Shown: piece after piece, positions 1-64,000 of the stretch | Layout of the letters: each line of letters starts with the position of its first letter | How positions within the stretch are numbered: position 1 is the first letter of the stretch | Origin: Amyelois transitella | Taxonomy: Eukaryota; Arthropoda; Insecta; Lepidoptera; Pyralidae | Direction of reading: 5' to 3' | Assembly: GCF_032362555.1 (NCBI RefSeq) | Contig: NC_083518.1 | Location: forward strand, 2,058,501-2,122,500 | DNA length: 64,000 bases | Program-made: the position numbers and the translations under genes | The notes under the pieces: model-generated | Seen by the model: only the letters and a program-made list of their open reading frames with translations | What the model was told of the DNA's origin: nothing | The model's database searches: none

Positions 1-253
1 TCCATGATGATTTATTTATCAGTAAATGTTCCAACTTTAAATGCAATTTATCACAATCTTCCTGTGTAAATCGATAAGAGATTGTATCATCAAAAATTTG
101 TCTGTATATTTTAATGGCGTGTCACATTTTTTTTGTTGTATTTTTATGATTAATATTTATATCAGAATTGCATTCCTAGTTGAAAGATTTAATTTACTAG
201 TATTAATTTAGGTAGGTATATTACTACACTTGTAATTACAACGAAACTCCTGT

Positions 254-440
254 TTAGGGGATAGGCTTACGAACTCAGGATCCTTTTTTTAGGCGATGGG
301 CTAGCAACCTGTCACTATTTGAATCTCAATTCTATCATTAAGCCAAATAGCTGAACGTGGCCTATCAGTCTTTTTAAGACTGTTGGCTCTGTCTACCTCA
401 CAAGGGATATGGACGTGACCATATGTATGTATGTATGTAC
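254..440 (+). mobile_element. SINE-like family A, 5'-truncated
   Basis: Retains the conserved body (AGGCGATGGGCTAGCAACCT) and tail, ending in (GTAT)n. Confidence 0.75.
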
Positions 441-508
441 CTACCTAATATCTGCATATAAATAGTATTTGCTGCAATACAAATGTGTGTGTGTGTAAAA
501 TGAATCCA

Positions 509-588
509 CCTGAACGTGGCTTTCAACTTTTTTTACGACTATTGACTCTGTCTACCCCGTTTGGAATAAATATACATAAATGTATGTG
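509..588 (+). mobile_element. SINE-like family A, 3' fragment
   Basis: Only the CTGAACGTGGC to TCTACCCCG section is recognisable. Confidence 0.5.
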
Positions 589-830
589 CGTAAAAGTAGC
601 GCCATCTTTTAAACATACTAGGAATTATTAAGTGACATGAAGATTTATTAAAACGATCAATGCTTCATGAAAAAGTAGTCGTGAGAGCAGCACCTTTCAC
701 TCACATCATGCAGGACAGTAACATATTTTAAACTTAGATTTACTTAGTTTTTAAGTATAACGGTAGATGGTGCTTTGATATCAGTAGTGTATAGAACTTA
801 CTCTCTCGCCCTATAAACAAATAAAAAAAA

Positions 831-1060
831 CACATACACACAGTCACGTCTATATCCCTTGCGGGGTAAGCCAACAGTCTTCAAAATACTGAAGGCCACA
901 TTTAGCTGTATGGCTAACTGATGGAATAGAGATTCAAATAGGTACTAGCCCATCGTATATAAGAAGAATCCTTAGTTTATTAGATTTTCCCTTAGTCGCC
1001 TTTTACGATATCTATTGGAAAGATATGGAGTGGTACTATTCTTAAGTACCAGGAATCACG
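831..1060 (-). mobile_element. SINE-like family A, near full length, diverged
   Basis: Reverse copy from the GTCACGTCTATATCCC tail to a degraded head. Confidence 0.7.
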
Positions 1061-1139
1061 CATCTTTCATTTTTTAAAGCCGGAAACTACATAATTTTTA
1101 AGTTAAATGAAACAGGTGATTTGAAATCAATATACTAAT

Positions 1140-1345
1140 ATTATAAAGCTGAAGAGTTTGTTTGTTTGTTTGAACGCGCTAATCTCAGGAACTACTTGAA
1201 ATTTGGTTCGAATTGAAAAAATATGTTATGGAAAATGTGAAAAAAAAAACGGGAGAAATTATTCATCCTTGAGGGCTTCAATGATGCCCAAAATAACTAT
1301 TTTACGTGGACGAAGTTGCGGGCACAGCAAGTTACTAATTAAATT
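1140..1345. mobile_element. Retroelement tail, relative of 61455-61710
   Basis: It shares the blocks AATATTATAAAGCTGAAGAG, CTTGAGGGCTTCAATGA and GGACGAAGTTGCGGGCAC with the reverse complement of 61455-61710. These CGGGCACAG/GCTGAAGAG segments are common in lepidopteran genomes; the class is not certain. Confidence 0.6.
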
Positions 1346-1493
1346 ACATAGCAAAGAATTAGAGAGTAAATCAGAATAATTTTATCCACTCACGCCAATA
1401 TAATTATTTATACGCATTACAATTGATTATACACTATCGCATTAGATTAATTATTTAATGGTAGATGTAAGAAAGTAAATAAATAAATGACGT

Positions 1494-1671
1494 ACATACA
1501 TATGGTCACGTCTATATTCCTTGTGGAGTAGACAGAGCCAAAAGTCTAGAAAAGACTGATAACGCTCAGCTATTTGGCTTAATAATGGAATTGAGATTCA
1601 AATAGTGACATGTTGCTAGCCCATGGCCTAAAATAAGAATTCCAAGTTTGTAAGCCTATCCCTTAGTCGCC
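1494..1671 (-). mobile_element. SINE-like family A, 5'-truncated
   Basis: Reverse copy ending at AGTCGCC, where it abuts an oppositely oriented head at 1669-1757. Confidence 0.72.
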
Positions 1672-1757
1672 GTGTGGTTCCCGGCACCAGTACAAAAAAG
1701 AATAAGACCACTCAATCTCTTTCCCATGGATGTCGTTAAAGGCGACTAAGGGATAAA
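1669..1757 (+). mobile_element. SINE-like family A, head fragment
   Basis: Starts GCCGTGTGGTTCCCGGCACC and stops after ACTAAGGGATA. The head-to-head arrangement with the previous copy suggests recombination or inversion between copies. Confidence 0.7.
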
Positions 1758-1919
1758 TAAATAATAAAACTGATTGAACTCGTTTACGACAGGTCCGTAT
1801 CAGTAATAGTAATGACTCGTGTCTTTCGTATCAAGAACATCGCAGTCTCATGGCAATGAGTTATTGCGAGTGTAACGCAATAGCTCAATTTTAGAGATCC
1901 ACAAAATAATTTAAAAACC

Positions 1920-2152
1920 ATTTGGTTTCCGGCACCTTAGTATATAACCACTACATATCTTTATAAGACTAAGGGATAGGCTTTTAAAGTTGGGATCCCT
2001 CTTATAGGCAATGGCATGCAACCGGTCACTATTTGAATTTCAATTCCATCATAAAGCCATACAGCCGAATGAGGCCTTTTAATTTTTTAAGACTATTAGC
2101 TCCGTTTACTCCGCAAGGGATAAAGACGTGACTATATGTATGTATGTGTGTA
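1920..2152 (+). mobile_element. SINE-like family A, near full length, diverged
   Basis: Head GGTTTCCGGCACC to a (TATG)n tail. Confidence 0.72.
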
Positions 2153-3420
2153 TGATCATCATCAACAGCCCTCCATCACTGCTGTTACCACCTGCTTTAT
2201 CCTGGGATGACTCAATCTAATTCTTGCTAGCGCTGTTCTGTCATCGCTCAATCTATTTACAAAGTAAACAGTTTTATATAGGTACAGTGTGACATGGATT
2301 AAGCTGAAAGTTATGTCCACATTATGGTATGTGAAAGAAATAATCATAAGATATTAATCAAGAATCAGTGTTTTCGACTACTACAGTCGAAAACATTGAA
2401 TATAGGTAATATATTATTAAAATATATAACTTATAAGTATTAAAAAGCCTTTTATACTTATAGTTATATACATACCTATATGTTTCTCTCTGTCAAATAA
2501 GAATTATTTTTAAATATAACTATTAGTATTTGATAGGGTTCTAAGAACCAAGATAATTTCAAAAAGACTTGACAGCCACGAATTAAGTTTCGATAGCGAC
2601 ATACAGTTAGGAAGTTTGTAAGACTCTTGATAGACTTTTACAGTCTGCCAGGAAGAGAAGCAGCTGTCTCAAAATAAGATTTTTCATTGTTATCAGCATG
2701 TGAATTCAATATTAAGTAATATTTATTATATTAAAATTATTTTATAATTAATTAAATTTATTATATAAAAAAAAATATAGGGAATACGGAACCATAAAAA
2801 ATTAAGGTGTACTTTTGTTGGACTGTTTCGAAAAAATAGTAGATATTACAGTGTATTACGCTATAGAGCTCATTTAAACTTGATTTAATGTCAATGATCG
2901 TCAACAAACACTTTTTGGGTAAACGATGATTCTAACGTATTGGATTACATAAAATGGTATAATTTGAGGTTAGGTGGTTTTTCCGCGAAGTTAGCTGTCG
3001 CGAAAAATGTTTGTATTGATTGCGTTTTTTTTTCATAGTTTGTAAGCGAATAAGAAACAAAAAATGTCCTGTAAGTTTTATGGCACAGCTTAAAAATAAA
3101 AATATTTTTAAACAGACCGCATTGTTTTTTCAAAACTGCAAGTGTAATACTGAACTAAACGCAACAGCGTTTAGTTTTCACTTCTAAGATCAGGAATCTG
3201 CGTTTTACATGCATGAATTCAGGTGCAATAACCGAACGTGCATGCATTATACATGAGGCCGAGTTTTGTTTTGAAGATCTCACTTAAAGACGAAGAGAAG
3301 TGTCTCATGTGATGTAATAATATTTTGTTTTTGCATTCTTAGGGTCGATTTCTCTCCATTAATTTTATGTATAAGTTAAATAATGTGGAAAATTACTAGG
3401 TGAATCATTTATGACAGAGT

Positions 3421-3700
3421 ATGTCCTGGTAAAAGGTCAGATCAAGATTATCCGCAACCGATGAACTTGCATGATAAGACTTACATACACAAGAATCCTA
3501 AATTTGTAAGCCTATCCCTTAGTCGCCTTTTACGACATCCATGGGAAAGAGATGGAGTGGTCTTTTTTGTATTGGTGCCTGGAACCACATGGTAACCATG
3601 ATATGACTTATGAATGCGGATGATGCGAATCAAGTACGCAGGGATTGTAACAAGTGGAATGATGTAGTCTCTGCCTCTCTCTTCCGCAGTGTGTTTGGAA
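3421..3700 (+). mobile_element. LINE 3' coding fragment, interrupted by a SINE
   Basis: Residual LINE 3' end (GTCCTGGTAAAAGGTCAG ... AATGCGGATGATGCG ... GTAGTCTCTGCCT), split by the family A insertion at 3484-3597. No intact reading frame remains. Confidence 0.6.
3484..3597 (-). mobile_element. SINE-like family A inserted in a LINE fragment
   Basis: Reverse head half of family A, flanked by ATGATAAGACTTA (3471-3483) and ATGATATGACTTA (3598-3610), a 13-bp target duplication with one mismatch. Confidence 0.7.
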
Positions 3701-3750
3701 TGAGACGGAGTGGCCCTCCTTTTTTTTATTGGTGCCAGGAACCACACGCC
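3700..3750 (-). mobile_element. SINE-like family A, head fragment
   Basis: GAGACGGAGTGGCC to GGTGCCAGGAACCACACGCC, reverse orientation. Confidence 0.55.
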
Positions 3751-4263
3751 TTAAATTTATTACTATTTTTTAAGTTACTATTCTAGACATTTAAAGGCAA
3801 TTACGTAACTTTGATTTGTAGTTTTGTTATTCAAATTGTGAGTTTTTTTTTTTAGTATATTTTATTAAGATTTTGCATAGGTGAAAAGTTAAGCATTAAA
3901 TCAGTTGCATTACTAATTTCGATGCTTATAACTTCATATAAAACAAACAAGGAGATTACATCTGACTTTACATAATCAACTAATTATTTCGCCGAATGTC
4001 CAATTAGAAAATTCAGGTAAAAAAAGTTGAAATTATATAAAATGTCATAAATTCTCGTGAATGATTTATGTTAATTATATGTGAGATAACAAGTCGAGGA
4101 TTTGAATCAACAAATAGACTGTATTTAAGGCTTACGTAAGTTGGCTACTAGATTTAAGTTCAGTTTTTAACCTCTGACCATAAAGATTGGTTGCAAATGA
4201 AAAAACAATATGTATATACAAACATGCACGGTTTCTGTTCAGGTTTGTTATTGTTTTTTACAT

Positions 4264-4432
4264 AATACATATAATCACGTCTATATCCCTCGCGGGGTAG
4301 TCAGAGTTAACAGTCTTGAAAAAACTGATAGGCCACGTTCAGCTGTTTGGCTTAATGATAGAATTGAGATTCAAATAGTGACAGTTTGCTTGGCCATCGC
4401 TTAAAAGAAGAATCCTGAGTTTATAAGATTTT
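4264..4432 (-). mobile_element. SINE-like family A, 5'-truncated
   Basis: Reverse copy with a good tail and body; the head is missing after TTTATAAG. Confidence 0.72.
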
Positions 4433-4551
4433 TAGTTTATTAAAAATTAATTAGTTGGTTATAAAATGACTGTTAGTTATTAATTTAAATAATTAATTAG
4501 GTAAGCAATGAAGAAAAGCAAAGCTATTGGTAAGTTTTACATGCATATATG

Positions 4552-4840
4552 TTAACACGTCTTTATTCATTACGGAGTAGAGATCAGTCTCTACCCCGTC
4601 GATATAGAGATGAGTCAATAGCCTCGATTAGACTGAAAGGTTACGTTCTGTATGGCTTCAGGATGGAATTGAGACAACTTTTAAAAATTATAGCTCAAAA
4701 GCCAGCCTTACGCACCTCATGGGTACCTTTGGAGATTTCAAATCCCTTTTCAGTACATAAGTGCTCAGCTAAGGCTCATCGCTCCCGCTACAGGTTGCCA
4801 GCCCATCGCCTTAAAGAAGAATCCCTAAGAAGAAGAGAAA
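4552..4840 (-). mobile_element. Diverged family A relative with internal insertion
   Basis: Recognisable at both ends (ACACGTCTTTATTC and GCCAGCCCATCGCC) with about 110 nt of unrelated sequence between. The 125-codon open frame over it is not a gene. Confidence 0.45.
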
Positions 4841-6523
4841 GGAAAGAGTATCTTCATGCTATCTATCTATGCAAAGTAAATCTAGAATGTCTAGGTAGTT
4901 CGGCATTAGAATTACAATTTTTGTAACTGTATACATCGAATCCTTTCACTTGGCACTGACAATGAAATAGATGGACCGACTGATCTAGATCGTGAGCTGA
5001 ATGCAGAATTAATATGTATACATATGTATGTATGTTATTTCAACGGTTGGGTAACAAAAGTATAAAAATATGACTCATTCTGTGACAGTTTGCCAAATTT
5101 AGATTTTTTGAAAGTTGTGATAGATAGTTTCAATTTTATGATAAGTAAGTATAATGTAAGTATGTTTCGGAGCAGTTGTACTGGCCCCTGGTTTTTCAAA
5201 CGTTTATTTCATAACAGGAATAATTCTGTTATTTGTTTCGTAGACGTTTGAAAATCATAAATATTTAAGTGCGTCTAACTTTATTCTGTCTGGAAACAAG
5301 ACAAGGTGGTGCACGAAAGCTTAAATAATGCCTTTTTCCTTTTGCCTGAAAGAACTTTACTAAATTATAAGTATCTTTGTACACAGACGAAGTGATTTCC
5401 TTTAATTTGTTTAAATATTAATCTTATCTAATCTTATAAAGTAAAGAAATTAATTTTTTTTGTTTTGTTATTTAGCAAAGTATCTTTGATGTAAATTGAT
5501 GTTTAAAGTAATTTTTTCTAGTAAACGTTTAATAATTTTATTAGGTACACCGCATGTTAGCAATTGCAAGCTAGTATGTATTTTTATAGCAGCTACAATA
5601 AAATTACAAACGATCGTCTAAGACAATGTTTAAGATCTCACATTGCACAGAATAAATAAACCTGTGTTTACACTGTCGTAATGTTCTCAGACGTGTGTTG
5701 TAATTGTGAGGCCTAACAAATGCTAGTATCGAGTGCTACGCAACGCGTGCAAATGGCATGCACCTTTAGTCTGAGGTATGCTTAAATGTAATTAAAATGT
5801 AAACAATCTTGATATAGCCTTTATGACAAAATACGGTTAGTAGAAAAATTATAATCTTTATGACACCAACAAATCGTGTTAGATATAATACAGAGTTGAG
5901 ACATTATTTTCAACCATGTAGCGGAACATAAATTTAGTCAAAACATTTCACATTTCTCATTTTATGGCAGCGACAATTTATATATATCTGTGTTTCTGTA
6001 TAAATACTTTTTTACTTCCTTCTTTTTTCTACAAGTCTATAGATCTATATCTGTGTCAAAATATGTATCATCAAAAAAAAAAACTATAGTAATGGGGAAA
6101 AAAAGTAAACTAAAAACTAATTCATAAGACCATAAATATATATACTTCGGAATTATTATAGCCTGTAGGTATGTTTCATATTAAAAAAATGAAAGCATAT
6201 TGCATAAAAACCTACACTTACAGAGGAGTCATAAGGCCAGAATGCAATACAATTAAAAAAGATGTTATCTACTTTTCGATTTAAACTAGTTTAACACTCA
6301 CAAAGTGATGTGCTCATATATCTTGAGGTAACAGTTGTAAGTTCATTTCTCAGTCACGACCGACCCTTCCGATGGATAAAGATCTCAAAAAGTAATTATA
6401 ACATTGGTAATTACGCATTGGTTATATTTATTACATAACCGATTAGTTTTCTTTTAATCTGGGTTATTTTGAAGTGCTTTTAGATTTAGCTTTTTTTTTT
6501 ATTTATATGTACATATATATAGT

Positions 6524-6788
6524 GCCGTGAGGTTCCCGGCCCCAAAACAAAAAGAATAAGACCACTCCATCTCTTTCCCTTGGATGTCGTTAAAGGAAAC
6601 TAAGGGATAGGCTTACAAACGTGGGATTCTTTTTTAGGCGATGGGTTAGCAACCTGTCACTATTTGAATCTCTATTCCATCATTTAGCCAAAAAGCTGAA
6701 CGTGGCCATTCAGTCTTTTCAAGACTGTTGGCTCTGTCTACCCCGCAAGGGATATGGACGTGACCATATGTATGTATGTATGTATGTA
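6524..6788 (+). mobile_element. SINE-like family A, full length
   Basis: About 265 bp: head GCCGTGAGGTTCCCGGC, then TGGATGTCGT, AGGCGATGGGTTAGCAACC, GCTGAACGTGGCC, GTCTTTTCAAGACTG and a tail CTACCCCGCAAGGGATATGG ending (TATG)n. No clear tRNA A/B boxes are seen, so the promoter ancestry is undetermined. Confidence 0.8.
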
Positions 6789-6868
6789 TTAGACTGAATA
6801 TTATTTTCACTTGCTAGGTTCTTAGTACGTTTTGATTAATGCCGACAATTGAATAAGCTACAAGTCAT

Positions 6869-7069
6869 GTGGTTTCCGGCACCAATAAAAAAAATAATAG
6901 AACTACTCCGTCCCTTTCCCATTGATGTCGAGGGGTAGACTTATAATTAGTCTTTTAGGCGATCAATTCAATCAATAAGCCAAACAGCCAAAAGTGGCCT
7001 ATCAGTCTTTTCAAAACTGTTGGCCCTGTGTACTCCGCAAGAGATATTAGACGTGATTATTTATATGTA
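6869..7069 (+). mobile_element. SINE-like family A with internal deletion
   Basis: The head and tail are present, but the middle is shortened after TGATGTCGAG. Confidence 0.68.
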
Positions 7070-7796
7070 TGAATAACCTATTCAGTCTTTCGGTGAAAAA
7101 CACAAAAATTTTATATAAAAAAAACCTGATAAAAGCTACATTTTTTCTACCCTTTACTTTACAGAACTCACTTTTTAGGGTCTCATCTATTCTATTATAA
7201 TGCAACATGGAATGCACTCAGATTATGATGGAATTACTTCATTTCACTACTAATTGGCAGAGAGATTTTTAGTTACCTAATATTAAGTCTTATCTGGTGT
7301 AATTAATGATAATTTCGACAGGCGAACGATGATCATTGTATTAATGTTACGTACATGATACGTATTGCGTATATTGGAGCATCACACGTCAGAATAAACA
7401 GATGATATATCAAAATTGTAAATTGTAATTGGCAGCAATTGCTCAATTTTGTTACGTTCGATATTTAAATCAAAATTGTTACTGTTTGCAATTTGTTATT
7501 GTAACGCAATATATCAATGTATCCCAGGCCTAATATTACAACATGCTTAGGATATTAAAGAAGGAAACGTTAATTTCGTCGATTTTAATTTTTTTTTCAC
7601 TATCCTTAGAACTTAATAGATTTAAAAGAGAAAATTGATTGATTGTGTGCAGACTGCAGACAGACTAAGGGAAAGGCTAATTCAAAATTTTTATTAATTA
7701 TTATGGGATACTTCACATCACTTAATAATTGTCATATGTTTTTGTTTCACAACATCGGTTGATGTCAAATAAATTGATTATTATTAATTATAAACC

Positions 7797-7880
7797 TGAG
7801 ATCCTTCTTTTAGGCGATGGGCTAGCAAACTGTCAGCTAAGCTACAGCTATAAGTTTCCTTTCAGTCTTAAGTAGTACAC
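7797..7880 (+). mobile_element. SINE-like family A fragment
   Basis: Short body piece containing TCCTTCTTTTAGGCGATGGG. Confidence 0.45.
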
Positions 7881-8105
7881 TAAGAGGGACTTTCTCGATT
7901 TACGCGGACGAAGTCGCAGGCGTATAGGCAGACTGAATATATAATTACAATTTAAAATAGATAATAATATTTCATAACACTGTCCATCAAAATAATTAGC
8001 AAACAATGAGCCTCCCGCGATCCATTGATAAAAATATAGTTTTTTTTTACAGTCAAACACACAGGTTTTTTATGGATATATAAATTGTACAGTCATTTAT
8101 AAATT

Positions 8106-8164
8106 ATTTAGTGTCCTCTTTAATAAATATATCATTTATATATTTATTAAAGAGGACACTAAAT
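8106..8164. repeat. Perfect 27-bp hairpin with 5-nt loop
   Basis: 8106-8132 and 8138-8164 are exact reverse complements; the loop is CATTT (8133-8137). The stem begins ATTTAGTGTCCTC. Perfect pairing over 27 bp suggests a recent fold-back or MITE-like origin, or a small-RNA precursor. Neither is proven. Confidence 0.85.
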
Positions 8165-8286
8165 TGAATGAATTACTGATATATAAAGACACAACCAACC
8201 AATGGTTCAGGTTATAGAGAGTCAAAATTTGAAATAAGAAATTTTTGGAATATAATGGGTGAAAATTATGATATTATGATGTGGGT

Positions 8287-8535
8287 GCCGTGTGGTTCCC
8301 GGCATCAATAGAACAAAAAGAATATGATCACTCCATCTCTTTCACATGGATGTCGTAAGAGGCTCTGGGAAAGGCTTACAAACTTGGTATTCCTCTTTTA
8401 GGCGATGGGCTTGCAACCTGTCACTATTTGAATCTCAATTCTATCATTAAGCCAAACAGCCGAGCGTGGCCTTTCAGTCTCTTGATGGCTCTGTATACCC
8501 CGCAAGGGGTAAAGACTATATTATGTTATGTTATG
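8287..8535 (+). mobile_element. SINE-like family A, near full length
   Basis: Complete head; the tail is altered to a TTATG repeat. Confidence 0.75.
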
Positions 8536-8811
8536 ATGTGGGTTTATCTGCTTGACAACAATTCTCGTTGGAATTCTGTGGACTGTACAAACAAAAGTCG
8601 AATTAAGGTAATAATTAAGGTATTGCATAACGTCGAAGTTTTCTTCCGGACGAGCGACAGTAATAGGTGCTCGTTCCCGCCATTGTTTCAATTTACATCA
8701 CTGCTCGAATTCATACATATTAAGTATCGCGTCTTTAAAAATAATGACGTTGATAGAGCCTTGAGAAAAATCAGAGATCACGTAGAATAAAAAATAAAAT
8801 AAAATAATTTT

Positions 8812-8893
8812 AACAGCTGAACGTGGCCTATCAGTCTTTCAAGACTGCAGGCTCTGTCTACCCCGCAAGGGATATAGACTTGATCATATGAAT
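8812..8893 (+). mobile_element. SINE-like family A, 3' fragment
   Basis: AGCTGAACGTGGCC through GGGATATAGACTTGATCATAT. Confidence 0.65.
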
Positions 8894-9329
8894 TAATGAA
8901 TGAATAATTTCAGTGAGTTAAGCTGGGCGTCGACAGTTACGTTATTTGTCGTTAATCACTTGCTTACAGTACATAATATCATCACACTTATTTTCCGGAA
9001 GGGTAGGGAAGCTATAAGAATACATATTTTTTTTAAATTCTTCTTTTAAGTTGTATACTATTTCCTTTACATTTTACAAACAGTAAATAAATTGATATTT
9101 TAATACGTAAATCTAGAATTCAGTTATAAATGATCCCTGTAACCAGTGTTGAGATTTAGTCAACATTTTCTCAATTCATTGACCCGTGTATTGCCAAAAA
9201 TTGTTGTACTGACACAGAACAGTCTCCTCCACTGTGTATGCAAATCAATTGAAAGCGTCCAGCGCCACTCGCGGTACTGGTACATGTAAAGTGCGTGCGC
9301 TAAACTACGTTGTTATATTTTTATTTAGA

Positions 9330-9566
9330 CATACATACATATAATCACGTCTATATCCCTTGCGGGGTAGACAGAGCAAACAGTGAGGAAAAGACTGATA
9401 GGCCACGTTCAGCTGTTCAGGTTGCTAGCCCATCGCCTAAAAGAAGAAAACCAAGTTTATAAGCCTATCCCCCAGTCGCGTGTTAACGACATCCATGGGA
9501 ACGAGATGGAGTGGTTCTCTTTTTATTTTTTGTCGCCTTTATGGCCCTTTTATTGGGAATCACACG
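9330..9566 (-). mobile_element. SINE-like family A with internal deletion
   Basis: The reverse copy lacks the TTGGCTTAATGATAGAATTG section between TTCAGCTGT and AGGTTGCTAGC. Confidence 0.72.
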
Positions 9567-9714
9567 TCACTTTTTTTTAGAACTTTTCATATGTAGGAAA
9601 AAAAATGTTCAATTTCCATTAGGTTGTGTGGTGTACTTGCCTCTGAAAACGAGCTCTGAGTTCTGTTTCAGCCCAGGTGAGGGTAATAAAAGGAAATAAT
9701 TCCTCTTTATTACT

Positions 9715-9820
9715 GGATGTTGTGTTTATTACTAAGTTTCGTTGAATAAGTATCCCATAACACAAGTCTGTGACTTTAGTACAAGCTCAATTTTGTGTGA
9801 CTTGTCCCGTAAATACAAAT
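9715..9820 (+). mobile_element. tRNA-derived SINE, 3' fragment
   Basis: Matches the 3' half of the copies at 13525 and 36427 (CGTTGAATAAGTATC, AACACAAGTCT, TGTCCCGTA). Confidence 0.6.
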
Positions 9821-10077
9821 TATCAAGACCAAAATGTCGCTTAGTAATAGACATCTTATGTCGGGCAAGACATTCTTAAGCCTCATAGATGCAGAAAAAG
9901 AAATTAATTACGTTTTACAAATATCTAAAAAACTATGACGAGTACAACATTCGAAACGAAAACATAATATTAAAGAATGACTACTTCATAATCAAATAAA
10001 CTCATAAATGCACTACATACATCGAGGATCTCCAGTCAACGACCTTCGAAATTCAAAATCAAGTTTTTTGCACTAGT

Positions 10078-10135
10078 GAAAGCACGCACCCAAATTGGTC
10101 TTACAGACTTTACGTATACATGTGTGCGTGCTTTC
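10078..10135. promoter_or_regulatory. 12-bp perfect inverted repeat upstream of the gene A TATA box
   Basis: GAAAGCACGCAC at 10078-10089 has its exact reverse complement at 10124-10135, with a 34-nt spacer. The right arm ends 31 bp before the TATA box. Position and perfection suggest a binding site for a dimeric or paired factor. That role is inference; only the dyad is seen. Confidence 0.5.
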
Positions 10136-10166
10136 GGACAAGAAGACGCATCTTACGTTTCCGAGG

Positions 10167-10174
10167 TATAAAAG
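10167..10174 (+). promoter_or_regulatory. TATA box of gene A
   Basis: TATAAAAG at 10167-10174 puts transcription start near 10197-10200. The ATG of exon 1 is at 10351, giving a 5' UTR of about 150 nt. That UTR contains a 27-codon upstream ORF (10260-10343) and a possible 86-bp intron (10245-10330, GT..AG) whose removal would delete most of that uORF, start codon included. Three other genes in the window have a TATA box about 95-105 bp before the ATG; gene B has about 145 bp. Confidence 0.6.
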
Positions 10175-10350
10175 ATGGCCGCGTTGTATTTTACCGAACC
10201 ATTACTTTGTCGGTTGGCCGTTGGAGTATCAAAGTACACAAACAGGTATTAGTTTAACTATGGAGTGTTGTGTTTGTGTAGTGTACGTGTTGTGTAGTGC
10301 TGTGATTAAAGGCTTGTTTTCTTTTGACAGAGCCAGCCGTTGACGTCAGG

Positions 10351-10368
10351 ATGCGGTGGATTAGTTTG
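10351..10368 (+). CDS. Gene A, first coding exon (signal peptide start)
   Basis: ATG CGG TGG ATT AGT TTG followed by GTAACG encodes MRWISL and ends in phase 0. Joined to the acceptor at 21119 it gives MRWISLILACAVLSTTFA followed by EPDP, a textbook signal peptide with cleavage after Ala18. Exon 2 has no plausible start of its own. This is the best upstream match: it sits behind a TATA box, it is in phase, and it follows the short-first-exon pattern of the other four genes. The donor (GTAACG) is not strong and the implied intron is 10.75 kb, so a cDNA would be needed to prove the join. Confidence 0.62.
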
Positions 10369-10408
10369 GTAACGTCTTTTTGTTGATTAATATCACTTAA
10401 TATATTTT

Positions 10409-10601
10409 ATCATTAAGCCAAATAGCTGAACGTGGCCATTCGGTCTTTTCAAGATTGTTGGCCCTGTCTATCCCGCAAGGGATATAGACGTGACTGTATT
10501 TATGTATGTTTTACTTAAAATTAAGTGCTGTTTGGTTCCCGGCACTAATGAATGGGACCACTCTACCACTTTCCCGTGGCTGTCGTATAAGGCGACTAAG
10601 G
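10409..10601 (+). mobile_element. Two family A fragments in tandem, 40 bp inside gene A intron 1
   Basis: A tail half (10409-10509) is followed by a head fragment (10527-10601). The first begins only 40 nt after the gene A donor site. Confidence 0.65.
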
Positions 10602-10744
10602 CATGCTACGGCAGGCAACCATTAAACCTTTGCACAAAACCTTCATGCTATATTCAGCAGACGAGCTTTTAAGCCTACAGTGCTTTTAGAAAAATTTGAT
10701 AATTCATTATGGATGATTATCTCACATTTTATAATCTTAATTTT

Positions 10745-10948
10745 ACATACATATTATCACGTCTATATCCCTTGCGCGGTTCAGCTGTTTGGCTTAATGA
10801 TAGAATTAAGATTTAAATAGTCACAGGTTGCTAGCACATAGCCTAAAAAAAGAACCCCAAGTATATAAGTTTATCCCTTAGTCGCCTTTTACGACAGCCT
10901 CCTCGACGGTCCTACTCTTTTTCCTATTGGTGCCGGAAAACATATGGC
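10745..10948 (-). mobile_element. SINE-like family A with internal deletion
   Basis: Reverse copy missing the stretch between CTTGCG and GGTTCAGCTG. Confidence 0.7.
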
Positions 10949-10973
10949 AAACCAGAATTTAAAACATAACAAA

Positions 10974-11062
10974 ACATATGATCACGTCTATATCACTTGC
11001 GGGTCAGACAGAGCCAACAGTCATCAAAAGACTGAAAGGCCGCTTTCAGCTGCTTGACTAAA
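10974..11062 (-). mobile_element. SINE-like family A, 3' fragment
   Basis: Reverse tail half with a CATATGATCACGTCTATATC start. Confidence 0.65.
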
Positions 11063-11733
11063 GAATTTATTTTTCATAATATCATTTTGTGTTACAATTT
11101 TATAAGTAGATGACTCATAGTTTCTTGAAATTGGAATCAGTTGTCATTATTTTAAAAGCATGACCCTTACTATCTAGGCCTTCACATCACGTACTTATAT
11201 TTTGTAACTTTATATAACCAAATTCAAAGCTTGCCGAAGCTAGAACTATTTTGAGTGCAATCATGATGGTTATCAAAAACATAACAATTATCTTACATTC
11301 AAATTTCATTGTTGCAAAATAGTGTTTGATGTAAGGTAAGTAATTAAATCTGAATCTTTCATTTCTGTAAGTGAAGTGAAGGCAACTTTGACTTTAAAGC
11401 TAAGATCCCAAGTCTAATTAAAAATCTAGGTCATGTTATTTTGGAACGTAATGTGTTCCTTATTAGCTTTAATGATCATTATATTGTAAATTATCCATAC
11501 TGATGACATTCTGAATTACTGATTTCATAGAGACATACTGATTAACACTGACATACTAATTTCATACTGACAGTTTATAATAATAAGACAAAAAAAATAT
11601 ATTTTATTTTGTTAATTGTACTTGATTGTAAAATCTTCTGAAATTATTCGATAGATGTATGTGTGCTGAACGAGATAAATGTGATATTTCATACAAAAAT
11701 GCCTATAAGGGTGCTAAGCCGCCATTAATGATT

Positions 11734-11946
11734 GGCCTCTGTGGCGCAGCGTCCCGGGTTCGAATCCCGGCCAGGGCATGATGAGAAAATAACTTTTTCT
11801 GATTGGACTGGGTCTTGGATGTTTATCTATATAAGTATTTATTATAAAAATATAGTATCGTTGAGTTAGTATCTCGTAACACAAGTCTCGAACTTACTTC
11901 CAGGCTAACTCAATCAGTAATTTGTCCCGTATATATTTATTTATTT
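11734..11946 (+). mobile_element. tRNA-derived SINE with deleted promoter interval
   Basis: The head GGCCTCTGTGGCGCAGC joins directly to GTCCCGGGTTCGAATCCCGG. The roughly 27 nt between A-box and B-box regions seen in the copy at 13525 are missing. The 3' body is otherwise intact. Confidence 0.75.
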
Positions 11947-12369
11947 AACATTCAAAATAGGTCTTCTTACAGAATCCATAGATTTCGACTTGTTTTGATC
12001 CATTATCTTTATTTACCGCTTTGGCTTCTCAAAAAAGATAATCAAGCCTAGAAAACGGCAAAACTCTTAATTGGTGTAAAAAATATTTAATTTTAATACA
12101 TAAATGTACTTTCTAACGCATTGCATAACTTTATATTAGACTTTTAATGCGCATCACTTAACTCCGCGACCATTAACTTACGGAACATAGAATATTCATT
12201 AAATTTATAAAGATATACCACGTAATCAAGTTTTCACACTTATTTATTTATTTAAAACTTTAGTTCACAAAAAATGTACAAAAAGCGTTTGTGTCGCATA
12301 TTGTTCGAGTGTAACCTCGGGATTTGTTGAAGACATACTTCTTTCTTCATCTGTCTTCAGCGGACCTAC

Positions 12370-12613
12370 ACATACATACATATAATTACATCTTTATCCC
12401 TTACGGGTAGACAGAGCCAAAAGTCTCGTCGAGACTGAAAGGCCACATTCAGCTGTATGACTTAAAGATGGAAATGAGATTCAAATAGTGATGGGTTACT
12501 AGCCCATCGCCTAAAAGAAGCAACCCAACTTCTCAGCCTATCCCTTAGTCGAATTTAACGACATCAAGTTAAGGAAATGGAGTGGTCTAATACTAAAGTG
12601 CGGGAACTACACC
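12370..12613 (-). mobile_element. SINE-like family A, near full length
   Basis: Reverse copy with a TACATACAT tail; the head is diverged. Confidence 0.7.
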
Positions 12614-12719
12614 AGCCAATCTTCTCCTCTTTATTTGTTTCCAGTGATACACTTAGTCGCGAAAGTTTAGGTTTCGGAGCCGAGCTTACATCAGATGTCT
12701 TTGGGGGAAACTCATACTC

Positions 12720-12818
12720 ATACATACATACATAATTACGTCTATATCCCTTGCGGGGTAAACAGAGCCTACAGTCTTGAAAAGGCTGATAGGCCACGTT
12801 CAGCTGTTTGGCTTTATT
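12720..12818 (-). mobile_element. SINE-like family A, 3' half
   Basis: Reverse tail to GCTGTTTGGCTTTA. Confidence 0.68.
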
Positions 12819-13012
12819 ACTCATACTCATACATATGTACACATTATTCCTTTGTACCTATGCATTGTAGAAAGAGTTTTAGCTTTTTACTTAATAAAGC
12901 TAAAAGTACAATAGTGCCAGAAATAAGATAACTGGGAAAACCCCTAGATGATTGATAGCGAACAAAAAAAAAAATTTCAAAGTAACAAATATTACAGAAG
13001 TTCATTCATTCA

Positions 13013-13256
13013 TTTATATAGTCACGTCTATATCCTTTGCGGGGTAGAGAGAGCCTTGAAGAATCCGGTAGACCACGTTCAGCTGTTTGGCTTTATGATA
13101 GAATTGAGATTCAAATAGTGACAGGTTGCTAGCCCATCGCCTAAAAAAAGAATCCCAAGCTTATAAGCCTATCCCTTAGTCGCCTCTTACGACATCCATG
13201 GGAAATGAAATGGAGAGGTCCCGTTCTTTTTTATTGATGCCGGTAACCACACGGCA
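13013..13256 (-). mobile_element. SINE-like family A, full length
   Basis: Reverse copy from the ATAGTCACGTCTATATCC tail to the ACCACACGGC head. Confidence 0.75.
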
Positions 13257-13524
13257 TACAGGCATTACAGAAGTTAACGAACACAATTTCATTTGGCTCA
13301 AGAAATTCGTTGCAATTTGACAGTCATCATGACGGTTGTGTACATCATGAACAGAGGTCGTACCATCATTATAATGGACGATGTGACATAATGCGAAGCG
13401 GGTTTGTGGGTTACCGCATCTCGGTGGGAAATGAACGGGCATTTTCAAAAACTTTGTCAATGCCGAGATGACTAACTAATTTGTTGAGACTTTCACTGAT
13501 AAACATAAGTTAACTTACTTAGAC

Positions 13525-13762
13525 GGCCTCTGTGGCGCAGCGGTAGTGCGCTTGTCTGTGTCACCGGAGGTCCCGGGTTCGAATCCCGGTCAGGGCATGA
13601 TGAGAAAAGAACTTTTTCTGATTGGCTTGGGTCTTGGATGTACATAAGTATTTATTATATAATATAAGTATCGTTGAATAAGTATCTCGTAACACAAGTC
13701 TCGAACTTACTTCGCGGCTAACTCAATCTGTGTAATTTGTCCCGTATATATTTATTTATTAT
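13525..13762 (+). mobile_element. tRNA-derived SINE, full length
   Basis: The tRNA-like head carries an A-box-like TGGCGCAGCGG and B-box GGTTCGAATCC. The body GGGTCTTGGATGT ... TCGAACTTACTTCG follows, with an AT-rich tail. TTACTTAG at 13515-13522 and 13763-13770 is a possible 8-bp target duplication. The family is common in Lepidoptera. Confidence 0.8.
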
Positions 13763-13872
13763 TTACTTAGCAATAACACAGACATACCGCGGTATAAATG
13801 TGAGATTAGAAGTTTCAAATCCAATATAAGTTAGCTATAGCATTGAATTAATTACTTCTATGCTTATAACAT

Positions 13873-14116
13873 GCCGTGTGGTTCCCGGCCCCAACAGAAA
13901 AAGAACCGAACCACTACATCTCTTTCCCATGGATGTTGTAAAAGGCGACTATGATATAGGCTTATATAGTTGGTATTCTTCTTTTAGACTATGGGCTAGC
14001 AACCTGTCACAGTTTGAATCTCAATTCTATCATTAAGGCAAACAGCTGAACGTGGCCTATCAGTCTTTTCGAGACTGTTGACTCTGTCCACCCCGCAAGG
14101 GATATACATGTGATAA
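13873..14116 (+). mobile_element. SINE-like family A, full length
   Basis: Complete head and body; the tail is reduced to GTGATAATAAG. Confidence 0.75.
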
Positions 14117-14839
14117 TAAGTTTTATATATAACATTTTTTTTATAAAAAAGGCTGTGTAAATTAAGCGCAAGATTACATCGCTACTTACATGTATGTATG
14201 AGCTAATTTCGGAAAGTTGTGAACGGATTTGTTCCTGTTAAAATGTAGGAAAGAAGGTTTTCTGAAGAAGGTTTGTATGTATATAAATGCTACTCGTGTA
14301 AAGCCGGGGCGGATCGCAAATATAAACTAAAAGTGCTTTTTGTCACAAAACTGAACCCACCCTGAAAATAAAATCGATCGAACATCTCTGACGTAGTAAA
14401 TCAGCTCAAACCATAAACGTTTTCAAAATTATATTGCTGAATACATTTTTTCCAACCACTTCTATCAAATTCATCGTAAATTGTTACCAAGGATATAGAG
14501 TAATTTACACAGTAACTGAACGGCGATTTCTCAATAACTACAGACTAATCGATGTCAGATTGTTACTAGTATACTAAACTGTTACATAACAAAAACTAGC
14601 ATTATTCCGATAGAAACATATCGATAAACGGCGGGAACAAGGAAGTCTGTCTGTCTGTTTCTGTTGCAACTCCTGACCCTCGCTTTCTCTTAACACGATT
14701 CTTACTTTCATCTCGTTTACTTCAAACCTTTAGAGGTAATTCTTTGGTTATTCGATTTTTTTTATCGATTAGTTGCAAGATCATTTAATATAGCATACAT
14801 AAGTACATTATTATTTTAAATATGTACATTGATATAAAC

Positions 14840-14905
14840 ACGTCCCTTTCCCGGAAGGGTAGGCAGAGATTAGATCTCTCCATTCGTCTCGTTGCCACAT
14901 TCATT
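14840..14905 (-). mobile_element. LINE 3' fragment, degraded
   Basis: ACGTCCCTTTCCCGGAAGGG then TAGGCAGAGATTAGATC matches the reverse of the LINE tail at 25210-25250. Confidence 0.5.
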
Positions 14906-16352
14906 GTCATTGATCAACTTTTTCATGAGTGCTCGTCAATTTATCTATTTAAATTTGAGTGTTTCAACGTGTCTTATGGTAAGATATGATCTAAGGTGAA
15001 ACACACACGCTCAAATAGTCTGTTGTTTCTAGATTAAAAAAAGAACTGTAGATTAATCCCAAACCTAACATGTTTTAATCTTAATTCAACAATACTTTAC
15101 ACTTTCTGCAATCAATGCAAGCCGTTATTTAATTTAAAAGTATGCATGCATATCTGATTTAATGTACATAATTCCATAAATATCGAATAAAAAAAAATTC
15201 TTATCTTATTATTAAGATATCGTACACGCAGAATAATTGTTGTTAATATAATACATACTCGTATGCTATATTTCTTCATGATTGTAATGCTGAGATGAAA
15301 ACCTCACGTTATGGATTACTGCTAATTACATAACACATAATTGGATCTATCCATCACGCGTGGTCACAACATGTAGTGTGGCCGATATACATATATTCAA
15401 GTATCGATAAAGTTTCGATAGACAATCGATACAAACATACATATAATCACGCTCTTTCAAGAGGGATATGCGAAGATTACATTATTGAACTCTGAAATTT
15501 GCTAATAATATGTTTCGAACATGTAAATGTGCATTTATAATGTGTTAGTGGATGCCATTCATATTTTTGAATTGATTATAACCATAATATTATCTTAGTT
15601 ACTTCTTCGATTATAAGACTGAGGTTATATAATGGAATATATACATATATTGGAATTGAGAAATCGTATGATAATTGAAACGGAATATTTGTGAATATAA
15701 GCAATATTAAAATAACTAATTAATATGAGCATCTATTATACGTCCTACATACTTTTTGTATGTATAAATTAAGCCTTTATTTTATGAGTATCTAATGATT
15801 AAATGTTATTTAAATTTTAAAAAAGCTTTTGTTTTGGTCAGACTGAGACTTGACTATGAGGATAAATTACTTCATGTTCTTATATGAAGATGATGACATT
15901 TATATTATATACAATGTTGTATAATGCTTCTATATAATAATATCACCAAAAATTTGTGAATGGAAATCGTAAGCTTATTTTTTTTTTAAATTTGAGATGT
16001 CCTGACGGTAGGTCGAGTCAAGAGGACCATAGTTCAACAAGCTTACAAACAGAGTATAGAATTGTGACAAGTTTAAAGGCATTGTGACATTTTAAAGATA
16101 CGGCCGTAAAAATACTAAATATTTTTTTTACATTTTAAGACCTACTTTTTGATCTTTTTATTCTATAATTAAATAAAAATTACTCGTGCCTAGTTAAAAG
16201 GTTGTAACATTAATATGACCATTATGGCGTTCAAAATTCCATCTAAATTGCTCGACCTGCATACACAAAGACAAGTTACACGCTCGGTTGCGTCTCCTTC
16301 CCATAGCGATGGACCGCGGATGCCATTTTTTGTACAACATGTGAACCAACAT

Positions 16353-16602
16353 ACATATGGTCACGTCCATATCCCTTGCGGGGTAGACAGAGCCAACAGT
16401 CTTGAAAAGACTGAACGGCCACGTTCAGCTATTTGGCTTAATGATAGAATTGAGATTCAAATAGTGACAGGTTGCTAGCCCAACACCTAAAAAAATAATC
16501 CCAAGTTTGAAAGCCTATCCCTTAGTCGCCTTTTACGACATCCATGGGAAAGAGATAGATTGGTCTTATTCTTTTTTGTATTGGTGCCGAGAACCACACG
16601 CC
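16353..16602 (-). mobile_element. SINE-like family A, full length with 16-bp target duplication
   Basis: A 250-bp copy flanked by exact ACATGTGAACCAACAT at 16337-16352 and 16603-16618. This defines the element ends and shows target-primed insertion. Confidence 0.88.
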
Positions 16603-17004
16603 ACATGTGAACCAACATTGTACATTTAATTGCCAAGATGAGGTATAATTTATTGCCTCGTGTGTAACACCGGGGTCGTGGAAAGCGGTTACCGGGGGTC
16701 GGTTGCATGGCTCGAGAAAATTGAAGTTACGTAATGCAATGTTAAGCTTTGCCTTCGTGCAGTTACGCGGTTTTTAATGCTCTTCGTATCAAATTATGAA
16801 TCAAAATTAAGCTGAGGTTAGAAGGAGGCGTAATGCCATATATAAAAAAAAATGATTATTTAGGTAACCAAAGGTAAGTACATAACACAAGTTGTGGGAG
16901 TCTCCTTTTAGGCAAACTTTGCTTGTGCCAGGAGGCACCGCTCTTTCATAACATAGCAATTATTATTACTACTAAATAAACTGTTAACAAACTTATATAT
17001 ATAC

Positions 17005-17895
17005 TAGCTGACCCGCGCAACTTCGTTTGCGTGTATCCCGCTACTTATTACACACACATTATGACACTAACTCCCATATTATTCGCATGTGCCTCAGTAA
17101 AAAAATATCTAAATATGTACTTAGAAACAAAAGAAAGATACCTATTCTATTAAGTTCTTTTTCTGAACTTATCTTACCTTAAATTACGATTTTTTTTTTA
17201 ATTATTTCCCTAATATTAAATTGACCTACCTAACTTTAAATTTTAACCAAAATCTTAATAGAAAATATCAATCCATAAATTACGGTTTTATATTTTAAAA
17301 AACTAATCTTACTAATAAGTGCGATTTAATACTAACCTTAGAATACAATACCTACTATTATCATACAATTATTGTTGTCGCGCTGAAAAGCACGTTTTAT
17401 TTTTCTCAAAGAGCTGCGATAAATAAACGCGTCCGATCGCTTCCAATTTCAAAGTGCTAATGGGGAGCCGACGACGACGAGGGGTCTTCCCAAACTCCTG
17501 TGTGGGAGTTGGACCATTAAATGTTTTTTTAATACAGAAAAGTAGTTTTTGTGACTTAAATAAAAAAGCTGGATATATGTCATCGCGGACTTTTTTGTAG
17601 AACTAATAAAGACCAATGTTTTTGCTATACATTGTTCTTACTTGTATCCAACGGTATAAGCGGCGCACGCACAAATGCAATCTTCAATTAGAATTTTTTT
17701 CTGACTTCTTGGACATAAATCGCTATAACTCAGCTAATATAGTTTCAATGTATTTCAATTATATATAAAAACCTGTCGGAGAAAATACTCTTTCTATTAG
17801 TGAAAACCGCATCAAAATCCGTTGCGTAGTTTTAAAGTTTTATGCATACGAAGGGACTACAGACAAAATGGGCGACTTTGTTTTATACTATGTAG
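17005..17895. mobile_element. Retroelement remnant (about 890 bp)
   Basis: It starts with TAGCTGACCCGCGCAACTTC and ends near GACTTTGTTTTATACTATG, boundaries typical of a widespread lepidopteran non-LTR element 3' region. No intact frame. Confidence 0.6.
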
Positions 17896-18230
17896 TGATG
17901 ATGAATCACAAGTTACGCGTTTTTGGTTTCTCCATTACCGTGGGAAGCTTCAAAAATAAGAGAAGCCTACGTTTGACCTCTGAAAACTAATATTTTCATA
18001 TAAAATGTAATGAAAGTTAGTTCATTTTTTAGCAGTGACTACAGATAGACTTACGCATTTATATTATAATATATTATAACTCATTTTGGTTCATTTTAAT
18101 ATATCTCTTGGAAATTTGCACGCACGTGGCTAGAGAGTTCTAAGTCGGACATATGGTATATCCTGAACAAAGAAATATCCCGTGATATTTGCGATAAAGG
18201 CTAACACGAATAAAGCCAGCGGTAAAGATA

Positions 18231-18491
18231 CATACATATGGTCACGTCTATATCCCTTGCGGGGTAGACAGAGCCAACAGTCTTGAAAGACTAAATGGCC
18301 ACGTTCAGCTATTTGGCTTAATGATAGAATTGAGATTCAACTAGTGACAGATTGCTGGCCCATCGCCTTAAAAAAGAATCCCAAGTTTGTAAGCCTATCC
18401 CTTAGTCGCCTTTTACGACATCCATGGGAAACAGATGGAGTGGTCCTATTCTTTTATGTATTGGTGCCGGGAACCACACGGCATCACGCAA
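18231..18491 (-). mobile_element. SINE-like family A, full length with 15-bp target duplication
   Basis: Flanked by exact CCAGCGGTAAAGATA at 18216-18230 and 18492-18506. Confidence 0.87.
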
Positions 18492-18718
18492 CCAGCGGTA
18501 AAGATAGTAACCTATATCGTAAAATGAGACCACATAGACCAACCGCAGACTAATAATGTTGAAGTTATGCAACCGGTGTTAACTTAGCATAGATGTCATC
18601 CCGCGACATATGTAAGCACATCAGGTAAATGTAACATTGTGTAATGACACAGGCGTTTACAATCTCAAGTTGTAAGTAGTTACATTGTGCTATTTTATTC
18701 CAGTCTGTGTAATATGTT

Positions 18719-18990
18719 AATAGTGCCGTGTGGTTCCCGGCACTATTACAAAAAAGAATAGGACCACTCCATCTCTTTCCCATGGATGTCGTAAAAGGCG
18801 ACTAAGGGATAGGCTTATAAACTAAGGATTCCTCTTTTAGGCGATGGGCTAGCAACCTGTCACTATTTGAATCTCGGTTCTATCATTAAGCCAAATAGCT
18901 GAACGTGGCCATTCAGTCTTTTCAAGACTGTTGGCTCTGTCTACCCCGCAAGGGATATAGACGTGATCATATGTATGTATGTATGTATGT
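18719..18990 (+). mobile_element. SINE-like family A, full length with short target duplication
   Basis: TGTAATATGTT at 18708-18718 recurs at 18988-18998 after a (TATG)n tail. One of the best-preserved copies. Confidence 0.85.
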
Positions 18991-19868
18991 AATATGTTCT
19001 ATTGGCATTTGTTCAGTTACCGCCTTTACTGGAGAGGAGGCCATTATCCGCGTTAGGAAACTTAGACATTTCTTAACGTTTTCATTTAACCTGTTTATAA
19101 CACGACTTCGACTTCGATCCCTTACGGGGTAGACGGAACTAACCGTCAGGATGATACAAAGAAGCTACCTGAAGCAGGATGGTTTAAAAATTTTAATTGA
19201 GATTGAGACAGTGGCAGGTTTCAAGCCTACATAAAATGTGTAAATCTAGATGTTAATATATAGTAAATGTAGATATAATACGGCCTTTTTGAAAAAGCTT
19301 ATTTTCAGATGTCGAAATTATTTTTTTTAAATACACAGAAGTTACAATTATTAAAGAAAAATGTCTCCAGATAAAACAGTACATTTGAGCGTGTGAATGA
19401 CAAATCAGATAAATATATTAAAGGCTAGGTAACTCTTATCTTACGATGTTCATTTTGTCCATAGTTTAGATAACACATCATAAAAGTTGCAGGTCTAGTA
19501 ATAAAATATACAAATGACATTGCTTAACGTGTCTTCAATCTACATGAGACTCAATTATAAGGTAAACTTACGATTGTGTGGGTATTCAAAGCTTAATGGC
19601 ATTGTGAAGCAATTGAGGAAATGTGATAGGTATCTACAACAGCTTCGCAATAAATCTTTAACCTACGACTTATGTGTGCGGTGGCGGAATACATTATGTT
19701 AGTACAAAATACTTAAAGACCGGAATATTAAAACGTAATACTTTTTTATGCTTACATAATTAATAGTTAGTGAGTTAGCCCCGAATTAAGTTCGAGACTT
19801 CTGTTACGGGGTTTTAATTTAATGATACTATACATAGGTTTTAATTTAATGACACTATACTATATATA

Positions 19869-20052
19869 GGCGTGACTTTATGTATGTTTATACATAAAGT
19901 CACGCCTCTTTCCCGGAGGGGTGGGCAGAGACTACATACCTCCACTTGCCACGATATCTACATACTTCTTTCGCTTTTATCCACATTCATAACTCTTTTC
20001 ATGACCCTTAGCCAGGACGTCCTTAATAAGATCAAGATACGTTCGTCTAAGT
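19869..20052 (-). mobile_element. LINE 3' fragment with inverted tail
   Basis: Reverse-strand LINE end (the complement of 25064-25260). At its 3' end 17 bp are repeated in inverted orientation: 19869-19885 and 19890-19906 are exact complements around GTTT. Confidence 0.68.
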
Positions 20053-20119
20053 AATGATACTATATTTTAATTATAAATACTTAAATATCCAAGATCTAGC
20101 CCAATTAGAAAATGTTTTT

Positions 20120-20210
20120 TTTGTCATGCCATGACCTGAAGGACTATGGATCAAACTCGCGACCTTTTGGTACAGAAGCGAGAATCTACGACTGCGTCAA
20201 ACAGGCCAAC
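20120..20210 (-). mobile_element. tRNA-like SINE head
   Basis: Read in reverse it has GCCTGTTTGACGCAGTCG and GCGAGTTTGATCC, resembling A and B boxes. The body is not recognised. Confidence 0.45.
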
Positions 20211-20438
20211 TTAGTTGCAACCTTCGCTGGTAAGCCGAGTGGGCTTTAGAGTCATTGACTATATTTACAGCGTAATTTATGTATGTAAATTATTATGTGT
20301 ATCTAAGTGTATATACCTACCTATTATACATATTTATATATTTTTTAACTGTGATCGCACCACCACGTACGTCCATCTCAGTTTGGTCCAAGGTTTGACT
20401 GGCGGAGAATGCCTTATTGGATTAAGTTCCACAGTTAA

Positions 20439-20579
20439 ACATACATACCTACATATAATCACGTGTATATCCCTTGCGGGGCAGACAAAGCCAGCAGTCT
20501 TGAAAAGACTGATAGGCCAGCTGATAGTTCAGCTGTTTCGCATAATGATCTCAATTCTAAGATTCAAATAGTGACAGCC
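20439..20579 (-). mobile_element. SINE-like family A, 3' half
   Basis: Reverse tail with a small duplication around AGCTGATAGTTCAGCTG. Confidence 0.65.
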
Positions 20580-21119
20580 TTTGATTATGGGGCTCTTCTG
20601 TTTCATAAAACCTCATTTTCTTCATCCAGCGTTTTGTAATATTGGCCAAGAATCTAAAGTTACCTAATTGAGGAGCACAGTAGAGAGTGAAGTATAGTAA
20701 TTGTTGAGAACAATCACGCGATGTTTAATGAGCTATAAATTGCTGAGTGTGAGAGATACATAATGCCCATAATACGTGTAATAGATTTGGTGCTATACGA
20801 GTTTCATTATCGCTTAGGTACTAAGATCCTCGTGATTTGAATTAAAATTTATGTATATGTGGGTCACATAAAAATACCGTACCAACTTCGTACATACATA
20901 TCTCTTAAATCAATTTTTATGTGACATTTCGTGGCTCACTGTGCCAGATTTAACAAATTTCATATGATCGACTGCCTTTGACTTGAAACTTTCGGAAAAT
21001 TAAACTAAATCTTTTTAATAATCTATCTAACAATATAAAAAATAAAGATGAAATTCTTGATGTTCTTCTTCAAAGAAAATTATTAAAATGATGCTAATGA
21101 ATGATATTTTCAATTTCAG

Positions 21120-23342
21120 ATACTCGCCTGTGCAGTGCTGTCAACGACATTTGCTGAACCGGACCCAAAGAAATATAAACCAGACACAGTAACGAAGAAC
21201 AAAAACTCAAACTCAAGTTTAACAGACGAAGAAAGAAAATTTTTAAGAGAAGTAGAAGCTAAATTTGGTGTTAAATCAGATGTATTGCCTGAAATAAAAA
21301 AAGTTAATGAAGAAAAGAATAAGACTGAAACAAAATCGGAACCGTCAATAAAACCACCATTTCCAGCTGTTATAGCTATAGAAATAGTCAATGATACAGA
21401 ATCAAAGCCAAAAAATGGGAAGCGAACAATCGACGCTAACCTTGGTTATGGATATAGGACCAATAACGGGTATACATACTCTTATTTGGGGCGCCCAGGT
21501 CAAGAGAAAGGCAAGTTTATGATATACCCATATTCACAAGAAGATATTCCGCCAGCGCGTCCTAATCAATATTCCCACCAATCTTCAGGATCCTACACTT
21601 CATCGTCTCCACAATCTCCTAATGTAGAAATTCAACCTTCAAAAGCGTATGAACTGGTTGAAATGAAAGATGAACCGCAGCCTTATCAGTACAACAGGCC
21701 AACTGAACAAAGACTTAATTATGATATAAAAGGACTCGTCACACCTCCAGCGTATACCCCTCAAAGTCATCAACAACCTATCCAGGCTCCACCAACTACC
21801 TTGTATACAACCTATAATGGTGAACGGCTCTCTGGCCTAAGCGGACAATTTCCAATGGTTATGCCAAATTACTTTGTAGATCCATCACAATTGCTAAAGT
21901 ATCCTCAGTTCCAAAGCGCAGGATTATCACAGGATCATTTACGCTCTTCGGGTTCACCAGTACAGCAAAAGGTTGTGCCTGTCTTAGTACTTAGAATCCC
22001 AAGTTCATATATCAAAAATCCATCAGCTGAGCTATATGCTAATCTACCGCAAAATTACCCCTTATCTCAATATTTAAATCAAGTTAATTTACAAGAATTA
22101 GTTAACAATTATTTCAAGAAAATTGGTTACTCTTTTGCACCTCAAGTTATGGCATATCAGAGACCGCTTTTAGCAGATGCTGTATCAACGCCAGTGACGC
22201 AATATGAACCACAACATTATTCTGCTCCATACATTAATCCATCATATACTCAATCAGATTATTCTGGGGTTCAGTATTCTGCTGTAAAACCAGTAATGGC
22301 TAGGTATCCTTTGAGTTATACTCGCCCTCAATACTATATTCCTTCCGCTCAGACGGCTTATCAACAGCCTGCTCAACAATATCAATATACTTACCAATAC
22401 GTACCTAATACGTCAAGTCAACAGACGTATTATATTCAACCACAATCACAACAGACTGAGCAAGAGCATCAAACTGAACAAGTTTCTCAGCAAACACATG
22501 TTCAAGATACAGCTAATCAAGTAGAATATGTGTCTCAACAAGAAGTTCATGTCACTACTGCGGCTCCCTCACTCGAATACGGGACACCTGAAACGCCAAC
22601 TGAATCCGAACATAATTCTGTTGAATCTGTAGCTCCTCAATACGAGGCAGCACATGCTTCTACCCAAGAATATGGAACACCAAAAGCCGAAAATGTGGAA
22701 TACGCTTCAAAGGAACCAGCAGTTGAATATACTGGCCCTACGAGGGTAAACATACCAGTTGCGTACACTACTCAGGGTCATCACGATACTATTGCTGTAT
22801 ATCCTTCGCAGGCTGGTCATATTCCCCGTCATTATAGCTCACAAGCCGATCTTGGAGCACAATATTATTATCAAGGCCAATCACCTGCAAGTCATCAAAA
22901 TAGCAACTTAGTATTAACTGAAAACTACCCAAGTAAAGACCACACTATTGCTACAGTTTTACCTTACAGTTATAAACAAGCAGCGAAATCTAATGCGGGC
23001 GCTGTCCAATCGGTTAGTTACGTTACACCAATGCCATTTTCTTCTAAATATCAGTCGCAATACAGAATAATGGTGCCACAGATGGTTTTTAAGAATCCTA
23101 GTAGTGAGAAGGTAGCTTATGTTAATTCTCACTCGCTACCGTATAGCCAAAATAGTCAGGAACATAATCCTGAGGCAGAATATACTGTGCCATCTCACTA
23201 CAGTCCTCCTGTTGGAAGACAAAGACCGCCTTCTTACCCTAAAAATTATCATTCTACTCCGAAAAGAATGGTTAAACCTCAAGATAAATCAGATAACGTG
23301 TCGCCGAAGAAACAAGTAGAAAGATCTGAAAAGGAGGCGTAA
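21120..23342 (+). CDS. Gene A main exon: secreted Tyr/Gln/Pro-rich structural protein, likely cuticular
   Basis: This exon encodes residues 7-746 of a 746-aa protein. The acceptor is AATTTCAG at 21112-21119 and the stop is TAA at 23340-23342. After the signal peptide comes a charged Lys/Glu segment (about residues 19-95). A long low-complexity body follows, rich in Tyr, Gln, Pro and Ser (YxxPQ, QQPAQQYQYTYQYVP near residue 420, and several YGTP units around 490-525). Residues about 289-346 form a less repetitive, partly hydrophobic island (VVPVLVLRIPSSYI, then YLNQVNLQELVNNYFKKIGY) that may be the folded part. There is no Rebers-Riddiford chitin-binding consensus, no Tweedle-type domain and no cysteine pattern. 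Composition and context point to a cuticle or other extracellular-matrix protein of the loosely defined hypothetical cuticular class. The ordinary, AT-rich codon use differs from genes C and D. Confidence 0.8.
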   Translation: MLACAVLSTTFAEPDPKKYKPDTVTKNKNSNSSLTDEERKFLREVEAKFGVKSDVLPEIKKVNEEKNKTETKSEPSIKPPFPAVIAIEIVNDTESKPKNGKRTIDANLGYGYRTNNGYTYSYLGRPGQEKGKFMIYPYSQEDIPPARPNQYSHQSSGSYTSSSPQSPNVEIQPSKAYELVEMKDEPQPYQYNRPTEQRLNYDIKGLVTPPAYTPQSHQQPIQAPPTTLYTTYNGERLSGLSGQFPMVMPNYFVDPSQLLKYPQFQSAGLSQDHLRSSGSPVQQKVVPVLVLRIPSSYIKNPSAELYANLPQNYPLSQYLNQVNLQELVNNYFKKIGYSFAPQVMAYQRPLLADAVSTPVTQYEPQHYSAPYINPSYTQSDYSGVQYSAVKPVMARYPLSYTRPQYYIPSAQTAYQQPAQQYQYTYQYVPNTSSQQTYYIQPQSQQTEQEHQTEQVSQQTHVQDTANQVEYVSQQEVHVTTAAPSLEYGTPETPTESEHNSVESVAPQYEAAHASTQEYGTPKAENVEYASKEPAVEYTGPTRVNIPVAYTTQGHHDTIAVYPSQAGHIPRHYSSQADLGAQYYYQGQSPASHQNSNLVLTENYPSKDHTIATVLPYSYKQAAKSNAGAVQSVSYVTPMPFSSKYQSQYRIMVPQMVFKNPSSEKVAYVNSHSLPYSQNSQEHNPEAEYTVPSHYSPPVGRQRPPSYPKNYHSTPKRMVKPQDKSDNVSPKKQVERSEKEA

Positions 23343-23367
23343 TTTTAATTGGTATTTATGTTAATTT

Positions 23368-23375
23368 TGTAAATA
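23368..23375 (+). promoter_or_regulatory. TGTAAATA element in the gene A 3' UTR
   Basis: TGTAAATA lies 26 nt after the stop codon. As RNA, UGUAAAUA fits the Pumilio-type consensus UGUANAUA; UGUA is also the core bound by cleavage factor Im. The same octamer occurs in the 3' UTR of every gene in the window. Confidence 0.45.
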
Positions 23376-23793
23376 TTAATGTAAGCGGAGATAAAAGTAA
23401 GCTTTGCTATGTTGGTCATCACACGAAGTTATGGTAAAATAAAATTACAGAAATCCTTGAGCTTAAAAAGAGATTTGAAAGTAACAAATAAAATGATGAT
23501 GGAAGTAAATTTAAGGTTGTTACTGAAGCGTACAACATAGAGTAGGAATTTAAAAAACCTCCTTTACATCGAGTAGATATACAATCATATTTTTTTAAAA
23601 TACAGTATACCTGTCTTCGTACCACGTACTTTAGTGAGTAAAAGTTTAATACAACAATTTTACTATTTGTTACCTAAATTATGCTTGCCTTAAATATTGA
23701 TCTTATGAATTGTTATTTATTTCTTAGCCGGAAGAGGCTGTATAGATGTGCAATATATTTCAATTAGGCATTATTGATATATGTTGAAATTTT

Positions 23794-23799
23794 AATAAA
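23794..23799 (+). terminator. Poly(A) signal of gene A
   Basis: AATAAA lies about 450 nt after the stop codon. It is followed within 20 nt by a T/G-rich stretch (TTTGTTGTTTTT), as expected for the downstream element. Confidence 0.65.
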
Positions 23800-24249
23800 C
23801 TGTTGAACTTTGTTGTTTTTCTCAATTCACTTATATTGTAAAGTAACTTTTACAGTAGAATTAAAATAGATAAACACTTCATCATTCCTCTTGAAATCGT
23901 ATGAGGCGAATAAGATACTTATGAGCACCTAAAATGAGTGCCATATAAGTTTTAGTAAGGCGAGAATGTATTTTCGCCTCAATAAAACTTTTTATTTAAA
24001 CAATCGTAAAAACTTTTTCGAAATGATAAGAATATATCTATTAACTTACTGGACAGACATATCCAATAAAAAGTCACAAGACTTGGAGTCTATATTACCT
24101 AGAAAGTATAATAATGATAATAAAATGAAAATGAGGGACCATTTTGATTTTGAATAAATTTCAGTGAAGGTAGGTAGTATTACTATTTTACATTATTACT
24201 ACGTACTAAAGTTACGTATTAAACTAAAAGAAATATTGAGATTTATTCT

Positions 24250-24420
24250 GCACTAGCTTAACCCGTGCCTGCGCCTACGCTTATTTAGCGCCACCATACT
24301 TTCGAATTTATAATATCACAGTTTGGATAACTGAGTTTGCCACTTGTCACTACATATAAAAATTTATTCATTTGAATACCAATCTAAATTAAGATAGACA
24401 AGCTTTATATTGCATCAAAA
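24250..24420. mobile_element. Retroelement fragment, relative of 36360
   Basis: CACTAGCTTAACCCGTGCC then TTATTTAGCGCCACC parallels 36361-36408. Confidence 0.45.
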
Positions 24421-24459
24421 GAAAATCAGAACATCAAAAATAATAGCCTAATTGTACCC

Positions 24460-24880
24460 TACATACATATAATCACGTCTATATTCTTCGTCTGTTAACA
24501 GTTTCGAAAAGACTGAAAGGTCATGTTCAGTTCGTTTAAATGTACCCTAAGGTGAAGACACTGCGGACCAGATAGATACCGAGAAAGATGTCGAAATGAT
24601 GACCCTAGGCTCTGAAAGGCCTCCGCGCCAGAGGGTGCAACAGGGAACACGCCGACAGGGAATATTAAATTTTCTCTCTTAGTACATCACCAAGGAAAAG
24701 TAGATGTTTTTCGAAATATGTGCATATATATCCAAGAGATCATGATTCTTCTTGTAGGCGAGGAGTGCCTCTGCACCAATCTGGGACTATTTATTTTATT
24801 TTTCTTCTTTGTGGCAATATATTTGAACCTCAGTGCCTTCAGTGAGCTCTCAGGGATATAGACGTGATTATATTTATATA
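24460..24880. mobile_element. Degraded family A pieces
   Basis: A reverse tail at 24460-24540 and a forward tail-like end at about 24855-24880 (AGGGATATAGACGTGATTAT) flank unrecognised sequence. Confidence 0.4.
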
Positions 24881-25063
24881 TTTTCAATGGACTTCCAAAT
24901 CAAATAAAATTTCATTGCCCTTATTTTTTTCACCTTTTTAAAATAGACCAATTAGAAAGACACAAACTCCAATCGAATAGATAAAGGCTTTTTTTTAGTA
25001 AAAACCGACTACAAGATTGTAAAAGGCAGTGAAACCCTTTATTGGCTTTACAATAATATATAT

Positions 25064-25260
25064 CCTAGACGAACGTATCTTGATCAAATTAAGGACGTCC
25101 TGGTAAAGGGTCAGGTCAAGCGTACCCGAAACCGCCGAGTTTGCATGAAGAGTTATGAATGTGGATGAAGCGAAGGAAGTGTGCAGATATCGTGGCAAGT
25201 GGAAAGATGTAGTCTCTGCCTACCCCTCCGGGAAAGAGGCGTGATTTTATGTATGTATGT
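25064..25260 (+). mobile_element. LINE 3' coding end
   Basis: It encodes the C-terminal tail of a non-LTR reverse transcriptase-like protein: RRTYLDQIKDVLVKGQVK then, after a 2-nt frame break, MNVDEAKEVCRYRGKWKDVV and SAYPSGKEA-stop. After the TGA comes TTTTATGTATGTATGTA. The A..CRDRGKWK..V pattern resembles C-termini of RTE/Jockey-like LINEs. Confidence 0.7.
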
Positions 25261-25459
25261 ACTATATATGTAGGAACCTAGTACTTCATATATTTGCTGT
25301 TGCTTTCTTCATAAAATAAAAATCAACATACCTGCCATCTAGCGGTCGCCATTATCAACAGATATCATAGCTTCAATAAGGCTTTCGACTTTTACATTTT
25401 GATGTAACGGTATATAGTAGATGGCGCGCTTGGTCTCAAGCCTTATAAGGTAATACACA

Positions 25460-25555
25460 TATCTCATCTCGATCCCTTACGAGGTAAACAGAGTCAATAG
25501 TTAGAAAAGTCAACGTTAAGATGGATAAGTTTTTGAGATAGTGATCAGGTTAGTG
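25460..25555 (-). mobile_element. Diverged family A relative, 3' fragment
   Basis: CGATCCCTTACGAGGTAAAC resembles the variant at 19100-19150 (GATCCCTTACGGGGTAGACG). Confidence 0.4.
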
Positions 25556-25683
25556 GTTGCACATAAAAATAAGCAATTTGCATAGTCTATGTTTTATCTT
25601 TGCTAACTAATATATAGTTACTATATTTTAGTCACATGCGATGTAAGTGTCCATTGCAATGACTTCACTTGCTTTTGTATGTT

Positions 25684-25854
25684 TATACATATATACTTAT
25701 AATCCCGTCTATATCCCCTTGCGGAGTAGACAAAGCCAACAGTCTTGAAAAGACTGAAATGCCGCGTCCAGCTGGAATTGAGATTCTAATAGTGTCAGGT
25801 TGCTAGCCTCCAAGATATGGAGTGCTCCAATTCTATACCGGGAACCACATGGCA
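25684..25854 (-). mobile_element. SINE-like family A with internal deletions
   Basis: Reverse copy, shortened in the body and before the head. Confidence 0.66.
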
Positions 25855-25985
25855 CATATTTCAAACAATAAATATACAATCACACGTATTGATTTTGCTG
25901 TAAAGTAAAAGTTCAAGACTTGTTTTACTAATTCATCGATACTTAATTTTATGAAGATAAACATCAAAGCTCATTAAAAAAGTCG

Positions 25986-26238
25986 TGAGCCGTGTGGTTA
26001 CCGGCACCAATAAAAAAAGAATAGGACTCCATCACGTTCCCATGAATGTCGTAAAAGGCGACTGAGGGATAACTTGGGATTCTTATTTTAGGCGATGGGT
26101 AAGCAACCTGTCACTATTTGAATTTCAATTCTATCATTAAGCCAAACAGTTGAACGTGGCCTATCAGACATTTCAAGACTGTTGGCTTTGTCTTCCCCGC
26201 AAGGGATAAAGTCATGATTATATGTATGTATGTATGTA
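25986..26238 (+). mobile_element. SINE-like family A, full length
   Basis: Head GCCGTGTGGTTACCGGCACC to a (TATG)n tail; small deletion after GAGGGATAAC. Confidence 0.76.
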
Positions 26239-26961
26239 CAAAAAGTAATTTTGACCTTGTGACCAGGAATCGAACCCATAGACAATCATTGGAAGTAACA
26301 GGCTGTCAGGATGTCAATTGCAACGGTCTAATCGAATTTCCCTTATAACGATAAGACTTGATATCTGGATGATAAGTGCGAATAATTAAGATTGTCTAGG
26401 AGTGGCTTATCACGAACCGTTTCACTCTTAGTTCCGCATTGGACGCCGGTTATGTGGAATCAGGAAAAACTGAGGTTGGCCGGTGAGTTATCATTAGAAG
26501 TGATACACACAGACCGCAAGAACGGGCAATATACTTGTTGGTTTGTGGAAGTATACTCTAAATACCCTCCATTAATATTTGCTTGAAAAGTACGTTTTAA
26601 AATTTGAACAAATGAAGGATTCTTAAAAATGAACATATATCACAATTCAACACTTACTTATTTATATTACTATATAATCACGAACTTAAAAATTATATTC
26701 ATAGAACCTACATCAGACCAACGTTTTAAAATTATCGCGTTACAAATATACAAAAAATGTAATTTACTATTGGTAGATATCAATCGTTTCGCTCGCTTGG
26801 TTAATCATAAGCAGAAAAATAGGTGTTAGGAGCGATCAAGCAAAAGTGTTTTGGTAAGAATTAGGAAACAAAAAATATCATATTATTTGTATGTCGGTTA
26901 GTAAAACTCTGAAACTATTGAACGAATTTAAATGACCTTACCTAGACACCCAGCATATAGG

Positions 26962-27215
26962 GTACATACATGTAATCTCGTCTATATCCCATGCGGGGTA
27001 GACAGAGCCAACAGTGTTGAAAAGACTGATAGGCCACGTTCAGCTGTTTGGCTTAATGATAGAATTGAGATTCAAACAGTGACAGGTTGCTAGCCCATCG
27101 CCTAAAAGAAGAATTTCAGAGTAAAAGCCTATCCCGTAGTCGCCTTCTAGAACATCCATGGGAATGAAATCGAGTGGTACTATAATTTTTTCTATTGGTG
27201 CCGGAGATCACATAC
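26962..27215 (-). mobile_element. SINE-like family A, full length
   Basis: Reverse copy; the head is diverged (GGTGCCGGAGATCACATA). Confidence 0.75.
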
Positions 27216-27239
27216 ACTGACACATCAACATACACGGAT

Positions 27240-27520
27240 ACATACAATTCATTCTAATAACTGTAACGCGTGACGTAGTACCATGATAGACTTTTCCACG
27301 TGTTCGAGTCGGGGGCAACAGCAAGTTATTAAAAGATCGATGTTTACCGAACACAGAGATCGTATGTCGCGTTACGTTAAGAAGGGAAACGCGTAGGAAA
27401 TGCGCGACCGGCTAGATCGGTTGCGTAACCCACACTGTACAGGATATTCCATATACTACGTGCAGCACGCGGTTCCTGTCGGGTTGCTCTGCAGGTTACT
27501 GTTCCGTGTTAAAGGACTGC
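27240..27520. other. CpG-rich unique block
   Basis: An unusually high number of CpG dinucleotides (e.g. AACGCGTGACGTAG, ATGCGCGACCGG, CAGCACGCGG) in otherwise CpG-poor DNA, with no coding frame and no repeat match inside the window. Candidate regulatory DNA about 4 kb upstream of gene B. Confidence 0.4.
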
Positions 27521-27984
27521 ACATTTCCGATGATAAAACTATGATGCTTAACAGTTAATTTGTTTTGTTACTTATTTTTTGTAAATTTATAAACGGGAAG
27601 ATCAAACTAACGTATCTTGATTAAATTGAGAAAATGGAAACAGAAGATTACAAGTTAATTTTACGGTGAGGAAAAATTGTTGGAGAAAATGCGAAGTGTT
27701 ATGTGTAGTGTAATCATGATCCAATTTGCCTGAGTTTGGAGCCCTGTAAGGTTGCGAAGGTCGGAAGGGAGGTGCTCCGTTTAAAATCTGCCTAATCCAC
27801 TCCAAGATTGTGGTAAAGTAACTTGGTAGTAAAAATATTGATAAAAAAGATGCTTAAAATTACGAAAGAAACTGTTTCGGGCTCGACCACCACCAAAGGG
27901 AAGATCTTCCACCAAGCTAGGTGTTATGCTTGGGGAATTGCGGCTCTGACGATGTTGAGTCGGAGGTTGTATTTATGCTACAAT

Positions 27985-28170
27985 CCGTGAAATCTTTGCT
28001 TGCGCGATTTAGCATACGCACTGTAATTGGTTGGTGGCTTGTGACAGATTCTAATCTGTGGCGACATCTCAAACGTCACTAAGCTATCATTGGCTGAGAG
28101 TGTCGTATTCTAAGCTGTGATCGGCTGATGGCATGTGACGTTATTGATGTCATCACAAAAACTTATTTTT
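27985..28170. mobile_element. Repeat fragment, partner of 37355-37410
   Basis: ATCATTGGCTGA and GGCTGATGGCATGTGACGTT recur in reverse orientation at 37358-37390. Confidence 0.4.
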
Positions 28171-28402
28171 GAGTTAGGCCAATCTGCGTGAGATTTAATG
28201 TTGACATACAGACGCCCATTGACCTTGTGTTGATATAATGTTATCTATCTTGTAATCAACTGAATATATTTCAAAATCTCGTTTCCAAAGATAGAATATG
28301 CAAATGTATACAAAAATAAATACTTAGTCTATTTTAAGATGAAATTCTGCAATTGTTTTATCTCGACAGCGCTCTTTTTTGAAATGCAGCGATGGACCCT
28401 CG

Positions 28403-28618
28403 CTACATACATATATATTTATAATCACGTCTATATCCCTTGCGGGGTAGACTTAATGTTAGAATTGAGATTCAAATAGTGACAGGTTGCTAGCCCATCG
28501 CCTTAAACAAGAATCCCAAGTTTAAAAGCCTATCCCTTAGTCGCCTTTTACTACATCCATGGGAACGAGATGGAGTGGTCCTATTCTTTTATTATTGGTG
28601 CCGGTATCCACACGGCAC
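28403..28618 (-). mobile_element. SINE-like family A with internal deletion
   Basis: The reverse copy jumps from GGGGTAGACT to TAATGTTAGAATTG, losing the stem-like section. Confidence 0.72.
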
Positions 28619-29454
28619 TTCACACACGCTTCGCTTTGCATCGCCCATTTTTTTTATCCAACCCTATCTTTTTGTCAACATCACCTTTTTGACGTTAGTC
28701 TTTTCTTCTTTTTTCTGGTGAGGATTTCCAGGTGCAAATTTGACCATGATTCCAGGTTGGGTAAGTGAATTTTTTTAAGGAGCGCCTCCCGTCTGACCTT
28801 CACAGTCTTGGCAGAGGAACCTGACCCTTAATGGATCATCATCAATGTATAGGTTTCCTTGCGATGTGGACGAAGCATTACATTATTTAAACAAATTTCA
28901 TAAAAAACAACATACAATAGTATTTTTTTTTAACCATAGTTGGCATAATACTTTAGCAAAACAAATAGAATAGAATAAATTTATTTTCATAATTGGATAC
29001 AAGGTATCACTAATTGACGACACATCACTTAAATCTAATTAAAACTACTACCGCTTCCAAGCTACCGCTACTAGCGCATGCGTAGAAGAAGCGACGGAAC
29101 AAACTACACTGCAGCATTTTCACCGGACGTCAATTTACAAATATATATATGTAGATCTCTTAAACCTAAATCGTGGACGAATGCACATCGTGTATATTAA
29201 AAAATATGAATTGATATAAAAGTAATGATTCCAATACGAATATATCTGTTCATTCACCATGTAATTATACATCGCTAAAGCTCAGCTTTTGCGTATATTT
29301 CCTGACAACAGCCTTAGGATCTAAAGCTCTATAAACAAAGGTTTCTCTCAGTGGGCTGTGGGCGTGGCGGAAGTAGATCTTACAGGATGCGCAAAAGCCT
29401 TACGTAAGTTTGCACTTTGAAGCTTAGATTATGCAGATTGAGCTATCTTATACC

Positions 29455-29625
29455 TATAATATACCCTTTTCCTAGAGGGGTAGACAGAGACTCTTACCAC
29501 GTCCCACTTTCATACTTTTGTTGTCCATACTTTTGTTTTATTCACATTCTTCAATCTATTCATGTCAGCTCGCCGTTGAAACTTGTCAAAATTTTTTTTA
29601 TTGAAAAGAAACTCAACGACATTTA
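29455..29625 (-). mobile_element. LINE 3' fragment, diverged
   Basis: TAGAGGGGTAGACAGAGACTC then TATTCACATTCTTCAATC and CATGTCAGCTCGCCG follow the order of the reverse LINE end. Confidence 0.5.
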
Positions 29626-29768
29626 GTGTAATTGAAAAGGTATAAAATAATTTTAAATCAGTTGTTTTTTTAATTTATATAAAGAGAGATAAAAAACGTG
29701 AAACGCTTTCGTTAAATTGATTTCATCAGAGTCGGACTTATGAACAACAGAATAATCGTTTTTGAAAA

Positions 29769-29840
29769 GTCTCCTTTTTCGACATCAATGGGAAAGATAT
29801 GGAGTGGTCCTATTATTAAGTGCTGGAAACCACACGACAC
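29769..29840 (-). mobile_element. SINE-like family A, head fragment
   Basis: TCGACATCAATGGGAAAGAT to GGAAACCACACGACAC. Confidence 0.58.
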
Positions 29841-31230
29841 GATTATGAATAAGTTTGATTAAAAAAATAAAAAGTGATTTAAAATTTATACCAGTGAGTC
29901 ACACTTTCCAATTAATTTGTAGTTGTTATAACCATGAGATCAAAAGGGCTTCTACGATAGGTCATACTGGTTTTGTAGAAAGCTCACCATATGGAATAAC
30001 GAAAATGTAAACAAGGCATGTACGCAGCATGTAACTTTTATTACTCATCTATAGGTGATTACCGTCTCTGTAGCTAGACTTAAATGTTAATGCTCTGGTA
30101 GGAGTGTACCCGATAGGTGGTCAGTGGTTCTAAAACACACTACTATATATAATACTGTTTACATAATCAATACTGTTTGGTAAATAACTACTTAAGATTA
30201 GGTTTATCCAGGGCCCAATGTCAAAGGCATACCCCGGGCTTCTCCAGAGAGTGGTGAGGATGCAACCGGGACTAAAAAGCCAGGAGTAAGAAGACTATTT
30301 ACTAAATTTTCTAAATAAGATAATTTTTTTCTTAGGTTTAAAAATTAAGTTTCACAGCTAATCAACTTTCTTACCATTTTTATAAATGCTTTTAGATCAT
30401 AAATTAATTCTTGGAATAATACTTTTGTATTAAAATAAGAAATTTGTGTCATGACATTCAATGTTTTATGAATGCGAATGTTGAAACCTGAACATCGCAA
30501 TTTACTTTAACAAAATAATATTAACCTAATTTAATAAAGAAATATAAACCCGTGATGTCTAAAAACAGATTAAATATTTTAAGACATTGGCGTTACAACA
30601 AATTGAGTAATATTAATATAAATCTCTCTAATATGACACGTTTCGAGAATTTACAAGAAAGTTTCGCCATTTGGTTAAATTTAATGACATATTCGACATA
30701 GGCCGTTAGGTAATATTATAATTATGTCGTTTAACTATATTGATTTTAACACCTTTATGAATATTAAGTTTAATCGAAAGTGTGCAGGGCGATGTTATAG
30801 AATAAAAAGTTTTTTTTTTTAATTTTTATTTTACAGTCGTGAAGTTATCTTTTACTCAGTATTTTTGAATGAATTTTGTATTCAATATTGTTACTTATAA
30901 AAAAAATCTCAATGTCTTAGATGTCAATAGAATCAGCCTAAGATTATTCCTGACACAAATATCTCTCACAGAGCCATACTTACTGGATTCGAATTCCACG
31001 TTTAGATGAAAGGAATTGAGATTCAAAGTATGTCCCTGCCCACAGAATACTAACAGATAAAACGGCGATATACTGTGCCCTTTACACGAGATAAATTCAT
31101 CAAATCTTATCAGATTCGCTGACAAAATACCACGAACGCGCCTTCAGCCCTTTCACTTTCTAAGGACTTAGGTCAGCATTGTCATCCATACTTTGAGAGC
31201 CACTTGTTGGATGCAAGTGTGCAATACTAC

Positions 31231-31262
31231 GGTGCATCTCTATTGCACCCTGCGCACGCGCA
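31231..31262. promoter_or_regulatory. Upstream promoter elements of gene B: GGTGCA dyad and GCGCACGCGC motif
   Basis: GGTGCA (31231-31236) and TGCACC (31244-31249) form a perfect dyad with a 7-nt spacer. TGCGCACGCGCA follows at 31251-31262. The last element matches the consensus known for NRF1/Erect wing (YGCGCAYGCGCR) and also contains CACGCG, the core of juvenile-hormone receptor (Met/Tai) response elements. The TATA box follows 30 bp later. Which factor binds, if any, cannot be decided from sequence. Confidence 0.45.
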
Positions 31263-31292
31263 CATACACAGTCCCACGGTCCGTTACCCTCG

Positions 31293-31300
31293 TATATAAA
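31293..31300 (+). promoter_or_regulatory. TATA box of gene B
   Basis: TATATAAA at 31293-31300 predicts a start near 31323-31328. The resulting 5' UTR of about 120 nt carries an ATG-TGA start-stop element at 31409-31414, 30 nt before the main ATG. Confidence 0.62.
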
Positions 31301-31444
31301 CCTGACTCGCGGTAACCTTGAACCCACACCGCTAACGCCACGGCATTTAACACAACGTATAGTAAAACTACCCCATTTTGGTTTCGGGATCGGTTGTGTG
31401 TGAAAACTATGTGAAGTGACATTTGGTGCTAACTCTGTAACAAG

Positions 31445-31465
31445 ATGAAGGCCGTAATGCAAGCG
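31445..31465 (+). CDS. Gene B, first coding exon (signal peptide start)
   Basis: ATG AAG GCC GTA ATG CAA GCG followed by the good donor GTGAGT encodes MKAVMQA and ends in phase 0. Spliced to 39019 it gives MKAVMQAIRLLVVIQIIRNV followed by RC-QDG, a hydrophobic signal peptide with likely cleavage after Cys22. The TATA box 145 bp upstream, the matching phase and the same architecture as genes C-E support the join across 7.55 kb. Confidence 0.72.
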
Positions 31466-32573
31466 GTGAGTGACCCCGGTTATCAAATCGATAGGTATAA
31501 ATTAAGGTGCGAGTTATACAATCTTGGCAGAGATTTGGGAGTCAGTCGATGAGTGCTCTCAGTTAAAATAATAACTATTTATATTTTTGTTATGGATTTT
31601 CGAAAGATCAAATTAATAAATTAGATTTATATTTAGCAATTTTGTAAGAATGCCTATTATGGAAATATCCTTAATTTATAAGTTTATAATTTTTAAAAGT
31701 TCATAAAGATAATATTTTCTTCTTTCCCGCAACAATTGTTTATTGAATTTACAAAAAAAGAAATATCAAGTACGTTGTATTTGTAAACGAAACAAACAAG
31801 GTACTTTCAATAATTTTATGTGTACACAACAAAATAATTATTTAATATCTCTGGATTTGTAAGTGATCAATTCTAAATAGTTTCCATCAATATCATTTTA
31901 CACTGAGAAACGTTATTTATAAAAACACACATATTCTATTCATTATTATCATTATTTCATTTGAAACAACAAAATATTCACAGAAATAAAGTTATTTTTA
32001 TCACAATTATACAAAAGCATGTATTAATTTTCAGTTATAGATAAATTATTTAAAAATGTTAGTTTTTAAAGAATAAAAACACTATTTTTATTTAATTTAT
32101 AAGTCAACTTTGTAAACGGAAAATGTTAAGTTTCCATAATAGTAATAATGCAAGAAAATTATATTTGAGTATTTGTCATAGTATTAATAATAAAAAAGTA
32201 TAAGTTACGTTTCGATATACATATAACGTATAGTCTGTTAGATTTAAATACTATAACATAAATAAAAGTAAAAATAAAATATACATATATACTGTATTAT
32301 ACATACACTTTGCTATACAGTTTACCTTATAAATAGTTACATCATATCAGATAATCTCACACATTGTATATAATTAGTACAATTAACAACAAAACAACAA
32401 AGTTCAAGCCTCCTATCGTACATCGCGAGGCGCGGCGCTAACTTTGTGCGCATACGCATTCGATAAAATCGACATAAAGTAGGAAGACTTTGTATGTTTC
32501 GCAGAGTTCATTGTCGGATAAAGGAAGTTATAGGATAATTATTCATTAGAATATAATTTTTGGTTTCTTCCGT

Positions 32574-32868
32574 ATACTTTCCATTGACGTCGTAAAAGGC
32601 GACTAAGGGATGGCTTTTAAACTTAAGATTCCGCTTGTAGGGGATGTGCTGGCAACCTTTGACTATTTGTATGTAAAGTCCATATTGTGAATACATAAAT
32701 ACATACATATGGTCACTTCTATATCCCTTGTGGGGTAGACAGATCCAACAGTCTTAAAAAGACTGATAGGCCATGCTCAGCTATTTAGCTTAATGATAGA
32801 ATTGAGATTCAAATAGTGGCAGGTTGCTAGCTCGTCGCCTATAAAAGAATCACAAGTTTGTAAGCCTA
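32574..32868. mobile_element. Two family A copies facing each other tail to tail
   Basis: A forward copy (32574-32690, body only) meets a reverse 5'-truncated copy (32695-32868) through a short AT-rich joint. Confidence 0.65.
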
Positions 32869-33049
32869 AAATCTCATAAAACATCAGCAATAACCTGTAA
32901 ATGAAATTCCTCTATACTATTTATAAGTGAATGGCACGACTGCACATATGTCGTGAAGAACTCTACTTTACTCTCGTGCGGCAATTAATTTATATGTGTC
33001 CAATTAACTAAGAGTGAAAACACATGAGTAGTTTATTGCTTAATGTGGT

Positions 33050-33218
33050 CAGTGCCTTGTCATTCCCAGTACTAAGACAAAAAGAATGGGACCGCTCCAT
33101 CTTTTTCCCATGGATGACATACAATGCGACTAAGGGATTGGCTTAAAAACTTGGGATTCTTCTCTTAGGCGATGGGATAGCAACTTATCACTATTTGAAT
33201 TATAATTCTATTATTAAC
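33050..33218 (+). mobile_element. SINE-like family A, 3'-truncated
   Basis: The head and body are present; the element stops after TCTATTATTAA. Confidence 0.66.
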
Positions 33219-33734
33219 TTCACTCTATTAATTATTAACTAAAAAGCTTATTAAGGTCAAACACACTTAAACCTTTTATAAAAATGTTCAGCTGAAACTG
33301 CTAGGCCTTTGACGTGAGAGTTTCAAGCATAGAGAAGAATTAATAGACAGTATCCCAAAATTCCCACGGGAAGGAAAAATAAACAAGAATCGTTAACGCT
33401 GCCGGAAATCCGACTATAATCTATTGAATATGCATCAGAACTTTACAGAAGTAACGTTCGTTTAATGCAACAATAGTAACGTTATTTATGGCTACTTATA
33501 ATATCCTTCCGTTACTTAGGCGTGATGAGTTACTGATGGTCTAGGAATTATTTAACTCAGGAAGCCAAAAAAATTGCATGTTCTTTAATAAGTTTAGGGA
33601 CAACGAGAAAATCTCTATGGGAATGAATGATTTTGACTGGACTTTAATCGGAACATACAAATTGTTATCGTTTTTTTTATATTCCATTAAATCAATGCGA
33701 ACTAATACAACATCGTGATCACCTATTGGTACTG

Positions 33735-33830
33735 AAAAAAAATAATAAATTAAAAATAATAAATATAATAATATCTAATAAATTAATTAAAGTATAATAA
33801 TAAATAAACTAAATTAATAATAATTCGTTT
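33735..33830. repeat. Low-complexity AAT-rich tract
   Basis: Nearly pure A/T with AATAATAAAT-like units and no C or G for long runs. Confidence 0.7.
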
Positions 33831-35218
33831 TTTTTTTTCAGTAAAAAAAATACTAAGAAAGTCATACACTTAATTGATACTTAGAATGATGGATTAGAAT
33901 CTGATGCGCTTATCAAGATCTCATGAATGAACATTAAACTCAAATTCAATAAATTTATCGTGTTCGTACGAGACAGCAGTTTGAAATGATGAATGTATTT
34001 ATTTGCTTATTATTCTCTTATAAGATGTATCTTAAGACCACCCAAATCTCAATAAATTATCTGATTTTTGTTCTTCAGGTCAATCAAAGGCGTATTGGTA
34101 CTCGTATTTCTATGATTATTTACTTAGTCTCGACAAATCGAAGTAATAAAATAATAACATTGATGTTTCACTCCGGGCATTTTCCTATTTCCCTTGGAGA
34201 CGAGGCCTGGATCACATTCATGATCACGCAATACAAAAGTCAGATACTTACACAGAGCGAATCGTCCAACTTTATTTCAGTTTTATTAGTTTTTAATCAA
34301 ATATCACTACGAGAATTATATTTGTACGTATCATCACAAAACGATTAAAAGTACTTTAATACGTTTCTTTTAATGTTTCTTCTTAATTTGTATTTTGGAG
34401 TATAAAGTTATTTTAGGAATCATGTCTCTACTTTGTCTTCAATAAATGTTGTTCTTAGTAGGTAATAATATTATAGGTCCTATCGGTTTTTGTGAGATTT
34501 ACAGTAATTTTCATTTAATTTTCATGATAACTATGTTATTCAAAACCAAAATCCATAATTACTTTCAGCTTTGCCAAGATACTCGTAGTTTATTCAATTA
34601 CCTTAATGATTTAAATTAATGGTACCTATCTTGTTCATACCCGATGTGTAACAAACACACACAATTCATCATCGATTTGTCACATAAACTTATTATTCGC
34701 TGCATTGATTCGGAATAATTGACTGCACAGTACTAACTGCTATTATAGCCACTATACTATGGTTATAGGAGCGTTTGATCATGAGCTGGCAAAAGGGAAA
34801 CCTGGTTATTGACGGGCCGTTGACCAGAACTATTAAAGTGATTCTATGCTGAAGATGTAACTAGGAATTGTTTATTGAAATTACTTGTTGGGTTAGGCTA
34901 GTTAAAACCTAATTGCGTGGAGAAAATATTATTTATAGGATGATTTCTACTTATAATAATTTGGGATGCATTTATGAGAACACTTATCTTCATGCGCCTC
35001 GGTGGTAGAGTAATGTTAGTATCCAATTGACAAATTAAAGGTGCTCGTTTGAATTTTACTGCTGTCATATTATATTGAATTTTATTATACCAAGCAATGC
35101 TTTTAGGGAAGGAGTCACTGTTTATAAGCGGAATCAGAATCCGCTGTAGTTTAAAAGACATAAATAGATGTTAAATAAATAAACAAAATCTTGACATTTT
35201 CAAAGAAAGTAATTCTCT

Positions 35219-35254
35219 CTAGAAACATGTATTTAATATTAAATATGTTTCTAG
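35219..35254. repeat. Near-perfect 36-nt palindrome
   Basis: CTAGAAACAT ... ATGTTTCTAG arms flank the self-complementary ATTTAATATTAAAT; only a GT at 35229-35230 is unpaired. Confidence 0.7.
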
Positions 35255-36359
35255 TTGAGGGCCCAATTAATATAAAATAACATGACGTAACTCAAATTTA
35301 TCGTAGCCCACAAGTGGGCCAATTCTGGGACATTCACGTAACTTCGATAAATCATAGAGAAAGCCATATTGTGGGGTATTTATAAATTTAACCTTACGAC
35401 AATGGCATATATTTGTTTTATGAGTGATTCTCATTAGTTAGACGATATAATTTTGTAAGTTATTGAATTTTTTTAAATTATTTATTCGAATCACCCTCTT
35501 TTTGTTAGCGACATTGACATATCATATTTGTGAAGAGGCGTATGCAACACCGTTGTATCATTATCGGGTCTGCTTCAAATTTTTTTTTAGCAAAAACAGT
35601 TAAGTCAGAATAAATTGATTTAAATATTAGTAGGTATCAAATTGAGGTACTTTTTGATCCATCCGACTTTGAGATCACCTGTCGCAATTATCAAGATAAA
35701 AAAATATCTTTCTGTTTTCGTAGATCCTTTTATTAAATAACATCATTCAGCTATATTATTTTAATACACAAATAAAATTGAAAACCAATGAAATGTCTTA
35801 ACCAAAAGACAGGTCCGTGACAACGAAAAAAATGGCGATACCAATTTCTTGGTGTAGCGCAGTGTCAAGATTCACTTTCATCCCTGACATGAAATTCTTC
35901 TTCGCTTAGCAAAAGCTAATTGATGTCATTGATATTATAAGCACAATTTATCCCTATATACAAAACACATTAACAAGGCTATAAATCCAAACTACGTAAT
36001 CCCTGTCACGTGTCAAAGGTCGCGGAGACGCGAAGATGGTAGGATTTCACTGCCCTTTACTAGGAGCTTTTCACCCAGCGAAAGCTCTTCCTACTATGTT
36101 GCTTTTAACTTGCTACTACCTGTTATCTACCTATGACCGTGGGAAAGGGGAATGTTGATAGGGAAATTGAATTGAGTGGCGTATCAATTAGATGGATAGA
36201 CTTGCGTGGATATATTTTAGTTGGTAACTTGTCATTGTTGGTGCAAGTAAGGATTACTATTTAGGTTTTTTTTGTTTATTGTTTGATTGGTTAGCTATTC
36301 GGAACTAGAGCTTAAAGCTTCCTCATTGAACTTGACCGTATTATTTTCTTTCTTATATC

Positions 36360-36860
36360 GCACTAGCTTTTACCTGCAGCTTCGTCCGCGCGTATTTAGC
36401 GCCACCTACAAAAGAATGAATCTGACGGCCTCTGTGGCGCAGCGGTAGTGCGCTTGTCTGTGTCACCGGAGGTCCCGGGTTCGAATCCCGGCCAGGGCAT
36501 GATGAGAAACGAACTTTCTCTGATTGGCCTGGGTCTTGGATGTTTATCTATACACGTATTTATTATTATTATAAAATTATTATAAAATATCATTATAGTA
36601 TCATTGAGTTAGTATCTCGTAACACAAGTTTCGAACTTACTTCGAGGCTAACTCAATCTGTGTAATTTGTCCCTACCTATACTTATACTTACAACTACCT
36701 ATACTTTTTAGTGCGATGAAAGGTACCCTATGTCCTTTTCTGTACACCGCACCATATGTTTGCTGAATTTCATGTAAATCTGTTCAGTGGTCAACTGTTA
36801 AAACGTACAAATAAACAAACTCACTTTCGTTTGTGTAATATTAGTCTGGAAGTTTGGCTA
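36360..36860. mobile_element. Retroelement split by a tRNA-derived SINE
   Basis: The CACTAGCTTTTACCTGCAGC part (36361-36425) and the GTGCGATGAAAGGTACC part (about 36710-36860) flank a full tRNA-SINE at 36427-36675 (A-box-like TGGCGCAGCGG, B-box GGTTCGAATCC). Confidence 0.65.
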
Positions 36861-37354
36861 GTATGAATATTCTTAAGATTCGTGGGTCGGCCTCAGACCA
36901 TGTGATTACAATCTTAGGTAAATAAGGAAATCAGACACTCGTCTGATGTCCGTCACGAATAACCTAATCCAGCTTTGGTTGTGTTTTTTCAAATTTTTTG
37001 AAGTAAGCACACTTTGATATTACGTTTTATCAATAAACGTACTATAACACACCATAATTTACATAATAATGTGGTGGTATAAAACTGGTAAGGCTCGACA
37101 TTTGACCCGAAGCTGCAGCATTTGCAATTTAAGCACGCTATTGAAAGCTAAAGTCGCCATGTTAAGCTTTCTATTGTGGAAATCTGCTCACGACATTCTG
37201 CCTCCATCTGGTATTCTTGTGACTATTATTTATATCTTTTACTGTGCGTTTCATGGCACTTAGAACAGGACTTCTATTCCATAGATGTCGCAAAAGGCGA
37301 CTAGCAGAATAAGCACATTATTCTGGTGCAGTACTACTGTGGCAACTTCACTAA

Positions 37355-37690
37355 CGTCACATGCCATCAGCCAATGATAGTAAGAATACAACGCGTTTAG
37401 CAAATAGCAGCAAAGAATTCTAATCTTGGAATTTTTCTTTTAAGCAGTGTAATAACTATCTACTGTATTTAAATTTGGATCTCAATTACATAATTAAGAC
37501 ATCCAGCTGAAAGGGGTCTTTGAGACATTTCAAGGTTGTTAAGTTATCCTGTATCCTTCTACTCTTCACTATCAAGTTTACAAAATTTCATGAAAATCGG
37601 TTCAGTGGTTTTGAAGCGAAAGACGGACAAACAAACACACTACACATTTGTTATATTAGTATAAATAAAACGAATATTTGTAACAAGGTA
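37355..37690. mobile_element. Degraded repeat fragments
   Basis: Pieces include the inverted partner of 28085-28140, a worn family A body (37430-37545) and a retroelement tail with CAAAATTTCATGAAAATCGG (37570-37690). Confidence 0.4.
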
Positions 37691-38026
37691 GACGCTGAAA
37701 ATATCGCAAGGTAAACGACCGTTAATTCTGTGATACATTTTAATAACCATTTCACGGCTGAAAAGATACATCATGTCACTATCACATACATTCCAAGTGC
37801 GCACGCGCCGTTCATGACAATCATTCTAGGCAGCTGTTAATCAATACACAAGCATGTTGTTTCATTAGAATGATTCATTAGTATGATATATATGGACAGT
37901 TATAAAGTTTTGTGAAAGGCGTTGAAATTTTACATGTTTATATTTTCCGTTTAATTTAGCAGACTTAAGGCACAATACAACTGTTACAAAATACATTTAA
38001 ATAATAACATTAATTTTCAAAAATAA

Positions 38027-38125
38027 AACATACATACATATAGCTATGTCTATATCCCTTGCGGGGTAGACAGAGCCAACAGTCTTGAAAAGACTGAATG
38101 GCCACGTTCTGCTATTTACCTTAGT
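38027..38125 (-). mobile_element. SINE-like family A, 3' fragment
   Basis: Reverse tail half, well conserved up to GGCCACGTTC. This is the last copy before a 10-kb stretch without the family. Confidence 0.7.
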
Positions 38126-38398
38126 TTATCATAAAAATTACGGAACATACTAAAAGTTATCACGTTTCTTGTTGTATGTTATTTTGAACAACTTCCAAAG
38201 GTTATTTATACTTAATTAATATTTTTTTTTAATATTAAAAATGACAATACACTCAACCACAAATTTAAAGAGGTTTAAGGTAGGAATGATTCCTCTGCGC
38301 TAAGTGAAACTTTTTGATGCGATAAAACATTTGTGCAAAATGGGTACACAATCATATGGCAGATAGTTCTTCTAACATTAAATCCACCTATAGTGCTA

Positions 38399-38460
38399 GT
38401 GTAGGCAGAGATCACTGCATACTTCTTTCGCTTCATCCAGATTCATAACTCTCTTAATGC
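38399..38460 (-). mobile_element. LINE 3' fragment, short
   Basis: GTAGGCAGAGATCACTGCAT and CTTCATCCAGATTCATAACT match the reverse LINE end. Confidence 0.5.
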
Positions 38461-39018
38461 ATTCAAAAAGTTTAAATAAACATATTATTTAAAATCGTTA
38501 GGTAGCCCTTCAACTTGTAATTCATACATTGTATATCTTTGATGTGATTGAAGGAGAAACTTGTATATGGTAATGGTGGTAAAATCGTCTTGAAAAACTT
38601 GTACACAGCTATCTTGGAATAGGTTACTAATTAGTTTCAAGTCCATATACAAAGTACTTGGTTAATTTTATCCTGGTTGAAAGTAAAAGTTGAAATCTCA
38701 AAGAGTAATTATAAATTAAAGGTAGCATAAAGTGAAGGCATCAAAATCAGTATCACCTATTGATATAATTAAAATTGATCATTGATTTAAGATTTATCAT
38801 TAGAAACGAATAAAGTTTATTTGTTTTTATTTGTAGAGAAGTTCTCTCTTCTTTATTAATAATATCAAATGCTCTTTTTATAGAAGTAAAAGAAAGATCT
38901 GTTTTTTTTATTTCATAATAAAATAAAAGTTATCGTAATGATCTGAAGGCATCCCAAAATATGTACCATATTATCTATTAGTAAAAAAAAATATAATTTA
39001 AATTTCATTTTGTTTCAG

Positions 39019-42000
39019 ATACGGTTACTAGTAGTCATACAAATCATCAGAAATGTCCGTTGTCAAGATGGATTCAGCGATCGAGACTTACTGCGTCTCC
39101 AACAGATGGCTTCCAACGATGGCCAGGTTGAAACCATCACTAGTTACAGTACCAACATCATTCAGAGGGATCCGAATAGTCAGTCGATTAGTTCGGTGAG
39201 TGTACAATACCATATGACAGATCCTGAGAACAATGAAGAATACAACAGAGCAGATCGAACAAGAACAAGAAAAGTGTACCGAATTAAAAATCCCTTTGAA
39301 CATCAAAATCATCAGGATGATCATCACGAGACCAACACTGCTGAAACACAAGACAGCGGCACCGCAGCTAGTAACCAGTATGCAGCTATGCAATACTCCC
39401 TGCCACCCGAAGAGTTCCTGCAGCAAATGAGAGCGGAGAATCAATACTATCAGCAACAACAAGTATCTACTCAAGCCCCTCATCTTAGCTACACAGCCAC
39501 CCCACAACCCCAATACCAATATTCCACAATATCCCCAAATTATGACGACAACAACCATCAGTCAAACCAAATACCCCAACTTGAACCGAAAATGTCTGTT
39601 GGTCAAAATTATTTAACTAATACAAACTCGTATCAATACGGTGGTGGTAATTCTTATAATTTTGATAGTATTCAAAGTACACCAGCGTCTGTAACGCCAC
39701 TTATATCAACGCCTCTTCCAAATAATCAATATGTGGGTACACAGTCAAACTCTTACGTTTCTAGTTCTTCGCCGATTTATATATCTAGTCCACCTAATTT
39801 GCAATCGTATGTTTCATCTCCATTATCAAATATTCAAGATGTATCTCCAGATTACAGCAATAGAGTGAGCTCAACTATAGGAAGCAACTCCCTTAATTAC
39901 GAAAATGAGTTCCAAAAAAAGATGATGATAGATCATTATGATAATTCCGCTCATGGAGTAAGATACCCGGTAAACATGCAACAATACCAAAATGATTATC
40001 CATCCTCTACTCCGGTTCCTTCTTCGTCTCCTTATTCAGATCAAAGTCATGATTCGTGGCGAAATCAACAAAATGGAATTAACAGTGTATCGAAATCTCT
40101 TCAAGAATTATCACTTACTCAGTATCAAAATTATCCATATAATAATAATCAACAAGATTTGAGATCAGATGCTAATGATAACTCGAATAGTGACAACCAC
40201 CGGATGGGAAATGTACCAGCTGCTAACAATTTATATCTAAATTATGCTCAACCAGAATATCAATCGGATAACTTGAAGGGGCGAATAAAAAGCTTTGAAG
40301 AAAATGGTCAAAATAATAACTATTACTCACATGGTGATTATGGATGGAAACTTCAAAATAAAAAGGCTTTAGTAAGTACAGAAAATTATCCGCAAGGAAG
40401 CTTTGGAAGATATCAATACTCTAATCAGCCTTCAGCTTTACAAAGTTCACCAGGTATGGCGGTAAGTCAGATGAATTTCCATATGGATACCGGCAGGCCG
40501 CAGAACTATGACCAAGTATCAAAGTCAAGCGCCGATACCATAGATACCCAAGATTTTGCTAGAGCAGCAGCAAAAGCACAAGAAAGACAGCAACAACAAC
40601 AACAGCAACAACAACAGCAACAACTATACGGGAATAACTATCCGACAAACTACAATATACCGAATCCAACACCTGGACCTAATTATGGCATCAATGACAA
40701 GCAAAGAAATAGATTCAATGAAAACACAAATTCTAATAACTATCCATACAATGGCAATTTGCAAACAGATTTAATAACAGCTTCACCTTATTATTATACA
40801 AACTCAAAAGATAGCAGTTATGATCAGAAATCCAAATTACCATTTGACCATGACAAAGCTTTGAAAAACATTGTTCCCATAGATGTTTCAAATGTAGTTG
40901 GAAACTCAGAATCACAAGTAAGAGGGTTAGGAGGCCAAGATAATAATAACAGATTTAATGTACAAAACTCAGGCAAAAATCAACTTGAAGAAAATTTGAA
41001 GCAATATTACAGATCGGTCACAGATGCTTACTATAAAGATAAAAACTCTATTTATGGATTCAATATAAAAACAAAGCCAGAAGACATATTAAACAGCGAA
41101 AGCAAGCAACTTGACTCAAATTTACCATTTTATGCAAAGCAGCAACAAATTCAAGATTCTCTGTATAATCTACAAGACAAACGTTACTTTGAAGGTTCGA
41201 GTGCATCTCCAACTTTTGTTTCATCACCAAATAGTCCATATCAAGATAATTTCCAATCATCAGCAAACATTCAGCAACAAGGTTTACAGCGACCACAAAA
41301 CACCATGCCTAGTGATATCGCGAATATATTGAAACTTAATGACGTACCATATCGTTTTTCCTCCAGTTTATCAGAAGGAGATACGTTGCGGTTTAATAAC
41401 AATTTTGATACAGCAGTGATACCTACTCCTTTGCCAACTAGAATTAACCAGAATGTTGGAAGCCACCAAATTGATGTCTCGATTCTTAACAAACTGTTGA
41501 ATAAACAAACTCCACTTAATCTTAACAGGCCCGATATTGACCCTCAGGCCAGTGGATTAATATCGAATATAAACGGATTTAAAGTTGCTAACCCCTTCAA
41601 TGTAGATCTCAAATTAGTTGCAGATATGTTAAAAGGAAAACCAGCAATTGATGATAGTCATTTATTACCTTTGGGTAACCAATTCAGTAAGACCATCCCT
41701 TTGAAACTAGATTTATCGCAATTGCAACAATTACTTTTGAAAAATGATAATACTGGTAGTTATGCATCAATAAACGATGGTTTAAGTGCCTTTGCTAATC
41801 CATATTTGGATTTTTATAATCCTGGGCGACCTTACCAAGGTGTAAAGTATTCTCGTAGTCAAGAAGAAGAAGAAAGTGAGAGTATTATACCAATAGCAGA
41901 TGCTTCCAACAACCATCCTATTGGTGCAGTTATAGAACAACTGGATGACATATCAAATGAACGCGAAGCAAGTACTGGATCAGATGTCACAGCTCAAGAC

Positions 42001-42399
42001 GATGAAGGCTTGCCGAATAAATTCGAAAAACGCCCTAAGCATGCCATTATTTCAGGACACAGGATAGCTGATAGACACCGACATCCAAACTCTTTGCAAG
42101 GTCAGCGTTCATATCAAAGAAAATATCCAAAGTTACATTCAGATGAACCCTATCCTTTGTTAAAACCGCCTCCGCCTCAGACAAAAAGTCGGGAATCTCG
42201 TAATAACTTTGAAAAGAAAAACACTAAGCGACGTCGTTATAAGCCGAAGCTAGTTCGAGTTATGAAAACTGAACCTTTATATGAAGCTGGTACCAATACT
42301 GAAGAAGAAGACGAAGCTTCCGTTCCGACGTTACTACGGCCACCGCCGCCTATCGCTGATGCTAAAATGGATAGACTTGATGATGAGGAAAATACGTAA
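39019..42399 (+). CDS. Gene B main exon: large secreted Asn/Gln/Ser/Tyr-rich protein
   Basis: This exon encodes residues 8-1133 of a 1133-aa protein, acceptor TTTCAG at 39013-39018, stop TAA at 42397-42399. An N-terminal stretch (about 23-90) is mixed in composition. A very long Asn/Gln/Ser/Tyr/Pro-rich body follows, with a polyglutamine run near residues 530-545 encoded by mixed CAA/CAG. Residues about 820-920 form an ordered-looking island with amphipathic Leu repeats (ILNKLLNK, LKLVADMLKGK, LDLSQLQQLLLK). The tail (about 1010-1133) is basic then acidic, with Arg/Lys clusters and two RPPPP/KPPPP motifs. I see no known domain. It is probably an extracellular structural protein, cuticular by analogy with its neighbours. 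The stop codon lies inside a GTAAG donor-like sequence, so a longer isoform is possible. Confidence 0.82.
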   Translation: MRLLVVIQIIRNVRCQDGFSDRDLLRLQQMASNDGQVETITSYSTNIIQRDPNSQSISSVSVQYHMTDPENNEEYNRADRTRTRKVYRIKNPFEHQNHQDDHHETNTAETQDSGTAASNQYAAMQYSLPPEEFLQQMRAENQYYQQQQVSTQAPHLSYTATPQPQYQYSTISPNYDDNNHQSNQIPQLEPKMSVGQNYLTNTNSYQYGGGNSYNFDSIQSTPASVTPLISTPLPNNQYVGTQSNSYVSSSSPIYISSPPNLQSYVSSPLSNIQDVSPDYSNRVSSTIGSNSLNYENEFQKKMMIDHYDNSAHGVRYPVNMQQYQNDYPSSTPVPSSSPYSDQSHDSWRNQQNGINSVSKSLQELSLTQYQNYPYNNNQQDLRSDANDNSNSDNHRMGNVPAANNLYLNYAQPEYQSDNLKGRIKSFEENGQNNNYYSHGDYGWKLQNKKALVSTENYPQGSFGRYQYSNQPSALQSSPGMAVSQMNFHMDTGRPQNYDQVSKSSADTIDTQDFARAAAKAQERQQQQQQQQQQQQLYGNNYPTNYNIPNPTPGPNYGINDKQRNRFNENTNSNNYPYNGNLQTDLITASPYYYTNSKDSSYDQKSKLPFDHDKALKNIVPIDVSNVVGNSESQVRGLGGQDNNNRFNVQNSGKNQLEENLKQYYRSVTDAYYKDKNSIYGFNIKTKPEDILNSESKQLDSNLPFYAKQQQIQDSLYNLQDKRYFEGSSASPTFVSSPNSPYQDNFQSSANIQQQGLQRPQNTMPSDIANILKLNDVPYRFSSSLSEGDTLRFNNNFDTAVIPTPLPTRINQNVGSHQIDVSILNKLLNKQTPLNLNRPDIDPQASGLISNINGFKVANPFNVDLKLVADMLKGKPAIDDSHLLPLGNQFSKTIPLKLDLSQLQQLLLKNDNTGSYASINDGLSAFANPYLDFYNPGRPYQGVKYSRSQEEEESESIIPIADASNNHPIGAVIEQLDDISNEREASTGSDVTAQDDEGLPNKFEKRPKHAIISGHRIADRHRHPNSLQGQRSYQRKYPKLHSDEPYPLLKPPPPQTKSRESRNNFEKKNTKRRRYKPKLVRVMKTEPLYEAGTNTEEEDEASVPTLLRPPPPIADAKMDRLDDEENT

Positions 42400-42598
42400 G
42401 AAAACACTTTCATGTATTACTAATTAAGTCAATAGTTTTAATTTATAGTCTGTTGAACTGATCTTATAGTCTGACAATAGGTATTAAGCATGTATTTTTT
42501 TAATCTTATCGCCTAATCAACTTTATTTATTTAAGCTCGGTGGCATTGTTTTTTTCAAAAGAGTTTTTCTTCTACATCATACGTTCCGTAAAATCAAG

Positions 42599-43024
42599 TG
42601 TAAATATTTTAAGCGTAGATACGTCAAGGTTATTGAACAATAAATGTGACAAAAGACAGCTACATTTTAGATGGTGTTTACGTAGGAGTTAGGTAAATGA
42701 ATATATTTTAAATTTTTGATATTATGTAAAATCTGTGCGTAAAATAGAATAAAAAGTTATTAAAATACTTATGCAATTGACCTTTAAAATATTTCATTAA
42801 ATTTTCACGGACGTCTTTAAGAATTTTATGAATAATGTTTATTTTCTTCCATATTTTGTTACCGCATTTATTAATTTTGAAAGCTTGAGTATTGTTATGT
42901 TTTAAAAGAAACCAACATCCAGAATCTGGGTGTATTGTTATTAATATAAGGTTGTTATATCTACTGTAAATAAACTAAGCTAAGTTAAATTATAATGACA
43001 AATCTGACGAGTAGGTTGTAAATA
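42599..43024 (+). promoter_or_regulatory. Three TGTAAATA elements in the gene B 3' UTR
   Basis: TGTAAATA occurs at 42599-42606, 42965-42972 and 43017-43024, all on the sense strand between the stop and the distal poly(A) signal. This is the highest number among the five genes. Confidence 0.45.
42639..42644 (+). terminator. Proximal candidate poly(A) signal of gene B
   Basis: AATAAA lies 240 nt after the stop. The distal AATAAA at 43124-43129 is an alternative; which is used cannot be told from sequence. Confidence 0.45.
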
Positions 43025-43123
43025 TTCGATTCCTTCCTTTATTCATTAGTAATGTTATTTTGTGATACCTTAAGAACAATTTTGGTATTGTTGAGTAATT
43101 GCAATTGTTGTGAAATTGTTACA

Positions 43124-43129
43124 AATAAA
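43124..43129 (+). terminator. Distal candidate poly(A) signal of gene B
   Basis: AATAAA lies 725 nt after the stop codon and is followed by a T-rich stretch. Using it would retain all three UGUAAAUA elements in the message. Confidence 0.5.
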
Positions 43130-43239
43130 GATTTTCGTTAATTAATTTGTAATTTATTATGACCCAATTGCTGTACCCACAATAATTAATTTCATACAAA
43201 CTTTCATATCTTAAACAGTGTTTTTTTAATATTACGCAG

Positions 43240-43776
43240 GTGGAGATACTGTGTCGAGTGATTCTCTGATATGAACAAAAGTAAGTCAAACAATATACTT
43301 ACTTTTTGAGTGAGTTTATTAAGTGTTTTCCTGAAAATGGCTGATAAGTTACTTTTCTGTTCAGAGGTAGCAAACATTTTCTAGGTTTCGAAATTAAAAA
43401 ATGAGAGAGTGAGGTAAATTACATAGATGTGTGTGTCCGATGTAAACTACATTCGATGTTAAATTTAAATAATGTTTTTAGGTAATACATAATATTAGTA
43501 ATGTTTTACACTCGTTGTAGTTTCAGTTTTTTTTTCATTCATTTTTCAGATCAAAACAAAGTTATAAAACGTGGTAATGCCTTCATCTGCGAAACTGAAA
43601 ATTCTAATTTCGAATCTCAGACTTTGTTTACGGAAGAACTTTTGCCAAAGAAAACTATATTATCAACTGATTCTCAGGAAACTTTATGTAACACACAAAA
43701 AGAACCCCCCGACTCTCAGCCTTATGATGATTATTTACCCTATAGTAAAGAAGAGACTACTCAATTTTACCTATAA
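43240..43776 (+). CDS. Candidate orphan exon pair downstream of gene B (hypothetical)
   Basis: A possible short exon at 43240-43280 lies between TATTACGCAG and AAAA|GTAAGT. A possible terminal exon at 43550-43776 follows a strong pyrimidine tract ending TTTTTCAG and stops with TAA at 43774-43776. Read together from the ATG at 43273 they encode about 78 aa, MNKNQNKVIKRGNAFICETE onward: hydrophilic and acidic with two cysteines, and no signal peptide. AATAAA follows near 43809. The 41-nt exon is also in phase with the donor that overlaps the gene B stop, but that frame meets TGA after six codons. So this is either an independent small gene, an alternative 3' end of gene B, or chance. The uninterrupted, protein-like frame of the last exon is the main argument that it is real. 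Confidence 0.35.
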
Positions 43777-43829
43777 CAATATCATTGTTTATGACTGTTT
43801 GCCGTTATAATAAATGAGTAAAATAATAA

Positions 43830-46098
43830 TTAGTTCCGTTTTGTTTTGGATATTAATATTAATACAATATAAAAAAGGTTGACAATCCCTAATTTATTCT
43901 ATTTCATAGAATATTCAGAAACGAACGCTACAAGCTTGATTTACGTAAAAAACTAGGATGGTTTTGTTCAGGGTAGAATCTTCTAAAATGAAAGTTGAGA
44001 GAGATGCAATCAATTTTAAAATGGCACGTCTACCGTGTCATACGCCACACGTTAAAAAATATATGACGCGGCTGCCTGTCATCCGCAACGAACCGGTTAA
44101 GGACATTTCCCGATATTTCCTTGGGGACGGAAATTAACCGGATATTTTTATGTTTGTTTCATCTTATTCGCTATGCCACAATAGAAGTAAAATAATTGAA
44201 AAAGGTTTTACGATCGTTATAAGAGACAAAAATTATATTTACTTCGCTGGAAATAACACAGTTTCAGTAAATATAGTTAAAACTAATATACTTTATCATA
44301 CTAACTAGAAGTTTTCTCCTCACACGGAGATTTAATGGATGCATGATACTTAATTATTCAGAGTTTTTGAATTATTCAGTGAAAATGAGAGTCGTGTTAC
44401 ACGTAATTATGATGATAATTCGAGCTGCCAGATGACATCATAGCACGTATCATTGATGATTTCTCCCGAATCATTTAAATGATCGTCCGCAGATCAGTGT
44501 CCTCAAGAACAATTCTTAATACTGAATTGATTCTCTGTCTGATAACTGCTTTTTTACTTAAAATAGAGTTCTTAAGTTTTGCAACAGAGTTTTGTAAATA
44601 CCTGACTAGTATTTGGAGATTTGGAATTCGCGAGTAGTTTTTAACTTTATTAGCCTGCTATAAATTGGAGTAATCCTATTTGTTTATCCGTCATTAATTA
44701 AATTCAAATCTTCAAACAGGTCATCTCATATGAAAGTCAACGTAACTGATAACTAACTACATTTCATATTTCAAGTAATGCAATTCACATCAATTCTTAA
44801 CCTTGCATACGAGACATAACTGTTTTATATGCTTAGCATATGTAAGTTTATTTGTTTTTTGTGTCTCTAATAAAGGAATTTTTAAAGTTAGTAAAGACAT
44901 AACTACTATATAAAATAGGAACGTTTTCAAGTTCTACAGTCGTAATTATGGTTACATATAAAGTCATATTTCAAGCGAAAACAGATATAAAAAATTGATA
45001 AATCGGTCTTGTTATTCAAAATTTAAATTAAATCGTCTACTCTCTTGTCCCAGTTGCATACTCTGTCACTGTGCTACGGGGCCTAGGGTCCGCTTTGCAA
45101 TTTTTCTCTTTCCATTTTGTACCATCTGCAGTGTCTTCAATTTTAAGACCATTGTCACGCACATCATATTTCGCGTCATCAATTCAAGATTATATTAAGT
45201 CACCTTAATAAAGCACAATTAATTAATAATTACCATATAGAAATCATGTATTCAATAATTACAGTCTTCAATTGTTGATCTCATGTTATTGTCCATCTAA
45301 TAAATGTTCTCGGATGGTTCACTTGCGTGTGTTCTGCTTTCTGCGCGTGCGCACATCGGCCCCATACTTCTTTTGTGATTGGATCAAATTATGAAACTTT
45401 TTGTGGGATAAATCTTGTCTGATGTCTTGGGTTACGAAGTATGATATCATGTGCTATTGACGTTGCATTGTTGAATTTAATTATATTTCAAACTACATGG
45501 TACTTATAAACAAATTGCCCTCCACCAATCTCTTTGTATCTATTTGTACAATTCTCTGGAAACCACAATTTTTGAAGCATAACTAGATTGACTCAATGAC
45601 TGCTACTTTTAGTACTAGTTACTAAAAATAATTAACTACTACTACTCTTATATATATACTGTTTTATTTTATTCGAATATTTCCTCATTTACCTCAATGC
45701 ACCAAATTGTAAAGTTTTGAGTTAAAAAAAATAAGAATTTTTTAAACCTTGGTTGGGAATTAAAGGTGGTTCGGGACCCTCTTTATTAAATTAGGGAATA
45801 TTTTTTTAACAGCAATATGTAGGTAATTCAAATAATTACGGTTTCTCAAAATATATAGGTTTCTCTATATTTAAAGTACTAAAAATTTTGATGAGACAAT
45901 GACAAATTCTGTAAGCTATCACCGCGACCTTCTTTGGTAACTCTTGAAAACTAATTTCTAATCTAATTTCCATAAAACTCGTAACTTATTAGGAAATCGT
46001 TACAATATTTGTGATGCGCCTATATTCCTATGGCAGTTAAGGAATTAAGTAATAGTTGAATTAATTCGTGCATATATTTCCGTTAGAGCGAGACAAAC
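43830..46098. other. Intergenic region upstream of gene C
   Basis: This 2.3-kb stretch has no family A SINE, unlike most of the window. It includes a CpG-rich unique block (about 44020-44150) and TGCGCGTGCGCA at 45342-45353, the exact reverse complement of the motif near the gene B TATA box. No open frame looks coding. Its freedom from repeats next to a highly biased gene makes it a reasonable place for regulatory DNA, which is inference only. Confidence 0.5.
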
Positions 46099-46133
46099 AA
46101 ACCAGTTCGTCACTTTCGGCAACGAATTGGTTT
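46099..46133. promoter_or_regulatory. Imperfect dyad just upstream of the gene C TATA box
   Basis: AAACCAGTTCGT (46099-46110) and ACGAATTGGTTT (46122-46133) are reverse complements except at one position, separated by 11 nt. The dyad ends 14 bp before the TATA box. The arrangement suggests a dimeric activator site; the factor is unknown. Confidence 0.5.
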
Positions 46134-46147
46134 GAATTAGTGGCGGA

Positions 46148-46154
46148 TATAAAT
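46148..46154 (+). promoter_or_regulatory. TATA box of gene C
   Basis: TATAAAT at 46148-46154, 96 bp before the ATG. Predicted start is near 46178, giving a 5' UTR of about 65 nt. Confidence 0.65.
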
Positions 46155-46226
46155 ATGAAGAAAACAGCCGAATCCACACAAACAAGCGAGGCTTGTTGTA
46201 GGAGGAACAAGTTGACGCGGTAGCCA

Positions 46227-46238
46227 GCGATTAGCTAA
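46227..46238 (+). promoter_or_regulatory. 5' UTR block GCGATTAGCTAA shared with gene D
   Basis: GCGATTAGCTAA ends 5 nt before the gene C ATG. The same 12 bases occur at 51859-51870, also 5 nt before the gene D ATG. The rest of the two leaders differ, so the block is either a retained relic of duplication or a selected translational or RNA element. Confidence 0.55.
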
Positions 46239-46243
46239 CCAAT

Positions 46244-47399
46244 ATGGCTACTTTTGTAAGTATCGATAAAAAGTTCATCGACAATATGACATAGTATATT
46301 GACATCTTTATTGAAAAGTGTGTTACACAGTCAAAGTACACCGAAAATAAGGGTTAAAATTTTCAGTTTAAGAAGCAAATTGTAACTGGGTCGGTTTTTG
46401 TTTCAGACAAAATTGGCATTCTTAGCCATCCTAGTGAGCAGCAGTTACGGGGGAGTGTTGCACGGACAAAGCCATCATGATGTCATCGAGCACCACGACC
46501 ACGTAGACCATGTCGACCATCATACATCAGGCCTTTCAGCTCCTGGTGTCTCCAGTTACGGCGGCTCCAGTGCTTTGGCACACTCCAGTTTTTCACCTAG
46601 CAGCTTCCCGGCTGGATCTCTTCCCTCGGCTACTTATAGCGGCGCTGGATTCGTCGGTGGAGCTGCCTCTCACGGGCTCGCTGGCGCGTCACTTCACTCA
46701 CACTCTTTTGATGGATCAGCGTTAACTGGAGCGGCGTTAACCGGACCCGCATTAGCTGGAGGAGCAATTGGTGGCGTTGTAGCTGGAGGCGCGATCGCCG
46801 GTGGACTTGGAGCAGGATTGGCTGCACCTTTGCCTGGCGCAGGATTAATTGGAGCGGCCGGAGCGCTCGGTGCTGCCGGCGTAGCGGCTCCAGGCGGCGA
46901 AGCCCCCCCACCAGGACCCAAAGCCCCCGTCATCAACGAAATTCACGGCCTGGCCAACGGCAACGGAGCTCCGACTCGGTACCGCGTCCGTGAAGAACGC
47001 TACAACGTTTACAGACAGGTCACTCACAGAGTGCCACAGCCCGTGCCTGTTCCAGTCCCTCAGCCCGTACAAGTGCCTGTACCCCAGCCTTACCCCGTCC
47101 AAGTACCAGTCGTAAGAAACGTCCCAGTACCAGTTGTCAAGATTCAACACGTGAAAGTTGACAAGCCCGTGCCTTACCCGGTAGAGAAGATTGTGAAAGT
47201 GCCCGTGGAGAAGGTCGTACATGTTCCCGTTGAGCACCCAGTACCCGTTGAGAAAGTCGTCGAAGTCCCTGTTGTGAAGTACGTGAAGGTACCTGTGCCA
47301 GTTGTGAAGACTTACCCGGTTCCTCATGTGAAGACGGTCCACCACAAGGTGCATGAACATCACCATTCCCACCACGGCCACGGCTGGCACGGCTGGTAA
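46244..47399 (+). CDS. Gene C: vajk-like cuticular protein, His-rich ends
   Basis: The coding sequence joins 46244-46255 (ATG GCT ACT TTT, donor GTAAGT) to 46407-47399 across a 151-bp phase-0 intron; 334 aa. The signal peptide is MATFTKLAFLAILVSSSYGG, with cleavage near residue 19. A His-rich N-terminus (HHDVIEHHDHVDHVDHH) follows, then a Gly/Ala/Ser-rich hydrophobic segment to about residue 165, a Pro/Gly linker and RYRVREERYNVYRQV (about 197-211). The VPVPVPQPVQVPVPQPYPV-type repeat domain extends to about 315, ending in a His-rich tail closed by HGWHGW. The valine-proline domain with alternating lysines is shared with genes D and E and matches my recollection of insect vajk cuticular proteins. 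Codons are strongly G/C-ending, suggesting high expression. The role is inferred: a secreted cuticle component, with histidines possibly serving in metal binding or quinone cross-linking. Confidence 0.88.
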
Positions 47400-47506
47400 A
47401 TGCCAAGATGGCGCTGATGATTTGCAGAGCCATATAAAAAAGTATAACACCTTCGTGTTAAGATGGTATACTTTTCTATGTGGCTAACTGTACTTACACG
47501 GGTTTT

Positions 47507-47596
47507 TGTAAATATCTAGCTCATCGCGAGGCTGCTATCTAGGGTGTAAACTAAGTCATTAATTTAGGAGATGTAATTCATGTCGTTTTGTAAATA
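47507..47596 (+). promoter_or_regulatory. Two TGTAAATA elements in the gene C 3' UTR
   Basis: TGTAAATA lies at 47507-47514 and 47589-47596, the second about 19 nt before the likely poly(A) signal. Confidence 0.45.
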
Positions 47597-47614
47597 GTAA
47601 TGTAGCGTTACTTT

Positions 47615-47620
47615 ATTAAA
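47615..47620 (+). terminator. Candidate poly(A) signal of gene C (ATTAAA)
   Basis: ATTAAA, the commonest variant signal, lies 216 nt after the stop. A canonical AATAAA is present further on at 47674-47679, and either could be used. Confidence 0.5.
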
Positions 47621-48347
47621 ACGAATATCCAAAGAATATCTTATTTTTTATTTATCACTCGCCCCTTGGTATAAATAAATTAGTAAAAATAGCCAGCGTA
47701 GAGAAACAAGCAAAATTCTAAGATTAGAACCTCATTAAACTGTGAATTTCGATCAGCTGTTTTTTGTACTTTAATATTAAAGTCGTAATGTGTATATTTT
47801 AAGAACTATTGATAATCCACCATAAAGGATATAGACATGATATATATGTGTTAAAAATAAGCGAGCTTATTTACCAATTTGCCTAAAGAACCCTCCGGAA
47901 AAGTGGCCTGATTTTATGTATGAACATATTACCATATAAATGCAGCCAAAACCAAAGAATGACTTCTTTTGCTTGTTGTTACTATCTTGTAACTGAGTTA
48001 TGTAGCTGTAAATTAAGATTTATCTATCTCTCTACGTAATTCACATTTATTGAGGCTTCAGATGAAAAGGGATTTTGACTCTTATGGGAGTAACACCCCA
48101 CAAACAAACAGGTTACTATTTTTTAAATAAACTTACAAGTCTAATTCGTCTTACTTCCGTCTTAGTCATTCAATATGGATATCGAAACCGATTTACCTAC
48201 TTATATCGAAAACTAAATGGCAATTTATTAGTATAATAGATAGATTTTATGTAACATTAGCTATATTGAATTAATTTGGTGCCACAGTAATCTGAATAAT
48301 GGTAGCTATTGCTTGAATAAAGATTACATTTCATTAATACTAATATT

Positions 48348-48455
48348 ACATACATATAATCACGTCTATATCCCTTGCAGGGTAGACAGAGCTAACAGTC
48401 TTGTACAGACTGATAGGCCACGTTCAGCTATTTGGTTTTAAGATAGAATTGAGTT
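48348..48455 (-). mobile_element. SINE-like family A, 3' half
   Basis: Reverse tail to AGATAGAATTGAG. Confidence 0.68.
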
Positions 48456-49083
48456 ACTAATATTTAAAAGAGAAAAGCTATTATTTCGCTAGCAATGTAT
48501 AAACACAAAAAATACTCAGTACATTTTTTCTTCTCTTTTTTCTTTTTTTTATTCTTCATAAAATTTTGCTGTCAAAATGTCCGTTTAAAAATCTAATAAT
48601 ACATATATAAATGTGTATAAAATCGTATAAATTATAGGACTTTTAATGACCAAATTTAGAATATTAATTAGTATATTCTATTTCATTGGTAATTGAGTAC
48701 CCAAGCTTGGTACGTGAATTCCCCAAAAAATAATAGGCAAGTTGAGTAATTCTTATTATGCTAAAGTCTTATTATCCCGATTGTATCCCCACCTCTACCG
48801 AGAGGTCTGCTTGTGGCGTGTTCACAGGAGTTCTTGGAGTGGTTAAGTCAGTATTTACATGAAGTAACTCCCGTTCCCTACGCAACCTTTCAGGAACATT
48901 ACCCACTTCATGAATTGGAGCAAGTCAACAAGAGATGATCTTCCTAGCACTGTTTTCTGCACATCTAGATTGTTATATTACCGTAATTCTAACGGAATAA
49001 AATAGAATGTTTATAACGAATACGCTTTAAAACTGAAATAAACCGATGAAACTACAGAATTTTCAGTTAGTATTCAAATATGT

Positions 49084-49159
49084 GCAAAGAATTCAAATAA
49101 ATGTAAGGAATTCAAATAAATGTAGAGAAATTAAATAAATGTAAAGAATTCAAATAAAT
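49084..49159. repeat. Tandem repeat, 4 x 19 bp
   Basis: Four consecutive units of the type GTAAAGAATTCAAATAAAT, with one to four differences between units. Confidence 0.8.
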
Positions 49160-49999
49160 GTTAACTTCGAAAATAGTAATTGGTATGTGCCGAGGTGGGA
49201 TTGGAACTTGTTGCCTTTCTGCGCATTACGCATTTCAACCGGGCACTTTACCAATTCGACCATCGACGCTCTAACCAAATACCACCATCGGTATGAATAT
49301 GGTTAAGCTGAAATATGAAATCAAAAATAAGGTATCTACCCCCTAATAGTATAGAGTCAATAATAAAAATATGCAAAAATAAGCATACATAATGAACACA
49401 CGGAATCGAACCTAGCACTTTCGAAGTAGCTAACTACTCGTAGATCTATAACAAATTTTTAACGAATACTCCAGATTTGTGACCAAGATCAGTGTCATTT
49501 ACGTAATTCGTCCACCGGAAGGCAAGCCTCTTCTGAATTTGCTAATACTCTCATCATGATGCAAATTCTCATGAAATCGAGATTTTAATTATAATAAGAA
49601 ATCGATGAAGGGATGAGCTATTACAAAACGGTTGGTCAAGCGAGGAGACACTTATCAAACTAATGTTACAGTCGCATTAAAATTTTATTGCCATTTTGTA
49701 TAGGTGTCGCTATGGGCTCACAAAACCAGTTTTGTGATCCAATAAACTGCCATCTTTGATTGCACATTTTATAGATACAGTTATCATAAATCAGAAAAAA
49801 GAACCAGAACCAATTTTTTGGATTTTGAGGGTTTAATGATGTATTTACTATTACCTGTCCAATTTCAAATCTACCCATTATGAAAATCTTTGATGCTGTA
49901 GTGGTAATCGGCTCCTACGACATTCACAGGTATGCGATTATGAGACTACGGCGCTTATTGCTTCTAAAAAGCTAGGTCATCGTCATTTGAAGGTCATCA

Positions 50000-50190
50000 T
50001 CTTTTTTCCATGGATGTCGTAAAAGGCGACTACGGTATAGCCTTATAAACTTGGGACTCTTCTTTTAGGCGATAGGCTAGCAACCTGCCACTATTTGAAT
50101 CTCAATTCTATCATTGAGCCAAACAGCTGAACGTGGCCTATCAGTCTTTTTGAGACTGTTGGCTCTGTCTACCCCACAAAGGAAATGCTT
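50000..50190 (+). mobile_element. SINE-like family A, truncated at both ends
   Basis: Starts at TTTTCCATGGATGTCG and ends at CTACCCCACAAAGG without a tail. Confidence 0.7.
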
Positions 50191-50482
50191 TTCATTTGAT
50201 TATTTCTCTCCTCTTCAGTTCTTCTTTTTTTAGTGTAAATAGTAAATGCCCGATCCCTCCACAATACTTCCTACAGTTTTTATATGATCCAGTTCGGAGA
50301 GTGTGCAAAGGCACTCTTTGAGCTAATAGAACCTTCAGCATTCCTCCATCGGACTAAAAGACGCAGATAAAGATTTCACCTTATTGTCGTTGAAATACCA
50401 AATAGTTGAACTAAACACTTCGATACTTCTACAGTGTAGAATGAACTGCCTGCGTCTATATTCCCAGACAAGTACTCTCCAT

Positions 50483-50595
50483 GAAGAGAGTTATGAATGT
50501 GGATGAAGCGAAGGAAGTATGCACAGATCGTGGCAAGTGGAAAGAGGTAGTCTCTGCCTACCCCTCCGGGAAAGAGGCGTGATTTTATGTATGTA
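50483..50595 (+). mobile_element. LINE 3' coding end
   Basis: Encodes MKRVMNVDEAKEVCTDRGKW then KEVVSAYPSGKEA-stop in one open frame, followed by the (TATG) tail. Used to confirm the frame of the copy at 25064. Confidence 0.7.
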
Positions 50596-50605
50596 AGTAC
50601 TGTCC

Positions 50606-50712
50606 TGCCAAGACTTGGGATTCTTCTTTTAGGTTTATATCTGAACGTGGCCTATCAGTATTTTTCAGACTGTTGGCTCTGTCTTCCCCGCAAGGGATAA
50701 AGACGTGATTAT
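50606..50712 (+). mobile_element. SINE-like family A inserted at a LINE tail
   Basis: A body-deleted copy flanked by ATGTATGTAAGTACTGTCC at 50587-50605 and 50713-50731. Part of this match is the common tail, but AGTACTGTCC is true flanking duplication. Confidence 0.72.
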
Positions 50713-51124
50713 ATGTATGTAAGTACTGTCCACGAATATTCAATATTAGAATAAAATGGGTAAAATAATTTCGTCTTCATCGTCACTTACCATCAAGTGA
50801 GATGGAAGACAAATGCATATACATAATAGGATATTTTATAGTAAAAAAAAATTAAGTTTAAAAAAAATTATTTAAGAAACCACGCAACCTATTTTCGTGT
50901 GTTTGTTGGTAAGTAGGTAATGATTAATTTATACGGGGAAAATTATAATAGTAGCCATTTGCCTACTTTCAATTGTCAAATGAAATGCCATCATATATAT
51001 CACTGCTCGTCAAATGCTTGCGAAACTTTGTTTTGATTACGTAAATATTGTTTTTACCATAACCTCTATATACTACAGTAACATAAAAAAAAATTAATAA
51101 CTAAATGAAATATTATTTCGCATA

Positions 51125-51367
51125 CGCACATATAGGTACGTCTATATCTCTTGCGGGGTGGACAGAACCAACAGTCTTAAAGAGGCGGATAGGCCACATT
51201 CAGCTGTATGGCTCAACGGTGGAATCGAGATTCAAATAGTGACAGGTTGCTAGCCCATCGCTTAGAAGAAAAATCCTTAGTTTATAAACCTTTTATTGGT
51301 CGCCTTTTACGACATCCATGATGAAAAGATATGGAGTAATTCTATTCTAAAATGCTGGAAACCACAA
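51125..51367 (-). mobile_element. SINE-like family A, near full length
   Basis: Reverse, diverged copy about 400 bp upstream of the gene D TATA box. Confidence 0.7.
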
Positions 51368-51771
51368 CTACTCTAAAAAAATATATTATAATATGCAAAT
51401 ATTAGATAAATAGGTAGGTACATTTATATTGTCACAGCCAAGCCGTTGAGCTATACAGGGTTTGCACAAATTAATTACAACTTTTCGACTATAAAAAAAA
51501 AATAAAGCAGTCGAGAACAATCAAAGTATATATATTGTATAGTCATAGAAAAATTATTTCCAAATATTCAGAAACACCATAAAGAACAGCCGACCGGCAG
51601 TCTGTCCCCGACCATAATGAAATCATAGAGCTTGCATAATCTTAGGAAACAACATAACGAGACCACACATTAACATAAAGTTTAGCAGATGCCTCAGATG
51701 CAAAGACATCCGTTTGAAAAGAGATAATTTATTCATAGGCGTGTTGTATCGAAAGAACAACTTTGACTTGG

Positions 51772-51779
51772 TATAAATA
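51772..51779 (+). promoter_or_regulatory. TATA box of gene D
   Basis: TATAAATA at 51772-51779, 104 bp before the ATG. An initiator-like ATCAATT lies at about 51797-51803, at the expected distance. Confidence 0.66.
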
Positions 51780-51858
51780 GTTGGCGACGTAACGTTATCA
51801 ATTCACAAACCACTCGACCTCAGAAGGGACAACAACTTCTTTTTTGACTGGCTTTAAA

Positions 51859-51870
51859 GCGATTAGCTAA
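51859..51870 (+). promoter_or_regulatory. 5' UTR block GCGATTAGCTAA shared with gene C
   Basis: Identical in sequence and in distance to the ATG (5 nt) to 46227-46238. The bases between block and ATG differ (AAGCC here, CCAAT in gene C). Confidence 0.55.
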
Positions 51871-51875
51871 AAGCC

Positions 51876-52925
51876 ATGACGTTCGTTGTAAGTTCAATAA
51901 TAATGACATGATAGAATTAGGTCGAATTTTGCATGAAACTAAACTGAATTTGTTTGTTACAGATTAGGGTAGTATTTGCGACAGCTCTAGTGTATACTGT
52001 CAATGCTGGAGTGTTGACTGGCCATCATCATGACGATACCTACGTGTCATCAGCATTGAGCGCCCCTTCAGCCTCATACGGCACTCCTGCTACTTCTTAC
52101 GGACCTCCGGCTATTTCTGGGGCTGCACATTTGGATTCCCACGTGGATGTTCACTCTGATGGAGGATTGGTTGATGATGCTTTAGCCCATGGGCCAATTA
52201 GCCATACACATGCCGATGTTGGATCTTACCCTGATGCAGGATTATCTGCTGTCGGACCCAGTGGTTACACCGAAGGCTCCCTCAACCTACCCACCAGCAT
52301 TGGAGGTGGTGCGCCTCTCGCTCCAGCTCTACCCGCTGGATTACCATCAGGATCAGGTCTTGCCGGACCCCTTCCAGCTACCCTCCCAGCCCTCGGCTCT
52401 TACGCGCCCGCCTTCCAAGGAGGACTTAACGCCGCAACCGCTGTCGGCCCCCCAAGAGTGATCGGAACTACCGTCAGCGTAGGCAGACCCATCGCCTCAG
52501 CCTCGAGGTACGAACTCCAATCCGTTATCCAGGATGTAGTCCGTCGCGTCCCTGTGGAAGTGACCAGACACGTTCAAGTCGCCGTGCCCCACGCCGTCCC
52601 GGTACCAGTCCGCCAAGAGGTCAAGGTGCCTGTGCCACAGCCGTACCCAGTGCACGTCGATGTGGTGAAACACGTGCCTTACCCGGTCTACAAGACGCAG
52701 CACGTCGAAGTCGAAAGGCCAGTACCAGTTGAGGTTGTCAAACATGTTCCCGTTGAAATCATCAGGAAAGTGCCAGTGCCCGTTGATAAGCCATACGAAG
52801 TGATCAAGAAGATTCATGTCCCAATTGAGAAGCACGTTCATGTCCCATATGCAGTATGGAAGCCGTATCCTCTGCACATTGTCAAGCACGTCACCCACTA
52901 CAAGAAGAAGAGTTGCTGCTGGTGA
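51876..52925 (+). CDS. Gene D: vajk-like cuticular protein ending in Cys-Cys-Trp
   Basis: The coding sequence joins 51876-51887 (ATG ACG TTC GTT, donor GTAAGT) to 51963-52925 across a 75-bp phase-0 intron; 324 aa. The signal peptide is MTFVIRVVFATALVYTVNA, and the mature protein begins GVLTGHHHDD, close to GVLHGQSHHD of gene C. A Ser/Ala/Gly/Pro-rich region to about residue 170 follows. From about 185 the domain of VPVEV, VPVPQPYPV, VPYPVYK and VPVPVDKPY units runs almost to the end, finishing KKKSCCW. It is the closest relative of gene C by domain order, leader block and intron placement. Codons are G/C-ending. Adjacent C-terminal cysteines are unusual for a cuticle protein and could allow disulfide cross-linking (inference). 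Confidence 0.88.
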
Positions 52926-52967
52926 ACTTAGAAGAATGTCGCGGTTGTGCCAAATAGTCAATAGACG

Positions 52968-53049
52968 TGTAAATATTGATAGTCATTAGATGTACGTTGT
53001 ATATAGATAATAAATAAATCGTTTGATACCTCACGCTCATGTGTAAATA
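52968..53049 (+). promoter_or_regulatory. Two TGTAAATA elements in the gene D 3' UTR
   Basis: Copies lie at 52968-52975 and 53042-53049. The second overlaps the AATAAA at 53046-53051. Confidence 0.4.
53009..53014 (+). terminator. Poly(A) signal of gene D
   Basis: AATAAA at 53009-53014 overlaps the next one at 53013-53018, and another lies at 53046-53051. A T-rich stretch follows at 53070-53090. Confidence 0.55.
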
Positions 53050-53794
53050 AATCTGATGATTGAATAATTCGATTGTCCTTTTTTTTCTTCGAAATTCATT
53101 TTCCATACGAGATATAAATTTTTTTTTTGGTCATACTATGTACCAATTTCTGTCTTTATACTAAACATTTTTTTAACAAATAATTCACTGAGCGAAATTA
53201 ATACTTGGCGAAATGTTAGGTAATCTTTTTTAACTTTAATCTAGGGCAATTACATTTTAGTGAATCTCTAAGCTATATTTTCATTTTTTTCTGTTTATTT
53301 GGTTAAACTAACAATTTTACACTCAATTATTAGTAAAGTACATACAATATTTAAGTTAATACAAAATTAACAACGTCAACCACAGTTTACAATAAAAATA
53401 GTTGAGATCTTACACCATCACCTTACATTGTAATTTTTGTTTCAATTCTAAAGTTTGGATAAAAGTATACTTATATTCTGTAATAAAATAAATATATGGC
53501 GAATTATCATTATATTGCGAATAGCTGAAAATAAAATCAGTAAAAAACTTCTAGATTAGGGAGAAACCACAATAAAAGTTGTAGTGCCTACGTTTATAAA
53601 AATGGCGTGTATTTCAGGTGTTTACGTTAGACAATATTATAGTTAACAAAAAAATGTTGGAATAAACTTATGCTATTTTTATACATAACTATGTATTGCA
53701 AAAGATCACATCAGGTATTTCCAAGAAGCAATAAACACAAATACATGTCATATTGAGTTGCGTAATTGTATCGTTGACCAAACCTACATTGAAT

Positions 53795-54005
53795 CCTACT
53801 ACTATTATAAAGGCGAAAGTTTGTATGGATGTATGGATGTTTGTTACTCTTTCACGCAAAAACTACTGAACCGATTACCATGTTTTGTATGTAGGTAGCT
53901 GAAGACCCAGAATAACACATAGGCTACTTTTTATCCCAGAGTTCCCGCGGGATTGATAGGGTTTCCATGCGGACGAAGTCGCGGGCGGCCTCTAGTATGT
54001 TTATA
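53795..54005. mobile_element. Retroelement tail (about 210 bp)
   Basis: ACTACTATTATAAAGGCGAA to GGACGAAGTCGCGGGCGGCC, typical boundaries of a lepidopteran non-LTR or non-autonomous family. Confidence 0.6.
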
Positions 54006-54154
54006 ATATAATTAATTGCGTCTTTAAAGTAAAAATTTATATATATATTTTATTCCCCTTTCGGTATACAAACTTAGTTCTTTACAAAAATATGAGAAAC
54101 GAGAATACGCAGTTAATGATAAAACGACTGCAAAATAAACTTAATAGTTACCGT

Positions 54155-54500
54155 TCAGTTAGAAGGTATCCTATAACACAAGTCTCGAACTTATTTGGGG
54201 TCAGCTGAATATTTTTTTATTTGTCTTGTTAATATTTAATTTATTTTACATACTAATGATAATATTTTGTGTCAAGAGAGCCGGAAGTCGAATTACAGGT
54301 TCAAATCCCAACCGGCCATGTACCTTTTTTCGAAATTATGTACATTAGTTTAAATACTAACCGATATTTTTACGTTGAGGGAAAGCATAGTGAGGAAATC
54401 TGCACATTCAGGCAACTGGATATAAACATGATCAAATCCAATACGTTAGGTTTACCAGCGAAGGTTGCGGAGGACGGAGGAGTTTTGATTTAAATTAAGA
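54155..54500 (+). mobile_element. tRNA-SINE fragments, two families
   Basis: 54155-54245 resembles the 3' part of the SINE at 13525 (ATAACACAAGTCTCGAACTT). From 54262 a tRNA-like B box (AGGTTCAAATCCCAACCGG) leads into a body with GGAAAGCATAGTGAGGAAAT, a known lepidopteran SINE motif. Confidence 0.55.
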
Positions 54501-54934
54501 ACACCCTGGCCATTATATTATGACATGTAAATTCAAAATAAGAGCTACTAATCAATCTCTTCTATCTCCAGTTGTGTCATGTATTAGCGAATGTAAGATT
54601 TTAGTACAAGAAATAAACTTACATACTCATGGCAATCTCTGTTTTTACTTATTATATTAAATATTCTCTTAAATATGATCTTTTCAAAGACGACGCTCTG
54701 CCACCTCAGACAATACCTAACTATTTCCTATATTGTAGTCTTAAAAAAAATCAACAGATTATGAAACAAATACAGTTAGCGACAGATGTCACAGTACCGT
54801 ATTAAAAAAAAAAAACAATAGATTGCAGGATTCGAAAATGGAAAGAAATACCTACTCATTGCTTCATAATGGTTGGCAAAGCCGGAGCAAAAGGATTGCA
54901 ATAATGTAAAGTCACGCTACAGTACCACGTAATA

Positions 54935-55097
54935 TTCATACCTATAGACATGCCTACATCCTTGGCGGGGTAGACAGAGCCAAAAAAATTTAAAGGAAAT
55001 TCAGATATATGTCAATGTCAGGATTTTTGTCTTTCCCTTAGTCGCCTTAGTCGCCGTACGGAGTGGTCCTATTATGAAGTGAACCGGGAACCAAATA
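54935..55097 (-). mobile_element. SINE-like family A, degraded
   Basis: Only the tail and head segments remain; TAGTCGCCT is duplicated in the middle. Confidence 0.55.
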
Positions 55098-55464
55098 ATT
55101 ACTGGACATGTATAAATACATAATTACCTAATTAAAAAGAAATTTTACATTATCAGTGCCTTATTACTTTTTTACGCAAAGACGAAGAACAGAACAAAAC
55201 AGATGAAATGAACGAATGCAGTATGCATTCGACGTTCGGTGATAAAATGCTTTAATTTTGCATAATCTGTGATTCGTGTTATAAATTAATGATATGATTC
55301 GATTAACTTGTCAATATTTACATTCATTATCAGTCATTGGGCGGATCCCGGGCCCCGAAACACTTCTGTAGCGAGAGCAACCGGGAAAACGCAGAGATGA
55401 GAGAGAGAGATTAATAGTCAATTAACAACAACGCATTAACTCCAAAACTACATATCCGAATAAA

Positions 55465-55503
55465 GGCCTCTTTCTGTTAATGTATTAAAAACAGAAAGAG
55501 GCC
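55465..55503. repeat. 14-bp perfect hairpin
   Basis: GGCCTCTTTCTGTT (55465-55478) and its exact complement (55490-55503) with an 11-nt loop. Confidence 0.7.
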
Positions 55504-56564
55504 ATTGGAGGACAGAGGAAAATTGAGGAGCATATGACGGTCGATGTTACTAGGTACAACAAATTTCTGGAGGTAGGGGATTGATTAAATGTGATCTTAT
55601 TACGCTGTGTAATCTACGATTCTGAGGCTGTAGGTACGCTTTTTTGTTGGTGAAATACCATCAGCTCATGGTCTTAACAAGAAAGATGAACTCTTTATTG
55701 CAGCAAGAAAAAAACTCAAAGTAACAAACTCTATATATCTACATAGATGATCTATACTAAGTATCCTTCTACTAAAGTATTGGCTAACTTAGCTTTGCCT
55801 TCAAGTTTTTATGACAATGTTGGCTCTGAACCCCATATATAAAAATGGATAAAGGTGCTTTTCTATGTATAGTTTTTCCAAAAAAATATTATTTATTACA
55901 TAAGAAATAAAAGTCCTTATATAACAATGATAAGTTGACCTTAATATTGTGAATTGTTTACCCTAGATAAGAGTTCAAAAGTTACATATATGCATAATTA
56001 AAATTAAGACGACGTTTACTCATAGGCTCGATAATTAGCATAAGCGGTCATAACGCATCAATGTAAAGCTGTTTATCCACTGCAAGGGAAATTTAAATAC
56101 TTAAATAGATTTTTTTAAGGTAACATTGTATTTCCTAAACCACGCTAAAATACTTAATTTTTAGTGTTAATTTAAACATTAAAATAACAACAAAGATAAT
56201 TAAATGTAACCAAAAAATAAAAAGGTTGAATGTTTGTTTGATATATTCAAATATAAACTTGATGATACACATAAAAAGGCTTAGGTGTTCAACACACTAT
56301 TTAGATAAATCCAATTCACTTTGTAGAAACACAGTATGTTTTATTTATAGACTAGAATAGACGTACGCACGCGATGAATATGCATATTCTTAAGTTGTAT
56401 TTTACTATATTAATGGCTAAGCTATGAATGATTCCATTCTCAATTTGCGGTTAATCAAATTAGGTGTAAATCGAAATCTTAAATAAAGTCCAGTGGATAT
56501 ACAGCCTTACACTTTACTCTAAGAGCTCGTTAATAGTCAGCGGATGTGCCCGAATTTACACATG

Positions 56565-56572
56565 TATATAAA
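56565..56572 (+). promoter_or_regulatory. TATA box of gene E
   Basis: TATATAAA at 56565-56572, 77 bp upstream of the ATG-proximal ACCGCC context. Predicted start is near 56596, with a 5' UTR of about 50 nt. Confidence 0.65.
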
Positions 56573-56648
56573 ATTGGTCGGCTCGTCTCATCCGTACAGA
56601 CGAAAGCAAGCGCTCCTGTCGCTTACTCGGCTGCACACGCCTACCGCC

Positions 56649-58283
56649 ATGTACTCTAAAGTAAGAAAAACATTAACAAAATAAATAAAATAGTACTTAT
56701 TTTAACCTATGAAGTACACGCAATGAAAACAAACCTTCCATAGTTTTTCCAAATTCCGTAAAGACGTTCCAAATTAATAAAATCCTTAACGATAATGAAC
56801 TGTTCGTCTTTTTCAGATTACTTTTACGTTTACAACCCTGCTATTTCTAGCAGCTAAAGGAAGTAGAGATGACCCTGGACCACAAACTTTTGCTGCGTCA
56901 CAACAGGAGCCACTCCCGTCATCACCGCCGCCACTTCTTCAGTCGTCACCACAGCACCAATTTGAAACAAGAGAAGTGATCGTTTACTTAACTCCGACAC
57001 AAATAAGAGCTCTGCAATCTGGACAAGGGGTCTTAGAACCAATATTGGAGCCCCAACCCCACCAAGAGGTACAACAACAAAATCCTAAGTTGACTCAACT
57101 GCCCCAAAATTATTACGATAACGACGAAGAATTCAGAAAAGAACTGGAAAGGCAAAAGGCATACATTGAAACGCACCCCAATATTGCCGAAGCAATTAGT
57201 GCTATTCAGAAGCAAAAGAATAATACGCCACCACCAGTGAGAGAACCGTCTCGGGAAGAGCCCCAAGAGGAATCTGCACAACTTCAATGGAATCCAGATA
57301 CGAACAATCAGTACTATGATCCTGCTACATTGCAAATTCCAACATCTGATAAACCTGAAAGTAATCAATATCAAATTCCTAGTACAGAAAAACCAGAGAG
57401 TAACAAATATTTAGCTCTCACGCCTGAAAACCAAGAAAACTTGCTCCCTAACAGCTATAATTACTTCAGTATTTATAATGAGAAGAAAGGTGATAATATT
57501 AACATAAAAATTATTCATCCTGCGCCTGCTGATAAACAAAGAAACGAATTAGAAGGAAAAAGCACTCAAAAACCTGCTCCTATAATTAAAAATTACAAGT
57601 TAATCCCATACGAATATCTAAACACGAAACAATCAGGTTGGAGGCCAATAATAGATCCAAATCAAAGCCGAGTAACACAAAAGAATACTGAACGCCAGTT
57701 GGGAGCTTTATTTACTCCTGCCCAACCCGAAGAGCAACAACAACTTCAGAAATCTGATCAGGCTGAAGAGTTACTCAGACTGAAATACGCATCCAAGTTT
57801 AATGATCATAAGCAGGCCATTGAAATTCAAAATCTTATTAGGCAACAAAAAGCTGAAGCTCAAATTGAAGCCATCGCTAAATCTCCTCCCGTAGAAGTGC
57901 ACCGGGAAGTTAGTGTAACAAAACACAAACCAGTCAATATTGTGAAACATGTTCAGGTGCCAGTTCCGCAGCCCTACATCGTTCGTGTTCCAGAACCTTT
58001 TGAAGTTAAGGTACCACAACCTTACCCTGTACCACTGGAAATCATAAGACCTGTGCCCGTGGAAGTTGTGAAGACTGAGAAAATAGAAGTTGAAAAACCA
58101 GTTCCATATGAAGTCCAGAAACACGTAGAGGTACCTGTCACTAAGAATGTCTACTTTAAAGTAGATAAACCCTTTATTGTTGAGAAGGTCGTTCCCGTTG
58201 AAGTAAGAAAAGAAATACCCGTCCACATTCCGATCCATAAACCTCAAAAACTTACAATCCTTAGACATATCTGGGAACATTAG
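56649..58283 (+). CDS. Gene E: vajk-like protein with long Gln/Pro-rich N-terminal region
   Basis: The coding sequence joins 56649-56660 (ATG TAC TCT AAA, donor GTAAGA, Kozak-like GCCATG) to 56817-58283 across a 156-bp phase-0 intron; 492 aa. The signal peptide is MYSKITFTFTTLLFLAAKG, cleaved near residue 19. The mature N-terminus is Pro/Ser/Gln-rich, followed by a longer Gln/Asn/Pro/Glu-rich region to about 320 and a short helical-looking stretch (about 320-357). The C-terminal valine-proline domain (about 358-488) has units VQVPVPQPY, VPEPFEVKVPQPYPV and VPVEVRKEIPVHIPIHKP. This is the same domain as genes C and D on a different N-terminus. Codon use is more AT-rich than in C and D, implying different expression or age. 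Confidence 0.87.
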
Positions 58284-58387
58284 AATATTTCTAGCATAAC
58301 AACGAAAGAAATAATTGATTTGTATGTAATTTAAGTGCAATATTGTAGACTGTGATGTTTTGTTATAAATTGTAAGGACTGAATTGT

Positions 58388-58395
58388 TGTAAATA
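58388..58395 (+). promoter_or_regulatory. TGTAAATA element in the gene E 3' UTR
   Basis: TGTAAATATTGATA here closely resembles TGTAAATATTGATA in the gene D 3' UTR at 52968, extending the shared sequence past the core octamer. Confidence 0.45.
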
Positions 58396-58410
58396 TTGAT
58401 ATTTGTTTGA

Positions 58411-58416
58411 AATAAA
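58411..58416 (+). terminator. Poly(A) signal of gene E
   Basis: AATAAA lies 127 nt after the stop, with a T/G-rich downstream element (TTGGTTGGTTTTGTT) about 15 nt later. This is a compact, canonical end. Confidence 0.72.
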
Positions 58417-58655
58417 CGCCTGTTAAATATTGGTTGGTTTTGTTATTGCGAAAGATTTGCTTCACTTCAAAGTAAAGGCACTCATCGAATATGTACAGAT
58501 AGGTGTCCGGTTTCACCAATTCTTAAATAACAAATCTCTTATATGTAATACTTAAAACAAACTTTGGATTGAAAATTATATCCATATAAGCAATAGGAAA
58601 ACATTATTATGATATTTAATAATTTAATCAGTATTGTTTAAACATAAACTTTACC

Positions 58656-58906
58656 TGCCGTGTGGTTCCCGGCACCAATATAAAATAGAATGGCATCACT
58701 CCATCTCTTTCCCACGGATGTCGTAAAAGGCTTATAAACATAGGATCCCTCTTGCAGCTGGGAGAGCGATGAGCTAGCAACCTGTTACTATTTAAAACTT
58801 AATTCCATCATAAAGTGAGACAGCCGAACGTACCTTTCAGTCTTTCCAAGACTGTTGGCTCTGTCTGCCCCGCAAGGGATATAAACGTGACTATATGTAT
58901 GTATGT
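58656..58906 (+). mobile_element. SINE-like family A, full length
   Basis: Head GCCGTGTGGTTCCCGGCACC to a (TATG)n tail, with a short deletion and insertion in the body. Confidence 0.76.
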
Positions 58907-59367
58907 AAAAGCTTTATGTAAAGTTCCAGGAAATAAGTACTATAAAAATGTAGGAACAATAAAATAACAAACCAATCACCAGTAAGTCAGGGAAATCAAT
59001 AAATCTAGGTAGATAGTCGATAAATGTACCATTAGAATTTTTTACATGGAAATTGTAGCACTTCCTCCGTTCGATTGAATTTCAAAACGCACGTGGCTTA
59101 GAAAGCAGAACTGTGTCGCATACAAAATAACCAGGAAGAGTTTAAAAACCATCGAGATTTTGTTTGCTTACATAACTTGCGTAGACCATAACGCATTACT
59201 TTAACTTATAACCTTTTCTAATGGTGGTACATTTGTTTTATCGGGTGTTCAAAATTAGAACTACATCATTACATTCTCTATGACCTCGTCAAATCACCTA
59301 GGTCATGTTGTGGATCACCGTTTCTTAAGCAATACTTGCTTTTACTAATCTAATTCACTTATACTAG

Positions 59368-59541
59368 CTTAGGCTTATAAACATGGTATTCTTCTTTTAG
59401 GGAATGGGCTAGCGACCTGTCACTATTTGAATCTCAATTCTTTCATTCAGACAAACAATTGAACGTGGCCTATTGGTCTTTTTGAGACTGTTGGCTCTGT
59501 CTACCCAACAAGGGATATAGACGTTATTATATGTATGTATC
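59368..59541 (+). mobile_element. SINE-like family A, 5'-truncated
   Basis: Begins at TAGGCTTATAAACATGG and keeps the tail. Confidence 0.7.
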
Positions 59542-60170
59542 GCTTACAACTGACTGTGCTGCGACTTGTAAACGCACCTTTATCCCTATCGCATTAAAAA
59601 TCTTCACTGCTATTGATACTAATAAAGTGAAAATTTTATTTAGTTAAGCAACGAATCGCTTGTTGTGACATTAATAAATTCTAGATTTATTGTCATCACC
59701 CACTTATCTAGATGAATTAAGGTCACCAGGTTACCGCTATGAATTAAATAGATGTTTTTATACACACATATACCACACTTCTTTCCCTTACGAGACAAGG
59801 AAAGCCATAATTTTCTGAAAGACCATGTTAAGATTGGGTTTGGAGAGATAGATTTGAAGAGCGTTCCGTTCTGTTCCTTGAAGCGGACGCAAGCCTTAAG
59901 GGGGTTAAGTGCTTAGGTAGTTTGTAGCTTGTAGATTTTTGACATATACTAATATATAAGATATATATTAAATTAAATTTACTGAAATGTAATATGACGT
60001 GAAAAGTGCCTGCGAAGGCCTATTATCCGAATAAAATATTGATTTTTTGATTGTACAAGCCGAAATTAACTACTAAAAGTTTTACTTGATTGACTTCTAA
60101 CAGAAGAGAAGCAGCTGGCAAACTAATTTATAAATTAACTTCAATTATATATCTACTAACTAACTAACTT

Positions 60171-60363
60171 AGGGTGGTTTCGCCAGAAAGTATAGTAAGC
60201 GTAGCCAGTAAGCGCGCGGATGACCCGCTGAAAGTAAAAAATGAGTTAAAAATTCGCGCGGTTTGCCGCCTGGGTTTTTTAAAAACAATTTACCGATCAA
60301 AAGAGACGCTAAGCTGGTCCTTGACACTTACTAGCTGCGCCGGCGTCACTGTATAACCACCCT
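60171..60363. mobile_element. Candidate MITE (193 bp)
   Basis: Terminal inverted repeats AGGGTGGTT/AACCACCCT continue as an imperfect inverted similarity further in (GCGTAGCCAGTAAGCG against GCGCAGCTAGTAAGTG). The interior is GC-rich relative to its surroundings. The target duplication is not clear. Confidence 0.55.
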
Positions 60364-61261
60364 TTTAATTGTCATTATCATTTGACAGTAATAGCAATAA
60401 ACTGACAGATCTCAGCCAATTTGTCCTGTTTTTCTTCAAACTTTGCGGCACCCCTGTGCCTTTGACCACGTTTCAGAAGAAGTTAAGTTCGCTCAAACGA
60501 AGATACACTGGTCTAATCTTTATGTGTGTGTAGTTAGTGTACCTTTTGCTTGCTACTTTGATAGACTAGAATTTATTGTTCATATAAAAGACATCAACGC
60601 GCTTTAAAAGTATAAAATGTTAATAGGTTGACAAAGTTACAGAGTTTTATGCTAAAAAAATATAAGTATGGCTCTGTTACGTGTATAGAATTGAATTATC
60701 AAGCTCTAGTGTACTATAACCATTTCAAAAATATTTAAAAATCTGTTTGTATTTAAGCCAAACGTTTCAAAAAAAAAGTAATCGACTGTCAAATACATAC
60801 TTAGATTTTTAATTTAAAAAAAAATATATATAGGCAAGTAACATTAAATATTATTCTATTTAAAAAAAAAATACTTATCTAAATGTACCGTAAACCAAAA
60901 CGAATCCCACAGAATTACTTTTTTAACACTAATGCGAATACTGTGTGAGCACCTTTGGTGAACAAATTTCAGAACATAAAGTTAATGATATGACATTAGT
61001 AATTTCAAAAACAAGGGTTCTGATATTTTTGATGGAGTCTTACAAAATATTAAGTGTGAGGTAACAAAGATTCTCCGTTTAACCTAAAAGTAGACTGTTA
61101 GATAATGCTATTGTCATTAAGTCCGCCTATTGTACTTTATAAATAATAATTGTTACAATAAATAATAATGATTTTCAAACATTTTTATCACTCTCTGTTA
61201 CCCTAATATGTAATAATGTATTTATTTAATAAAATATAGAGTTTGAAATAAACCTCGTTTC

Positions 61262-61395
61262 CTTGGTAACAGGGCAAAGACTACACATTTTCACTTACTA
61301 TGATCCCTGCATATTCTATACATGCTCTCACTCCATCTGTGTTCGTTAATTACTTCATACAAGATTATCGGTTGTTGATACCCTTATTTACTTAT
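61262..61395 (-). mobile_element. LINE 3' fragment, very degraded
   Basis: AGGGCAAAGACTACAC and TCACTCCATCTGTGTTCG keep the order of the reverse LINE end, but similarity is weak. Confidence 0.35.
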
Positions 61396-61454
61396 TTAGA
61401 AAAACACAACAGATAACAAACATTTTCAGATTGACAGTGGAATTTTTGTTAAGT

Positions 61455-61710
61455 ACTAGCTGTGCCCGCGACTTCGTCTGAGTGAAATAGTTATTTTGGG
61501 CGTCATTGAAGCCCTCAAGGATGAATAATTTTCCCCGATTTTTTTAAATTTTCCATTATTTCTTCGCTCCTAATATTTGCAGCGTACTATTATATAGCCT
61601 TAAGCCTTCCTCGATAAATGGTCTATTTAACACAAAAATAATTCTTCAATTTAAACCAGTGGTTCAAACTAACAAACAAACTCTTCAGCTTTATAATATT
61701 AGTATAGATA
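61455..61710. mobile_element. Retroelement tail, inverted relative of 1140-1345
   Basis: ACTAGCTGTGCCCGCGACTT through TTCAGCTTTATAATATTAGT; see 1140-1345 for shared blocks. Confidence 0.6.
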
Positions 61711-62910
61711 ATTAAATGCGTGTTTACACAGCATGCTTTATTTGCAACGGTTAACCTTTAATAATACCAGAGTTAAATACTCTCTCATGAGAAAAATAGA
61801 GATGAAAATAAGGTTAAGAATGCAAAGGATTAATAACTTAACCTGACCTTTAAAAATAAAATTAAATAATACATTTTGATCTTTGAAAACGAACAACACT
61901 TAGCAGGCAATCTTTCTTTGTTACTTTAACAAAAAACAAGATTTTTATCAAGCGTAACAAATTGATATTACGCAAACACAATACTTACATCTAGGTACTG
62001 TATGCGACATAGAACATGATACCACTTTCACATATTAGACATATTATAGGGTGGTTACTCTTTGGTCCACTGTACTATTACAGCATAAGTAATTGGCTAG
62101 TTAATGAACGTTGTCGCTAGGCGTATACTAGTTTTAATTACTTAATTTTGATTATACCAGTAGTAAGACTATTCGCCTTCTCTCTCTAACTTTAAACCCG
62201 TCACAGACTAAGCTATATTAATATATTAAACAACTAATATAATGTTATAGCAAGCTATATGAGATAATACTAATATATATGATGATACTAATATATATAG
62301 TATCATCTCCTTTTTATAATATAATTGATGATGCCTTCATTTAATTGATGATCACTTACCAAAATACATACTACCTACAACCATATGTAAATATTACATT
62401 TTAGTTGTAACTAAGCTTAGAAGGTCTGAAATCAAGATACCTATGATTGCGATGTTAGAGTATATTGCATCAGTTAATAAATCATCTTCTTTATTAAAGA
62501 ACTTATTTACATATTACTTTAATAAGTAAGCGTGTTGATTGATAATAACAGATGAATCCAATTTTTCTTATTATCAGGCGATTACTAAGGCGAGGAGGCA
62601 ACCATGACAAAAATCATTAAGATAATGATGAAATAATATTATTACCTATTTTACTGATACGAAATATTAGAAAGTAGGAAAATTGGCTCCAAATCATACT
62701 TCTACGGAGGGAATTGAGACAATCACATTGTTTCAGATCGACGCCTTAAGGAGAAATTACTATAATCAGTATTGCATGATCGGGACCTACTCGCGCTGTT
62801 AGATTCAGATAACAAAACCTCCGTATAATGACTTCATGTTACTCAATAACTTAGTTGACTAGATTGTCAAATACTATTGAGTATCATAAGGTGTGAGGGA
62901 AATTCTAATG

Positions 62911-63269
62911 AAGTTGGGATTCTTATAAAGGGATAGGCTTATAAACTTGGGATTCTTCTTTTAGGCGACAGGCTAGCAACTTGTCACTATTTGAATCTCA
63001 ATTCTATCATTAACCAAACAGCTGAACGTAGCCTATCAGTGTTTCTAAGACTGTTGGCTCTGCCTACCCCACCAGGAATATGGGCGTGATTATATGTATG
63101 TATGTAAGTTGGGATTCTTCTTGTAGGCGATGAACTAGCAACCTGTCACAATTCGAATCTCAATTCTATCATAAGTCAAGCAGCTGAACGTGGGTTTTCA
63201 GTCTATTCAAGACTGTTGGCTCTGTCTACTACGCAACGGATATAGGCGTGATAATATGTATGTATGTAC
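62911..63269 (+). mobile_element. Family A copy interrupted by a second family A copy
   Basis: The host copy starts AAGTTGGGATTCTT (62911-62924). A 5'-truncated guest follows at 62925-63105, then AAGTTGGGATTCTT again (63106-63119), and the host continues to 63269. The 14-bp repeat is the guest's target duplication. Confidence 0.78.
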
Positions 63270-63289
63270 TATCATTTTATATACCACAA

Positions 63290-63540
63290 GCTATAACACG
63301 CGCGCGCCCGCGCGAATGTAGCGATACCTACACACGCGTTATATACAAAAGAATACAGGTTTTTCGCAAATACCACGGGATAGTTTTTTTACCGGGATGA
63401 GTAAGTATCCTATTCTCCTAGTTCATATCTAGACTCTTAGTGACGTATACGGAAAATTTCGATAAGCTTGGTTCAGTAGACAATGCTTGAAGAGAAATCA
63501 AACAAACTTACTTTCGCATTTATACTTAATATTAGTATAC
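63290..63540. mobile_element. Retroelement fragment with CG-rich start
   Basis: ACACGCGCGCGCCCGCGCGA start and a CAAACTTACTTTCGCATTTA ... TTAATATTAGTAT end, as in other lepidopteran tails. Possible low-complexity overlap at the start. Confidence 0.45.
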
Positions 63541-64000
63541 AATATCGTTGGATCTTAAAGTTCCTTATCCTATATCTTGCAGAGATGATTATAACTTCTT
63601 TAACCAAGAAAGTCTGCATGGTGCTACCTGAAAGATAAAAGCAAGGATATCAAAAAAATATCACAAACGTTAAGTCGACCTTTAAGGTTTTAACAGCGGA
63701 GGATGCATTGCAAGATGTGAAAATGAGATTTTTAAATTATTTCAATTACATATTGTTTCAAATAAAAATATCATGTAGTTTGTTAAGCTTAGGAACGTTT
63801 GAATAATATAACCAATGTTAATATCAATCAACCGTTTTTTTACTATTACGTATTCTAGAGCTGCAAGACATAAGAGTCTTTTGAAACCAGCAACAAAAGA
63901 GTATTTTAATTACATAGTTTACTTATATTAAAAGACCAAAATTAAATGTATCAATACTTGGATTTTATCAAAGGATAACTACAGTGAAAGTAGGTTTATT

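Follow-up and report, generated by a model that had tools for sequence, protein, structure and literature searches.

The 64,000 nucleotides of Amyelois transitella DNA analysed in this study (the window, located on contig NC_083518.1) very probably hold five members of a larger cluster, which spans about 112 kb, contains at least nine genes and encodes low-complexity secreted and most likely cuticular proteins. Three of the five genes (C, D and E) would constitute tandem paralogues of the CPLCP type, with the remaining two (A and B) and the neighbours being unrelated to them. The observation is ordinary in kind, and the layout found at the start of these genes is usual for insect cuticle genes.

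All five genes reside on the + strand and share an organisation in which a TATA box precedes a tiny first coding exon and the remaining coding sequence is contained in one large exon, with the first junction in phase 0 in each case as judged by reading and translation (Table 1). In none of them does exon 2 contain a Met ahead of the hydrophobic core, and an upstream exon is therefore required. The anatomy proposed in an earlier note on this DNA, consisting of a TATA box, a first exon of 12, 18 or 21 nt, a phase-0 intron and a single large exon, is present in all five genes, and the junctions along which their transcripts would be spliced (10368/21120, 31465/39019, 46255/46407, 51887/51963 and 56660/56817) are found by reading and translation at the places where that note had put them. 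An initiator-like match at the correct distance accompanies D and E, and the promoter scan revealed none for A, B or C. Besides the five genes, the 15 long open reading frames of the window comprise five that are antisense to genes and five others. Of these others (4534, 8359, 20215, 31160 and 33953), a domain scan covered 4534, 8359 and 33953 together with seven shorter frames and returned no domain at cut-off.

Table 1. Positions of the sequence features of genes A to E within the window
Feature	Positions	Strand	Description	Basis
Gene A TATA box	10167..10173	+		sequence scan
Gene A putative first coding exon	10351..10368	+	18 nt, MRWISL, weak donor GTAACG	reading and translation, without independent support
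Gene A large exon	21120..23342	+	740 aa + stop, S/P/Q/Y-rich, no mature cysteine	
Gene B TATA box	31293..31299	+		
Gene B first coding exon	31445..31465	+	21 nt, MKAVMQA, strong donor GTGAGT	
Gene B large exon	39019..42399	+	1126 aa + stop, S/N/Q-rich	
Gene C TATA box	46148..46154	+		
Gene C 13-mer	46226..46238	+	AGCGATTAGCTAA, distance to the ATG equal to that in gene D	
Gene C first coding exon	46244..46255	+	12 nt, MATF	
Gene C large exon	46407..47399	+	330 aa + stop	
Gene C valine-proline domain	46980..47396	+		
Gene D TATA box	51772..51778	+		
Gene D 13-mer	51858..51870	+	AGCGATTAGCTAA	
Gene D first coding exon	51876..51887	+	12 nt, MTFV	
Gene D large exon	51963..52925	+	320 aa + stop	
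Gene D valine-proline domain	52506..52922	+		
Gene E TATA box	56565..56573	+	two overlapping matches	
Gene E first coding exon	56649..56660	+	12 nt, MYSK	
Gene E large exon	56817..58283	+	488 aa + stop	
Gene E valine-proline domain	57870..58280	+		

The joins had also been credited with yielding five convincing signal peptides, an argument that does not discriminate between candidates, as a simple hydropathy test is passed by 444 of the 445 possible ATG..GT joins because the hydrophobic core is located in exon 2. We have thus rejected the quality of the signal peptide as proof of the mini-exons. The broader view of secreted, cuticle-type genes whose first intron would lie inside the signal peptide is supported by the sequence. 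The predicted signal peptides of C, D and E display a hydrophobic core by hydropathy, and inspection by eye shows small residues where cleavage is expected.

The five first exons differ in the quality of their donors. For each acceptor, the upstream phase-0 ATG..GT candidates were ranked with approximate splice-donor weights; the exon of C came first among 41, those of B and E second among 116 and 32, that of D third among 47 and that of A 37th among 212. Consequently, the model of the first exon of A (10351-10368), which would be followed by an intron of 10.75 kb, is weak. It is quite conceivable, if somewhat doubtful, that gene A is misdrawn and that this exon belongs to no transcript or to that of another gene, with A using a different first exon, a scenario that would be compatible with a cluster of cuticle genes. 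The weak donor with its low rank points in this direction, as do an upstream ATG in the leader and an alternative set at 5138-5155, where a TATA box and an initiator match accompany MISKYN followed by the donor GTAAGT. Conversely, the model as drawn is favoured by the consensus TATA box at 10167 and by the join of MRWISL to ILACAVLSTTFA, which looks like a good signal peptide, although almost any join would do so. At a donor score of at least -0.2, combinations of a TATA box and a mini-exon occur 74 times on the + strand and 20 times on the - strand, and their pairing is thus not rare.

Elsewhere in the genome, cuticle genes show the same layout: of 30 R&R loci, it was found at 8, located on contigs C6, C18 and C19, where a TATA box is placed 62-87 nt before the ATG of a first exon of 9 or 12 nt that ends in phase 0. 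The script used for this control required a TATA box and a donor, with no condition on length or phase; among the 13 loci with a core but without an in-frame Met, it yielded joins for 10. Three of these (L013, L021 and L030) were excluded owing to the lack of a signal peptide or to stops in the join, and L003 (9 nt, phase 0), where a Met is additionally present in frame close to the core, was added by eye. In the other 22 loci the layout is absent or uninformative: no join could be found for L004 and L007, which contain a core and no Met, nor for L012, in which a Met is in frame; the domain exon of 12 loci could not accommodate a signal peptide, and the core is doubtful in the remainder. In Anopheles, this layout is described in PMC2259329 as the norm for CPR genes, applying to 86% of those bearing introns, with a first coding exon of 3-36 nt and a median and mode of 12. 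Since it is present in R&R genes elsewhere in the genome, the layout carries little information on kinship, and we have rejected it as proof of duplication. The earlier claim that it implies either tandem duplication or strong shared constraint is thus upheld with respect to a constraint on the gene class, as reflected in the 8 of 30 R&R loci and in PMC2259329, and is not supported for a duplication of all five genes.

Duplication is supported for C, D and E, which is one tandem family that is homologous through its valine-proline domain. Alignments of this domain between C/D, C/E and D/E reach z-scores of 7.5 to 15.6, with none of 300 shuffles attaining the observed score under any of three schemes. 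In BLASTP without masking of low complexity, the three pairs are detected at E-values of 1e-22 to 5e-20, whereas masking leaves D-E alone significant (1e-6), with C-D dropping to an E-value of 0.72 and C-E being lost. A search of the genome with the domain of D returned five matches, three of which fall within the window and correspond to C, D and E, with one each on contigs C6 and C17, and a PQPYPV core is common to C-E and two further loci of this genome. Within the five genes, the domain had been noted earlier as shared by C-E and absent from A and B, and homology was found for C-E alone. Pairs of the type PV/VP/PY are found 20/17/2 times in C, 11/13/5 in D and 11/9/4 in E, compared to 6/4/5 in A and 2/5/9 in B, which are much longer proteins. 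Within the three domains the prolines are confined almost entirely to one parity (25:0 in C, 0:20 in D and 21:1 in E), leaving 1 of 67 off register. As controls, windows of B that contain 8 or more prolines, whose values overlap those of the valine-proline domains, reach a proline parity of 1.0, and in the N-terminal part of D the parity of V/I/L is with 0.79 as high as in the domain of C. A structure model of the domain was poor (pLDDT 53), a search of solved structures with the domain of D gave only four chance matches (E 0.44-0.48), and a literature search combining VPVPV with cuticul found no papers. The leaders of C and D have the 13-mer AGCGATTAGCTAA in common at a BLAST E-value of 0.07, and a multiple alignment of the leaders of C, D and E did not even bring it into register.

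No comparable relationship extends to A and B: BLAST matched them significantly neither to C-E nor to each other (best E 0.21), and no second match to B was found in the genome. Among all nine genes of the cluster, BLASTP at E <= 0.05 joins exclusively C-D, C-E and D-E, and with homology of the mature proteins detectable in these pairs alone, a single family A-E was rejected. It appears improbable that tandem duplication of a single ancestral gene gave rise to all five or even all nine genes and that A, B and the neighbours have since diverged past recognition, leaving the layout as a relic. Such an origin would account for the adjacency of the genes, their predominant location on one strand and the identical phase-0 position, and it might be echoed in weak above-shuffle alignments (A-B z 2.5-3.1, A-C z 2.1-2.8, B-E z 2.3-2.7, X3-A z 3.3 and B-Y1 z 3.6), but these scores are uncorrected and stem from many pairs tried among compositionally similar proteins, and the occurrence of the layout in R&R genes further weakens the case. 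By detectable sequence, A, B and the neighbours would thus be unrelated and have in common their gene class and place.

The extent of the cluster became apparent in the flanking DNA, which contains three more co-oriented genes upstream (X1-X3) and one opposite gene downstream (Y1), all in phase 0. The count of five co-oriented genes holds for the window but is set by its edge, as a scan that includes the surroundings finds nine in all, eight of them on one strand. In this genome, the cluster is bordered by HAT-repeat (CRNKL1-like) and CFAP61 genes and falls within 2,010,000-2,126,000 of contig C14. Scanning for an acceptor combined with a core and a long frame produced nine starts, all in phase 0, and 12 other rows in phase 1 or 2. 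The first exon of X3 was not found in the scan of the flanking DNA. It is unlikely, albeit with some chance of being correct, that the cluster includes secreted genes of a non-cuticular kind, for example of silk, chorion, salivary or peritrophic function, that use the same early-intron layout, which would be compatible with a cuticular role of C-E. This assumption finds its basis in A, B, X1 and X2, which are predicted to be low-complexity secreted proteins rich in S/Q/N/Y/G, and in the lack of known domains in A, B and X1, the three of them that were scanned. It is opposed by C-E, which match the description of CPLCP and adjoin A, B, X1 and X2, and by the absence of cysteines from residue 21 on in seven of the nine genes (B has one and D two), although neither point localises A or B. 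Judged by composition, secretion signal and neighbourhood, A and B probably function in the cuticle.

A scan of the five proteins against Pfam and NCBIfam gave no family at its cut-off, with matches far below. The Drosophila vajk genes are located in the Nimrod cluster; a literature search combining "Nimrod cluster" with vajk found no papers. By description rather than by comparison with named sequences, C-E fit the CPLCP/Vajk cuticle family of Anopheles, Bombyx, Antheraea and Drosophila, as they are predicted to be secreted, rich in proline and valine, of low complexity and equipped with PV and PY pairs. PMC7497268 and PMC10138643 describe CPLCP as rich in proline and containing PV and PY pairs, PMC8062583 assigns them three conserved sequence motifs, and PMC12105342 lists Vajk4 as a Drosophila CPLCP. 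PV and PY pairs are dense in C, D and E; however, C contains few PY pairs (2) and E carries a long Q/E/P-rich part ahead of its valine-proline domain. The TATA box, the first coding exon of 9-12 nt and the phase-0 intron in the signal peptide are common to CPR (R&R) genes in 8 of 30 loci, whereas PF00379 is found in none of A-E, where it gave no match at E<=1 (with B scanned as its large exon), and 0 of the 150 scored genome matches to PF00379 fall in the window. The lepidopteran CPH/CPG proteins are resembled by A, B, X1, X2 and X3 in their signal peptide and low complexity, with no known domain where scanned, but A-E lack AAPA or AAPV and their cuticle location is putative.

Collectively, we envisage that each gene would start with a TATA promoter and a tiny exon that encodes the beginning of the signal peptide and is separated by a phase-0 intron from the large exon. 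Epidermal cells would transcribe the cluster in a burst around the moult, and its proteins would be secreted co-translationally and, once freed of their signal peptide, be incorporated into the cuticle. The valine-proline domain of C-E would place prolines and valines on opposite chain parities over about 120 residues and may serve as an extended, beta-like structural element. More speculatively, and with a rather small likelihood, the nine genes would form one regulatory neighbourhood in which unrelated low-complexity secreted proteins were brought together and retained largely on one strand, the set being defined by position rather than by ancestry, and the domain of C-E would be a register-locked Val/Pro strand whose parity was kept almost perfectly through duplication. 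If true, the two-residue parity of Val and Pro would be a simple rule by which a cuticle fibre is built. Our study separates a class-wide gene layout with little signal of ancestry from a true tandem family consisting of C-E, and A and X3 illustrate the fragility of gene models with tiny first exons. The defined nine-gene locus offers a test case for the clustering of unrelated cuticle-type genes.

The large exons of A–E, the five plus-strand secreted-protein genes, follow a TTTCAG or TTACAG acceptor and start with a hydrophobic stretch, ahead of which their translation contains no methionine, and an upstream coding exon is thus required. Reading and translation of the sequence place mini first exons where the earlier note had proposed them, with the frame kept and all five introns in phase 0, and the TATA boxes claimed upstream are present (table). 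When trained on four genes and applied to the fifth, codon statistics exceed background in all five cases, for B barely so (0.05 bits per codon vs 0.27–0.31). Each donor is ranked among every phase-0 ATG..GT candidate that precedes its acceptor, scored with approximate donor weights. The start used in C, D and E is the first ATG downstream of the TATA box, in A and B it is preceded by a single upstream ATG, and among the five an initiator-like match is found in D and E only. The upstream ATG of A could be removed by splicing to a possible 5'UTR acceptor at 10329–10330; a search of the leader for a donor to pair with this acceptor found none scoring above 1, and an alternative first exon of A at 5138–5155 is as plausible as the claimed one. 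The signal peptides resulting from the joins, which had been regarded as support for the mini-exons, are almost powerless in this respect, since 444 of 445 possible joins yield a signal-peptide-like core in a simple hydropathy test.

A scan of about 233 kb including the window for an acceptor followed by a hydrophobic core and 110 or more codons of open frame returned 21 rows, nine of them in phase 0. These comprise A–E, three genes upstream of the window (X1, X2, X3) and one downstream on the opposite strand (Y1); with genes of the same pattern on both flanks, the window truncates the cluster. The 12 rows in phase 1 or 2 are three alternative sites within cluster exons, six frames antisense to C, D and E, and three other or transposon frames. 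The first exons of X1, X2 and Y1, each with a TATA box, were chosen by eye among script candidates; the same search found none for X3. At E ≤ 1, Pfam matched none of X1, X3 and Y1, and BLAST of X1, X2, X3 and Y1 against the rest of the nine genes gave no match at E ≤ 0.05. From the first exon of X1 to that of Y1 the cluster spans ~112 kb. Its nearest named genes are, on the upstream side at ~32 kb, a HAT-repeat gene (CRNKL1/crooked-neck-like) and, on the downstream side at ~31 kb, a CFAP61-like gene, with other frames located in between.

Features of the cluster and its surroundings (window coordinates unless a contig or locus is named; for A–E, first exon/acceptor)
Feature	Position	Strand	Remarks
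A	10351-10368/21120	+	first exon 18 nt; TATA to ATG 184 nt; intron 10,751 nt; donor rank 37/212
B	31445-31465/39019	+	21 nt; 152 nt; 7,553 nt; 2/116
C	46244-46255/46407	+	12 nt; 96 nt; 151 nt; 1/41
D	51876-51887/51963	+	12 nt; 104 nt; 75 nt; 3/47
E	56649-56660/56817	+	12 nt; 84 nt; 156 nt; 2/32
X1	C14:2,014,624	+	phase 0; first exon MKLT, 12 nt, donor 6.9; S/G-rich
X2	C14:2,028,064	+	phase 0; first exon MAKILL, 18 nt, donor 5.0, one upstream ATG; S/P/Q/Y-rich
X3	C14:2,054,207	+	phase 0; P/S/A/Q/Y-rich
Y1	C14:2,124,074	-	phase 0; first exon MKYH, 12 nt, donor 2.5; H/G/E-rich
Possible small gene	43271-43776	+	between B and C
tRNA-His call	13526-13597	+	head of ~200-bp repeat
tRNA-His call	36428-36499	+	head of ~200-bp repeat
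Tandem repeat	62947-63268		162-bp unit, 2 copies
Mariner-type transposase-like long frame	L046:5637-6821	-	flank; named by eye
Non-LTR reverse transcriptase-like long frame	L044:1-1116	-	flank; named by eye
Copia-type polyprotein-like long frame	L035:1-3333	-	flank; named by eye
L053	C6:4769506		further locus with PQPYPV valine-proline domain
L054	C17:1497773		further locus with PQPYPV valine-proline domain

The possible small gene, in which ATGAACAAAA abutting GTAAGT would be joined to 43550, would encode 78 aa in phase 1, with AATAAA at 43809. It shows no evident signal peptide, which makes it a non-secreted candidate whose first coding exon measures 10 nt, and its second-exon frame has no match in Pfam. 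The ~200-bp repeats headed by the two tRNA-His calls are 82% alike, with a partial copy at 11751, and these calls, being heads of a SINE-like repeat, are probably not tRNA genes. Another repeat of ~105 bp is found in ~30 copies on both strands at many places of the window (e.g. 10403–10510), one copy beginning ~35 nt downstream of the donor of A.

The common layout of A–E had been taken to imply tandem duplication or strong shared constraint; as evidence of common descent it does not hold, since the same layout is found in cuticle loci with an R&R domain elsewhere in the genome and in CPR genes of Anopheles gambiae. A search of the genome (327 Mb, 33 contigs), in which the window occupies C14:2058501-2122500, for the R&R domain gave at least 150 matches, none of those listed being in the window. 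Among the best 30, eight loci on contigs C6, C18 and C19 show a clean model of the layout, in phase 0 and with a TATA box 62–87 nt ahead of the ATG (first exon of 12 nt in six, 9 nt in two); in 12 the domain exon is too short to hold a signal peptide, and the remaining 10 gave no usable model. For Anopheles gambiae, a published account reports an interrupted signal-peptide region in 86% of intron-bearing CPR genes, first coding exons of 3–36 nt with a median and mode of 12, and a TATA box plus initiator for 93% of the genes (PMC2259329). The layout is a feature of the gene class, and the cluster genes start in the standard manner of insect cuticle genes.

C, D and E constitute one tandem family within the cluster. 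They have a C-terminal valine-proline domain in common, whose alignments score 7.5 to 15.6 SD above shuffles, including those of 4-residue blocks, with 0 of 300 shuffles reaching the scores. Unmasked BLASTP relates all three (C–D 1e-22, C–E 1e-20, D–E 5e-20), and masking of low complexity leaves significance for D–E only (1e-6). C and D can be aligned by BLAST across almost their full length and contain the exact 13-mer AGCGATTAGCTAA at equal distance upstream of the ATG. Among 200,000 random pairings of stretches taken from the window, ~8 contain such a fixed-offset run, and the next best matches in 133 kb have two mismatches; by BLAST on the 600-nt upstream stretches, its E value is only 0.07. 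A and B, which according to the earlier note lack the valine-proline domain, are significantly linked by BLAST neither with C–E nor with one another (best E 0.21, and nothing at E ≤ 0.05). Searched against the genome at E ≤ 0.001, B matches nothing but itself. The weak shuffle z scores of A–B (2.5–3.1), A–C (2.1–2.8) and B–E (2.3–2.7) we read as reflecting common composition.

Within the valine-proline domains, prolines adhere to one residue parity (C 25:0, D 0:20, E 21:1) and V/I/L mostly to the opposite one (37:10, 40:8 and 40:7), with the V/I/L self-match among lags 1–16 peaking at a spacing of eight residues. These values are in part overlapped by controls, as full proline parity is likewise attained by windows of B that contain 8 or more prolines, and the N-terminal part of D reaches a V/I/L parity of 0.79. 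The predicted model of the domain is extended beta, and since it is low in confidence (pLDDT 53.3, pTM 0.23), we infer with reservation that the domain may play a structural role.

At E ≤ 0.001, the domain of D matches at least five places in the genome, which are D, E, C and one locus each on C6 and C17. VPQPYPV is invariant across C, D and E, and PQPYPV, read by eye, is also present in both further loci. In the frame on C17, TFQ is followed by RATAILFLAAAATA, the same start pattern. Proteins of the CPLCP family of cuticle proteins are described as rich in proline with PV and PY pairs (PMC7497268; PMC10138643) and as containing three conserved motifs and resembling protist articulins (PMC8062583); Vajk4 is named as a Drosophila CPLCP (PMC12105342), and the orthologue of mosquito CPLCP3 is given as Vajk-4 (PMC8667434). 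Placed by these published descriptions, C–E are probable CPLCP/Vajk members.

Collectively, the cluster comprises a minimum of nine genes for low-complexity secreted proteins, of which eight lie on one strand. It is the grouping of unrelated members that makes it mildly interesting, and any further meaning would depend on expression and synteny.
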